Of a stretch of DNA of 64,000 nt, positions 1-64,000 are shown one piece after another (position 1 is the stretch's first letter; every line of letters starts with the position of its first letter). Location: assembly GCA_028583405.1 (NCBI GenBank), contig CM053243.1, positions 27,804,116 through 27,868,115 on the forward strand, read 5' to 3'. The notes under the pieces were generated by a model. That model was given only the letters and a program-made list of their open reading frames with translations, was not told the origin of the DNA and searched no databases. The position numbers and the translations under genes are program-made. The DNA comes from Pogonophryne albipinna (taxonomy: Eukaryota; Chordata; Actinopteri; Perciformes; Artedidraconidae).

Positions 1-376
1 CGCAGACTACATCATGCTTCGCCCTTAACCCAATAGCGATAGCCTTAGAGGGCGAAGCCATATACGAAATAGAACTGAGGTTACCTACTGTAACCCCAGC
101 TTCTATGAGTAAATGGCGCAGCCCTCTAAGTGTGGGGCCCCACTGGCTCTACGAATAGCTGAAGAAAAGTTTTTTTGTATGGGAGCAGATTGCCGGGCCT
201 CCTTCCTATTTATACCGGAAGGAAGCCCGAGGGTGGGGCCCACCTTGCGGGTGGGCGTGGACTACAAGTGTTTCAGTGCTGCGCGGGGGCGCAGGGGGAT
301 TACCCAATAGCGATAGCCTTAGAGGGCTGCGCCATTTACTCATAGAAGCTGGGGTTACAGTAGGTAAACTCAGTTT
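1..376 (+). mobile_element. Right end of a DIRS-like retrotransposon (rest lies upstream of the window)
   Basis: Positions 73-127 and 321-375 are inverted copies of each other with one mismatch. A second stretch, about 28-50, is repeated directly at about 301-324. This is the layout of a DIRS right end: an internal complementary region followed by a right terminal repeat, as seen complete at 62,795-63,135 in this window. Both elements share the core GGTTAC...GTAACCCCAG, but the rest of the sequence differs, so this is a related but separate family. The coding region and left end would lie upstream of position 1. Confidence 0.7.
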
Positions 377-1089
377 TATGTTTTTGTTTTGTTTTTTGGT
401 TTTTCAATAACAAATGTATTTCTTGAAAAAAAAAAGAAAAAAAAAATATATATACATTAGTCATTTCGTTTTTGGGAGAAGGGGTGGGATTCAATAAGTG
501 TAAACGTCTTCCCACCCCTTTTCGGATGTGTAATTAAGTACATTATTTGTTTATACATAATTTAGAATCAGCAATACTTTTTTATATCAATTTGACACTG
601 ATTAATTTTGTATTGTATAATAATTATCATGTTAAATGGTTGTATTATTGTTTTACACATCAAAAGTATTATTAGCTACCTGAGCATCGTTAATATTCAT
701 ATTTTAGACTGCATGTTTTTGGAAATGACCACAACTCTGTACAAACTGTGAGTATGTTAGCTTTCCAGTCATCTCTATTCCAATATAAATTGCATTCCCG
801 CTATAATGTTAATACAGCACAACTGGTGGACCATACTGCAGAAATCTCAGTCACAAAAGCATGGTAATGTTCATGGCATGTCCATGCACAACTATGAAGC
901 AGTTCACGCCAGCTTTCATTCAGCTGCCAAACTGAAAGATAAAGACTCACTTAAGGTTTCGGGTTGTACAGTATTTCTTAAGAAACTTGAGAATAAAACT
1001 CAATTCCTAAAAACAGAGGAGATTTCTGATTGACAAATGGCTTTTATGAAAAGCTTTCCACTATCTGATTGCAGCTGATAAGTGCTACC
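377..1089. other. Intergenic, no gene seen
   Basis: AT-rich sequence with A-runs near 427-450. The short ORF at 806-1,033 has no recognisable domain. I see no element ends. Confidence 0.6.
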
Positions 1090-1425
1090 TAGGCTGTTAA
1101 AATGTTCTGCCTAGACCTCAATTTGCCTTGAGAAAGTTGAACAAGCTCAGCCCACTTCCTATTTTCAAATCCAGACTAAAAACGTATCTATTTGCCACTG
1201 CTTTTAATTGAGCTGTTCATACTCACACTGCAATATGCCTTTTATTCATGTATTCTGTACCTGCTGTGTTTATTTATTTCATTATCTTTGCTTTTTTATG
1301 CCATTTAATAATGTGTTTATGCTGTATTTATTCTTAAATGTCTTTTGTTTTTATTTTGTAAAGGACTTTGAATTGTCGCGTGCTGAAAGGTGCTTTATAA
1401 ATACAATTGCCTTGCCTTGCCTATA
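1090..1425 (+). mobile_element. 3' end of a LINE (L2/CR1-like), 5'-truncated
   Basis: A reading frame near 1,150-1,210 encodes a tail with the pattern FKSRLKTYLFATAF, typical of the C-terminus of fish L2/CR1-type reverse transcriptase proteins. It is followed by a 3' UTR that ends in a GTGCTTTATAAAT block and three TTGCC-type repeats at about 1,410-1,424, the usual style of 3' tail for such LINEs. The endonuclease and reverse transcriptase domains are missing. Confidence 0.55.
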
Positions 1426-2879
1426 GCCCTGGTCTTTTGTAAAGTATGTGCAATGCCCTTCTTTACTAGGTTCCTTTGGGTGCTCTGAATGCCTTTTACA
1501 GTCTGCATGCCACATGAGTTAGAGAGTTTTAGTTGCTCATTTTTTCTATGTTCATCTACAGTTATTAGTTATTCTTTGTTATGTAGGCCACTGGGGTTTT
1601 GGCATTGAAGTTTCACTGCAGTTCAATCCATGACTTTCCCTTGTGAGCCTGAGCGGAAAGAGAACAGTTTAATTTTGTCCCTCATTTTAAAGGCTGTTGT
1701 ATAAACTTGCCCCAAAAAAAGCACATTTGATGAAATGTAGTAATGGATTGGTAAACATATTTCGGACTTTGACTCTGAAGACTAGGATTTACTGTATGTG
1801 TCCTGCCAACAAGAAGACAGTGATGATGTTGGACAAACATTGTACAAAATACTTTTAATAATTAACCTTTGGCTTTTTTGTGGATGGTAAAATGACTTCT
1901 ATCAAGAATTAGAATTTTTTTAAATTGTCCAATTTGTTTCGCTTTATAGCTAGACGGTAGATAACTTTCTTTTGTCCACAAGCAGTGAGATGTATACATG
2001 CTATCAATATATGATACAAACAAAGCATGCCCCTTTGAAGAAGATCTTCCTCTATTTCCTCAGTTATTTTCTTGCACTATATCAGTGAATAGGAGAGCTG
2101 TTCAGAGCCAATTAACCTGATTCATGGACAGGTGTACCAACTGACAATGTCAGGAGAAAACCAATTCCTCACTGAATCCAGCTGGTGCTCAAAGCACACC
2201 CAGCATTCCAAAAGTATTGTGGCTTGTGAACTACTCCCTGGAGGGTATTGCAATATGGTTTCCATCAGCACACTGAAGTGCCCTTCAACAAGGAACTGAA
2301 CCCTAACTGCTCAAAGTGTGCTGTGCTAGTGACCCTGACCTTTAAAGGATATGATGTATGTCTGTGTGTGTGTGCGTCACAGAAGGAAGCAGATTATAAA
2401 TTATTGACAATTATGATTTACACATTAAGCACCATGAATGTAGCTAACAGATAACACTAGATGTTCCTCATCACACTGAGAATGATGTTGCATTAATATG
2501 TAACAGAGCAAGTGCAAACACCTTGGAAAACACTAAATTATTTAAATGCCATGTGAGCTGAACGGCAATATTACGCTTGAATGTCCCATTACTCCATTGT
2601 GCTGTTAAAGAAAAATGTACAGTTCAACATTTACCCCCATGAACATGGAAGCCCTTCTGAATTGTTTATACAATGGTGTAAAAGGAAATCGTTATGCAGT
2701 GTCAGCAAGACTAAACATTGCTGCAAACCATGTGGTGTGAATTTGTTTATGTCTGTCTAGAACACATAAATACATTGAATTATGTTTAATATTGTATGAG
2801 AGAGAGCCTACCTAAGTAATGTTGGTTTGCATGTTTTGCTTGTTGCTCTAAAAATAAATGCCTTGGCTCAACAAAGAAA
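1426..2879. other. Intergenic, no gene seen
   Basis: Mixed AT-rich sequence with a short TG run near 2,362-2,376. No convincing ORF, RNA gene or element end. Confidence 0.6.
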
Positions 2880-5263
2880 ATCAAAGCAACAGTTTGCATC
2901 AATGTTTATTGAGTTAAGACAACTTCTAATGAAATTGTCTTAAAGCAACCAAGTTATTTGAGTAAGGGGAGAAGGCTTTTCCTCTACAGTCAGAGGTGTT
3001 TTTAATTACCACTAACTTAATAATTGGTAGCATAAGCACAAGTTGTGAAGTTGATTACTCAAAAGATTAAGTTGTTCCAACTTGTTTTACCGTATGATTT
3101 AAAAGGAATTTTAAGTTGTATGTACTTAATTACCATCATTGTGAACACACGTTTTTAAGTTGACAACCATTTATAAATTAAGTTGCTCCAAATATATTGT
3201 TTTCAATAGTTATTTTTCTTAGCTTTTTCATGTTTTTGCCTTTAAAGAAAGACATTAATTGATTCCACAACAAAAATATTAGGCAATTCACTTTTTATTT
3301 TGAACTGCAGTTGTTTATTTCAACACATGATGTTTCAATCAGGAGAGACTTCATTTAGTTTGAACATTTATTGACACATGCCATATGATAAGGTGCATGA
3401 ACACCTGAAATCACAGCTGACTGCAGGAGAGAGGAGAACCATTTTATAGTTTGGCTGCAGCACGTTGATTGGCTGCTGCTGGAGAATGAGGTGAAATGTA
3501 ATAGGTTAAAGAGAACGCCTGTGATGAGCTGATTATTTGCAGCTGCGGAGTATACACCCAGTCTTCCTGAAAGAACTTGCGCTGAGCTTCATTTCAATCT
3601 TGAAAAAAAAGATAAATAACACAAATTTAAATTGCCCCACAAATAATAAATAAACACATTAGCCATATTATAGCAAATAAATGCTGCCATCACAACGAAG
3701 TTAGAGGCCTTTGCAGATTTAAAACCAGTGCCAAATATGTAAAATCTGTAAAGTTTTTTTAAACTACAGAAACAAACTCTCAATGGCCACCAATTTGCAG
3801 ATCACACACATACATTTGACAAAAAATGTAACAAAATTTTTTACACTGCCGACAGTCATTATTTCAAACAGTATGAACACATTTAACGCAGAATGCTTGC
3901 TCATTTGTTTCCCTCGACCACGATGGTTGCCATCGTATGGTCAGATCCTGGGGTGGACCGGTCACTGATCAAGGCGATATTCATGTCCTTTTGAAGCACA
4001 TTAAATAATAGGTTAGCGCATAAGAGATAATGAATTAGGTAATTGCATACTGTGCTAAAGCAACGCTGGTATTGTTTTCACCTATTGAGTCTGCATGTGT
4101 GTATCATCATGGCAACGTGGTCCTGAAGACACACAGAGGTGCTTTTGAGTACTTTGCCTAGTGTTTAAATGCATGTGGACAGATTGTCAATCCCAACCGT
4201 GCAAGTTTTAGTGTATCTTCTAATCTTTTTTGCAGGTTCCATACAATATTTGAACTGGTTAAGTGAAGAGCAGAAGCCACTTTTCATATTGTACACAATC
4301 CTTTTCCCATGCCATTGCTGTCAACACCTATCCATGCTGAACGTTGCTAAGATATTATTGATTGGGGTGTGGCCAAAAGTGCAATATGCTTCATAATGTA
4401 ACTGACAGAGAGCAGTGCTTTTGTCCTGTGCCCGTGGATTTTATTTGATTTCAAGATTTTTTATTTCGTCGCTAAACTCCTTGAAAAGGTCCTCTTCCTT
4501 TTCTCCAAGGTACACGACAAGGCAGCGGATGGCTATAGTTCTCTGCGTACTTCAATTTTATTGTGCTATTTTTGAAAAAGGAAAAAAAGAGAAATTACCT
4601 AAATGAATATATTCTGAATGGGAGACTGCCAACAACTTGCATTTCAATGACAACTCTAAATAACGATCCTACCTCAAGAAGCATGTCCTTGATCTGCTTC
4701 ACCGAGATTCATTTTGAATAAAAAGCGATATCACAATAGTAACCAAAATATTATTACACTCACAGTAGCCTCTACTACTTTGTATCCTCTCACAGAACTA
4801 TTCACAGTTCAAAGAATGCTAATTTTGGTCAAACAGCAATTTGCCTATACAGTGCAACTACAAGGCTATCTACTGTATTTGAATGACAAAAGCTGACACT
4901 CACCTTAAAATGTCCTTTGTATATTTCTATTTGTCTTAACTGTGGGAACTTGTCCAGGCATGTTAAGTGGGAGTGGACTTGAAATCCTTAACTCAAGGTG
5001 TAGAACAATTAAGTTATCAAGCCAATTGCATTACTTACTACAACTTGAATTTTGTTTTAAGTCAATTAACGCAGAAATCAGAGTTCAAATTACACACAAT
5101 ATTAAGTTGATGTAATTACCAACATTATTACGTCAACACAACTTATAAATTAATGTTTGCAACTTAAAATGTTTATCTAAATCAATTAACTCACATTTTT
5201 ATCTTGCAACCATGCATTTGATTAAGTGAAGGTGAAAGGTCGCCTGAATTCGTTTTTACAGTG
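2880..5263. mobile_element. Probable CACTA (EnSpm)-like DNA transposon remnant
   Basis: The right edge at 5,263 reads, on the reverse strand, CACTGTAAAAACGAATTC, matching the CACTG start of CACTA/EnSpm elements. Both flanking blocks (about 2,885-3,210 and 4,950-5,230) are rich in the short motif AAGTTG/CAACTT in both orientations, like the subterminal repeats of this superfamily. I could not find a matching CACTG left end, so the left boundary is only where the motif cluster begins. No transposase is recognisable inside. Confidence 0.45.
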
Positions 5264-6458
5264 TACACTTGCATAAGAATTCTGTGCCACCTCTTTAAAG
5301 CATAAACGTATGGATTTCAGTCTCTGTAACATCTTTTAATCCTACTTAAATGTTGTGAAGCACAAGAAGCATGAAACCATTGCATTGTAAGTAACAACTT
5401 CACAGTTTATTTTGTCTCTAATTGTCTCATTAGCAAACATTTTCGTATGAAATGGCCAACAACTTTGAGCTCATGTTGTTCTGAAGTCCAGAATGTTTTA
5501 AGTTTGGACAAGGAGAGGAAGTTTTCCAACAAAAAGTAAGGTCCCATCAATGACCCTCCTCCATCACATCACTCTCTATAATGTCTTGTTAGGTGTGGCA
5601 ATGTTATTGAGGTTAATGTCAGTAGAAGCAGGGGAATGCTTGCTTTGATAGATGAGGAGAACCGACATTTAAACCATGAATGCTAAGACAAGACAATCCT
5701 TTATTTAAAGAAGAGCATGCATAGCTCCAAATGGGATGGCTGAGAATTAATGTGTGTTTCCTCTCAATGTGTTATCTAGCTTGATGGTCAAGATAGTATA
5801 TTTTGCTCTTCCATCTTCTTTTTTTGACTGTGCAGAGTAATCCATTTCCCTCAATTTCAGGTCTTGAGGCTTGTCACTGAGGGCCATGGGATCAATATTT
5901 GCCAAGTTAAAACCACAGGATTATCCATCTGTCAGGGCTCCCAACAGAAGCTCTCAACTGTGACATAAATCTTGGACTGTCCTCCACCATTTGAGAAGGT
6001 CACACCTCCAAACAGCCTTTGTTATATTGTACCGCTTAAGGACGGATTAACTAGTCGATAACGTCACTTCTACACATACACTGTACAATGCTAAGCACAA
6101 TAAGCCTTGAAAGTGCTATTATACATTTACCATATAAGATGTAATGTCACTGCTGGCATTCACATGAACACGTTTCTGTTATGGGCTTGATTAGCTGTTA
6201 TTTATTCATGTAATAACGCTTCAGGCTACTTGTTTATTAGTACATTAAAGAGGTATGTGCATTTTTGCTAATTTACCCCATACAAACCATAGTTTATTGA
6301 ACAAACAAAATGTTTATATTTGGTTTTAAGTTTGGTCTCAAATAGTGCAAAGATTTAGCTTTATTATACACGATGTGAATACTATGATAAGAGCATTCAA
6401 TTAAATGTATTAGACAAGGATTAAAACAAGATGAGTAGCAATATGTTCTGACTCAACA
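5264..6458. other. Intergenic, no gene seen
   Basis: No ORF, RNA gene or element terminus that I can support. Confidence 0.6.
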
Positions 6459-6880
6459 GTTATGTTAGGTTAAGTTATGTTTGTTACTCTAGTCTTGTGT
6501 TTTGATCTTGTCACTTCCTGTTTTTATTTTGAAAGTAATCCTTCCCTCTCATTCCAGATCCCACATTTCCTGCCTTTGTGTGTTTCCCGCCCTTGAGATT
6601 GCTTGGCCCTGCCCTGATAGTTTTCACCTGTGCCCATCCTCCTCACCTATAAAAAGCCCTTGTGTTTCTTTGTTCCCTTGTCAGTTCGTTATGTTTCATG
6701 TCGTGAGAACCTGGGCCTTTTGACTCCCGAAACTTTACTTTGAGAAATATACCTTTGTCAAGTGAGTTTTGTTTTGAAGTACGACTTAGTTTTTGTTATT
6801 AAACAACATTCTATTTTTGGACAACCGTCTCAGAGTCCTGCTTTTGGGTCCTGTGTCCTGTGTCTCAGTTCATAACTCAA
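6459..6880 (+). mobile_element. LTR-like block (solo LTR candidate)
   Basis: The block has a pyrimidine-rich upstream part, a TATAAAAAG box at 6,648-6,656, and a tail containing TTTTGGGTCCTG. The same order (TATA-like box, then TTTGGGTCCTG) occurs in the well-bounded solo LTR at 13,002-14,269, so this may be a related LTR. AGTTATG at the left and CATAACT at the right are candidate ends, but I see no clear target duplication and the limits are approximate. Confidence 0.4.
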
Positions 6881-8825
6881 TATAGAAACAGAGACCAAAG
6901 GACACAATTATAAAACAAAATTAAAGATAAGTTTGATCACAAAGGGTTTATTGTGTCTCTTTTAAGATGTGAACACTTACAGACTAAATAAAAAATAATA
7001 ATAATAAAGAATAAAAACAATAAAGAATAAAAAGAATAAAAACAAACTGCAGTGGACTTGATAATGGAAATAAAGCAATAAGTCAACTCGTGCAACTCTA
7101 AGGTTGAGTAATGTTTCATTTTATTTTAATAGTTTTGGGAAAACAATGGAGGTCTCCCCAAGGGCAAGAGCAAGAGGGATGGTTACTCTGGAAGTGTTGA
7201 GTTTAAACTTCAGCAATCTGTCTTTAAAGGTCCTGACTACCTTGGTTTCTCAAATTAATTTACACCTGAATGTATTTGTTTTGTGAGAGATGTCTTCTAA
7301 TCTATACTGAAATGATTTATTTCCATACATATGTCTGACAACATTAAGCTTATCTTATATGACTGATTAAGTCGTGCTTGGTTAATTATTTTATATTTTG
7401 CAGATCAAAACCTTTTACGGCATAGTCATTAAGTGTAGTTTCCATAAGTAGAACCTGGAAACAACATGCATAATAGGATTTATTCAAACAGACTTGTGCA
7501 CAGAAAAATACAGAGCAATATAAGCAATATCTCTAAAATAAGGCCCATCTCACAGGGCAGTGTCCTTGCTCAGCAGCGAAGGTCACCTGCAAACTCAGCA
7601 TTAATCTTCCAAAGTGCAGTCATGGCTCCACTTTGCCCTTGGAGAGTAGCATGGCACATTTGGGTTCAGTACTGTAAATCTTGGCCGTGTCTTACAATGC
7701 ATTGTCTAACATGCATCACTTGCTTTTCCACATTGGTTTTATACACATATCTTAAGTAATTAAATAAAAATGGCACACATATTGTCCTCTCTACTGGCAG
7801 AAACATTCATGTCAGAATCATATACCTTATATTATATTTTTGAAGGGAAATCGGTTAATTGTCAATGGATCCAGGTGTTTGATATCATTGAATACACTAA
7901 AGGCAACATATCAAAATGCCAAATTGTAAGATATTAAACATGAAAAGGGGGTCATACTTTTCAAATTTTGCAAAAATAAGTTATTTATCCTTGGGACTCT
8001 GCTGGTTTGTCTTGATTCAGAGATCAGAACCATCTGTAAAAGATGCAGAATGGTAATCCCTTTTTCCCCCACTCAGACCCAATCTTTGATTATATAAATG
8101 TGCAAAATGTATCACATTACTTTCCAATATGTAATATATTCACCGTACTATCCCCAACCAATAAACAGTTAAGTGTATACAGACTTCCACTGTTGCCTGG
8201 GGGAGTTATGAATTCAATGTCTCTTCCACACATAGACTCACCAGCTGCTTATTTTTGCCAGTCAGTCAGCACCTTTAATTGAGTAGGACACACAGATGTT
8301 ATCAAAACATATACTACTGTTGAAAATGAAGATTAAACACATGTGGATTAAACACTAGAATGCATGTAAGGTTTAAAACTTAATTATGAGGAAACAATGG
8401 TTTAACATTTGCTTGCTGTTCACGAACTCTCAAAGGATGTCACTGACAACGCTGATTGATAAGCGACTGTTTTGTCCAACCACTGACTTCCCTTGCTGGA
8501 TTTTAACTTAAATTGAATTTCAAGCTCCAATGAGATGTCAGTGTTAACACACTAGAAACCCTCTCAGGGAAAATGTTGCTGTCAATGCATAAAGAGATTT
8601 TGGCTTTTCCTCCGTCTTTCTTTGGCCATTTCCCAAACATCCTCATTCATCATTCATTCAAATACACTTTGACGGCAGCAGCATTTCCCCCAACTGGTAC
8701 ATTCGGAAAGCAGAATATTCAACTTCTAAACGGTTACTATGCTCACATTATGTGGTGTTTTCTCTAACAGATGTATGTGATGTGTGGGTAGATTTCATTG
8801 GGGATTTTCTGATTAATGTAGTTAT
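6881..8825. other. Intergenic, no gene seen
   Basis: Contains an A/T-rich simple stretch at about 6,985-7,045. The 97-codon ORF at 7,466-7,759 shows no recognisable domain and is probably chance. Confidence 0.6.
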
Positions 8826-8925
8826 ATAATGGATGGATGGATTGACTGATGGATGGACGGATGGATGGATGGACAGATAGATAGAGAGATAGGTAGATAG
8901 AGATAGAGATAGATAGATAGATAAA
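8826..8925. repeat. Compound microsatellite (GGAT)n then (GATA)n
   Basis: An imperfect run of GGAT units is followed by an imperfect run of GATA units. The repeat causes the Ser/Tyr/Leu-rich minus-strand ORF here, which is not a gene. Confidence 0.9.
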
Positions 8926-9923
8926 TTATTAATATATATTAGAATTACGCATGACACTTGTTATATCCTGGTATGACTACTGCACAGGTAGTTTTAGTTT
9001 TAGTTTATAGAAGCATCTAAACGTTTTTCAAGTACGTGTTCTTGTGTGTGTATGTGGCAGTGCCTACTATTTTGCAAATGCTGGTGCAAATGTTCACCTT
9101 TGAGCAATATTACCAGTTATTATGATATTTAAATAAAACATATTTAATACGGCAAGAAGATATGAGGATTAACATGAACTCATGACAGTAAGCGCTTCAA
9201 AGATTTTGCAGAGCATATCATTTTACTAGTTTGCATTAAAGCCCCTTTGCCCCCCATGTATGCCTTCTCATGTAGGCTATGGATATTATTTATAAGCTTT
9301 ATCAACATTGCACAGTCCAAACATAATGTATATACTAATTCCAGAGTGTTCAACTCTCAAACCAAAAAATCAAATCAGATACTGAGGTCATTTCTCATTT
9401 ATGAATGTAGCTAAAATAGCTTCTCTGTCCAGAGAGCTAAAGTGGGTGGACAGTATTAATGCTCTAAATGAGTAACAAGGATTGTCATGTACAAATGCAA
9501 TTATTCGTAGAGGTCAATGTTAGACTCCTGAAAAGCTCTTCAGTAATTGATAAATGGATATGTAGCCTGGAGATGTATTTAAGGTTACTGGGCTGAGATA
9601 CACCTGGAGGAACTCTTACACTGAATAATTAAAGTCTGAAGTATTTCTAGCTTAAAAATGAACAATAAATTAAATAAAAGTGTATTCAATTTTTTACAAC
9701 TATACATTTATTTACAATACTGTTTAATTAACATTTTAAGCAGTAAGTTGTTGACACAGTGAGACATTGGTTCCTATGCAAACACAATTAAATATACAAG
9801 TTAAATTAGTTATGATTTTCGTTAGCTGTGAGTCTATTCTATCTGCATAACAAAGTATAAAACGCCGCTAGTTGTTTTTTTCGATTCCTCCCAAATAGAA
9901 ATTGTGCAACCATGGGATTTATG
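8926..9923. other. Intergenic, no gene seen
   Basis: AT-rich sequence without a supportable feature. Confidence 0.6.
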
Positions 9924-11043
9924 CAGGGGCGGATCTAGAACAATATTCATGGGGTGGCAAGAGGGTGGCAGGAGATTTTGAGGGGTGGCATCCCCTGGCA
10001 GAAGTATATGCTGATTTAATCGCAGTCATATCAATCAATGTTAACTTGGAAATCCACAATGTTAATATTTTAACTCAATAACAATAGGTGATATTATTGT
10101 GGCACAACAGTAAATCCTTAAATATAAATGTATAAGGTGGCAGACAGAATTTAATGAATTTTAAATGAACACTAACTGAATGAGTTTGTTTCACTCTTAG
10201 ACCAGCAGGGGTACCAAATATATGCAGACAGCTGCAATAAATACATTAATTAACTGTCTCATTGATGTTTGAATTAATATGATAATATTAACAATCATAT
10301 CATTCCTATCAGCTGTCACTTTTATGATTCACATTTTCAGTCTTATTATTAAATAAACTATATTTTTTGGAGGAGTTAATGATGAATGTTCCTCAAGATG
10401 CTTGCTCATCCTCATTCAAATTTGAAAGACAAGTATTTACTATCATATATCAAAATTCAAAAGAATCAAAAGAACAGTTCAGCGCCCCACGACTTTACTG
10501 CAAACAGTTACAACGTTGACTTTACATCAGAAAGAACAAACATTAAAGAAGTGACTAACTGCATCAATTAGGGTTAAAAAGCGTGTATTCAGCTAAAACA
10601 TTTATCGCTGCAGTTCTTATCCAGTGGAAAGTCCTTACCTACTGGCCTAGTTAAATCAAAGTGGTTACTTTTTTTTGGCTGGGCAGTGTAGTTTTACACA
10701 CCGTCTTATTTGACTTTCTCAGGACATAAAACTGTTTTTTTGGGGCAGACGCCCCCACAAAGCAAAAAATAGATGTACACACGTAAGGTCATCTTCTTAA
10801 CAGTTTTGTATGCTCCTCCGTGAGCAGAGCATCAAGTTGGCATGTCTATTACAGCTGAATGCGGCGATTACCATGTTGTTCAGCAAAACGCCTCACAAAA
10901 TTATTAAGATCCAAAGCTTTAATGCGTTTTGATTCAATGCGGAGTACAGCCAAACTTGACAGTCTCTTCTCTGTCATTGTAGGTCTCAAAGGTTTTTGTT
11001 GTTCACTGTTACAAAGTGGGAAAAACTGGAAAGAAGGTCTCAC
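9924..11043 (-). mobile_element. hAT transposon remnant with one recognisable end
   Basis: The left edge CAGGGGCGGATCTAG has the form of a hAT terminus and resembles the CAGGGGCGGACTGG end of the exact element at 19,490. A transposase C-terminal relic lies on the minus strand inside, which puts this edge at the 3' side of the old gene. I found no matching CCCCTG right end or 8-bp duplication, so the other side is lost or diverged. Confidence 0.5.
10849..11043 (-). pseudogene. hAT transposase C-terminal fragment
   Basis: The translated fragment contains TMTEKRLSSLAVLRIES followed by a basic tail. This matches the end of the hAT dimerisation domain as found in ZMYM1-like hAT proteins, where a Leu-Ile-Lys segment leads into T-M-x-x-x-R-L-x-x-L-A. 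The upstream catalytic region and the zinc finger are missing, and no ATG fits the frame, so this is a relic. It sits inside the remnant that begins at 9,924. Confidence 0.55.
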
Positions 11044-11137
11044 AGCATTTCAATACATATCCAAAGGGCCTGAACGCACTGCAGGGTTTCAATGTTCAAG
11101 AGTAAAAAAACAACACAAAAATGCGAACACCACCTGA

Positions 11138-12996
11138 TAACCGCTGTAATGATTTCAAAAGAAACACATTTTATTTGAAATTGTTGAAGAGAGAGACAGT
11201 TATTTGTAACTCAAATTTTGCAGTTTCTTCATATTTTATGCCCAAGGCATAACTTCTCATTTGATTTTTACCAATCTTATGGCTGCTATCTAGTGAATGA
11301 AAAATACTTGAAGACAGTACATAATGGAACGCTTTGGCTATAAATGTTATAATGCTCGGTCCATGAAGCCTGTACACTGGATCACTGAGTGGGAGGAATG
11401 AAAGATTGACTGACTAGAACCACTTAATCAAAACTACAGTTTGACTAATTGTCAATACTCTCTCTACAGTGAGGAGCATCTGTAAGGAAAACAAGTATAA
11501 CCAAGACTTTCTATCTTATCATAGAGGGTTTGCAGTAGTTACACTTGTTTACAGGATTGTTGCTTAGACTTGCCAGTCTGAATACACATTGTCAAAGAAT
11601 TTGACAAAGAAGCAATGTTGTACTTAATTCACTCTGGACAAACACACTCTTTGTATGTAATTTTTAAACCTGCTGTGACACATTTTAACTGTCTTTCATC
11701 CATGTGGATGGTGACATATTCTTGAGGATTTTCATGCAAACTGCAATGCACTGTTCCCAGAAAGTATTGTGAGAAAAATAGATGCAAATCAATGCTTTAC
11801 TTTATGTTAATGTTTTATTCAATATTCAATTCAACTTATTCATACAACGAGCACCTCTGAGAGAACAAATATGAGGCTATACGAGTGAACATCCTTACAC
11901 ATATGCAGTGATGCTGGCAGTGTTGTGTATTTTGTAAAAAGTACACTGGAATGTAACCTGCATATCTGTGCCATAGTCAGCCTGCCAGAAGTGGGCCTTT
12001 GCTGAACTTATTATACTGCTTTCACCTCGCAGATACAAATCAATCTGAAGAGCACCTAGAGGGTGGAAGGGGAGAGTGAGGGTATTAGGGTAAGTGTCCC
12101 TTATGGCCCTTGACATCTCTCTGTGATGATGACCCAGGCCCACTGTGACCCTACATCCCTGCTGCTTCAGGAGAGGTCAAGATTTATGCCATGGCTGAGA
12201 ACCTGAGGTCATGCTATCTTCTACCTGCCAACCTCACAAGTTTCAATGCTCAGGATAAATAAAAAAGGAAAGACAGAAGGTAAGATTCACATCTTGCATT
12301 TTTCATTTTGAGAAACAAAAATATCCTATAGCACTTTGAGTCTGCTACAGTTGCTTATGTCCTAATAGACAAATCCAATTATTGTTTAAACTATGATCCA
12401 CTTGTCAAATACATATTGTGTTTTCAATGTACCTTCATTTTTCTGTGGAGCAATAAATAAATACTTTTGAGAAAGTACACTTAAGCTGTAGGACTGTAGT
12501 TGATGCAGGATTTTGAAGGGCTACGTTAACTTTTAATTTGACATCAACACACACTGTAGGGCCGACAACTGCTGCTGTACTGCTGTGAACTGAACTTGTA
12601 AGCATTTTGTTTTGAAAGGAGTGCGCAGCAGTTTACAGCTACAGAATTTCTAACTTTTTCAAAGCTTCAGTTCAATCAAAATTCAAGAAGATGTATTTCT
12701 TGTCTTTAAATAAGTCTTATCTATGATTGAGTATGTTTTTTTTTCTTCCTGGATTGCTATCAGTCATTGTCAGTCATCACAGCAGTGCAGTGAATCTAAG
12801 TGGCATTTGACGTAATGCACTCAAAGCACCAAACCTTTGAAGAACTCAACCATTATGTCTCTTTTCACCAACCACAAAGTCAGTCTGCTGATCTGTATAC
12901 TCTTCTGGGAAACGGGTTAATAGGGAGCTACAGTGGTTCCACATCATAGCTTAAACAACTGTAGATTACATACAGTATAATGCAATCTATGGCAGA
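11138..12996. other. Intergenic, no gene seen
   Basis: The minus-strand ORF at 11,895-12,143 has no recognisable domain. No element ends were noticed. Confidence 0.55.
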
Positions 12997-13354
12997 AGTC
13001 ATGTCACGATCTGTCTGTGTTGTGTTTTGTCTTGTCTTTTTCTGTCTTTGGTTTCATGTTTTATTTTTGAAGAGTGTTCACCCCCTGTCTTGCCTGTTGC
13101 TGTCTGTCTGTTTTCCCTCCTACCTGATTACCCGATTGTGTTCACCTGGTGCCCCTGTGTTTTCTCCTCCCTCCTCACCTGTGTCTTGTTTGTGTGATTA
13201 GTCTTGTGTGTATTTAAGTTCTGGTGTTTCTGTCTGTCATTGTTGGTTCATTGTTTGTCTTTGACTGTGTTCACGGGTTAGTGTTCTGTTTGTTCCTTAA
13301 AACCTTGAAATAAAGGTATTTTTTCAGTTTATTCTGCATTTGGGTCCTGCCTGC

Positions 13355-14244
13355 TAGTGATGGCAAAATGAAGCTTTGAATGAAGCATCGAACCACTTGG
13401 ACAATTGTTTCGGAAATAGGTTCATTTCTCGAAGATTCAGTTACAGCGACCTCTCCTGGTGAAGTGCAAGGCTGCAGTGGGTTTAACGTATCTTTGCGTT
13501 GAAAAATATTCGATGCACACACACGAAGACTGAATATCATGTTCTATTTGCAATTAAAGATTGATAATTGTGTGTATTGGGTTATTGAGAAGAGACTAGA
13601 GAGTACTGGACATTTTTTTGGGAGGAGAGGGCTTTTTATCAGTTATTAAAATATTAAAGTTGAAATGCAATGATTAAAATTACATCCATTCCGGGCTTTG
13701 AACCAGCTGTGCGGAGGACATCGCCGCATTCGGGCCGACGGCTCTACCCACTGGGCTATCTATTCCTTAAAATATTGAACTGTTTTTATATTACTGATTA
13801 CCGAAGTGTTTCCCGAGCCAGAACGACCAATCTTTCTTCCTGGCTTGCTCTATAATGATACTACAATTAAAATGCAATGCCAACAACAACTCAACAGCAA
13901 CAACGCAAACTACGACAACAACCCACATATTGCACATTGTTTAGAGCGGTCATAAAGTGTTGAAGCGCTCAAATTCGAAACTGTTTCAACCTGTCACCTG
14001 TCAGAATCGAGACGAGGCAGTGCATTGAATCGCGTGATTGGACCGCGAACCAGTCAAGTGATTCATTCAGGAAATTAACCAGTTGCTGGTTCGGACGTCA
14101 TATGTCACGTGATTTGAAGCAATTGCTGCTTCTGACGTCATATGTTACGTGATTTGAAGCAAACTTCGAAGCACTGCTTCTATGGAATAGGAAGTCCAGG
14201 GTTGAAGCTCCGTTCGAAGCTTCAGTGTCAAACTGCCATCACTA
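13355..14244. mobile_element. hAT MITE with exact 8-bp TSD
   Basis: The ends are TAGTGATGGCA and TGCCATCACTA. The duplication CTGCCTGC is present on both sides (13,347-13,354 and 14,245-14,252). Subterminal GAAGCTTYGAA motifs occur near both ends. There is no transposase. It lies within the solo LTR and is therefore younger than the LTR. Confidence 0.85.
13691..13760 (-). repeat. tRNA-like segment inside the hAT MITE
   Basis: Read on the minus strand it has an A-box-like TAGCCCAGTGGG (complement of 13,747-13,758) and a B-box-like GGTTCAAAGCC (complement of 13,693-13,703) at roughly tRNA spacing. I could not fold a clean acceptor or anticodon stem, so it is more likely a decayed tRNA pseudogene or tRNA-derived SINE head than a working tRNA. 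Confidence 0.35.
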
Positions 14245-14362
14245 CTGCCTGCTTCACTCAACCCTAACAAGTCATGCACATACAAGAACTATTTATGGGC
14301 CTGTGTCAGAAAGGTGATCACTGTTGGCTGAACCAACACAGCATGTGTATATACACAGCCTG

Positions 14363-14756
14363 AGGCTGCATTCACACCAAATCAGCCGTTGCAGCGATTA
14401 GAGCAGGTTTGTGCTGCGGTGTGCAGTGTCACTTAAAAAATGCCCCATTTACCCCAGGCAACTCCACGTCGATTCATGTCTCTGTAGTCCCTCGTGGCAG
14501 CATACGGCTCTGGATCGCCGGTTACGTGATTGGCAACCACAGTGTGACAACGGCAGTTTCTCCAAAAGTCGAGTATCTTTCAACAGTTTACTGCATGCCC
14601 ATGTGTTGTTGGTTTTATTTGGTATGCCCTGTGGTCCCCAACACCACAACCCAAACACACTGCCCATGTGTGGGCAGTGTGTGGGCAGTGACTCACACTG
14701 TGTGGGCAGTGTGAGTCTGGTGTTTTCGCCACATGTGATTTGGTGTGAATGCTGCC
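14363..14756. mobile_element. MITE with 21-bp terminal inverted repeats
   Basis: The left end AGGCTGCATTCACACCAAATC and the complement of the right end differ at one of 21 positions. A short TGTGGGCAG tandem repeat lies at about 14,665-14,715. The overlapping ORFs here are internal to the MITE and are not genes. I could not define a target duplication, so the superfamily (PIF/Harbinger or hAT) is open. Confidence 0.65.
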
Positions 14757-17700
14757 TTACCCAGTCATAAATACATCAAATAACTAAGATAATTTTTCGA
14801 ACATACATCCTGAAATGTCCCTATAGGCTTCCTTCTGGTGGGGGGTGGTGGAGGCAGGCTTAGCACTTAGTGAATATTCAGTGAGACATCTTGAGTGTCA
14901 GCTCAGCAGGTGGGGAAAGGGTGAAGTGCTGTGCAGTATGTAAACCTGCTTTGCTTTAGCTTGCAAAGAAAGTCAAAGGTTTCAGTTATTGCACTGTTTC
15001 TCTGTGGAAGTTTGTTTGTTGTACATGCTGTATCATTATACACAACCTTACACTCCCCAATATACTGCAAGTCTATCGACAAGTGGGTCTTGAAAATCTC
15101 ACATACATCATTACCCAGTTATTATCTGATTACGCTGTGTTGACATAAACAGTTTTTACTCAGGGTTACGTAATTATATGATACCCACATTTCCTCTCCT
15201 CTCCTTTTTTCCTCAACTTCCTTTGGCAAACATTAGCCCATATGGCTCATGGCATTAAGCTCATGTTTGTAGAAAAACAACTGCATGAGAAAGCACCGCT
15301 GGATCTATTGTCTTTGTTGTTTTGTTCAGGAAAAACCACACAAAATGTGAGATAACACAGCCAGTGCTTCTCATATACACATTTTGTCTGCCTATACGTT
15401 TATTTTTAAACATTTTACTTTTGCTATGTTTGATCTCCATTATAGCAATGTCCAGTTGATTGTTAAACGATGCAACCAAACATTTACCTTAATCCCAAAA
15501 CAACAGAGAGGAAACTATGAGGGAGTAACAGGGTTGACCGTATACATTTTATTTACTTTACAATCAACAAATAAATAAATGTGTTGGCACATGCTTCTTT
15601 GCCATATAAATGTTTGTGACAAATGTGGTATGCTCATGAAAAGTGTAAGACATTTGAAAAACCTGCACAATGCACAAAATCCGGTGGAATACAAAAGCCC
15701 TGTAATAATTGTTACCTCATTAAAATAATCCTAACCATTTTATTTAAGTTAATTACCGAATACAGTAGTTGTATTGGATTATATTGCTGAGTACAGTGTT
15801 TATAATTTGCTTGATTCTTTGAGCCAACAACAAATAAATGTTAGATGGATATATTCTTTTAAATCTGTAGTGTACCCTATTTTAAACATTAGACAGGGGA
15901 GCGAGTCACCGTTGTTGGAGACTGTAAAGGTATGACCTTTCAGTTTCTTAGATTTGTGTTTTTGAGAACGTTGCTATATTTCTGGTCTGAGCTTGTTATT
16001 TCTTTAAAACATTAAATAAACAAATTAACTATAAATTGAAGGCTTACATAAACCATTCACATTTGCATGTGAAAGTGAAAATGTAACACCTTAAGGTTAT
16101 ATTATTGAAGTCGCTTTTATTAAAACAAATGTGCAGGTGCACTGGATCTGCCCGGTCCCACATCTTGGAAAACAAATTCCACTCAAACTGCCCCCAAGTA
16201 AACTTAACTTTGCACAACAAGCTCATGTTGCCTCTTTGCATCCATCATACATCCAAGATTGATGGAGACTCCACTCACACCTGTTCACAGTTTCTGACTA
16301 AAAATAAGAATAGGAAAGCCAAGCAGAATGAGACTATGTTTGATCACAAATCCTGATTTCAGGGCTATACCAACTTTTGCACATTTTTCTTTTTCACTGC
16401 ACTATTTCTGGACTATGTTTGTCCTGAATTTATTTGGTGGAGGAGACTGGCTGTCGTTACATCCTGTACTTCCTAATTTTAAAGTTCTATTAAAAACGTA
16501 TCTGAATTAAATCAGAATAAAATCAATAAAGTATTTAGTTCTATTGTCTGCATGGCCTGTCTGTAATGTGGTGTGTGGAGATATGAATGTGCAATGAAAA
16601 ATAAAGACACCTTTATGTTGTACTTGACACTATCATGGTGTTAATAGCTGCTGCTGCTCTTTACAGTATGTGTTTACATAGTTGATATTTTTCCTATACA
16701 TATGGGACTTTATGTACATACAAAATTAATGCTGTAGCCATAGAAAATGGCCGCTCCAAAAAGGGATGACCTACTTCCCACATTTAGCCCCAAAGGAGCT
16801 GTCTTTGGAGAAACATGAGAGAGGGATGTTTAGCCAACAGGGCTGCACTTTTAAGCCTCAGCTGAAAATAGGTTTTAATCATAAGCCGGTTCTGTTTCCT
16901 TTTTTTCCCTCTTACAGTTCATCCAGACAATCAGAAGACATTTGATAGCTGAAGTTTTGTGTCACTTAAAATACAACCAGAGGGAGGTGGTTTATTGGGA
17001 ATTTCAAATAAACATAATTGTATTAATAGAACAATTATAACTTGTCAAGACATATCTTCAGTTACTAGTTTAAGGCAACACAAATGTTATCTCCAGTTGG
17101 GATAATCTTTTAAAGGGTGCAAAAATAAAACAGACTCTTTAGAAATGGGGCACACCAAGCTTTACATTAATGGTTTTCTTTTTTCAACATTAAACTGGAA
17201 AAGCTTTACAAGCCCCAACAAAGAGAAACAAAGAGAAAACCATTATCTAAATCATAGCCCCAAAAAACAGTTTTTATCTTAATGTTACTTAAATGGATGG
17301 GAGTCTCTGAATCTGACACAGCACACTGTGCAGTATTACCTCAGGTATAGTGAGTCAGCTCTGAACATTTGGTGCTGGGCTGTGTGTAAACTGGATATAT
17401 TATACATGAGATATTCTCCTTATGAAGATGTTTTAAAGACCTCCACATTCATAAATATATTCTATATCAGCAAAGTGGGACCAAGACACTAAGAATTATG
17501 TAAAATAAAAAAGATGTCCTGTATAGGGAAATTATGAATGAATGTGCAAACATTTCAGGTTATGTGGACATCCCACAGTACAAAATAAAAGGGAGGGTAT
17601 TATTCGTAAGTTACTGCACAAAACATTTACAAATCTACTTAATAAATGAAAAAGGTTTAAACTATAAGGATACATGAGCATTCTCTGGTAAACACTATTT

Positions 17701-19481
17701 ACAGTTATTCATTGTTTTTAAAGTCAAAATATTTCAAACATATTTTATGACTATCCACGGTTTTAATAAATAAATATAGCAGCTTTGGGCTGTACACTCC
17801 AAACTTATAAGGACACCAGTTTAAAAATAAAAAGGTGATCAATCATTCATAAATGTGCTGCAGAGTAAGTGTACTTTTCAGGTGCTTTTCATGTATATTC
17901 CTTACTGTAATTCACATTTGAACCCCATCGAGAACAAAAAGCTCATCCCTAGCTCTCCAGCTCCAGTTCAAACCGGAGAGACGTGATGTAAGGAATACAT
18001 ATTTATTGTTACACGTCATATGAATGAAATGATTGCCATGATAATACAACAGGACAATGGAATGGTGTTTGGCGATTAGGCCCCGGTTTGCAGGATAATC
18101 ATTCAGGAGGGAAAGAACCGCTCCGATGAAATCCCCGGGGTCTGGACACTGGTGGTGGTGATAAGTAGGTGGGACCGGTCTGAAGAAGGAAGGTTTAGCT
18201 TTGTCCTGGAGGAGACGGGAGGCGAGAGGGGTGGAGGCGGGTTGCGTGTGGTCAAATGAAATGACAACTGACAGGGAGGAAGAGCAGGCATTTAAGGAAT
18301 TTAGCATTTAGTGACACCCTCATATTTAGTGAGGGGGGAGGGAGCAATAGAGTGACATGTAAGTGACTCATTGTTAGGTCTTCCTGATTGAACTTACGCT
18401 AAAGCTTTCATTTCTCTGCTCTTCCTTTTTAAGCTGCCATGAGCAAGGCTGGATTTTTAACCTAAACTCCTGCAGGCTATGTTTCAGCTTTATACTCCAG
18501 CCTGTGCTCTTGAACGTTTGAACATTTAGCACTTCCTTCCCTGAGGCAAGATGGCCGTCAAACCCAAATAATCCTCATACAACCCTTTCTAAATTAAATT
18601 TGTTTCTCACAGATCCTGCTCTTCACCTGCCTGTCACACAGATTCAATGTGATAAAATGGTCTTTGTCACCTTCGGGTAACACAACCAGTTTTGTTGTTG
18701 GTTTTTCCAAACATGATTGATCTGCTTACGTCTATAGTGATAAATGTTAAACAAAATACAAGTATAGTGAATTTGGTGAGAAAGCTTCAAGTTTGACAAA
18801 CACATATTATCTCTAGTTCAGTGTATCCTCTGGATTGCAGTGTTTTCAGATATTTAATATAGATCATCCCCTGACATACCTAACTGATTTTGGGCTTGTA
18901 AGTATTGCATTAATATGCAATTAAGTTGGAAGTGATGAAGCTCGTAGGAGGAATAATTCCTGTGGGAAACCCCATTGGCTAAAACTGGGCTGCAGCTTGA
19001 TATTTGGAACGTGGTCTCATATGTTTGTGATCCCATGTGAGAAAAAGAGCTCAGATGCCAACTGAACACTTAGGTGCATAGGTGTGAGGCGGCACAGGTG
19101 TTAACACACATTCACAGGAGAACTAAACAAGAGCTAATCACTATGTAGTCATAAACATTTAAAACAGAATGCACATGAATAAAAAAAACATGTTTTTTTA
19201 AGCCCATTTCTCTTGTGCACATGCATTCTGTTTTGTATCTGAAAACCTGTTTTTTAAAGTTTCAGGCTCGAAAATGACATTCCCAGAACAAATGACCATA
19301 TCTTCCCTTCTAAAAGGGTTGCATTAATAATCTTTTTTCTCAAAGTAATGATAAACTTGTGAGTTGGATGTAGAGAAGTCTGAATCTATATAGATGTTTT
19401 TTATTTTAAAGAAAATTCAGATTGAACATGGTAAAAAACTGTAAATTATAGTGTCCGTCCAAAAGATATTTTGTACTTATA
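14757..19481. other. Intergenic, no gene seen
   Basis: This long stretch has no supportable gene. A GC-richer island at about 18,080-18,260 carries a 131-codon minus-strand ORF (17,912-18,307) without a recognisable domain. A weak LINE-tail-like reading occurs near 16,440-16,505. Otherwise it is AT-rich sequence. Confidence 0.55.
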
Positions 19482-19489
19482 GTGAAAAC

Positions 19490-20713
19490 CAGGGGCGGAC
19501 TGGCCATCTGTAGAATCTGGAGAACCACAGAACGGCCGGTCCTCAAGGGCCGTTGACGGCTGGCCGGCCCTTTAAAAAAAAATTGTTTAACGTCATCATT
19601 TAAGTTGCGCTGACGGCCGACAGAGGGCGACAGCGGCCGCTAATGCAGTTGTGTGGTTCTTATCTGTCAAATAATCACACACGAAGAAGAAAAAAGACCG
19701 GCCACACGAAGAGAAGGTATTAGACGCCGCGGCAGACAGGGAGAATGAAAAAAACATGGATACAAATTAAAGAAAACGAAAAGAAAAAGGTGGGGCCGAG
19801 AAGGCAAGAGAAAAAAAGGTGAAGTCACTCGCAGGTGAAGCATATAAATGTCGCAAATTGACAGACCTTTTTGGCAGCAGCGCTGCTACAAGCACTATCA
19901 GCAGCAGCTTAGAACAAGTGCAAGATGATGAAGAGAATGATGTGGGCGCGAGTTCAGATATACAGCCAGCCTCCTGCGTTCATGATGAGGGACAAAGTTT
20001 AGCTGGTGGAAGAACCAGCTCAACTGGCACATACAAGTGCAGGGCAAGAGGTGGGTGAGAATTATCCCTTGAACTCAGTGGCGTTTGCTCTCGGAGGCCA
20101 AGGGAAGCCAGGCTTCCCCTGTTTTTTTGGATTGTAGTCATAATTTTAATAAATAAATAAAAACACTTCGTTTAGTTTCGGTAATTATTCTGCCGGCCCA
20201 TCTCTCCCCCATTCTCATTGAGTATTTTACAAAGAGTGAAACAGCGCCCCTCTAGATGTTATGGTAAAACAGTAGATTGCACTCTGTTGCGCAAGGAGGC
20301 TAGCCGAAATTGGCTTCCCTTGGTGAAAAAAAATCGAGGGATTGACCAATCAGATGAGGCTCACGTCATGCCTCACAATCCAATCAAATCGCATCAACTT
20401 CAGTTCGTACTGTAACTGTCATCACTGCCCTTAAAAAGTAGCAAGCAACTGAAGCAAGTGCAATTATGGAGGGTGGAGATTTGGATTATTTCATCAAAAA
20501 TAATTTTACTAAACTTTCCGCTACAGGCAGCAACTAAAAATGAAATCTGATGACAGACCAATGCCCAAACTGGAGCTGTGTACAGAGAGGGAAAAAGGAG
20601 CGAATCGGACGTAAAACTTTAAATAATAAACAGCGGATTTCTAACATTTCACATTTCATGTGGCCGGACTGGGTCAGTTTCCAGGGCTGAATTTTAGTCC
20701 CAGTCCGCCCCTG
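19490..20713 (+). mobile_element. Non-autonomous hAT element with exact 8-bp TSD
   Basis: The ends are CAGGGGCGGACTGG and CCAGTCCGCCCCTG. GTGAAAAC is duplicated at 19,482-19,489 and 20,714-20,721. The element holds the remains of a hAT protein N-terminus (19,819-20,058). A second hAT-like left end, CAGTGGCGTTTGC, near 20,078 suggests a nested and truncated element. Another short ORF starts at about 20,466. Confidence 0.85.
19819..20058 (+). pseudogene. hAT transposase N-terminal relic
   Basis: The reading frame contains AYKCRKLTDLFG followed by a Ser- and acid-rich linker, which resembles the N-terminal leader of ZMYM1/hAT-type transposases ahead of their zinc finger. The frame has no ATG of its own. 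An in-frame ATG at 19,756 is followed by a stop after four codons, so the original start is cut off. The rest of the transposase is missing. Confidence 0.4.
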
Positions 20714-20721
20714 GTGAAAAC

Positions 20722-21173
20722 TAACCTTGGATGATGGGTTAGTAGACTAAAAGCTTTAGTAATCCAAAGTACAACATATAATAAGTACCCTGTATCAAGA
20801 TTGATGCAAAACAAGTGATATTTGACCTGTTTAGACAGATTTAGCAAAAAAAACCTCTTCTGGGGCCATTTGGGTGGATTTTCCATATCTCTGGCCCCCC
20901 TTGTTCGATTTTGACATGTGACATCTCTTCCTGACCGCAAGAGCCAATAGAATAGAAGGGAAATCGTCCCGCACACACTCATGTTAAAAAAAGGTGGTTT
21001 CTCTTCGCATGCAATCTTGCTTCAGAGTGTAGGAATATCCCTGCTCTGATATTTGAAAACGGAATTGCAGTTTTATTGCTTAAATAGATTATCAGAACAT
21101 TTCAAAGGGGACACAGTCACATTGGATATTAACCTATGGATTAACTACAGCATCGTTTTTATCGTTTTAATGC
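20722..21173. other. Intergenic, no gene seen
   Basis: Sequence between two hAT elements. The minus-strand ORF extending from the hAT end is chance. Confidence 0.6.
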
Positions 21174-21181
21174 CATTGAAG

Positions 21182-23049
21182 TAGGGCTGGGCGATTTCTT
21201 CGGTTTTAACGATTAATTTGCATTTTTACTTTCCTACGGTTTGTGAAATGGCTGAACCGAAAAATCGCGATTTAAAAACATTTCTAGACTCCGCAGATTT
21301 GTTTTTGCTTTAAGGGAGTCCGTAGAGGCTTAGGCTACTCTCTCTCACTTTCCAGAACGCGCACAAAACTCAGCCACATTGCCTGTGACTACCCGATTTG
21401 CAGCTCTGTGTACACATATATCACTTAAATTATTCAATACATCCTTTGTAGTAAAGTAAAAATTACATGTTTAATATAAATGATTTGCTGTGGCCAATTG
21501 TTTTCATTGCATTTACAGACCCATGTAACTCTCTGATACCACCCAATGAATGCATTGACTTGCTTGTAGAACCACGCTACACAAAACAGATAGCAACACC
21601 TATAAAAACTATTTTAAAAAAGGGGCTACTGTATCGACCTATATAAAGTATATAAATATATATATTTTTTCAAAATACCAAAAAGATCCTGCATTTTAGC
21701 CATGCCTCATTTCGCTCCATTTGCTTTTTCCAGCGCTGTTTTTACAGGGGGCTGATTCTGTGAGCTGCAGCTGACCACGCCCCCCTGCAGGAGAGGGGAG
21801 CGTGCTCTGAGATCAGCTGCTGGGCTGTCAGAAGAGGGGGACAAAAAGAGATCTCCCTCCTCCGTGTTTTATTCTTACAGAAGTAAGAAGAGAAGTAATG
21901 GGGCAGAAACCCTCATTTTTACGCAGCGGTCCAGACATAGACATCAAACGGCGACACATATTCAGTTGGCAGTTACTTTGACATTAGGGCAGGGATATCT
22001 AGATACTTTCCAAGGTTTGACATAATGAATTGTGCTACTTTTAAAGCAAGCAACGATGTTTTCAAATCTGTAATCAAAAAGCTCCTCAAAAACACGATCG
22101 AAGCAGTTCTTGCCATTGCTACGTTAGTTCAAACAGTAACAACGGACTACTTTTCTTAGCGGATGCATGTCAATTTAAATCAATACATAAAACTATTTTT
22201 AAATCAATAAAATCATGTTCTAAATCCATAAAAGCATTTCACTTAATATTGGGAGTCATGTCGTTACTTTGTTGAGAATGTGGCCATGTGTAATAAGCGG
22301 GATAATGTGCACATTGCATAATGTGCCTTCATGCCGATCTAGATCCCTCCGCAAAGAAAACAAAAAAACGGCTCCCGTCGTTCACTTAAAAGAGCCGGCT
22401 CTTTGAGCCGGCTCGTTCGCGACCGACACATCACTACTGACAGTGTCGTCTACCTCCCAGTCAGAGCAGGACTAAATTGAAGCTGAGCTGTCATCCTATT
22501 TGTTGTCGTCTGAGACAGACCCTGATACAGACCCACTGCAGTGGTGGAAGCTACATGAAGCTAACTTCCCAAGACTGAGTAATCTGGCCAATAAATATCT
22601 CTCCATTCCTGCCACAAGTGCCCCTTCGGAGAGGGTTTTCAGTATGGGGGTAACATTAACATGCCAAAGAGCATGCCTCAAGCCAGAGGCAGTAGACAGG
22701 CTTGTCTTCCTCGCGAAAAACCTGTAGACAACTTCCTAGAAAGTTAAAGGGATGTTATTTTGTTTGAGGGTATTTTTTTATTATTTATTTCATTATCATT
22801 ATTAATTATTTGTTGTATTTCATTTTACAAGTTTTTTCAGGGATGGCCTAAAAGAGATTTTTTTTTCAGTTTGATTTAAAAAAAATCTTTGCACATTAAT
22901 GAAAGCCAAGTGCCGTGGTGCGGTTTTTATTTTGCATTGGTCTGGTTTGTTTAGAAAAAAACAGAAAAAAATCGAGGTTTAAATCGAAAATTGTCCATTA
23001 GTTAGAAAAAAATCGAGATTTTATTTTTATGCCAAATAGCCCAGCCCTA
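21182..23049 (+). mobile_element. Deleted hAT element with exact 8-bp TSD
   Basis: The ends are TAGGGCTGGGCGATTT and AAATAGCCCAGCCCTA. CATTGAAG is duplicated at 21,174-21,181 and 23,050-23,057. It keeps only the C-terminal end of a transposase (22,500-22,727). A nested MITE end reading ACATCACTACTG with paired GAGCCGGCTC motifs lies at about 22,375-22,440, directly upstream of the transposase fragment. Confidence 0.85.
22500..22727 (+). pseudogene. hAT (ZBED-like) transposase dimerisation domain, fragment
   Basis: The 75-codon frame reads WWKLHEANFPRLSNLA, then ATSAPSERVFS, then a terminal LVFLAKNL and stop. These are the hallmark blocks of the hAT C-terminal dimerisation domain in Ac/ZBED-type transposases. 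The residues after ERVFS differ from the usual S-x-A-G pattern. The zinc finger and RNase-H-like catalytic core are absent, and no ATG opens the frame, so it is a remnant of the element at 21,182-23,049. Confidence 0.75.
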
Positions 23050-23275
23050 CATTGAAGACCAGTTTTGACCAGACAAAGACCTAGGTAAGCCATGTTAGCG
23101 TTTTAGGCTACCTAGCGCCACATGTTTTGATGTACGTTTTTGTTGATAACGTCGCGAGTTTGTATCTTTCAGTGTTGAGGTGGGCACCGTTAGATTCTGT
23201 GTCTTTACGATCATAAACGATGTGTTGGATGTTGTTGTGGCAGATATCTCTGCTCCGCGCCGATCATATATGAGT

Positions 23276-24090
23276 TTGCTTTAAAAGAAGGGAAACCCAA
23301 AACAACCAGGATAGGGGTTAAACAAGAATCTGCTTTAATGATAAACGGTAAGAATACAAATACACTTCTCCAAAGGGGTAGGCCCACCCCCTGCTCTGGT
23401 CCAAATGCCGGGAGAACCTTTCATCTTGACGGCAGGAGGAAAAAGAGAATGAACTAAATTCAAACCCAGCTTTTATACCCAAAAATCACCGGAGGAGCCG
23501 AGTCAGTCTATCTCATTGGAAGATGCAAAAGATGACTTTTCTTAGCGAATCAGCGCGAGCCAGCCAGGATAATAAACAAGTGTCTCTGAGATGGTAATAA
23601 AATGTATCTGGCGTCCGTTATCTCATTTTCCTGCATAGACTTTCACACACACACTTTCCTGCACATTCCAGAGGCCTGAGCTGTATCCCTTTGTTCACAA
23701 AGATAATACATATTAATACTCTCATATGAATACAAAGTAATCAAACACACACATATACTATTCAAGATATGTTGACTTCCCTGAAACATGACATACTGGA
23801 GATCTTAAGCAGAAGGAACTCTCATCCAACTCTCACCCTGCCATCTATACTTCCCCCACAGGGCAATAAAACCTGTTTACTCCAAGCACCCCAGAATGTT
23901 TGAGCAAGTTTTAGTCCTCACATTTATGAAAGGATAAAACAGAGAAACCAATACAAAACACAAACACAGGTATTGTTTAAACAGTATTCACTTAACTGCT
24001 ACTATTGATAATTTCCAGAGAAACTCAAGGGGCCTCTTTTAATATCTGGAAGTTGCAACAAGACTTTCTGCCATTTCAAATGTAACACAC
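23276..24090 (-). mobile_element. Probable solo LTR on the minus strand
   Basis: Read on the minus strand it has a start near TGTTACATTTG, a GGGTATAAAAG box (complement near 23,472-23,483), a downstream ATTAAA polyadenylation-like signal close to 23,335, and an end near 23,276. This is the order of U3, R and U5 in an LTR. I found no clean 5-bp duplication and no primer-binding site next to it, so the limits are approximate. Confidence 0.45.
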
Positions 24091-27000
24091 TTCCCAAATA
24101 TCAGATGATAATAATCTTCAATAATGTGGAGCTAGAATAAGTAATAAGGGAGCTAGGAGTGATTTTCGGTGCAGTAATAGGTTAGCATTTTTCGCACAGG
24201 GCTAATTCAGATTCAATTCAATTCACTGTTAGCATTGTGTGGTTTTTTTGGGAAAAAAAATGAAAAAGATCAGTTAAATGAGTTTTTTCCCGTTATATGG
24301 ATATAAAATATTCATAGTTTATTAAATATTAAGGTTCCTTAGACGTTGTTTCCTGACGCGATTTCGGCCCCGGAACCGGGTCCGTGGGGCTTAAGAGGTG
24401 TCTATGCTTTATTCTATTTCAGGGTCCCGCATCATGTCCGGTATATGTTGGGTGGAAACCATTGAAAACCCCGACCAGGTTGCCCATCACAGGGTATTCA
24501 CACTTAAATTCATACCTTTCCACAACAAGTAAAGAAAAATAAAAAATAAATAGTGAGAACACAGAGTCACTACCATGTCAAAATTACACATGTAGAGCAC
24601 AGCTACAGTCTAAAAGTAAAATGCAACCAATACACATTTTCATTTGTGAAGGTAGAAAAACACAATGCCTACACTGAATAAAAAACATGTAACTGAACAG
24701 AAAGATTTTATACTAAATGTAAAAATGCTTCACAAGATGAATGATCACATGAAGGAAATATGTTAAATTGATGAATACATCTGTGCCCTTACAGACATGC
24801 ATGCATGTATAATTCTAAATGAACACACTAATTCATTTCAGTGTGTTGGATGTGTATATTCCTTTGTGGGTGAAGGTGCTTGCTACCAAATTGAAGCAAA
24901 AGCTGCTCGAGGGAAATATTCAGCCCACAGTGATGAATGAGCTGACTGCAGTTTACAACATGTAAACATGCACTGCCCACTTGCCATATCTTCAATCCAT
25001 TAGCTATCCTCTGTCTGCGTAAAAGCTGTTTGTTTGTTTTGTTCCCCTTTCTCCCATTCGGTGCCCCTTTTTGCCGGCAACCCTCAAAGAATCACTACCT
25101 TTTCCGTTTTCCAATTTCAGCCGCTTCCTCTGGAGCGAGGTTTGATGAATGTCGCTCACATTAGGGTGACCTCCGAGATAACCCCTCCTTTCTTTCCCAA
25201 GAAAATTCATCAGGCAGAGTCGGCCAGCCCCGGGGATGTGTGATTCAGCACTCAAGGTGAGTGTTTGTCACAGATGCCTCAGATGGCTAGATATTGTTGA
25301 GGAGTGAGGAGGACAGAGATGTGCAGTTTCTGGAGCTCTTATAGCTTTACGAACTGAGCCAAGACATACATGCCTAATGTACAGAGCATAGAAACACCAG
25401 GTTTAAAGATGCACCCGTCAATGTAAAACAGTTCATTTATTCTAAAACACATTACTGTTTTTGTTCATCAGCAACATAATGGACCAATACCACATATTCC
25501 TCAAATAGGGTGTATTTTGGAACTTTATAATATAATGTTATTTTCTAGGGTGTTATTGAAGCCTTTGCAAATCAATGGTTGTGATATGGGGGAGGAGAAC
25601 AGTGCCTTACCCCAACGCACATGCCTTATATTTTCTAAAATATCAGGGTAAGAGTAAATCAGAGGCAGAGTAGAGGGAGGTTTTTTTTTTTAGAATGTGA
25701 GTGGGCAAATGAAAAATAGGGCAACACAGAGAGAGTTAGACCTGCTAAATGTTAGTCCCCCAATCTTCCTATGCAAACATGATTCATTAGACATTTTAAT
25801 GAATTGTAAAAGATGAAATACAAGCAGAAAAGGACTTAAAATGTATTTGTTTGTCACTGATATATTTAAGAAAGCACATCACATGTGGTGCACAGCACAG
25901 GTTCTGCTCCAGCCATGCGACTTCACATCTCACCTCTACAAGAGTGCTAACAGCGAAACAACAGGTGTGAGCAGTGACTGCACAAACACCGGTATTGACC
26001 TGTGTGACACACCAGCAACAGGATCTGCAGCCACAACATCACCTTAGTGGGTCAATCCCTTCCTCAATCCACTGAATCCATTCTTGAACCCAGGAAGCAA
26101 TCCCAGGACTCAGCAGAGGTAGCTTTGTTGTAAACCTATTCCAAGTGGTATGAAAGCGAGTGGGGAAATGGAAAAATAAATATTATTATTTTACTAACAG
26201 TTGATAATCATTCGCAAATTGTATCATTGTAATTTCATACAATCAAGATAATGTTCTAATATCCAAATCAAATGATTATTCATAGCTATTGCTTAAAATC
26301 CTGCCAACCATGATGAAACATAAATAATTGAAAATGGGGTTTTTATATAAGAAAACATTTAGTTTTATATTGTATTTCCTCTGTCTGTTTAGGTTGTATA
26401 ATTTATGTTACTCCACATTTCCCTCTCATGGGTCTGGTGGAAAAATTGTGGAAAATGCACCATCCCTTCACCGATTTGCATTAGATCTGATTTGTAAAGT
26501 GCACTATACCAGTCTGCAATGGTATATCATTTTACAAAGGGTGCACACTGGTGCTAAAGTTGGACCAGTTGTAAAATTTACATTGATAAACAAAGGCTTA
26601 CATACAGCAAAACAAAAGTGATACACTTTACTGTACTGCAATTTGCTATGTAGCCTGTTAGAAGGAAAATGACCACATTTCTAATGTTTAAAATGAGTGA
26701 TGATGTTTATTAGGAATACAAACAGTGGCTTGTGTGTAAGGTCAGGTATTAATTTAAGATGCATGTACAGTATGATTTCAATAACTAAAGGGCAGTTGCC
26801 TATGTCTACAAAGTCTTTAGATTATTGAGGGGATTTTTTATATTGACTATGTCATTGCTTGAGGAAATTAATCTATCTGCTATGTGCTGTGGGAGTGCAT
26901 CCAGCACACATAGGGCACAACAAACTGCACACTGAGAAGGTCCAGCTAAGCAGCATCTGCTGATTGAAATTACCCAGATGCGAGATAGTAATGTAATGTA

Positions 27001-27656
27001 GCAAAAAGCTTGTCTTTTGCTGGGTTGGAATGGGAACAATGCATGGGAGGTTCAAGGTTGCCTTCCTTCCTGTGGTGTAATTATGCAGTTAATGTATCCA
27101 TTGTTTGAAGAAGTCATCTTTATATTTTATTTTCTATAGACCTCTTCACTTTCACACCTGCTATTTATGTATAGTTTTCAAGCAAAAATCAACCCTTAGT
27201 ATTATGTGAACTGAAGTAAGATTTTACTGAACACTTAATCAACCCTACTTTTTATTTCTCCACGCATCCTTTGTACTTACTTCCTTTGTTTGCATGTATT
27301 AGAGAGAAAGTGCTAGTGGCATTAGGCTCCTGAAAAAGTGCTGCTTCACATCAAATAGAGCATCCAAAAGAAAAGAACAAATATTAATATATACATTTTG
27401 ATAATTAAACAATGAATCTTCTGTCATGTAGCACTTAGCAGTGCTTTAAACTAATTCCATTAGCTATAACAAATGAAAGGCTAACATTCTGATGTTAAGC
27501 AGGTACAACTTGACCAATAATATACCATATGTTATTGTGTTAGCCTTCAAGTGAACCTTTACGTTGATCTTAACAACACACCTGTAACGTTTTGTGGTTA
27601 TAAAATCTGTCCACAGACAGAAATATAAACACCTGACAAATAACAGAAAACAGCTT
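24091..27656. other. Intergenic, no gene seen
   Basis: A GC-richer patch at 24,345-24,500 and an opposed pair of short ORFs at 25,004-25,255 were examined and show no recognisable domain. I see no RNA gene or element end. Confidence 0.55.
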
Positions 27657-27850
27657 CTATTACATTACATGTCACTTGTTAGACGCTTTTATCCAAAGCG
27701 ACTTACATACTCAATACTGTGGACAATCCCCACAGGAGCAATTTGGGGTAAAGTGTCTTGCCCAGGGACACAACAACATGCTGACTGCAGTGGGGTTTGA
27801 ACATGTGACCCCCTGATCCGAACACCAACGCACAATGCACTGCACCACAC
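27657..27850 (-). mobile_element. SINE-like interspersed repeat
   Basis: The block has the fish repeat signature ACATTACATGTCACTTGTT, then GACGCTTTTATCCAAAGCG, and further on GTCTTGCCCAGGGACAC and a GGGTTTGAAC segment. The last resembles a tRNA B box on the opposite strand, suggesting a tRNA-derived SINE pointing to the minus strand. I recall this repeat as widespread in teleosts. Confidence 0.55.
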
Positions 27851-27883
27851 ACAGTAGTTCTAGGTAGGTGTCTTCAGGAGAAC

Positions 27884-28344
27884 TTTTTCCCATGATTACA
27901 CACACATAGACTGCAATGCTGAAAACAATACCAGCGTGGCTGTTGCGTCTGGTAATTATTGGACAGATTAATAATTTGACGCAACAATGAGGCTTAATAT
28001 TAAAAGAAGATATTAAAGTTCATCCTTTTTGATGTACACTAGAAATGCAAAATTGTTGGAGATATTAACGGTACATGCTTTTCATGACCTCATCACACCT
28101 CAAGATCTGTGTAATAGCTTAAAATCATACACAAGAGGGTTAGACTTATTTCATTTCATTTTTACCACCATTTAATAACTTTAAAATGTCTCCTTTCAGT
28201 TTTGTGTTTGCCTCAAGTAAAGGTCCAACTCTTAGTCCCAATGCTGGTTTACCTGCAAAGGTCCCACAAAGATATACTGCATGCACAACTCTTTCTGTGG
28301 TCGTCTCACTGCTCTCTCGGCTGCTCATATCTGCAGGTTGAGCT
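27884..28344. repeat. 460-bp direct duplication, copy 1
   Basis: Nearly identical to 29,829-30,288, with a few single-base differences. The copies share a minus-strand ORF of about 60 codons from an ATG. It is the only ORF of note, has no recognisable domain, and differs at two residues between copies, so I do not call it a gene. Copy 1 ends at GTTGAGCT and is followed by unrelated sequence. Confidence 0.85.
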
Positions 28345-29828
28345 ATTTCCAAGTGTGTAGCCAATAGTTACTGCAGCAAATCAGTTATTCAATATTTCTT
28401 CTTTCTTCTACGTCGCCCACATTAGCAGAGAATATTGCAGTAGATTCAAGTGTGAAGACACTCATTAAAATAGGAAATATGGACAGACATTAGTTCACGT
28501 GAGAATCATCTACGGTAAATCATTGTAAAAATCATATGTAGCTTTCAGTATTGAAACATAGGTAACTGAAATCACAGTCCATATTACAGTTTATCAGAAT
28601 GTATTGAACTATAAAATGAATTTGCATTAAGATTAGTGTCGGCAGGGCAACAGGCCCTTAGCAGGTCTGTAGTATGGTTCATGGTTTACTGGGATGTTAT
28701 TGTTTCTTCAAATAGCTACATTCAAATAATCAATTCAAGTGCTTGGTTACAATTTCACATAATTATTGCAGCAAAAACAGAAGTTACTAGTCCCCAAGGT
28801 AATGTAAGGGTTCACTCTGTTATTCAATCTCCTACTCATATTTGAACTTTATGCACTGTAAATGTTGATTCAAAGTTTCTAATCATACGGATTTGATTCT
28901 GTGCTCCAAGATTAAGTCAGCCAATGTTATGCATGCAATGATATGCATGAACAAAAAGAATCTCACCCACTCACCATCAGCCAGTCAACTCTGGGTCAGT
29001 CCAATTGAACAGGAAAATTAATAGTCCAGGAGGTGAATGGAAATTTCATTGCAGAGAAAAACACTGTTAACAGTCTCAGTCAGTCACATACAAATCATAC
29101 AAATAATAATAATTTGAGGTGAAATATGGGTAGGTATGAATTACCTATAAACAGGCTCCTGATTATTCAAAAAGTATTTAACATACATCCCTTAATGTTT
29201 ACATGTTGCTGTTTAGACATGATCTCATTTCAACATCATGTTATTTTTCTCGTCCCTCATTTTCGTATATGTCTAGATATACAGTAGCATTCTCTTACAC
29301 GCGGTAAAATCATATAAAAAACATTTTGGATATCCAGTAAATTGTTAAACAAATGATACTCCTTTCTTGCCTGTTTGGATGTTCATCCTGCTTACACTTT
29401 ATTTATTTATTCATTTATTTGTATTTATCCATTTAATCAGTTCATGTATTAAACACTTTGTGTCATTATTACCCTGTCTATGACTATGGCACAGTTCTAA
29501 AAAAAATGTATTATGTGTATGGCATTTACAACATTTATAAACAAGCTCTGCCTGTTTAGAAAGCTTTGAAAATGAATCCATTATTGTTGGCTTTACTTTG
29601 TACGTGCCATGCTAGGGCATTTCATATTAACACAGGGGTAAGCTAAACAGTGTCTTAAATTGAGGTTGACCTTAATGTGGTATAGTGATATTAGGTTCAA
29701 TACAAGGGCCTTTTGCATTCAATTCCCCTGAATGTTGTTAAACCTTGAAATACCTTATGTAACTTGTTTTACACGAGGAGCAGCGTGTAAATCAAGTTAT
29801 AAAAGTATATTAAAATAAAAAATAAACG
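28345..29828. other. Intergenic between the two direct-repeat copies
   Basis: AT-rich sequence with a TTTA-type simple stretch near 29,398-29,440. No gene seen. Confidence 0.6.
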
Positions 29829-30288
29829 TTTTCCCATGATTACACACACATAGACTGCAATGCTGAAAACAATACCAGTGTGGCTGTTGCGTCTGGTAAT
29901 TATTGGACAGATTAATAATTTGACGCAACAATGAGGCTTAATATTAAAAGAAGATATTAAAGTTCATCCTTTTTGATGTACACTAGAAATGCTAAATTGT
30001 TGGAGATATTAACGGTACATGCTTTTCATGACCTCATCACACCTCAAGATCTGTGTAATAGCCTAAAATCATACACAAGAGGGTTAGACTTACTTCATTT
30101 CATTTTTACCACCATTTAATTCCTTTAAAATGTCTCCTTTCAGTTTTGTGTTTGCCTCAAGTAAAGGTCCAACTCTTAGTCCCAATGCTGGTTTACCTGC
30201 AAAGGTCCCACAAAGATATACTGTATGCACAACTCTTTCTGTGGTCGTCTCACTGCTCTCTCGGCTGCTCATATATGCAGGTTGAGCT
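29829..30288. repeat. 460-bp direct duplication, copy 2
   Basis: Second copy of 27,884-28,344 in the same orientation about 1.9 kb away. Its right edge, GTTGAGCT, stops a few bases before the left terminus of the piggyBac-like element at 30,295. Confidence 0.85.
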
Positions 30289-30294
30289 GTACAA

Positions 30295-31787
30295 ATATCC
30301 TCCTGGGACCCAGCCCATTGAAAATGTCCACTGTAGTGGACATTTTGTTAACATGCTTCTCCTTTTACTCTTTTGAGCTACTCTATCAATCCCTGCTGTA
30401 CTGTACAGAGGACATCCTGGTCTTTCCAGTGATATGTCATTGGTTAAAATTGCAAGCTGGGAAGTTCCTCTTTCTTTTCATCCAGATGTCGCTGATGACG
30501 ATGACCTAATGTTTTATTTATAAGAAAAATATATGCTAGAGGGGGTAGGACCAGAACAGTTTTTTTAAGCTTCTTCTTGCCCCTGTTGAACATGACAGAC
30601 TATCTGAGAATTATTATTGTTTTTTTTTTGTTTTTTTTTGTTATTATTTTTTTTTTGTACTTTGTTATAATTATTAATTTGAGTGAGAAAAAAAGGAAAA
30701 AAAGAGAATATATATTATTGTTGTATGTTTTTGTTTCTGACATGTTCAATAAACTGACTAAACTCATGAAAACTCATCCAAAATGGCTGGCATACGAAAA
30801 ACAAAATGGTATAGAAGCAGTAGGAGAAGTCAAATATTGTTGAATAATTGTAATTTTTACCATGAAAATCATATATATTCTTGTTTATTAACATGTGAGG
30901 AACTATATAATTAGTTCTGAAAGCAATTAAATAATTCAAGTTTTCAAATAACAGGCGTTTTATAAATGTCCATTCTAGTGGACGTCAGGACTATCTTCAT
31001 GGACTTTATGACTCAATATTGTTGCAGGAGACGGAACTGAAGCAGACATTTTCTGTACCAGAAAGTTCAGGGAGATTTTGATTTTGAGCTCTCAGATGAT
31101 GAGAGAGATGAGAATTTCACACCTGGGATAGAAGAGAAGAAGGGGGGGAAAGATGCAGGAGGCTCCATGAGCGCACAGATAGATACATAGAGACAGATAG
31201 GGACGAGCAGGAAAGACATGGCCCTCTGTGGGCCAAGAGTAGCACGTATGTCTTATTGTTGTTTTTATTTTAAGTGGAGCCATCAAAAATGAGAATTGCC
31301 TCAGGAATGCAAGCTTTGTTTCTATGAGCATGGTCAAATGGAGACCACATCCATCAAACTAGTCAAGATGACCCTACAGCCCGTGCTGACTGGAGTCCAA
31401 TGAGGTACTTTCCCACTACGTTGACTACAAAGTCTTTGAAGATCTGGAAAGATTCACCAAAAAACAAGCTAGTTTTGTATTGACCAAATAAACAGCAATG
31501 TTCAGATCAATTACTTATTCATGTTTTAAATAAAGGTGAATGTATTATTGTATTAATATCACTCTATAACCATAATACGTTACATAGTCCATCTGTTAAT
31601 TTTGGATGTCTTTTCAAACTAATATGGTCCCGACGTCCTCTACAGTGGACATATTGTAACATTTTAAAATAAAATAAAATAAAAAAAGTCTAAATTGCAA
31701 GATGTTTTTTTAACCCTAAATAGGTAGGAAATCACAAAAAAAAGGAAATTGGAAGACACTTTTTTTCCTCGGGTCCCAGGAGGGTAT
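30295..31787 (+). mobile_element. Decayed piggyBac-like element
   Basis: The left end reads ATATCCTCCTGGGACCCA, and the right end, as its complement, TATACCCTCCTGGGACCC, giving an imperfect terminal inverted repeat with the CCY start usual in piggyBac. TTAA directly follows the right end. The left TTAA is not preserved. Inside, 31,070-31,130 reads like an acidic leader (FELSDDERDENF), and 31,375-31,475 contains ADWSP followed, in a shifted frame, by YVDYKVFEDLERFT, which resembles piggyBac-derived (PGBD) proteins. Confidence 0.55.
31020..31480 (+). pseudogene. piggyBac-like transposase N-terminal relic
   Basis: Short coding islands are scattered over several frames: an acidic leader near 31,075, then ADWSP near 31,388 and YVDYKVFEDLERFT near 31,418. 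They are separated by stops and frameshifts. Their order matches the region before the catalytic core of PGBD-type transposases. The core with its catalytic aspartates and the C-terminal cysteine cluster are absent. Confidence 0.45.
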
Positions 31788-32584
31788 ATTAAAATGAAAA
31801 AAACCTTTATTTTTTATTATAAAAAACTGCAGGATTAAAAACTTTAAAATAAAATGATAACCGTGCTGACCTAGATGGATCAGCATTTTTACCAAAAACA
31901 ACTTTTCTAGACAAAGACTCGAAAGTCATCCCACATAAACCATCTTCGGACTCATCCTTAAGTGCCGCTATCGCACATTTTGGGATATTCCACTTACTTT
32001 ATGTCCTTGCTCTTACTTGCTCCTGGATTATCCCATGTCAGGGGAGGTTTATAAAAAGGGTGCATCAATTTCACTAAGCTGTAGAAACAGCATTGTGTGC
32101 AGCTGACTTCCTGTCAGAAGGTTTTTTTGTCAGTGCAGTGAAGTCAGGAAAAGCTTGTTGCGTGTTCAGCCCAGCCTTACCATGCTGTACTGCCAATGTG
32201 TGAAGTTAGCACTGTTAGAGACTGATACTGGTAACAACGCCTGGTCACATATACTTCTATTGAATACTGTTTTTACATATAAAGCATTTTTATTATTATT
32301 CATTCATTTAGTTATTGACAAAAACACAACAATAACACACTAAACATTAAGTAATTGTGTTGATGTCTCATTGATGCATAAACAGCTCCACTACCATATC
32401 ACTAATGAGGCTATGTTGCATTCACGCAGACAGAGGTTGTCTCCTCATTAACAGTTTTATATCTGGTGGAAAAAGAAAGTGCCATGAAGTCATTTATTAC
32501 AAAAAAAAGAATATAAAAATCAGTGTGTAAACAAACAATACTGTTTAACAGTTACAAACATTTAAATCTTACCAATCATAGCAT
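31788..32584. other. Intergenic, no gene seen
   Basis: AT-rich sequence with no supportable feature. Confidence 0.6.
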
Positions 32585-32781
32585 ATATGTGACCCGCTCT
32601 ATCGAAATCAGTCGGAAGTCGCAACGGCTCATTTCAAAATAAACGTGGATTTACGTAAAAAACTATTTTTTCGGGGTTCGGGTGTTTTGTTTGATTTTAA
32701 ACAAAAAAAGTCTTGGCTTTCAGAATATGAAACTTTTATTTCCCAAATCACACGATAAATATATTTTTGAAGCTTGTAAAG

Positions 32782-33092
32782 CAGGAGTGTCAAACTCAAT
32801 TTCATCGCGGGCCACATTAGAATTATGGTTGCACTCAAAGGGCCGGTTGTAACTTTAAGACTATATCAATATACATATATAATATATATTAAATAATGTA
32901 TTATCAGTTCTGGTAATAACTTCATAAATAACTACGTCTGAAAGCAGAAGTCTAGGGCAAATAATTGAAAGCAAATATTCAACAATTACACCAATTGTAT
33001 TGTATATTATATTCTTTGCAAGCTCTTGCGGGCCACATAAAATGAGGTCGCGGGCCGGTTTTGGCCCACGGGCCTTAAGTTTGACACTCCTG
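32782..33092. mobile_element. Short hAT element with exact 8-bp TSD
   Basis: The ends are CAGGAGTGTCAAACT and AGTTTGACACTCCTG. TTGTAAAG is duplicated at 32,774-32,781 and 33,093-33,100. The GGGCCACAT and GGGCCGG blocks inside fit a common teleost hAT family. It has no coding capacity. Confidence 0.85.
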
Positions 33093-33429
33093 TTGTAAAG
33101 GGACGAAGACAGGCACCTCTCACTCGCAATCTGCTCTTCCGCTGTGCCGCCTCCCCTCCCTCCGGCTGAAATTATGAATGTAAGAGTATAGTAATCATAG
33201 ATAACACGGCAGGGTCCGTTACAGTTTGTTTTCATCTGATTTCAATTAAACAAAGTCTTGGCTTTCAGAATATTAAACTTGTTTTGGCAAATTCAGAGGA
33301 TAAATACAACTTTCAAGCTTGTAACGGCATAAATACAAGCGGAGAACGGAGTAATTTAACGTCACAGCAGGCATAACAACAGCCGGTGTTTCTCGTGAGT
33401 GTTTTCCCCGGGAAACAAACACAATACAC

Positions 33430-33492
33430 ACAAACGCAAAATTACACAAACACACACACGCACACACACGTATACACACACACACACACTCG
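33430..33492. repeat. (CA)n microsatellite, imperfect
   Basis: Alternating CA units interrupted by CG and TATA steps. It generates short His/Thr- and Val/Cys-rich ORFs on the two strands that are not genes. Confidence 0.9.
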
Positions 33493-33789
33493 CGAGCTTC
33501 CCCTCCAAACGAAAATATCTTCCCTCCGTAGTATTTTGATCATTTGCTCCGCTAATAATCAATCAGATCGATTGATTCCAGAGAAGAGAAAACTTTGAAG
33601 GCCTTTTTCTCAAAATGATGACTCTGTAACAGTCATTATATAATGTGACATATTTCGCTTAATATTTGGAGTACAAAAACAATCCTGATATCATTAGAAA
33701 GCTAGGAATCTCCTCTTTCCAACAGTGTATACAACTCAAAATGTGTCTTCGGGTCAAAGCGACTGATTTCGATGGAGCAGGTCACATAT

Positions 33790-34288
33790 ACAGTATATAC
33801 AGTACGCCATACATCTATAGTACTACACTGAGTAACACGTCTTATTTTGACATGTGTATTGTTAATAGGCTGTTTCATTGCTGTCTTTTAGGAATTTACA
33901 TTAATATTTACAAAGCATGTTCTTACGATGAACTATGGTGCTATCTGTTTGGTCAGATTTCAGCTTAGATTGTTAAAGTTCTCAATTTGAAATTCAGCAC
34001 AGAGAAAATGCCTCCACATGGCTACTAACAGGACCATAGATGACCCCGCGGCTAGCAGCTAACTGTTATAACAGTGCAAATAATAAGCTGGGGGTACCAG
34101 CAATTCAACAGGAAAAGCGCTAGGCATTAAAGCACATTTTTCCAGTGGCCAAACTGTGGAATTACATCTTCATTGTCATTCAAGTAATGTCTTTAGGTTG
34201 ATTAGTGCCAACAATTAAAGCACCTATGGATAAGATCAGCCAAAGATTTCCAATCCCAAAAATAAATCTAGCCGACTCCGTAACAGAC
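33790..34288. other. Intergenic flank of the palindromic element
   Basis: No gene seen. The last six bases before the element (34,289-34,294, AACATG) are one copy of its target duplication. Confidence 0.6.
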
Positions 34289-34330
34289 AACATGAGTAGT
34301 AATAATCATGCCCCTTTCGTCTCATTAGTA

Positions 34331-34940
34331 TGCATAAAAAGTGACACGTGGACACGCCCCGAATTATGCAAATGAGCTAAGTCCCGCCTCCCATTGTTCG
34401 AGACCCTTTGATGTGAGTGGGTACAATTATGTTAATGAGCTAAGTCCCGCCTCCCATTGTTCGAGATCCTTTTATGTGATAACAGATAGGTGTGAAAAGC
34501 CCCCCTGTGTAGTGCCTTTGTTGTCTAATTCTTTGATATATTGATTAAGGCAGTCTCTTTGAAGTTATGTTGTCTGGCCCCCTGTCCCCTCACACCCCTT
34601 TGTTGTCTAATTCTTTGATGTATTGATTAAGGCAGTCTCTGTGAAGTTATGTTGTCTGGCCCCTGTACCCCTTTTGTAGTCTAAGCCTTTGATGTGAGTT
34701 GTTATAACAGGTAGGTGTGAAAAGCCCCCCCCCCCCTGTGTAGGGCTTTTTGTTGTCTATTTCTTTGATGTGTTGATTAAGGCAGTCTCTTTGAAGTTAT
34801 GCTGTCTGGTCCCCTCAGGGTTGTCTAATCTAATTAGCCTTTGATGTTTTGCCCTTTGATGTGAGGTGTTATAACAGGCAGGTGTGATTTCACACTGGTG
34901 TGTTATAAGCCTTTGATGTTAATCTAGGTGTCTCTTTGAA
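34331..34940 (+). repeat. Terminal repeat cluster of the left arm, possibly regulatory
   Basis: Two 63-bp units starting at 34,363 and 34,426 share GAGCTAAGTCCCGCCTCCC. The first contains a perfect octamer ATGCAAAT, the second has ATGTTAAT at the same place. A second motif family, with TTTGTTGTCTA and GGCAGTCTCT and TGAAGTTATG, recurs at about 34,517, 34,599 and 34,749. A GC-box-like CCCGCC and a CCATTG (inverted CCAAT-like) occur in the first pair. A promoter or replication role is inference. The mirror copy lies at 50,270-50,890. Confidence 0.6.
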
Positions 34941-35089
34941 GTTATGCGTGAGACTGTCTACCCCCCGCCCCCTCCCAGCCCAGGCCTCTCCTCCTTTCTC
35001 CACCCCTTCCTTTGGCTATGAGGCTAGCAGATAGTGGGGGATGGAATTAGATGAAAATAGAAATATGCTCAAACTAATTAAAAAGACAG

Positions 35090-35560
35090 TAATTTCCACT
35101 TACCAAGTCACCTTGTAAAAAAGGAAAATGGTCAAGAGACTCCTGTGACAACTTACCGCCATCCGTCCGGGGCGCCAGTCAAGAAACGAATGCCTCAGCT
35201 GTGCGGGAGTCAGACGCCTACAGCCAGAGATCTGTGCACAAACTTATCTCGTGCCCTCTTTTGGTAATGTGAGCGTGTTCATGTGTGCTGGAGGAGGGGC
35301 TCTGTGAGGAAGTGGCAGATTTTCAGTTGTGTACTTTTTCAAATACGTAAAGAGGGAAATAATAAAACAATATAAAAAAACATGATCTTTGTCTTTTTTT
35401 ATAATTACTTTACACCACTATAAGAATTTCCTGTATGCAACAAAAAAAAGGTTTGACTGGTGAAAAAGACTCACTTTTACAGGGGGGCTCCGCCTCCCCC
35501 TCAACATAACAAGTCCCGCCCTCCTCAACAGATCATTTAAAAGTAAGGCGGTGGAAATAG
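35090..35560 (+). pseudogene. Decayed partial copy of the 268-aa gene (left arm)
   Basis: 35,135-35,240 resembles the first 40 codons of the gene at 35,643, including the Thr-Thr-Tyr-Arg-His and Lys-Lys-Arg-Met blocks, but out of frame with its ATG-like start. 35,455-35,540 resembles the last codons and 3' flank of the same gene. The middle is replaced by a host-type interspersed repeat (about 35,225-35,345), which also occurs at 51,590-51,730. The same arrangement is in the right arm (49,700-50,110), so the decay came before arm duplication. Confidence 0.65.
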
Positions 35561-36707
35561 ATGAAAAAAGAAATACGCTCAAACTAAATAACAAGCCAGT
35601 CATTTACACTCACCAAGTCACCTTTTAAAAAAAAAAAAAAAAATGGCCAAGAGACGCCTAGATATGGGTTTAATCAGCGAGACGCCTGTGACAACTTACC
35701 GCCATCTGTCCGCAGCACCAATCAAGAAACGAATGCAGTATCTGGGCCGGGTTCAGACGCCTCCAGCCGAAGAACTTCATGAAGAATGGACTCTGAAAAA
35801 TGGCGATGTTTGGGGTTATGTATTCAACTATATGGCGAATGAACTGCATTTCTACAATCTGAAGAATGGAGAAACGTATGGACCCCGTAGTGTTAAAGCG
35901 ACACTGACCTCAACAGATTGGGCTGTGTTAACTCTAGTGTCTTCCAGAGATCTCCACGCAACCACTGTATCGGAAGAAGTAGTGCATCAAGAAACCATAG
36001 TGGAACCAGCGGTGTACAAGATATTTGCAACGAAAAGCAAAGAAACGCAGACAGCATACGAGATCAAAGAAGCGTTTTCACCGCTGCCCCTCAATGTGAA
36101 GGAATAAGAAGAAGGAGATATCCCCCCGCCGCCAGAAGTGAGAAGAGTCCTGACAAGCACCGCCTGGGAAACTAAAAGCGGACCATCGGGGCGATGGTAT
36201 TACCGTGCAAGCCGTTTGGTGACGCTGGGGAAGGACCAGAGACGTGCACACATAGACTCTAGGTAGTGCTTGAGCACCTGCCCGTTTTGCCCTTTGGACA
36301 GCAATGTGCCCTTTTGAAAGTTCGTTTTTCACAGTTGTTTTTTTTACAGTGTACTGTATGTGGCTCATGGTAACATCGATCAATTCTGGATTAAAAGCTT
36401 CTAATATATACAACAATGCCCCAAATGCGCGTTGTAATTTTGTCAGACATCCCCACACGTGCCCCGCGGCACTCCCGTACATGCCCTGGCTGCAGCCCCT
36501 CCCTTCCCTGTTCTCAACGTGAACGCGCAGCGCGCAGAGCTCACAGTCAGTCACTCAGTCAGACAGGCCACGGCGGGTGTGTGGTGCAGCAGCACGCAGC
36601 AACATGATTAAAAGTGCCCTAGTGACGACCAAGTAAGTAACCACCAGGTAACAAATACAACAAGTGTATTGTTTAATCCCCTAAATCAGATGCCAAACTA
36701 AACTATA

Positions 36708-36940
36708 CAGGGTTCGTACGGTCATTGAAAACCTGGAAAAGTCATGGAAATTCAAAATGCAAATTCCAGGCCCTGGAAAAGTTATGGAAAACAATATTTT
36801 TCCCAAAGTTTTGGAAAAGTCATGGAAATGTAACTAAAGTTGCGTCAAATATAAATTACATTTTATCTAATCGACGAAATAATCTGCGGTCGCGAGCTGT
36901 TATGTGCCATCATGACGCGCATGGTGTTATTTTTTAATAT
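36708..36940. mobile_element. Left end of a second hAT, truncated
   Basis: It starts CAGGGTTCGTACGGTCAT and continues with repeated TGGAAAAGT(C/T)ATGGAAA units, a familiar teleost hAT terminus. I found no matching CGAACCCTG right end inside the host element. Confidence 0.55.
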
Positions 36941-37109
36941 ATGAAGCACGAGCTGTGTGCTCGAGTCTTCCTGCCTGTCGGGTTGGCTGAACTCTGCTGC
37001 TCCGGGATGAGGGTCAGCTACATTATCTACAGTGTGTTCGTTAACTGTGCGGAGTCACTGTGGCACAGACTGAGTCGCTGGTGAACAGCTGTTAGAACAG
37101 GCCATTCAC

Positions 37110-37707
37110 GGAGCGTCCACACAGCAGCGTGCGTTGACGCTTGGCGGTGGGCGTGTCTGAAGCTTGGGGATTTTTTGCGAGCAACGCGACCAACAACCAA
37201 TCACATGAATCTCTCGCCCCCGACATACAAAGCAATAGCAATGTTAAAACGAAGTAAACTGGATATAAAATCCCCAAACAGGCGAAAACCTACCAGTTTC
37301 ACCCACTGTCTCTGCCTCCTCACTCCAAGCCTCGCTCCTCCGGTTTGTATCCCGGTAGATGAACAGAGACTGATCATTCAGCACCGGGTGATTCACTACC
37401 GCTATAATGAATTTTCCCTCAATTTTTTTGAATATGAGGAAATGACCTGCGTAGTCTCTCCCAGCATACACGCGGTTTGATTGGCTAGCGCTTGTACTGG
37501 CAGATTTGTATAAACGGGATTTCATTGACTGACGCCTCCGTCGAGGCGCCCAAAAGTTGAACATTGCTCAACTTTTGAAGCCAGCAACGCCAGCAACGCT
37601 CCACGTCGCTTCCCAAAATGCAGTTCGGCTAAAAGTGACGTCACCCCATTCAAAGTGAATGGGCAGAAGCGTTGGAAGCTTCAACGCACGCCGCTTTGTG
37701 GACGGGC
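37110..37707. mobile_element. MITE with CGTCCACA terminal inverted repeats
   Basis: The left CGTCCACACAGCAGCGTG and the complement of the right end, CGTCCACAAAGCGGCGTG, form a terminal inverted repeat of about 30 bp with few mismatches. It keeps a minus-strand ORF (37,244-37,564) that resembles a MADF domain, a domain found in PIF/Harbinger accessory proteins. A target duplication could not be defined. Confidence 0.55.
37244..37564 (-). pseudogene. MADF-like ORF fragment in a MITE
   Basis: The 106-codon ORF opens with ATG. It contains FIIAVVNHPVLNDQSLF followed by YRDTNRRSEAWSEEAE, which resembles the first half of a MADF domain (L-I-x-x-V-x-x-x-P-x-L-Y-D, then AW-x-E-I-A). The end of the ORF does not look like the rest of that domain, so this is likely a leftover exon of a Harbinger-type Myb/MADF protein. 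It may now be non-functional. Confidence 0.4.
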
Positions 37708-37782
37708 CGTCAGAGCAGAGCGGCAGAGCGTGATGTGAACTGAAAAGTTTTTCTGTCGCAATATCATTTAAGGAATCGTTGA

Positions 37783-37808
37783 GTTAGCTAGCTAGCTAGC
37801 TAGCTAGC
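37783..37808. repeat. (TAGC)n microsatellite
   Basis: About six TAGC units inside the hAT insertion. Confidence 0.9.
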
Positions 37809-37879
37809 ATTGTCACTATCTGCTAACGTTAGCTTTAGCCTTCGTTTTTTTTCATAGGCTATAAACAGAGGTGGTATAA

Positions 37880-38075
37880 GTACAGAGATTGTACTAGAGT
37901 AGAAGTACTCAGATATTGTACTTTAGTAGAAGTACTCAGATCTTGTACTTAATAAAAGTAGAAGTACTCAGATCTTGTACTTGAGTAAAAGTAGAAGTAC
38001 TCAGATCTTGTACTTGAGTAAAAGTAGAAGTACTCAGATCTTGTACTTGAGTAAAAGTAGAAGTACCAGAGAGTA
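37880..38075. repeat. Tandem repeat of about 34 bp (GTACTT/AAGTAC motif)
   Basis: Units containing GTAGAAGTACTCAGATCTTG and TACTTGAGTAAAA are repeated about five times. The preceding CAGAGGTGG at about 37,868 looks like a hAT-type left end, so the array may be the end of another nested element. Confidence 0.75.
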
Positions 38076-38680
38076 GGAATACTCTGTTACAGTAAAAGTC
38101 CTGCAATCAAAATGTTCCTCAAGTGAAAGTAGAAAAGTATTATAAAAATACTAAGAGGCATGAAGATACATTTTCATAATGCTCAACAGTGCTGCCAAAA
38201 TTATAAACTGACTGCTACACAATTAAAATAAATGCTTTTATATATTTCTATTAGATGTAACTCTTTGGCGTTTCTGTTATTATTACCTGCTGCTTTAGTT
38301 GTTCTGACTGCTAAAATCCTCTGTTATTCCTAATTTTAAAGCCGATATTCCGTGGGGTCGGATCCTTGTCACCTTTTTCATACCTGATGAGTTTGCATCC
38401 CTGACTACAGTTGCTTTAGCGTGTAGAAGTTAGTAAGCCTACTATTTGATTTGTTTTAGATAGGCATCTGCATCAGACAGCATATGGTTATTGAAATAAA
38501 TATATATGCAATTACGACATACAAGATGTGCCTTTAATAAATCTCACACTACTAAGGCAGCCGGTGGTTCCACCAGGGGCATCAATCCCGGGGGGGGGGG
38601 TTCGTTAAATAAATGTTAAAATAATTAATTTTTTGATAATAAATCAGTAAAATCAGGTACAAATAAGAATTAAATAACAT

Positions 38681-38707
38681 AACCCTAACCTAACCCTAAC
38701 CCTAAAA
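38681..38707. repeat. Short telomere-like CCCTAA repeat
   Basis: About four units of the CCCTAA type, one of them shortened. Too short to be more than an interstitial telomere-like or chance repeat inside the hAT insertion. A G-run lies at 38,590-38,600. Confidence 0.6.
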
Positions 38708-39090
38708 CCGAAAATAAACTAACAAAATCCGCCATTATCCGGCACATTTTTGCGCACAATTTCGGCGCGACCGCCACAACGACTCAGAAGGTGCCCTTTT
38801 TTTTTCTCTTGAGCACCTGCCCCTATAAATGTCTGTGCACGCCACTGGGAAGGACCCCTCTGATGATTTTGTTTTGGAGTATTTCAACTCTACATGCGGG
38901 GTTTTTCAGACATCCTTGCGGGTGCCTCTGACTGCTTGGCTGAAAATTATTGATGGAAAAGCTACAAAGCTTAAAGAACTTTTGAAACAGAGTCAGACAT
39001 CGATAGACATTATACTGGTGAAAAAGACTCTCACTTTTGCAGAGGACTCAGCCTCCCACTCAACATAACAAGTCACACCCTCCTCACCAG

Positions 39091-39113
39091 ATCATTTAAA
39101 ACTAAAGACCCCT
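39091..39113 (+). promoter_or_regulatory. Candidate shared promoter element (left arm, first site)
   Basis: ATCATTTAAAACTAAAGACC is close to the sequence at 41,324-41,346, at the same kind of place: after a gene or gene relic and ahead of the next ORF. TTTAAAA could act as a TATA-like box. It also overlaps a shared AAGTC-C-CC tract a few bases upstream. Function is inferred from recurrence only. Confidence 0.4.
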
Positions 39114-39127
39114 CAAAGAACAGCATT

Positions 39128-39310
39128 GTGTTTTCTGCCTATGTAAAAGGTCTTACGAAAATGTGTTATCTCTGTATCAAGATGATGTGTTTAAAAATGA
39201 ATCTTGTGAAAAATACCAACGGTGTGAGAGACGTCATAAAGACACTCATTTTAACCACAGTGTTTGGTCTCTACAAATGTTTAAAGATTGTTACAAAATG
39301 TAAAAAATAA
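39128..39310 (+). CDS. Small hypothetical ORF (left arm), truncated
   Basis: The frame opens with GTG; the first ATG is at residue 12, leaving 49 codons. The product would be hydrophobic and Lys-rich with several cysteines (MCYLCIKMMCLKMN near the start). One base is missing near the end relative to the right-arm copy, which removes eight residues. No family is recognised. It lies just downstream of the candidate promoter element, but its shortness and lack of an early ATG make it doubtful. Confidence 0.25.
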   Translation: MFSAYVKGLTKMCYLCIKMMCLKMNLVKNTNGVRDVIKTLILTTVFGLYKCLKIVTKCKK

Positions 39311-39544
39311 AAAAAGGTATGGAGACAAAATTAATTCAGGTGACTCTTTCTTTATTAGGAAAACAAAAATATAATACAAATGGTTTAAGGGGTAAAATGT
39401 AACCATCTTGGACTTAATATTCTAACAAAATACAGAACAGAATACATTTTCTTTTAAACGCACTTTTTGAAATTATTTATTTATTATTTCAGTGGAACAA
39501 TCCAGTTTTTTTGTTAACATCAACGTTTTTTTCTCTTTTCTTGT

Positions 39545-39820
39545 GTTACTAAGATACTTTTGGACACACTGGCGTATGCAACACTTAACAACTGGTAGAT
39601 TATGAAGTACTTTGTAAGGAATTTGGTTTTCTTTTAATGGCAGGGTTTTTTTTTTGCTGTAAAAACACTTGTTCAGTTAAACAAGGTTTTTTTCTTTTCT
39701 GATAACCTTACATATTTTAGTTATTTTCTGCTACCAAGATACTTTAATATACACCTTGATGTATGCAACACTTAACAAAGGGTATAATATGAAGTACTTG
39801 GTAAGGAATGGGGTTTTGTT
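39545..39820. repeat. Duplicated 85-bp unit in the arm's non-coding part
   Basis: Two units with TATGCAACACTTAACAA and TATGAAGTACTTTGTAAGGAA start about 184 bp apart. A related motif, GTAGATAATGAAGTACTTTG, appears in the central array (43,549 and 44,300), linking arm and centre. The mirror copy is at about 46,330-46,610. Confidence 0.6.
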
Positions 39821-39823
39821 TAA

Positions 39824-41012
39824 GGCGAGACACCCCAGGTGAATAGGGTAATTTTTTTTACTTAAAGGTATCAGCTAGAAATTTCTCCAGTTAATTACTT
39901 ACAATAAGGCAATTGTCTTTTGTATTACAAGTTTTCTGAAATAGCATGTTTAAATATGCAAATTACCCATTATCTCAATAAATATGCACATCTTTTAACA
40001 CATTTCAGGAATCGAAATCTGAACTTTGGATAAAGCCAGGTTCAAAATTATTGTTTCATTTTGATGTCATATTAGTATCTAAGGCTTTTATAGAAGGGAT
40101 ATTGGATATCTCTTTTTATCACTCCATAAATCAGAAAATACTGTCAACAGCTCTAAAATATCTATTTTCGCCATGTTTTTAGGTATACAATGTTGTATAA
40201 TTCAGGCTATGAATGATATATGAACAAACCCTTCTGTAAAAGCCTTCATAATATTGATAGGAATATAACTGGAAGGTTTGGTGTATGTACTTGCTACTGA
40301 AGTTGAAATTTCAAACTCAGAGTAGGAGAAAAAACTCATTTTGAGAAAACGACCTTTAAAGATTGCAGTGAGGCGCTAGCTAAACCCTCCTGTTCTTTGG
40401 ATGACAGCTTGCGCATCGACGCACTCCGTGAAGGTATTTCATGTTTTGGGTCATTTGTTTTTTGTATAACCTTGCTTCTGCAAGTGACAATTGTTGTCGT
40501 CTTCTCTGTGAACGCTTTTTTCGCCGTTCTTTTGCCATTTTGAGATTTCAATTTCTAGCGGAAAGCTAACCAGGAAGTGTTTTAGCACACCACGTGACGC
40601 ATCTGAACGAATCACGTTGTCAGAAATTGACACCAGCCAATGAGATTTTGTTTCTTGGTTTAAGACCCCTTTGTGCTTTCACGATTGGTTGCTGATACAA
40701 AGGAAATGACCATATTTGGATCCAATGAGATTGTGCAGGAGAGACACAGCTTTCCAACGATATCTCTGTTGACATGGTGCACACAGCGGTCACTGTACTT
40801 TATGTTACGTTAGAATGCTAACTTTTGGTGAATTTAGGAGAAATCTACAGACGCAAATAGACAAACTATAGTAAAATAAACATTAAAATGTGTATTTTGT
40901 ACGTTTTCCTTCCAAAAGCCTGAAAGAAAACATGTTATAGAATCAAAATAGCACAAAATCTCAAAATTGACCAGTACTGGAAAAACGATGTTTTTGCCTG
41001 CCGTGTCTCGCC
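39824..41012. mobile_element. TTAA-flanked element (Kolobok- or piggyBac-like), left arm only
   Basis: The ends are GGCGAGACAC and GTGTCTCGCC. TTAA is present on both sides (39,820-39,823 and 41,013-41,016), while the right arm has a single TTAA at the matching place, giving the empty site. A TTAA duplication with GG-starting ends fits Kolobok better than piggyBac, which usually starts CC. Two short minus-strand ORFs (40,336-40,633), one Lys/Ser-rich, have no recognisable domain. Confidence 0.8.
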
Positions 41013-41189
41013 TTAAGGGTGCAAAACTTTAGAACTGGGTAAAATATTCATTAATTTGTAATGAATAGAGTTTCTTTTCTTTTGATTTTCAACATACTAT
41101 TTTGTACACAATGACTTTTCCATATTTCTGACTAACTATACTTTTGACTTTTTCCGCAAAATCTTGACAAACTATTACTTATTCTTAAA

Positions 41190-41345
41190 TTTGACCTATT
41201 GCTGCTTGGTTGGAAATGATAGATGAAAAAGCTACAACGATTAAAGAACTTTTAAAAAAACGTTCAATTCTCCAGATGACTCCTCCCCATTCAACGCAAT
41301 AAGTCCCACCCTACACTCAGCAAATCATCTAAAACGAAGGACCCC
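41190..41345 (+). pseudogene. 3' relic of another copy of the 268-aa gene (left arm)
   Basis: The reading AAWLEMIDEKATTIKELLKK resembles the C-terminal part of the 268-aa protein around residues 225-243, and the 3' flank shares the AAGTCCCACC tract. The rest of that copy is absent. It shows that the gene was once present in tandem between the small ORF and the 168-aa gene. The mirror relic is at about 46,020-46,150. Confidence 0.6.
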
Positions 41346-41346
41346 A
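41324..41346 (+). promoter_or_regulatory. Candidate shared promoter element (left arm, second site)
   Basis: ATCATCTAAAACGAAGGACC resembles 39,091-39,113 and lies 26 bp ahead of the ATG of the 168-aa gene. The promoter role is inferred from recurrence and position. Confidence 0.4.
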
Positions 41347-41371
41347 CTAAGACGACCGTTGTAAACTAGCC

Positions 41372-41878
41372 ATGGATCTGAGAAAAACCAAGACTCCCCC
41401 CGCGAGTTGCAGCCAGGAACAGACTCCTGGACTAACATCATCACCACCATTTTGGACACCCGAATCCTGCAATACTACTGCTGCTGATTTTGCTCCTTGG
41501 GCCAAGACGTCTCTGTTTGTGGACACAGTGAAATCGGTGTTGGTTGATATTGTGGAGAGGGTGATACACCGGTACAGAGAAGAAATCTGCAACGGGTGCC
41601 GAGTCAGTCACCCCGGCCAGAGGCAACACGATTTTCTGAATGACATGTCCGATTTTTACTTCAGAAACAATTACAACGCGTTAATGAAAAGACTCTGGCT
41701 CACCGACTTAATTACTGAGATCGACCAGACTCTTATTGATAAAGACATTTTCACGGATGATTGGAGGATCCAAGGCGCTTCGGAGGCTTTTCTTCACAAT
41801 ATCAAGAATTGCAGACGCCTCAAGGAGAGACTTGAAAAGATCCATGCCGAGTTGGATGGAGAAGAAGAAGACTATTAA
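41372..41878 (+). CDS. Hypothetical 168-aa protein with a Cys/His cluster (left arm)
   Basis: The ORF starts at ATG 41,372, just after the second candidate promoter element, and ends with an acidic tail (GEEEDY). Residues 1-45 are Ser/Thr/Pro-rich. Residues 46-72 look like an amphipathic helix. Cys73, Cys76, His80 and His86 form a C-x2-C-x3-H-x5-H cluster that could bind zinc. The rest is helical and charged. It differs from the right-arm copy at two residues, so both look intact. I recognise no family. The 110-aa ORF follows 69 bp downstream on the same strand. Retention of both copies suggests recent duplication or some constraint; I cannot tell which. Confidence 0.6.
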   Translation: MDLRKTKTPPASCSQEQTPGLTSSPPFWTPESCNTTAADFAPWAKTSLFVDTVKSVLVDIVERVIHRYREEICNGCRVSHPGQRQHDFLNDMSDFYFRNNYNALMKRLWLTDLITEIDQTLIDKDIFTDDWRIQGASEAFLHNIKNCRRLKERLEKIHAELDGEEEDY

Positions 41879-41947
41879 CCAGCAGTTGACTGAAGCCAGG
41901 GATTTTGTTAGATACATTGACTTTTTTTCTTTAAAGTAAAGTAAAAA

Positions 41948-42280
41948 ATGGGAAACTACTATGCAAAACGCTCTGTATATAGTGATCATAATGTAGTCAA
42001 TACCCTTTTAATAAGTGTGGTGATGGGGACGATTGAAAACAGAATGAGTAGTGACCCCCGTGTAAACAGAATGGCTGAAGTTTGTAAACTGGAAGACATT
42101 TTGGATATCGTTCGTTCTGGCAGTACTATTCCGGGTCATTGGGAAACGATTGTAAACGAGACATTTAAAGTGGTCCTGGAATCTTCATTTTCCGAAACAT
42201 TCTGTAACATTACCGCAGAAATGGAACAAACATCAAAAGTGTATCATGTGCTCTCATTGTATGCTCTGTTTTTTTTTTAG
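41948..42280 (+). CDS. Hypothetical 110-aa protein (left arm, C-terminus shortened)
   Basis: The ORF starts at ATG 41,948, 69 bp after the stop of the 168-aa ORF. The product starts Met-Gly-Asn, and a glycine at position 2 would allow N-myristoylation, although residue 6 is Ala instead of the usual Ser or Thr. The remainder is predicted helical, with no recognisable domain. It matches the right-arm ORF at 45,008-45,394 closely for about 104 residues. A longer T-run at about 42,269-42,278 then shifts the frame and ends the protein early, while the right-arm version runs to 128 residues. Confidence 0.5.
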   Translation: MGNYYAKRSVYSDHNVVNTLLISVVMGTIENRMSSDPRVNRMAEVCKLEDILDIVRSGSTIPGHWETIVNETFKVVLESSFSETFCNITAEMEQTSKVYHVLSLYALFFF

Positions 42281-42545
42281 ATGTAATGCATTTTTGTGTC
42301 AAAAACAGAGCATACAATGAGAGCACATGATACATTTTAAATGTTTCGTTTACAATACTATTACTATATATGAAAGCAAAAAATAAATAAAACACATTTT
42401 CATTTTGTAATGGTTGTTTAATTGAAAACACAACATTCAACACATTTTCATAAAAAAACACATTACATTTTACCAAGTTAGTGTCGTAGTGCATACAAGG
42501 TAATAGACTTAACGATTTGCACTGCTGCTTCTCTCCGCGTTTCAT
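42241..42545 (-). pseudogene. Inverted 3' fragment of the 110-aa gene at the edge of the centre
   Basis: 42,303-42,334 is an inverted copy of 42,241-42,270, giving a hairpin with a loop of about 32 bases. Reading on along the minus strand, the sequence IVNETFK then jumps about 70 bp ahead to the YHVLSLYALF end of the 110-aa protein. So a third, internally deleted copy points back toward the left arm. The 111-codon ORF covering it is not credible as a separate gene. Confidence 0.55.
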
Positions 42546-42589
42546 TTACAGTGATCGGTTTATCGTTCAATTCCCATACTCTACACGCA

Positions 42590-42880
42590 TTAAGAGACAC
42601 TATTTTCGGATACAATTTCTCCATTTTCACCCCTTTCCTCTGGTTCTCCCAAAAAGATAACGTAGAGACTTTTTCTGACTCTGGATGAATGTAAGGGGAG
42701 TTGTCAGGGGACTCTACCTGCCTTAAGAGACACTATTTTCGGATATATTTTATCCATTTTCACCCTTTTCTCTGGTTCTTCCAAAAGTTAACTTACACTA
42801 TTTCTGACTCTGGAGGAATGTAACGGGAGTTATCAGGGGACTATATCCGCCTTAAGAGACACTATTTTCGGATACATTTA
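42590..42880. repeat. Tandem repeat of about 130 bp, 2.3 copies
   Basis: Units beginning TTAAGAGACACTATTTTCGG start at about 42,590, 42,723 and 42,852. The third is cut short where the main central array starts. Confidence 0.8.
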
Positions 42881-44530
42881 TCCAATTCAGTGAAACAAGG
42901 CAGTTTTGAACATTTGACAGATTTATGCTTAATTCTCTCAAAATGATACTGAAAGATACACTTTTATGTTTAAAAGCTGACCACTACCATGAGATTTCGT
43001 CAAGCATCTGACTCTTAATGGCAGTTTGTCATTTTGAGGCTATTTCAGTGAAACAAGGCTGTTTTGAACATTTGACAGATTTATGCTTAATTCTCTCAAA
43101 AGGTTACCGAAAGATACACTTTTCTTTTTAAAAGCTGTCCACTACCATGAAAGTACTGGAGACTGCCCCTGTCTTGTCACATAGATTATACTATCTGTGT
43201 CGTAGTAGAAAACTCTGTCCTGTAATTTCTCCAATTCACTGTACAGTTTCAGCCAGTTTGTGATTTTGACGCTATTTCAGTGAAACAAGGCTGTTTTGAA
43301 CATTTGACAGATTTATGCTTAAATTCTCTCAGAAAGTTACTGAAATATACACTTTTGTGTTTAAAAGCTGACCACTACCATGAAGTACTCTGTTTGAGTA
43401 GATTTCGTTAGTATTCTGACTCTTAATGGCAGTTTGTGATTTTGAGGCTATTTCAGTGAAGGCCGTTTTGAACATTTGACAGATTTATGCTTAATTCTCT
43501 CAAAAAGTTACCGAAAGATACACTTTTCTTTTTTAAAAGCTGAAAAGTAGATAATGAAGTACTTTGTGTCAGTAGATTTCGTTAAGAATCTGACTCTTAA
43601 TGGCAGTTTGTGATTTTGAGGCTATTTCAGTGAAGGCTGTTTTGAACATTTGACAGATTTATGCTTAATTCTCTCAGAAAGTTACCGAAAGATACACTTT
43701 TGTATTTAAAAAGCTGACCACTACCATGAGAGTACTGGAGACTGCCCCTGTGTTGTCACATAGACTATACTATCTGTGTGGTAGTAGAAAACTCTGTGCT
43801 GTAATTTCTCAAATTCACTGTATAGTTTCAGCCAGTTTGTGATTTTGACGCCATTTCAGTGAAACAAGGCTGTTTTGAACATTTGACAGATTTATGCTTA
43901 ATTCTCTCAAAAAGTTACTGAAAGATACACTTTTGTATTTAAAAGCTGACCACTACCATGAAGTACTCTGAGTATATTTCGTTAGGATTCTGACTCTTAA
44001 TGGCAGTTTGTGATTTTGAGGCTATTTCAGTGAAACAAGGCTGTTTTGAACATTTGACAGATTTATGCTTAAATTCTCTGAGAAAAGTTACTGAAAGATA
44101 CACTTTTGTGTATAAAAAGCTGAAAAGTAGATAATGAAGTACTCTGTGTCAGTAGATTTCGTTAGGATTCTGACTCTTAATGGCAGTTTGTCATTTTGAG
44201 GCTATTTCAGTGAAGGCAGTTTTGAACATTTGACAGATTTATGCTTAATTCTCTCAAAAAGTTACCGAAAGATACACTTTTCTTTTTTAAAAGCTGAAAA
44301 GTAGATAATGAAGTACTTTGTGTCAGTAGATTTCGTTAAGAATCTGACTCTTAATGGCAGTTTGTGATTTTGAGGCTATTTCAGTGAAGGCTGTTTTGAA
44401 CATTTGACAAATTTATGCTTAAATTCTCTGAGAAAAGTTACTGAAAGATACACTTTTGTGTATAAAAGCTGACCACTACCATGAAAGTACTCTGTTTTAG
44501 TAGATTTCGTCAAGCATCTGACTCTTAATG
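42880..44530. repeat. Central tandem array, about nine copies of 171-232 bp
   Basis: The marker GCTATTTCAGTGAA recurs at 43,039, 43,271, 43,447, 43,621, 43,850 (one mismatch), 44,021, 44,201 and 44,375, with a partial copy near 42,886. The spacings are 232, 176, 174, 229, 171, 180 and 174 bp. The two long units carry an extra block containing GAGACTGCCCCTG. Each unit has GAACATTTGACAGATTTATG and AGATACACTTTT. No ORF is present. Confidence 0.9.
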
Positions 44531-45029
44531 GTCCTCTCTAAATTTGATTCAGGGTTTGTTTTAAATGATTTGTGCTTTGTGTGTACAGACACACAAAAAA
44601 CACTGAAAACACAAAAACCATACTAGTGTTTTCTGTGTGTCTGTGTTTCTGCATTTCTGTGTGTTTCTGCGTTTCTGTGTGTTTCTGTGTTTCTGTGGGT
44701 GTATAATACGCACGTTTCAATACACATTTATCCTACATCTTCCCTGTTATCCCCCCCTTGTTATAATGAAGACAACAGTGCATGTGAAGGACTGTAATAC
44801 ACATGTATCAGACCCGCTCCCCTTGCTATAATGAAGACAACAGTTTTTAAATGTAAAAAAACCCACTTTTTTTATTTTGTAAAAATGTCCTATTTACATT
44901 TTTATTTTTTCACACACAAAAATCAATAGTTATACTGATTGTAACATCCCCAGGACCGTCTCCAGTTTAGAATTCCCCATATTACTGGAAATATCATGGT
45001 GGAGTTTTTACACTTCAGTCAAAATATTC
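44531..45029. repeat. Remainder of the centre, with a GTTTCTGTGT minisatellite
   Basis: 44,630-44,700 repeats the motif GTTTCTG(T/C)GT about seven times. A segment ending in TATAATGAAGACAACAG occurs twice (44,761-44,778 and 44,826-44,843). Nothing coding is seen. Confidence 0.75.
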
Positions 45030-45394
45030 ATGTGTATGCTGTTTTCGACATAAAGATGCATTACATCTACAAACAGAGCATACAATGAGAGCACATGATA
45101 CACTTTTGATGTTTCTTCCATTTCTGCGGTAATGTTACAGAATGTTTCGGAAAATGAAGATTCCAGGACCACTTTAAATGTCTCGTATACAATCGTTTCC
45201 CAATGACCCGGAATAGTACTGCCAGAACGAACGATATCCAAAATGTCTTCCAGTTTACAAACTTCAGCCATTCTGTTTACACGGGGGTCACTACTCATTC
45301 TGTTTTCAATCGTCCCCATCACCACACTTATTAAAAGGGTATTGACTACATTATGATCAATATATACAGAGCGTTTTGCATAGTAGTTTCCCAT
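45008..45394 (-). CDS. Hypothetical 128-aa protein (right arm)
   Basis: This is the longer version of the 110-aa ORF at 41,948-42,280, opening with ATG on the minus strand. It begins Met-Gly-Asn, so N-myristoylation is possible but the site is imperfect. The last 20 or so residues extend into the start of the centre and are absent from the left copy because of a T-run difference. It differs at about three other residues. It lies 68 bp downstream of the right-arm 168-aa gene on the same strand, in mirror image of the left arm. No family is recognised. Confidence 0.55.
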   Translation of the reverse strand: MGNYYAKRSVYIDHNVVNTLLISVVMGTIENRMSSDPRVNRMAEVCKLEDILDIVRSGSTIPGHWETIVYETFKVVLESSFSETFCNITAEMEETSKVYHVLSLYALFVDVMHLYVENSIHMNILTEV

Positions 45395-45462
45395 TTTTTA
45401 TTTTACTTTAAAGAAAAAAAGTCAATGTATCGAACAAATCCCTGGCTTCAGTCAACTGCTGG

Positions 45463-45969
45463 TTAATAGTCTTCTTCTTCTCCATCCAACTCGGCATGGA
45501 TCTTTTCAAGTCTCTCCTTGAGGCGTCTGCAATTCTTGAGATTGTGAAGAAAAGCCTCCGAAGCGCCTTGGATCCTCCAATCATCCGTGAAAATGTCTTT
45601 ATCAATAAGAGTCTGGTCGATCTCAGTAATTAAGTCGGTGAGCCAGAGTCTTTTCATTAACGCGTTGTAATTGTTTCTGAAGTAAAAATCGGACATGTCA
45701 TTCAGAAAATCGTGTTGCCTCTGGCCGGGGTGACTGACTCGGCACCCGTTGCAGATTTCTTCTCTGTACCGGTGTATCACCCTCTCCACAATATCAACCA
45801 ACACCGATTTCACTGTGTCCACAAACAGAGACGTCTTGGCCCAAGGAGCAAAATCAGCAGCAGTAGTATTGCAGGATTCGGGTGTCCAAAATGGTGGTGA
45901 TGATGGTAGTCCAGGAGTCTGTTCTTGGCTGCAACTCGCGGGGGGAGTCTTGGTTTTTCTCAGATCCAT
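45463..45969 (-). CDS. Hypothetical 168-aa protein with a Cys/His cluster (right arm)
   Basis: Mirror copy of 41,372-41,878, identical at 166 of 168 residues: Thr22 is Pro here, and Ile145 is Leu. Cys73, Cys76, His80 and His86 are all kept. The ATG lies 25 bp from the candidate promoter element at 45,995-46,017. The protein has a Ser/Thr/Pro-rich start, a helical middle and an acidic tail. The zinc-binding idea rests on residue spacing alone, and the Gly-x-x-x-x-His-Pro-x-Gln context may be part of the motif. Confidence 0.6.
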   Translation of the reverse strand: MDLRKTKTPPASCSQEQTPGLPSSPPFWTPESCNTTAADFAPWAKTSLFVDTVKSVLVDIVERVIHRYREEICNGCRVSHPGQRQHDFLNDMSDFYFRNNYNALMKRLWLTDLITEIDQTLIDKDIFTDDWRIQGASEAFLHNLKNCRRLKERLEKIHAELDGEEEDY

Positions 45970-45994
45970 GGCTAGTTTACAACAGTCGTCTTAG

Positions 45995-46017
45995 TGGGGT
46001 CCTTCGTTTTAGATGAT
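45995..46017 (-). promoter_or_regulatory. Candidate shared promoter element (right arm, near the 168-aa gene)
   Basis: Mirror image of 41,324-41,346, with the same ATCATCTAAAACGAAGGACC sequence on the minus strand ahead of the 168-aa ORF. Confidence 0.4.
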
Positions 46018-46019
46018 TT

Positions 46020-46150
46020 GGTGAGTGTAGGGTGGGACTTATTGCGTTGAATGGGGAGGAGTCATCTGGAGAATTGAACGTTTTTTTAAAAGTTCTTTAA
46101 GCGTTGTAGATTTTTCATCTATCATTTCCAACCAAGCAGCAATAGGTCAA
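46020..46150 (-). pseudogene. 3' relic of another copy of the 268-aa gene (right arm)
   Basis: Mirror image of 41,190-41,345. It again resembles the C-terminal coding part and 3' flank of the 268-aa gene, without the rest of the gene. Confidence 0.6.
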
Positions 46151-46816
46151 ATTTAAGAATAAGTAATAGTTTGTCAAGATTTTGCGGAAAAAGTCAAAAG
46201 TATAGTTTGTCAGAAATATGGAAAAGTCATTGTGTACAAAATAGTATGTTGAAAATCAAAAGAAAAGAAACTCTATTCATTACAAATTAATGAATATTTT
46301 ACCCAGTTCTAAAGTTTTGCACCCTTAAACAAAACCCCATTCCTTACCAAGTACTTCATATTATACCCTTTGTTAAGTGTTGCGTACATCAAGGTGTATC
46401 TTAAAGTATCTTGGTAGCAGAAAATAACTAAAATATGTAAGGTTATCAGAAAAGAAAAAAACCTTGTTTAACTGAACAAGTGTTTTTTCAGCAAAAAAAA
46501 AACCCTGCCATTAAAAGAAAACCAAATTCCTTACAAAGTACTTCATAATCTACCAGTTGTTAAGTGTTGCATACGCCAAAGTGTGTCTAAAAGTATCTTA
46601 GTAACACAAGAAAAGAGAAAAAAGCGTTGATGTTAACAAAAAAACTGGATTGTTCCACTGAAATAATAAATAAATAATTTCAAAAAGTGCGTTTAAAAGA
46701 AAATGTATTCAGATAAAGTATTTTGTTAGAATATTAAGTCCAAGATGGTTACATTTTACCCCTTAAACCATTTGTATTATATTTTTGTTTTCCTAATAAA
46801 GACAGAGTCACCTGAA
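46151..46816. other. Non-coding part of the right arm
   Basis: AT-rich sequence with the 85-bp duplicated unit seen in the left arm. It holds the empty TTAA target site (near 46,328-46,331) that the left arm's inserted element duplicated. Confidence 0.7.
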
Positions 46817-47023
46817 TTAATTTTGTCTCCATACCTTTTTTAATTTTTTACATTTTGTAACAATCTTTAAACATTTGTAGAGACCAAACACTGTGGTTAA
46901 AATGAGTGTCTTTATGACGTCTCTCACACCGTTGGTATTTTTCACAAGATTCATTTTTAAACACATCATCTTGATACAGAGATAACACATTTTCGTAAGA
47001 CCTTTTACATAGGCAGAAAACAC
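46817..47023 (-). CDS. Small hypothetical ORF (right arm), 57-68 aa
   Basis: The frame has 68 codons from a GTG, or 57 from the first ATG. It is Lys-rich and hydrophobic with clustered cysteines near the start and a basic end. It is eight residues longer than the left copy, which has lost a base near its end. Its position just downstream of the candidate promoter at 47,038-47,061 is the main argument for it being real. No family is recognised. Confidence 0.3.
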   Translation of the reverse strand: MFSAYVKGLTKMCYLCIKMMCLKMNLVKNTNGVRDVIKTLILTTVFGLYKCLKIVTKCKKLKKVWRQN

Positions 47024-47037
47024 AATGCTTTTCTTTG

Positions 47038-47061
47038 AGGGGGTCTTTAGTTTTAAATGAT
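47038..47061 (-). promoter_or_regulatory. Candidate shared promoter element (right arm, near the small ORF)
   Basis: Mirror image of 39,091-39,113, lying between the end of the 268-aa gene and the small ORF on the minus strand. Confidence 0.4.
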
Positions 47062-47083
47062 CTGGTGAGGAGGGTGTGACTTG

Positions 47084-47890
47084 TTATGTTGAGTGGGAGG
47101 TTGAGTCCTCTGCAAAAGTGAGAGTCTTTTTCACCAGTATAATGTCTATCGATGTCTGACTCTGTTTAAAAGGTTCTTTAAGCTTTGTAGCTTTTCCATC
47201 AATCATTTTCAGCCAAGCAGTCAGAGGCACCCGCAAGGATATCTGAAAAACCCCGCATGTAGAATCGAAATACTCCAAAACAAAATCATCAGAGGGGTCC
47301 TTCCCCAGCGTCACCAAACGGCTTGCACGGTAATACCATCGCCCCGATGGTCCGCTTTTAGTTTCCCAGACGGTGCTTGTCAGGATTCTTCTCACTTCTG
47401 GCGGCGTGGGGATATCTCCTTCTTCTTCTTCCTTCACATTGAGGGGCAGCGGTGAAAACTCTTCTTTGATCTCGTATGCTGTCTGCGTTTCTTTGCTTTT
47501 CTTTGCAAATATCTTGTACACCGCTGGTTCCACTATGGTTTCTTGATGCACTACTTCTTCCGATACAGTGGTTGCGTGGAGATCTCTGGAAGACACCAGA
47601 GTTAACACAGCCCAATCTGTTGAGGTCAGTGTCGCTTTAACACTACGGGGTCCATACGTTTCTCCATTCTTCAGATTGTAGAAATGCAGTTCATTCGCCA
47701 TATAGTTGAATACATAACCCCAAACATCGCCATTTTTCAGAGTCCATTCTTCATGAAGTTCCTCGGCTGGAGGCGTCTGAACCCGGCCCAGATACTGCAT
47801 TCGTTTCTTGACTGGCGCTCCGGACAGATGGCGGTAAGTTGTCACAGGCGTCTCGCTGATTAAACCCATATCTAGGCGTCTCTTGGCCAT
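47084..47890 (-). CDS. Hypothetical 268-aa protein with two similar halves (intact right-arm copy)
   Basis: The ORF opens with ATG immediately after a run of about 18 A on the coding strand. The start is basic (MAKRRL). Residues 49-98 and 185-230 look like two copies of one unit: a strand-rich stretch, then Ser-x-(Lys/Arg)-x-x-Leu-Thr-x-x-(Asp-)Trp. The first contains KNGETYGPRSVKATLTSTDW. That pattern recalls PC4/SUB1-type single-strand DNA-binding domains (G-x-x-G-(K/R)-x-(S)-x-x-L-x-x-x-x-W), but this is a weak visual match. A Glu-rich linker lies at 153-158. It is the only full-length copy in the window; the left copy is broken, and partial relics flank both. Upstream lies the L2 insertion at 48,023-49,695, about 130 bp from the ATG. 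Confidence 0.65.
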   Translation of the reverse strand: MAKRRLDMGLISETPVTTYRHLSGAPVKKRMQYLGRVQTPPAEELHEEWTLKNGDVWGYVFNYMANELHFYNLKNGETYGPRSVKATLTSTDWAVLTLVSSRDLHATTVSEEVVHQETIVEPAVYKIFAKKSKETQTAYEIKEEFSPLPLNVKEEEEGDIPTPPEVRRILTSTVWETKSGPSGRWYYRASRLVTLGKDPSDDFVLEYFDSTCGVFQISLRVPLTAWLKMIDGKATKLKEPFKQSQTSIDIILVKKTLTFAEDSTSHST

Positions 47891-48022
47891 TTTTTTTTTT
47901 TTTTTGAAAAGGTGACTTGGTGAGTGTAAATGACTGGCTTGTTATTTAGTTTGAGCGTATTTCTTTTTTCATCTATTTCCACCCCCTTACTTTTAAATGA
48001 TCTGGTGAGGAGGGCGGGACTT

Positions 48023-49695
48023 AAGCTAAGGCTACAACCTGCTCCCTCGACCCCATGCCCTCTGCCCTGGTCAAAACTTGCCTACCCATCCTCTGCTCCA
48101 CCATTGTTAAAATCATCAACTCCTCCCTGGAATCAGGCAAGGTTCCCGCCGTCCTCAAGATAGCAGCTGTCACCCCCATCGTCAAAAAACCTGGTCTCGA
48201 CCCCGAGGACCCCAGCAACTTCCGGCCGATCTCCAACCTTCCTTTTCTTAGCAAGATCATGGAAAGAGCAGTTGCTGCCCAACTCCACCATCATATGTCC
48301 GACCATGAGCTCTACGAACCATTCCAATCAGGCTTCAGATCCAACCACAGCACAGAGACGGCCCTTATTAAAATAACCAATGACCTCCTCATAGCCGCCG
48401 ATTCAGGCCTCGTCAGCATCCTCATCCTCCTGGACATCTCCGCCGCATTTGACACAGTCTCACACACTATCCTACTCAACCGCCTATCCGTCTACCTTGG
48501 CCTCTCTGGTACAGCCCTCTCCTGGTTCCATTCCTACCTCTCCAACAGGCAACAGTTTGTGACCATCGGAAAATCCAGCTCTCCCCCAGCCCCTGTCAAC
48601 CAAGGTGTGCCGCAAGGTTCGGTGCTCGGCCCCCTTCTATTCAACATCTACATGCTCCCCCTTGGTGAAATCATCCGCCGACATGGTCTCAACTTCCACT
48701 CCTATGCCGACGACACCCAACTCTACATCAGTACCAATCCATCATCCCAGCTACCCCCACTGTCACTTGTCAACTGCCTCCGCGACATCCAAGCCTGGAT
48801 GTCAAAAAATCTACTAAAACTCAACAATAACAAAACAGAGCTCATGGTTGTGGCCCCAAAAACACTGCTCCGGAAGGTTGGAGATCTGCTCCTCACCATC
48901 GATGGCGGCTCCATACACCCTTCCCCTGAGGTTCCCAGCGTCACTCTGGACTCTAGCCTCACCTTCAACTCCCACATCAGGTCTACTGTCAAAACCGCTT
49001 TCTTTCACCTACGAAACATCTCCAGACTCCGGCCCTCTCTCCCCGACCCCGTTGCAGAAACATTAATTCATACCTTCATCTCCTCTCGTCTGGACTACTG
49101 CAATGGAGTTCTGTTCGGGGTCACCAGCAAAGCCCTGGACAGGCTCCAGTACGTCCAGAACTCTGCAGCCAGGCTCCTCACCCACACTAAGCCCTGGCAA
49201 CACATTACCCCTACCCTCATCCACCTTCACTGGCTCCCGGTCAAGTCACGCATCCAGTACAAACTCCTCCTGCTAACCTACAAATCTCTCCACTCCCTAG
49301 CCCCTCCATACATCTCTGACCTCCTTCAGCCCTACACCCCCTCTCGTCACCTGCGGTCCTCTGACAAAGGGCTGCTCTCCATCCAGCGCTCCAAGCTGAA
49401 AACATTTGGCAACAGAGCCTTCAGTGTCGCAGCCCCCACCCTCTGGAATTCTCTCCCCTCTGCAATCAGGAATGCAGACTTTCTGGACACCTTCAAAAAA
49501 CACCTCAAACACCATCTGTTCACTCGGGCCTTTGGCCTCAACTAATACACAGTACCCAGCAACCTGTTCCTGTTTTGTTTTCTTCAGTCTATGTATCTGT
49601 ATGATTATTATTACTTTTGTTGTGTTACTTCCCATTGTAAAGCGTCCTTGGGTTTCGTGAAAGGCGCTATATAAATTTAAATTATTATTATTATT
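48023..49695 (+). mobile_element. 5'-truncated L2-type LINE inserted in the right arm
   Basis: The unit is a 3' LINE fragment ending in GGCGCTATATAAATT and ATT repeats, the usual tail of fish L2 elements. A 4-bp ACTT flanks it (48,019-48,022 and 49,696-49,699), and the left arm has uninterrupted sequence here (near 35,505-35,515), giving the empty site. It points opposite to the right-arm genes. Confidence 0.9.
48055..49545 (+). CDS. L2-type LINE reverse transcriptase, partial (496 codons)
   Basis: The frame encodes a reverse transcriptase lacking its endonuclease. In order it shows NFRPISNLPFLSKIMERA near residue 60, SGFRSNHSTETAL near 92, the catalytic LLDISAAFDTVSH near 128, GVPQGSVLGPLLFNIYM near 185, and YADDTQLY near 217 with the paired catalytic aspartates. 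The C-terminal part ends with FGNRAFSVAAPTLWNSLP and TFKKHLKHHLF, typical of L2/CR1 proteins. The coding frame already runs from the left edge of the insertion at 48,023. The ATG at 48,055 is simply the first Met in the truncated frame. The frame is uninterrupted, so the insertion is fairly young. Confidence 0.85.
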   Translation: MPSALVKTCLPILCSTIVKIINSSLESGKVPAVLKIAAVTPIVKKPGLDPEDPSNFRPISNLPFLSKIMERAVAAQLHHHMSDHELYEPFQSGFRSNHSTETALIKITNDLLIAADSGLVSILILLDISAAFDTVSHTILLNRLSVYLGLSGTALSWFHSYLSNRQQFVTIGKSSSPPAPVNQGVPQGSVLGPLLFNIYMLPLGEIIRRHGLNFHSYADDTQLYISTNPSSQLPPLSLVNCLRDIQAWMSKNLLKLNNNKTELMVVAPKTLLRKVGDLLLTIDGGSIHPSPEVPSVTLDSSLTFNSHIRSTVKTAFFHLRNISRLRPSLPDPVAETLIHTFISSRLDYCNGVLFGVTSKALDRLQYVQNSAARLLTHTKPWQHITPTLIHLHWLPVKSRIQYKLLLLTYKSLHSLAPPYISDLLQPYTPSRHLRSSDKGLLSIQRSKLKTFGNRAFSVAAPTLWNSLPSAIRNADFLDTFKKHLKHHLFTRAFGLN

Positions 49696-49699
49696 ACTT

Positions 49700-50110
49700 G
49701 TTATGTTGAGTGGTAGGCGGAGCCCCCCTGTAAAAGTGAGAGTCTTTTTCACCAGTCAAACCTTTTTTTTGTTGCATACAGGAAATTCTTATAGTGGTGT
49801 AAAGTAATTATAAAAAAAGACAAAGATCATGTTTTTTTAAATTGTTTTATTATTTCCCTCTTTACGTATTTGAAAAAGTACACAACCGAAAATCTGCCAC
49901 TTCCTCACAGAGCCCCTCCTCCAGCACACATGAACGCGCTCACATGACCAAAAGAGGGCACGAGATAAGTTTGTGCACAGATCTCTGGCTGTAGGCGTCT
50001 GACTCCCGCACAGCTGAGGCATTCGTTTCTTGACTGGCGCCCCGGACGGATGGCGGTAAGTTGTCACAGGCGTTTCTTGACCATTTTTCTTTTTTACAAG
50101 GTGACTTGGT
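49700..50110 (-). pseudogene. Decayed partial copy of the 268-aa gene (right arm)
   Basis: Mirror image of 35,090-35,560. 49,700-49,770 resembles the gene's 3' end, about 49,860-49,985 is a host-type interspersed repeat, and 49,985-50,090 resembles its 5' end. The ORF at 49,837-50,067 is a chance fusion of the 5' relic with the repeat. Confidence 0.65.
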
Positions 50111-50269
50111 AAGTGGAAATTACTGTCTTTTAAATTAGTTTGAGCATATTTCTATTTTCATCTAATTCCATCCCCCACTATCTGCTTGCCTCATAGCCAA
50201 AGGAAGGGGTGGAGAAAGGGGGAGAGGCCTGGGCTGGGAGGGGGCGGGGGGTAGACAGTCTCACGCATA

Positions 50270-50890
50270 ACTTCAAAGAGACACCTAGATTATCATCAAA
50301 GGCTTATAACACACCAGTGTGAAATCACACCTGCCTGTTATAACACCTCACATCAAACGGCAAAACATCAAAGGCTAATTAGATTAGACAACCCTGATGG
50401 GACCAGACAGCATAACTTCAAAGAGACTGCCTTAATCAACACATCAAAGAAATAGACAACAAAAAGCCCTACACAGGGGGGGGGGGCTTTTCACACCTAT
50501 CTGTTATAACAACTCACATCAAAGGCTTAGACTACAAAAGGGGTACAGGGGCCAGACAACATAACTTCAAAGAGACTGCCTTAATCAATACATCAAAGAA
50601 TTAGACAACAAAGGGGTGTGAGGGGACAGGGGGCCAGACAACATAACTTCAAAGAGACTGCCTTAATCAATACATCAAAGAATTAGACAACAAAGGCACT
50701 ACACAGGGGGGCTTTTCACACCTATCTGTTATCTCACATCAAAGGATCTCGAACAATGGGAGGCGGGAATTAGCTCATTAACATAATTGTACCCACTCAC
50801 ATCAAAGGGTCCCGAACAATGGGAGACGGGACATAGTTCATTTGCATAATTGGGGGCGTATCCATCTGTCACTTTTTATGCATACTAATG
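50270..50890 (-). repeat. Terminal repeat cluster of the right arm
   Basis: Mirror image of 34,331-34,940. It keeps the octamer-type ATTTGCAT and the GGCGGG-type block, and the repeated TAACTTCAAAGAGACTGCC motif (seen at about 50,412, 50,562 and 50,645). Confidence 0.6.
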
Positions 50891-50924
50891 AGACGAAAGG
50901 GGCATGATTATTACTACTAACATG

Positions 50925-51483
50925 CCTGATTCATCGTTGTTTCCAAGTGAAATAATATAGCAAACAGGTTAACACAAAAAGGTAGCATGTGTTCGTGCTT
51001 CAATGTGTTCCATGGTTTATGTGTGGGCTGCACATGCAGAGAAGTCAATTTTTTTCTTCTGCGATATGAGTACATGCTAGTTTGAATGCATACAGTATAT
51101 TGTCTCCATCTGTGTATTACTTTTGAAAAAAGGCTCATTAGGTCTCCATCTGGTGGATCCAGTAAATGCTACAACCCAAGCTGCTGCAAAGCCAATTGAG
51201 CTGTAAAATTATGGAGGCTTTTTGGGAATTCATTATCAACAGATTTCCTCTAAATCAACCCCTTTTTCCCCATTTTTTTTATTCAGATGCTTTATTTTCA
51301 TCATCCTTTTCAGACATAATCCAGATACAGAATGCAAAAATACCCATACAAGTATACACATACATTAAACAAAATACGGCTTCAATTGGATGTCAGATCT
51401 GTTTTTGTGAAAATAAATCTCATTTATTTAGGACACTCATCTTTTATAGGACATTGGGCACTGCAGCAATACACTTATCTATA
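50925..51483. other. Flank of the palindromic element, no gene seen
   Basis: The 113-codon ORF at 51,166-51,507 has no recognisable domain. 50,919-50,924 is the second AACATG copy. Confidence 0.6.
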
Positions 51484-51491
51484 GTGGTTTT

Positions 51492-52870
51492 CAGTGACGT
51501 GCGGTGAGGTTCATGGCTGGTGAGGCACTGACTCTTTCAGAGTCAGATTTACAAATATTATATATTTTGACCTTAAAGATGGGGTAGGTAATTTTGGAGA
51601 AACCAGCTCGAGTGCGCTAGAATTTGAAAATACACAGCTGGAAAAAGTCTGCCACTTCCTTACAGAGCCCCTCCTCCAACACACACGAACGCGCACATGA
51701 CCAATGAGGGCACAAGATAAATTTGTGCACAGATGGAAGGCTGACAGGCAGGTTATTTTAGCCGGGCCGACTAAAATGAGTGGTCGTGCTTTTTACAGTA
51801 CTACGGCTTCCACAGATGAAATGTTTTTATGTATTTTTTGTCAAAGCACTTAAGATATTCATTGCTATCGGGATGTTAAGAGCATTCCATGAAATATAAC
51901 AAAAAGTGTATCTCGAGCCGGTTTCTCAAACTTACCAACCCAACCTTTAATCGAAATATTCTGTTATTTTCAAAAGCTTTTTTAGTCTGATGCTTCGATT
52001 AATTTTAAACAGACCTTTCAACAAAAGGATAGCCTACCCAAAATCTAAATATTGGATTGTTCTCTCTTAGTAAGATCCAATTTTCATTACAAATGTGGCC
52101 TTACCTTGACTTGAAGATGAAGTCCATGCTATCCTTCTGGACAACAATCTTTATTCCTCCTTATCTTCCTCTAGTTTCAAAAGCCTAGCTTGTTGTTTTG
52201 TCTACCGCCTCTGCGTAGAATAACAGTAGCAACAAGAACCTGTGGGCTCACGTGCGCCCCCTTCAGTGCGGCAGAGGTTGTGGCTGCCTCTCCTGGTGCT
52301 TTTTTCATTGCCGTTGTATGATGAGACCAGCGAGCCTAAATGTCATATATACGTGAAATAAGTTATTTAGAGACTATGGATGGCGAGGATAAATGTAATA
52401 AAGGGATTTACAAACATTACATTGGTGACATACAGTGAGATGGTGCAGGCATGCGCTTAGGGCCCGCTTTCCGGACAGTTTCTGTGGGGTGACGCATTCT
52501 GAGGTGAGGCAGAGCTCATCTGTGCCTCACCTCACCACAGTAACTGGCTTGAGCGCGCTCACAAAATAAGTGCCCGCGCTAAATTAGTGCCCGTGCTCCA
52601 GCAAGTTACTGTGGGCTTACGAGAGGCAGAGCTCGTCCCTGCCTCACTTCTCAATTTCATCGCTCCCCGTAGTTGTAGCGGAGCTCGGTAAATTAGCCGA
52701 TTTTTACTATAAAAAGCGATTGGAATCAAACAGAAATCACATTTACAACACAGATCAGTGGACACATTTTATTATTATTATTTGTATTATTATTTTTATT
52801 TTTTCCCGTTACATTGGGGAATGACAAGTGAGGCTCTGCCTCACCTGCCTCCCCTGACCGCACGTCGCTG
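51492..52870. mobile_element. hAT element with exact 8-bp TSD
   Basis: The ends are CAGTGACGTGCGGTGAGG and, as complement, CAGCGACGTGCGGTCAGG. GTGGTTTT is duplicated at 51,484-51,491 and 52,871-52,878. No transposase is recognisable. The host-type repeat at 51,575-51,750 is nested in it. Confidence 0.85.
51575..51750 (-). repeat. Host interspersed repeat shared with both palindrome arms
   Basis: It contains GGTAGGTAATTTTGGAGAAA, then GTCTGCCACTTCC and GAGCCCCTCCTCCA, then TTTGTGCACAGAT. The middle part recurs at about 35,225-35,345 and 49,860-49,985 inside the gene relics of the palindromic element, which shows that a host repeat entered that element before its arms were duplicated. Confidence 0.65.
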
Positions 52871-52878
52871 GTGGTTTT

Positions 52879-53317
52879 AATTCAGCAAGCATGTTGTAAA
52901 GCAGAGAAGAAGACCGATTAGAGGAGACACCAAAGAGGGCCTTTCTCACAGGTAGCCACTACACTCTCATCTCGTGTTACAGATTGCCATCCACAGGATA
53001 CGGTGGAGCTTGAAACGAAAATCATTCAGTGCTGTATCGTCATATAGTGCTTAATATAAAACAGGTGATTCAAGATAGTAGAACAAAAATACATCAGGGG
53101 GCATGGGGCATAGGCACCCGAAGCTCTCATAACTGTGAAAGAGCCTGGACATCCCTCACAATGATACACACAGTTTCTCATTACACAGCTTTAGTGAAAG
53201 ACCAGATGGGAGGGTGAAAGTGTAATCCATGGTTAATACTAAACAAAGGCAGGCTGTCTGGTGGACATTTTCGCATCTGGGTGGAAGCTTAGATGCTAAT
53301 GTAATGCTAATTTAAAC
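52879..53317. other. Intergenic, no gene seen
   Basis: No supportable feature. Confidence 0.6.
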
Positions 53318-53700
53318 AAGGCAAGGCAAGGCAAGGCAAGTTTATTTGTATAGCACTTTTCAACACAAGGCAATTCAAAGTGCTTTACAACAAATGAAAG
53401 ACATTAAGAAAATGGCATTTAAAATCATTAAAAAGAAAAGCGAATAAAATAAACATTAAAAGAAAAAATACATGGATAAAAGTTACAGTGCAGTCTAAGA
53501 TATTAATAGTTCAATTAAAAGCAGCGACAAAAAGAAAAGTCTTCAGCCTGGATTTAAAAGTAGTCAGAGTTTCAGCGGACCTGCAGGTTTCTGGGAGTTT
53601 GTTCCAGATATTTGGAGCATAATAACTGAACGCTGCTTTACCATGTTTAGTTCTGACTCTGGGGACAGAAAGCTGACCAGTCCCCGAAGACCTGAGAGAT
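53318..53700 (-). mobile_element. Interspersed repeat with an (AAGGC)n end, probably a LINE 3' tail
   Basis: The left edge is about five AAGGC units, followed by TTTATTTGTATAGCACTTTT and CAAAGTGCTTTACAA. On the minus strand this gives a LINE-type 3' end with TTGCC repeats, similar in form to the plus-strand tail at about 1,380-1,425. Confidence 0.5.
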
Positions 53701-56700
53701 CAGGATGGTTCATAATCATAAACAAGGCTTCATTACAATATTATTAGATGCTAAGTGTAGGATTTGAAGGACAAAGAGACACAAAATGTACACAAATAAA
53801 ACAAAAAAGTAAAGCAGTTGTTCTTTTAGCCATTGCAGCCAAGATGCATTGAATTGAGTTGAAATTTGAATTGAGCTTAAACCCATCACTTGTTGTTTGC
53901 GGCTCTCCAAAGCCAACACCAGCATGTGCTAACTCAAACACATTGCTTTCAGGGCATATTTTCCATACTTACCAAGTAAATAAATATAATAAACTGCCAA
54001 ATAAATCAGTTCTAGTGAAAGTTAAGTTCTATAGTCATAAAGCCAGCTGCTTGCATATATCTACTGTGTATATATACCTGCTTCAAAATGAGTGTAGTCC
54101 CTGTTAGAGAAAAACAGAGTAATGACTTTTCTTGTAGGTCATTGCCAGAATGTTATTGTATTCAAAGAGTCAAGGATCATGTCTTGTCTTTCTGCAACTA
54201 GGTTTGCAAAATGAAATGCAGTTGTAGTCTTTGTATGCTACACAAAAAAACATGACCAACCACAAACGGATTTTAATTTTTAAATATTTGCATCAGGAGG
54301 ATTTAAAAAATGGCAACAGAAACATGAGTGGATTCCCTGGGAAGATAAAATGGCCAGCATCTTAACATTGAACATTTACATCAGGGAACACTTGTCCCTC
54401 AACTTTCATAGTCAAGCACCAAGCATCATCAGTGTACACACTCTGCCTTCTCTCGTCCTGTCAGAGTCTTGAGATCTGTCTAAGTGCAAAAGCTTGATCT
54501 AGGAAGCAACATTGGAGCCTGGGCTCTGTTAAGATGTGGGTACAATCCTGCTGCTATGTTTGCCTGATGTCTTTTTTCGTCAATCCTATTTCCCAACAAC
54601 AAGACATCAGCCAGGAGCAGCCTGAGTAGAGGAATAGCCTTAGCTCCTAGGCCAGGTCAGCTTAGCTTCCATATCCAGTCTCCTCCATCTATTCCTCTGC
54701 GTTTGTTCTGGCTGAGTCTTCTGAAGATCCTATTGTTGTGGTATACCCAAAGTCTGCTGCAGTTAACCCAATCATCAGTTTTTTTCTAATAATGTTGATA
54801 AATATATCTCTGTCGCCACAGTGGGAGTAACCGTCTGACGCTTTGCATGTGTTAGATATGTCTTTGTAGTAAATGATATGCTATGTAAGGTTAGTATGTT
54901 AGTCATAACAACAAGATAAAATAACACAATGTAACTGACTATCATTGGAATTTCTTTACATTTTTATTATAAAAAAATATTTTTTATATGTTAAGCTTTA
55001 ACAATACATTATATCCATTTGTTTACTGTGGTTGCAGGCTACACAAGGAAACCCAGATACCTCTACCCAACAACATAATCTAGCCCATCCAAGATGATCC
55101 CTAGCCACATGAGATATGTGAACCCACCAGCTTCCACATCTGGGTCTCCTTCCTATTTGACTTTCCACAAATCGAAGAGGCATCCGTTGATGCCTTAAAC
55201 ACCTCTCCTGTCTCTACGCAGTGGGAAGGAACAAGTTCTGCTCAAAGCTCCTTCTGGATGCCCCCTAACCCTTTCTCACAGAGTATGGCTGCCCTGTGAA
55301 GCAATCTCATTTCAGACACTTCTAATGACCAGAGTTGGGTGTTTGTGCAAAGATACTGTCCTCTCAAAAAGATCATACAACAGATTTTATTGATTTATTT
55401 GTATTTGCGACATTTTGAAAGTTGCAGAAATTTTCAGAGGGATGTCGGATCAGAAATACAACTTTTTTTTGATGATTTGAGAGAATTTAGAGGACCTTTT
55501 GAGCATAAACTGACTTGTAAATCAATAGTCTGTTGTTGGCATCCCTGAAATCCAGCTGTTTATCTTGAACTTCTCCTCCAGAGGACTGACTTCTAACCCT
55601 GAATAGGACTATACGGTAACAACATCTTTGTGACAAACCACTTCCAGTGTAGTATAGATCTTATGGTTATATTGGTGCCATTTTAAGTGTGACTAGTGTT
55701 TTGGTGGAAAAAAGCTGGCTTTTACCTTGTCAAATAGGGTGATGTCACAGCCTGTTCTTGGGATTAATACTGCTGAGGACCACCGATTCAAACCCCACCA
55801 ATTGACCTGAAAGAAACTCAGGTATTACATCTACGTATCCTATGGTTTATATTCACAACTGAGGTGTTTGAAGGTGTTGTATCTGACAACACAACCAACT
55901 GTGCCTGCTGAGTGTACATGAAAACATTTGAGATAAAAAGCACAAAAGAAAAAAACAGTTTATTTAAGTTGTTGATGTTCCTGCAGATTAGCCTCAGTGC
56001 GTCTTTAGAAACCTATATTTCTAGTGATATATTGAGATATGATGCATCTTACATTGTCATAGGATAGACTGCTGCTATGTTTCTCTCTCAGATGTATTTT
56101 GTGAAGAATGTCTCCCGCACAGCATGTTACTCTAGAACTAGGGGGACACACATTATCTGCCTTACTAAACAGATGCTCCGAGGAGACGGATTCTTAATTC
56201 ACTCCCAGCTGTGTATCAGCGGAGCAGAGGAGCTCAACTGCTGGGATAAAAAAAGAGATAAATTGGCCCTAGGACTGCTAAATTAGTGATCAAAATAATT
56301 AGTCTATTCCCCTTTGAGAGCAAAATGAATGTCTCTCTGTGCAAAATAGTCCACTGTGTGACAACCAATATCAACAATGGTGCACTGGTGAGAAAGTAAA
56401 AGGCAAGTCAAGTTATTCTAGGTTAAACACGCTTAAATATGCCTTTAGGGATATTGTCACAGCTGAGCTTAAAAGGAACACAAACATTTTGGAGGAAGAA
56501 ATATAAAACCCATGATTAAGACTTGTATTTTATTATACAGTATAGTTCTTATATAGCTTCCTTACACTTAGTTTCAATATTGCAGCCCAGTTGGTCAGTG
56601 TGTTATTTTACGAGACAGGTTAGCTCCTTTTATGTAACTGTAAGAGTAAGATTCGCTTCTGTCCAGTGATTAAGCTATTTCAACAGCTCTTTGTCCACAC

Positions 56701-56738
56701 ATTGTATATATGATGTCTTTATGACCATAACAATTACC
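53701..56738. other. Intergenic, no gene seen
   Basis: Several ORFs of 60-90 codons have no recognisable domain. No element ends were noticed. Confidence 0.55.
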
Positions 56739-57381
56739 TTAAAGGTCCCCTATTATGCAAAATGCACTATGTGTGTCAGGAGAGTGTCAGCAAATAAAAT
56801 CCTCTCTCTTTTCCTCCTTACCCACATCTCTAAAAACTGGGGTGCAACGGAGCTGATCAAGATTTGCTGCGGTCATGATATAATATCGGAAATGTCGGTT
56901 GGCTTTACGCCCACATCAGACACGTCGCTGTATCAGAAACAATGCGCAACGTCTTTTTGAAGTAATATGGTCTGTGTTTACATTAGCAAGCATCGCTAAC
57001 ACTCAGAGCTAACGCTGTACTGGAGAGAGTAGGCCTATGGGTAAAAAAGCAGGAATAAAAAGGTACTCCCCTTGTGGTAAACCCGCAAGAGAAAAGCATT
57101 TGAGCTCCATACTCAGAAATAATCAATAATCCTCGATTTGGTTTAGAACATAATATAGCGTTTAATCACGGCAGCATTTAGCTGGGAATCTGATTCTCTC
57201 TGCAGCTCTGCTACATGTGGCTCCAAAGGGGGTGTGGCCCCGTAGCTACTGACCCAAAATCAGCCCATGGCTATGGGTGATCTGTTTGTTATTTTGAGCA
57301 AAACACTTAAGAGACATGTTTTCTATAGATATGGCCCTATAATCAGGGGTGCACATACTCAAATGAGTACCAGGAGACAAT

Positions 57382-57574
57382 GTTCTCATTCATAACACTC
57401 CGTTCGATGTCTCACTATGGGATGCGCCTCAATGCGTATGCAAACAGAAGCATCAATCTCATTACGCCAATCCTGATTGGCTGGTGATCTTGACGTCAAC
57501 GTCAGGGAATCCACCCACCCTTTAAGTAGCTTGCGCTACGACGCAGCGTCATTCAAACACCTCTTCTCGCTTCA
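57382..57574 (+). repeat. Left terminal repeat of the DIRS
   Basis: 57,403-57,574 is inverted relative to 62,913-63,086. The outer 40 bases (57,382-57,421) are complementary to 62,795-62,834 with one mismatch. Confidence 0.9.
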
Positions 57575-57696
57575 GAGCACATCTCGATTTATCAGTAACC
57601 GGGCTAGCTTAACGGTCCACAGACTGAACCCAAAGCTAACATTCGGTCGACGGGCGCTTGCCGGTTACTTTTTTGTTTTGCAAGAAGACTGAGCAA

Positions 57697-58075
57697 TATT
57701 AACACACCAGTTAATATTGTAATCTGCCTCGCCGTTCTTTCTGTCGAAATAACGGTAAGGTTTGATTTTTTCTTCAAGCTAGTAACATACCTGTTGCTAG
57801 TTTGTTCTTCCCTCCACACCGACACCACGGTAAAGAGGAGTTCTCTTTTCTCTCTCACACCAGAGGAGACAGAGATAAAAAAAGGTATTAACACACCAGT
57901 TAATATTCTTTAAAGAATAAAATCTACACCGTCGCCTTTTTTCCTTTCGGACTAACGGCAAGGTTGGATTTTTTCTCAGTAACGTACCTGTTACTAACGT
58001 GTCCACTCCACGCCGACACCCCGGCGATCGAAGATGGACCCTTCTCTCCCTCACACCAGAGGAGTCAGGGACTCG
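57697..58075 (+). repeat. Duplicated 190-bp unit in the DIRS 5' leader
   Basis: ATTAACACACCAGTTAATATT occurs at 57,697 and 57,888, and TCACACCAGAGGAG at 57,857 and 58,050, giving two units of about 191-193 bp. They lie between the left terminal repeat and gag. Confidence 0.8.
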
Positions 58076-59668
58076 GAGGCTCGGCTATGCGGCTGCGGGT
58101 TTAAGATTTCAGGCACAGACTCACACCAGGTCTGCTCGTCCTGCCTCGGGCTGGAACACGCCCGGGAGGCTATCGATAACCCCGGCTCGTGCGGGCATTG
58201 TACCTGCTTCACCATGAAGAGCCTCCGCTGACGGTTAGCACGCCAAGCTAGTTTGTTGGGACAGGACCCCCTCATATCCGCTGATTCGCCGTCCGGCAAT
58301 CAAGACATGGTGGCGTCCGCCGCAGAGATTGAGCCCCGCGCTGTATCAGACTGGGGCTCAACAACAGCGACAGCCGCTGAACCGGAGCCCCACGCCGTTT
58401 CAGGCTGGGACCCGGTGGCGGCAAGAGCCGCGAGAGCGGAGCCCCGCGCTGTGTCAAGCTGGGGCTCCCAACTGGACCTCACCATGGTTCCACCCGCGGA
58501 GGATGTCCTGGAGTTGGGCTACATGGAGGACGAAGAGGATACCTCTGAGTTCCTCCTGTCTGACTCGGATGGGGATGACATCTTCGTTTCATCGGCTCAG
58601 GCTGCAAAGCCGGGAGCGATGTCCGCTCCCCCGGGCGAGAGCACACCAGCTTCGCCCGTCCTAAGCATGGACTTGCAGGCCGTGTGTCAACACGCTGCAT
58701 CCAGGCTGGACATCCCATGGCCTGAAGTGGCCAAGGAGACCTCCGGATCTCGCTACGAGGGGAAGAACTTTCCCCAAGCAGCAAGGACGAAGAGGCAGCT
58801 CCTTCCAGTCTTTCCGGAGATGCTGGACGAGGTGTCGGTCTCGTGGAGAGACCGTCCCTTTAGCAACAAGGCCTCAATCCAGGGTGCCTCCTCCCTGGAC
58901 TGTGACGGTATGGAGAGGCTCGGCCTGCTCCGCATGCCGCCCATGGAACCGCTGGTGGCAGCCCACCTCCAACCGAGGCTGGCTTCGACACCAAGCAGGA
59001 ACCCCATGCTACCGGCAAAGGCAGACCGGTTCCAGTCAGCGATGACCGAACGGGCCTATAAAGCCGCAGCTTTGTCCGCCAGGGCACTCAACGTCTCCTC
59101 GCTGCTGACCGCCTACCAGGCGGAGCTTTGCGAAGACATGTCGAGCAGACCTGAGCCTGCCGTGTGGGACGAGATCGCAGCGATCACGGACATTTGCCTC
59201 CGTGTGCAGCGCTGTGCAGTCCAAGCCACGGGCAAAGCGCTGGGAATGATGGTGGTACAGGAGAGAGCCAGGTGGCTCAACCTGACCAACCTTCCAGACC
59301 GGGAAAAAGAGGATGTTCTGGACATGCTTATTGTTCCCGAGGGCATATTTGGCTCCGCTCTAGCTTCAATGCAGCTGAGGTGCGATTCAAAAAGGAAGGG
59401 AGACGAGGCTCTCCAGCTCTGTCTCCCCCGAAGGGTCCAGCCGCCCCCTCCAATGGTCCCGCGGCAGGCCTTCACCCAAGCTGTCTCACGTCCTGCCCGG
59501 TTCAAAATACCGAAGCAGCAGAGACTGCAGCCCGTCCCGGGTCCCCAGCCCGGTCACGAGGCAAGAGGGAGCTGGCCAAGAAAATCTCCGGTCCCGGCAG
59601 CTGCCGCTCAGGCGCAGCCGACCCAGGTTTTCAGCCACCAGACGAGGAAGAAGAAGCGGGCGGCCTGA
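58034..59668 (+). pseudogene. DIRS gag, split by one in-frame stop
   Basis: From ATG 58,034 the frame encodes a cysteine/histidine-rich start (CGCGFKISG, then VCSSCLGLEHA, then CGHCTCF), typical of the zinc-binding N-terminus of fish DIRS gag. A TGA at 58,229-58,231 interrupts it. The same frame then stays open to 59,668 for 471 codons beyond. The first ATG after the stop is at 58,307. The middle has five repeats of a 'PRAVS-W-S/DP' type (58,328-58,470) and an acidic stretch. The later part, with FPEMLDEVSVSWRDRPF and the helical TERAYKAAALSARAL, is the conserved gag body. The stop may be a simple mutation. Confidence 0.75.
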
Positions 59669-59744
59669 CAGCCTCCTCTCCTCTCCTCGATGAAGGAGCT
59701 GGAAGTTCCCTGTTCCCCAGCTCCAGAGCACGTTCCAGTGTTGG

Positions 59745-61796
59745 ATGCTCATGTGTTTTCGGGGGTGCCACCATGGCCCTATCTTCCCGCCGCCTCGAGT
59801 GATGCCAGAATGTCATCCTCAAGTTCGCGCCATCAGGGAAATGGACTTAACATCAAAGACAGCAAGTTCCGCTGCCTGTTTAAGTCACACAAACACATGT
59901 CATCATTGTTGTTTCAAAATAAATCATTTTCCACTGTCGTTTCCAGGCTTGAAGCCAAGGGCGCAGTCAATAAAAATGAAAAGAAAAACAATAAACAGTC
60001 TGTCGTCTGCCCCTCTTTTGAGAGCGGCTACGGCCTCTCTCAAAAGGCGGACAATAGACGGGATTGTGAAGGCACCACCGCCACGCGCATGCGCAGTGTC
60101 GGCCGGGGTTGTCAACCTGGGGTACCACCGTGTTCAGACACTAGAGGGCCCCATAACACAACAAATGGAGACACTGAGGGCAGACGACAGAGCTGTGACA
60201 TCTCCGCTCGCTTTGAGAAGCGAAAAGTGGAGGATGCTCACAGATTCTGCTTGGGTTTTCAAGACAGTAACACGGGGCTACAGGCTCCAATTCGCTGTCA
60301 CCCCCCCTCACTTCTCGGGCATTCTGTATTCACAGGCCCGGGGAGAGTCGGCCCATATTCTAGAGCAAGAGATTTTCTCGCTACTAGAAAAGAAGGCTAT
60401 ATCGAATAGAATAGAGTCAGAGCGGCTTTTATTCCAAGTATTTCCTCGTTCCCAAACGGGGAGGGAACGGAATTCGGCCTATAATAGATTTGAGAGCTCT
60501 GAACAAATATCTTAAAAGATACAAATTCAGAATGCTCACTCACACATCTCTGTTGCGTCTCGTGCGCCAAAATGACTGGTTCACATCAGTCGACCTGAAA
60601 GATGCGTATTTCCACATCCCAGTATATTACCCACACAGGAAATATCTGAGGTTCGCCTTTCAGGGTGTCTGTTACGAGTACAGAGTACTTCCCTTCGGTC
60701 TGTCTCTCAGCCCGCGAGTGTTTGTACGGTGTACGGAAGCCGCGATAGCCCCGTTAAGACAAGAGGGTATTCCCCTGGCAACTTATCTGACGATTGGCTC
60801 CTTCTCGCACAGTCGGAGCAAGAGGATATTACGCAGACGAATGTCCTCGTAAAACACCTGCTCGACCTGGGTTTCGTAATAAACACAGAAAAGAGCATGT
60901 TGTCCCCAGCCCAGACTGTACTCTTACATGAGGGAGTTTCAGCGCTGGGTAGCTGCCCTCAGATTGGATTGGGCGTGCCTATGGGTGCTGTCCTATCGCG
61001 GAAGGTGGTCACCACAGACGCATGTCTAACGGGCTGGGGGGGTATATACGAAGGTCGACCTGTGAGGGGTCTCTGGAGCAGAGACCTCCAACGGTCACAC
61101 ATAAATTATCTGGAGCTTTTAGCGGTGTACCTCACCCTGAAACGCTTTCTGCCTTTTCTCAGAGGACATCATGTCCTCGTGAGAACAGACAACACGACCA
61201 CAATATTGTATATAAACCGCCAAGGGGGTTTGCGTTCTCTCCAGTTACACATGCTGGCACGCAAACTGATCTTATGGAGCTGCGGACGTCTCCTCTCTCT
61301 GAGAGCGACGCACGTACTAGGAGTGATGAACCTCGGGGCAGATCTGCTGTCCAGAGGTGCACCACTATATGCAGACTGGACTCTACATCCAATAATTGTG
61401 AGTCAGCTGTGGGTGCGTTACGGCCGATCCGCGGTAGATCTGTTCGCATCAAAAGAAAATGCTCAATGTCAGCTGTTCTTTTCAATGCGCGATTTAAACG
61501 CACCGTTAGGCGTGGACGCGCACGTTTGGCCCCCGGTCCTTCTGTACGCGTTCCCACCCCTGGCTCTGATACCCCTAACTCTGGCCAGAGTGAGAGAACA
61601 ACGCCACACACTTATCCTGATAGCTCCGCACTGGCCTGCAATGTACTGGCTGGCGGAGATATATCAGCTGCTGTGCGGGCAGCCGTGGCAGCTCCCACTA
61701 CGCAGGGACATACTGTCTCAGGCGGGGGGGACAATCTTTCACCCACACCCAGAGCGCTTGGCACTATGGGCCTGGCCCGTGAGTGGTACAATCTGA
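59745..61796 (+). pseudogene. DIRS reverse transcriptase and RNase H, frameshifted
   Basis: Reverse transcriptase sequence begins in the frame of 59,745 (GYRLQFAVTPPHFSGI near 60,280), changes frame near 60,415-60,430, and continues with DLKDAYFHIP (about 60,595) and YRVLPFGLSLSPRVF (about 60,680). At about 60,790 the catalytic aspartate pair is reached through another frame change: one base is missing within the motif itself. The frame then stays open through the RNase H domain, with TDACLTGWG, NYLELLAV, VRTDNTT and GADLLSR supplying the expected D, E, D, D residues. The DIRS-specific block around LILIAPHWP follows. The two frame changes compensate each other. Confidence 0.85.
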
Positions 61797-62733
61797 ATAC
61801 AGTGGGGCTCCCTCAGAAGGTGATAAACACTATTCAGAGTGCAAGAGCTTCCTCCACCAGGTCTCTCTATGACTGTAAGTGGAGGGTGTTTGAGGAGTGG
61901 TGCCTTCAAAAATGACACATCTCTTTTCAATGTCCTGTCGGGGTGATTTTATCATTTCTACAGGACTTAATTGATAAACACAGAGCTTTCTCTACGATCA
62001 AAGTGTACCTGGCTCGCAGGCTCCTCCAGGTCACTGGTGCCCTTATGGGACTTGGCAGTGGTTTTAGATGGGCTCACTCGACCTCCATTTGAACCCCTGG
62101 AAGAAGCTGACATGAAACACCTGTCACTGAAGACAGTGTGTTACTGGCTCTGGCATCTGCCAAGCGAGTCAGTGACATTCATGCGCTCTCTGTACATCCT
62201 TCATGCACTCAGTTTGCCCCTGGCAAACGAGAGTGTTGCTGAAGCCCAACCCTGCCTTTATACCTAAGGTGGTTGGCTCATGTACCCCCATTGACATTGT
62301 GGCATTTCCTCCGCCGCTGTGTTCCTCTGAGGAACAGCGGCCGAATTTGCTGTGTCCAGTTCGTGCTTTACGCATCTATATGGACAGGTCAAAAGAGTTT
62401 CGTTGTAGTGACCAACTCTTTATATCCTGGGCTAACCCTCAGAAGGGCAAGCCCGTTACCAGGCAACGGCTCTCCCACTGGATTGTGGAAGCGATTGCTC
62501 TGGCTTATACGAGTCAGGGTTTGCAGGCACCAACGGGCCTGCATGCTCATTCTACTCGTGGACTGGCTACATCCTGGGCTTTGTTCAAGGGTGTTTCCAT
62601 CCAAGACATTTGTGCAGCAGCGAGCTGGTCCTCGCCGCTCACTTTTGTCCGCTTTTACAGGCTAGATGTCTCTGCTCCAAGTGTGGCCCGCGCAGTGCTG
62701 GGCCCCGTGTTGAGACAGGGTTCTACCTGTTAA
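61740..62733 (+). pseudogene. DIRS tyrosine recombinase, frameshifted
   Basis: The N-terminal core-binding part starts in the frame of the ORF at 61,022-61,915 (STRSLYDCKWRVFEEW). A TGA at 61,913-61,915 interrupts it, but the same frame continues to about 62,090. Further frame changes follow, and the C-terminal catalytic part is open at 62,203-62,733. It shows RQRLSHWIVEAI, then LHAHSTRGLATSWAL with the H-x-x-R pair, and SPLTFVRFYRL with the likely catalytic tyrosine. The enzyme integrates the circular DNA intermediate in DIRS elements. This copy is broken in several places. Confidence 0.85.
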
Positions 62734-62794
62734 GTTCTGGTTGTTTTGGTGATTTTCGAGATAAGCATGTCTAGCAATACGGGAGTTTCAATAT

Positions 62795-62890
62795 CCCATA
62801 GTGAGACATCGAACGGAGTATTATGAATGAGAACTATAGGTTACTTACGTAACCCCAGTTCTCAGAGTAACATGAAGTGAGATGTCTCAC
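62795..62890 (+). repeat. Internal complementary region of the DIRS
   Basis: 62,795-62,834 is the complement of the left end 57,382-57,421 (one mismatch). 62,832-62,890 is the exact complement of the right end 63,077-63,135. The two parts overlap by the three bases AAC. This region is thought to serve as the template that joins both ends in a circular intermediate. Confidence 0.9.
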
Positions 62891-62912
62891 CAGACGGCCC
62901 TTCTTGCTAAGG

Positions 62913-63135
62913 TGAAGCGAGAAGAGGTGCTTATTTTGAATGACGCTGCGTCGTAGCGCAAGCTACTTAAAGGGTGGGTGGATTCCCTGACATTGACGTC
63001 AAGATCACCAGCCAATCAGGATTGGCGTAATGAGATTGATGCTTCTGTTTGCATACGCGTTGAGGCGCATCCCATAGTGAGACATCTCACTTCATGTTAC
63101 TCTGAGAACTGGGGTTACGTAAGTAACCTATAGTT
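62913..63135 (+). repeat. Right terminal repeat of the DIRS
   Basis: 62,913-63,086 is inverted relative to 57,403-57,574. The last 59 bases pair with 62,832-62,890, so the whole right end can fold into a hairpin. GGTTACGTAAGTAACC near the edge is itself an inverted repeat. Confidence 0.9.
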
Positions 63136-63478
63136 TGGTACTCAGGGCTGCCCGCGCAAGGTTATGTGTTCAGCCCATCTGTTTCGCGAACGTCGATGTG
63201 CTCGCTAGTGGAGCACGCGCGTGTAACTCGCGCCGGAAGTTGTGGCACAATTCCGTTGTACACACCGACGTTAACAGCAGCCCCGTCTGTGCGCACAGCG
63301 ACCGGCTCTGTCGTCCAGTGGAAATGCTTCACAAGTCCGCCGGTACGCAAGTGCGCTTAGTGAGACAAGTGACGGTACGCATTTCAGATGTTTGCCGCAC
63401 ATGCGTACCTGCGTACCAGTTATGTGCACCCCTGCCAATAATGTATTGTTAAAATATAGCATAATAGGTGAGCTTTAA

Positions 63479-64000
63479 GGCCACTGTTTAAATATTGTAA
63501 CATTAATCCCACTTCCAAGCTATTCACATATTTTTGCTCCCTTTTTTTTTTATCCTCAACATTTAACATTCACTGCAGCATCCAATTGGACCATTGAGTT
63601 TTGCATACAAGGGGATATGAAGCAAAATTGCCATCTTGAAGACATCACTGCGGTAGAGTAATACAAAAAAACAATAATCATTTTATGATAAATTGAATGT
63701 CAAGGCAGCAACAGTTATGTCACACATTTCACAACATGATTTTGTTCTAAAACAAGAGCATTCACGCTTACTTATACAATATTTTCTAATCCAATCACTC
63801 ATGGTAGGTTAGTGTTAACTTGGCATTTACATGTTGAGGCAGAGTTTACCTTTTTAAGAATTGTTTTGGTTGAAACAAATGTTGCTTAAGACTACCTACA
63901 GTACAGCTCCAGTTATCAGCTAACACATCTGTTGCTTCTTCTACAGTTTTAATCTTTCAATTCACGATAAAGCTGTCATTTTGTATGTGTTATTCTGTCT
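63479..64000. other. Intergenic, no gene seen
   Basis: AT-rich flank of the nested insertion. No supportable feature. Confidence 0.6.

What the first reader, a model, noticed from the sequence alone, without database searches (positions are those of the whole stretch)
34295..50918. A 16.6-kb palindromic Polinton-like element carrying an undescribed-looking gene set
Seen: exact AGT...ACT inverted ends, a perfect AACATG duplication, and 4.2-kb arms with the same inward-pointing genes around a repeat-rich centre. Known: 6-bp duplications and AG-starting ends are typical of Polinton/Maverick and adintovirus integration. Inferred: this is a non-autonomous, symmetrical derivative mobilised by an integrase supplied elsewhere. 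It has much longer inverted repeats than usual Polintons, and all its coding capacity is inside those repeats. Symmetrical genomes with duplicated ends are known as defective forms in protein-primed linear DNA viruses such as adenoviruses, which is a plausible route.
Basis: partly seen in the sequence, partly recalled or inferred. Interest (0 to 1): 0.92.

Follow-up and report, generated by a model that had tools for sequence, protein, structure and literature searches.

The report
Palindromic satellites of fish Maverick elements
This fish chromosome carries a mirror-image piece of a virus-like jumping element (a Maverick) that has lost its own copying machinery but is one of many similar mirror-image copies in the same genome, apparently spread by fuller relatives that live there too.

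Summary
In detail: AGTAGT…ACTACT ends, perfect AACATG duplication, 4.2-kb arms (97-98% alike), repeat-rich centre. Gaps in the arms are later hAT-like, TTAA-type and LINE insertions. The palindrome is not a one-off: of 153 gene A/B loci found in this genome, 59 have both orientations and 57 of those are inward pairs. Ten other palindromes were read at both ends: 19 of 20 ends begin AGT; 9 of 10 have a perfect 6-bp duplication, one 5/6. Possible helpers are resident: PolB elements with such ends, including a 19.4-kb Maverick (C18) with perfect duplication, PolB, ATPase, integrase-chromodomain, and, on the integrase side, gene A plus a gene B homologue. The window's centre keeps two 98-bp PolB pieces over the YYDTDS region and a likely remnant of the integrase start. 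The two ends of one element mostly agree while ends of different elements differ. Best reading: a high-copy, non-autonomous palindromic Maverick family, mobilised in trans, its arms made identical during protein-primed replication. No family was recognised for A, B, C, and selection within the family was not shown. New variant of a known kind.

The parts
34289..34294 (.). left target site duplication AACATG
34295..42271 (+). left arm (with two later insertions; about 4.2 kb without them; weaker pairing runs on to 42320)
34295..34544 (+). left terminal segment, Maverick end motif AGTAGT
   Evidence: end motif in PMC8097293
35643..36107 (+). left copy of gene A: an in-frame stop after 154 codons; further down it is also split by the hAT-like insertion
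36237..38847 (.). later hAT-like insertion, 8-bp duplication GGAAGGAC (not part of the element proper)
39824..41012 (.). later TTAA-type insertion with GGCGAGACAC inverted ends (not part of the element proper)
41372..41878 (+). gene B, left copy, 168 aa
41948..42280 (+). gene C, left copy, 110 aa (3' end altered)
42272..45070 (.). unpaired centre, a little over half of it 129- and 174-bp tandem repeats
43157..43254 (-). 98-bp fragment of a Maverick PolB gene (96% to L051) over the YYDTDS region
43736..43833 (-). second 98-bp PolB fragment (92%)
44694..44780 (-). likely remnant of the start of a Maverick integrase gene (52% over 29 aa with one stop; nucleotide match E 1.9e-6 in the window)
45008..45394 (-). 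gene C, right copy, 128 aa
45463..45969 (-). gene B, right copy, 168 aa, NGCRVSHPGQRQHDF motif
47084..47890 (-). gene A, right copy, 268 aa, open
45071..50918 (-). right arm (with one later LINE insertion; weaker pairing begins at 45028)
48023..49695 (+). later LINE insertion, RVT_1 (not part of the element proper; bounds approximate)
50919..50924 (.). right target site duplication AACATG

Best explanation
A non-autonomous, palindromic derivative of resident Maverick/Polinton elements. Each arm is probably the integrase-side end of a Maverick (terminus, accessory genes A, B, C, and the first bases of the integrase gene) duplicated as a mirror image, with scraps of PolB and tandem repeats in the middle. 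I infer that it arose by snap-back or template switching during protein-primed replication of a Maverick. It is now replicated by the protein-primed PolB and inserted by the integrase of fuller Mavericks in the same genome, acting on the shared type of AGTAGT ends. Shown: ends, duplications, family-wide palindromes, PolB elements with the same kind of ends, PolB footprints, arms more alike within than between elements. Inferred: supply in trans, snap-back origin, and annealing of the two arms of displaced single strands as the step that keeps them identical.
For: Ends and 6-bp duplications: ten palindromes, the window and two PolB elements, 12 of 13 perfect, 1 at 5/6 (7 of the ten matched at the first placement of the ends, the other three after moving one end by 3 or 6 bases, the script allowing up to 8). 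They match the published vertebrate Maverick motif (PMC8097293 section 7). 57 of 59 two-orientation A/B loci are inward. The 206-bp terminus bounds three PolB loci on C11 on both sides (92-94%); on C7 one terminus (96% over 187 bases) lies 19 kb from a PolB. C11:1301144-1316291 has GTCAGT on both sides. C18:2974012-2993389 has TACACC on both sides, PF03175 E 7.9e-42, Pox_A32-type ATPase 7.4e-8, rve 1.4e-11 with Chromo 1.7e-8, gene A at 90%, a B homologue at 37%. PolB pieces lie in the centres of the window and of 5 of 17 paired interiors (L032, L035, L036, L038, L040; longer in L040), and in L049 and L050. Arm divergence within elements has median 1.06% (16 of 17 measurable) against 2.68% between (646 pairs); own partner nearest for 25 of 32 arms. 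End cores: 8 of 13 elements have no difference between their ends; 0 of 312 between-element comparisons are identical.
Against: No Maverick with intact A-B-C-integrase in that order was found; C18 has A, a B remnant and a divergent B, and no C was matched in its fetched part. Only 2 of 35 PolB loci have a scored gene A within 25 kb and none has a scored gene B; only the best-scoring candidates are listed, and the C14 case was not read. No movement, packaging or trans-action was observed. Arms could be homogenised by host gene conversion instead: 7 of 32 arms are nearest to another element's arm, and of 13 elements one has 3 and one 11 end differences (ungapped). Selection within the family on A, B, C was not significant, so the genes may be passengers. 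The integrase remnant is short. No PolB piece was found in 12 of 17 paired interiors, and only 8 of 17 show the complete A-B-C...C-B-A set.
Confidence: 0.86

Rival explanations
1. The palindromes are spread as above, but host gene conversion between the two arms after insertion, not replication, keeps them alike.
For: 7 of 32 arms are nearest to an arm of another element. Long inverted repeats are known to convert (recalled).
Against: The outermost ends, which mark the insertion itself, differ by 0 or 1 base in 11 of 13 elements and are identical in 0 of 312 between-element comparisons. The two PolB elements, whose terminal repeats are shorter, also have ends alike: identical and one difference in the 30 bases printed.
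Confidence: 0.09
2. An autonomous virus-like lineage that replicates with its own unrecognised enzymes encoded by A, B and C.
For: A, B, C have no Pfam match; A and C gave no useful fold, B was not folded; relatives at 68-92% exist in outside data.
Against: The proteins are small (268, 168, 128 aa); A and a B homologue occur beside PolB and integrase in a Maverick; ends are those of Mavericks.
Confidence: 0.03
3. A one-off inverted duplication or assembly error at this locus.
For: Large palindromes are a known assembly hazard (recalled).
Against: 33 of 34 neighbouring gene-A pairs are inward inverted at many loci, about 0.5 neighbour pairs expected by chance; different duplications at each of 11 palindromes.
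Confidence: 0.01
4. A cut-and-paste DNA transposon with long inverted repeats, unrelated to Mavericks, that happens to make 6-bp duplications.
For: Length of the inverted repeats (4.2 kb) lies outside the 46-1,447 bp reported for intact vertebrate Mavericks.
Against: The same terminus bounds PolB elements; PolB pieces in the centre.
Confidence: 0.01

Closest known systems
Vertebrate Maverick/Polinton elements (catalogue in PMC8097293)
   Same: (AGT)2//(ACT)2 ends, 6-bp duplications, accessory genes in the end regions (section 7), resident in the same genome
   Different: no PolB, integrase or capsid gene; inverted repeats of 4.2 kb instead of 46-1,447 bp; genes present twice as mirror image; more loci found here than PolB loci (153 A/B against 35; both lower bounds)
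Snapback defective genomes of adeno-associated virus (PMC8235507, passages)
   Same: self-complementary genome made from one half of a virus; needs helper functions; can regulate the full genome
   Different: a parvovirus in particles; here integrated genomic copies that form a lasting family
Symmetrical adenovirus genomes with duplicated ends (recalled; the search listed no paper on them by title)
   Same: protein-primed replication, duplicated end as mirror image
   Different: occasional variants, not a transposon family
MITEs and other non-autonomous transposons (recalled)
   Same: shared ends, moved by enzymes of full relatives, outnumber them
   Different: carry up to three open genes per arm, and the whole arm rather than the end alone is kept alike
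Teratorn (piggyBac-herpesvirus fusion in medaka, PMC5601938, listing and start of abstract only)
   Same: virus-like mobile element in a fish
   Different: piggyBac ends (TTAA target recalled) and herpesvirus genes; none seen here

Membership tests
Maverick/Polinton (full element) | 6-bp target site duplication | tested here: met
   window AACATG; 9 of 10 other palindromes perfect, 1 at 5/6
Maverick/Polinton (full element) | AGT- or AG-repeat end motif | tested here: met
   AGTAGT at both ends of the window copy and of 9 of 10 others; the right end of the tenth (C6) begins AGAAGT
Maverick/Polinton (full element) | protein-primed DNA polymerase B gene | tested here: not met
   in the window only 98-bp fragments in the centre
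Maverick/Polinton (full element) | retrovirus-like integrase gene | tested here: not met
   in the window only a likely remnant of the first codons, with a stop
Maverick/Polinton (full element) | capsid genes, ATPase, protease | tested here: not met
   ORFs of 150 aa or more between the ends are copies of A and B, the LINE and two antisense ORFs. In the 20 fetched interiors ATPase and minor-capsid-like queries found nothing at E 1e-6; major capsid and protease were not used as queries, and the window itself was not queried with these proteins
non-autonomous derivative of Mavericks | same ends as a fuller element in the same genome | tested here: met
   terminus bounds PolB loci on C11; C18 ends of the same kind, 82-85% over the first 100 bases
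non-autonomous derivative of Mavericks | movement depends on the full element's enzymes | not testable with these tools
   inference only
adintovirus (definition in passages of PMC11071296) | PolB with OTU-like domain and adenovirus-like hexon | tested here: not met
   no ORF longer than 285 codons between the ends except the LINE's

The most novel reading that the evidence does not exclude
The palindromes are a lasting lineage of satellite or defective-interfering genomes of vertebrate Mavericks, perhaps packaged in Maverick particles. They compete with their helpers for PolB and may also restrain them by RNA: a transcript across a mirror-image element that carries PolB pieces in both orientations (L032) would fold into double-stranded RNA matching the polymerase's YYDTDS region.
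Probability: 0.12. Interest if true: 0.88.

Novelty: new variant of a known kind. Interest (0 to 1): 0.72.

Why it matters
Mavericks are thought to be integrated viruses with a protein-primed polymerase, but their particles have not been observed (start of the abstract of PMC8097293). A family of mirror-image derivatives whose two ends mostly agree within an insertion and differ between insertions would be a genomic record of that replication. It would also mean that Mavericks have high-copy parasites of their own, and it offers an LTR-like clock (arm against arm) for dating insertions. My searches of the held library for non-autonomous, miniature or palindromic Mavericks or Polintons found no paper with those phrases, and the three papers listed are not about such elements by title and start of abstract.

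Tried and rejected
Structure of gene A (pLDDT 31) and gene C (pLDDT 50, best Foldseek E 1.3): uninformative. The strand-strand-strand-strand-helix order in the A model reminded me of PC4, and gene C of Bcl-2 (both recalled); no call supports either, so I make no claim. Pfam: nothing for A, B, C. PHROGs: nothing for A and B, one weak match of unknown function for C (E 0.008, 15 residues). PDB sequence search for A: one match, E 0.28. Viral contigs: no relatives of A, B or the C18 B homologue, no match to the 20-bp terminus, two pattern matches for the Cys-His motif: L001's frame was proline-rich and unlike B, L002 was not read because the script stopped. Selection test (gapless, near-full copies only): A and C show no excess of silent changes, B leans that way (median z 0.8, 0.0 and 1.6 over 50 draws); raw pN/pS between elements 0.63 (A), 0.55 (B), 0.87 (C), with in-frame stops in 7 of 32, 2 of 22 and 3 of 25 copies. 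I considered that the 98-bp PolB piece is specially conserved (98% against lower flanks) and rejected it, because the flanks are tandem repeats compared without gaps; the 40 scored places are only the top of 1,328 candidates. A first gene-A-only arm comparison (own partner nearest 22 of 34) used a fixed length that runs past truncated copies and was replaced. A post-insertion inverted duplication was rejected because the duplications flank the whole palindrome.
Full report
Anatomy. The element lies at 34295-50918, with AACATG directly outside both ends. Its arms pair in ten collinear blocks, 97.3-98.1% identical over longer stretches. The breaks in pairing are three later insertions: an hAT-like insertion with an 8-bp duplication at 36237-38847, a TTAA insertion at 39824-41012, and a LINE at about 48023-49695. 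Without its two inserts the left arm is 4,214 bp. Each arm reads terminus, a decayed partial copy of gene A (35042-35233 is 72% like 35552-35776), gene A (268 aa), gene B (168 aa), gene C (128 aa), all pointing inward. The left gene A has an in-frame stop after 154 codons and carries the hAT-like insertion further down. A little over half of the centre is 129- and 174-bp tandem repeats.

It is a family. In the genome that holds the window (1.07 Gb, G000) gene A has 143 scored matches of 1,792 candidates and gene B 150 of 542; both are lower bounds. Of 34 neighbouring gene-A pairs closer than 25 kb, 33 are inward inverted, and about 0.5 pairs of any kind are expected by chance. Clustering the scored A and B places gives 153 loci, 59 with both orientations, 57 of them inward. 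In 17 fetched paired interiors, 8 show the complete A-B-C...C-B-A set; the other nine lack B or C on one or both sides, and L032 shows neither.

It moves like a Maverick. For ten palindromes I read both ends. Nine have a perfect 6-bp duplication and one 5 of 6. Seven matched at the first placement of the ends; three needed one end moved by 3 or 6 bases, with the script allowing up to 8. Nineteen of 20 ends begin AGT, the right end of C6 begins AGAAGT. The published vertebrate Maverick motif is (AGT)2//(ACT)2 with 6-bp duplications (PMC8097293: section 7 read, passages). In C12 the two ends of one element differ by one AGT unit, as slippage during protein-primed initiation would give (inference from adenovirus knowledge, recalled).

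Possible helpers live in the same genome. PF03175 finds 78 fragments (none in the 14 control genomes), which I grouped by eye into 35 loci. The window's terminus (206 bp) gave 41 matches from 40 scored of 1,288 candidates. These bound three PolB loci on C11 on both sides (7.9-14.9 kb apart, 92-94%); one more terminus lies 19 kb from a PolB on C7. The C11 element at 1301144-1316291 has GTCAGT on both sides and carries PolB, an ATPase matched in three pieces, and an adenovirus-protease-like ORF (PF00770 E 5e-4, 20.2 bits, just under the 21.3 cut-off). The C18 element at 2974012-2993389 (19.4 kb) has TACACC on both sides and about 308 bp of terminal repeat (92%). It carries PolB as two ORFs, an ATPase and, on the other strand, an ORF that I take for a minor capsid protein (no Pfam support), an integrase with rve and chromodomain, a B homologue (37%), a B remnant, and gene A (90%) next to the terminus. 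Its middle 4.5 kb was not read. So gene A and a homologue of B are accessory genes of the integrase side. A second candidate on C14, with PolB 14 kb from an opposed gene A, was not read. None of the 35 PolB loci has a scored gene B within 25 kb.

Footprints of the parent. The window's centre holds two 98-bp pieces of the PolB gene, 96% and 92% identical to C18's, over the region that encodes YYDTDS there (that this is the polymerase active-site motif is recalled). Five of 17 paired interiors and two of the three fetched places with a single gene A hold it as well, and in L040 it continues further into PolB. Inward of gene C lies an 82-bp stretch like the start of the integrase gene: window 44698-44779, nucleotide E 1.9e-6, 52-55% over 29 aa with one stop. 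It was matched in 11 of 17 paired interiors, in both arms of five (L033, L036, L037, L039, L047); these share descent and so are not independent evidence. The ancestral arm therefore probably read terminus-A-B-C-integrase.

The two arms of one element were near-identical at insertion. Arm divergence (up to 2.45 kb from gene A inward, 16 of 17 measurable) has median 1.06% within elements and 2.68% between (646 pairs); the own partner is nearest for 25 of 32 arms, where about 0.9 would be expected if each arm's nearest were one of the 37 others at random (my arithmetic). At the extreme ends, 8 of 13 elements have no difference between their two ends, three have one, one has 3 and one has 11 (ungapped comparison), while none of 312 between-element comparisons is identical. 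This is what copying one end from the other during replication would produce, and it makes arm divergence a clock like that of LTRs.

How it works, with steps marked. Shown: shared kind of ends, 6-bp duplications, PolB and integrase elements in the same genome, PolB scraps inside. Inferred: a Maverick replicating by protein priming made a snap-back molecule from its integrase-side end. Such a molecule has two good ends and needs only PolB and integrase, which other Mavericks supply. Single strands displaced in replication fold into a long hairpin whose arms correct each other. Snapback genomes of adeno-associated virus are a described analogue (PMC8235507, passages).

Genes A, B, C. Outside this genome there are a few relatives in the protein collection: A 68-79%, B 70-91%, C 71-92%, several of them covering only part. 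B carries a Cys-His stretch (NGCRVSHPGQRQHDC in P0004 and P0006, QHDF in the window copies, YGCQVDHPSQLQHEC in C18). No family or fold was recognised. Within the family, silent changes are not significantly in excess, with B leaning that way, so the open frames may only reflect youth.

Novelty. Searching the held library for non-autonomous, miniature or palindromic Mavericks or Polintons gave no paper with those phrases, and the broader search gave three, none about such elements by title and start of abstract. Only open-licence papers are held. The listings were seen as listings only, except PMC8097293 and PMC8235507 as stated and passages of PMC11071296.

Noticed in passing
window 58232-62733: A DIRS/Ngaro-like retroelement (type recalled from its layout): RNase H-like match (PF17917, E 3e-5, just under cut-off) and a weak tyrosine-recombinase match (PF00589, E 0.002) in neighbouring ORFs.
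   Followed up: partly
terminal positions 7-18 of the 13 elements read: Next to AGTAGT the sequence differs between elements yet mostly agrees between the two ends of one; why the ends vary so much between insertions is unexplained.
   Followed up: partly
L050 (C17:26060524-26070000), L037; also L031, L033, L042, L044, L046: A second type of centre with a lysine-rich gene, as a mirror-image pair in L050 and L037; in L050 one ORF begins with the first residues of gene B. L050 also carries an integrase piece (rve E 2e-12) facing A-B-C.
   Followed up: partly
G000 C8:26256584-26266223 and C8:26389911-26399789: Two elements that mirror each other in position about 130 kb apart: an inverted host duplication or a duplicated haplotype in the assembly.
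   Followed up: no
window 51622-51734: A 113-bp stretch 85% like part of both arms (35230-35344, 49868-49982) lies just outside the element; perhaps a dispersed repeat that entered the arm before the palindrome formed.
   Followed up: no
L034 (C113:726821-734362): A palindrome whose middle holds a frame-broken B copy that keeps the Cys-His motif (QHDC) which the window's B copies have changed.
   Followed up: no
G000 C11:1.20-1.36 Mb: Three PolB loci and several termini lie within about 150 kb, a local cluster of Maverick-type elements.
   Followed up: no
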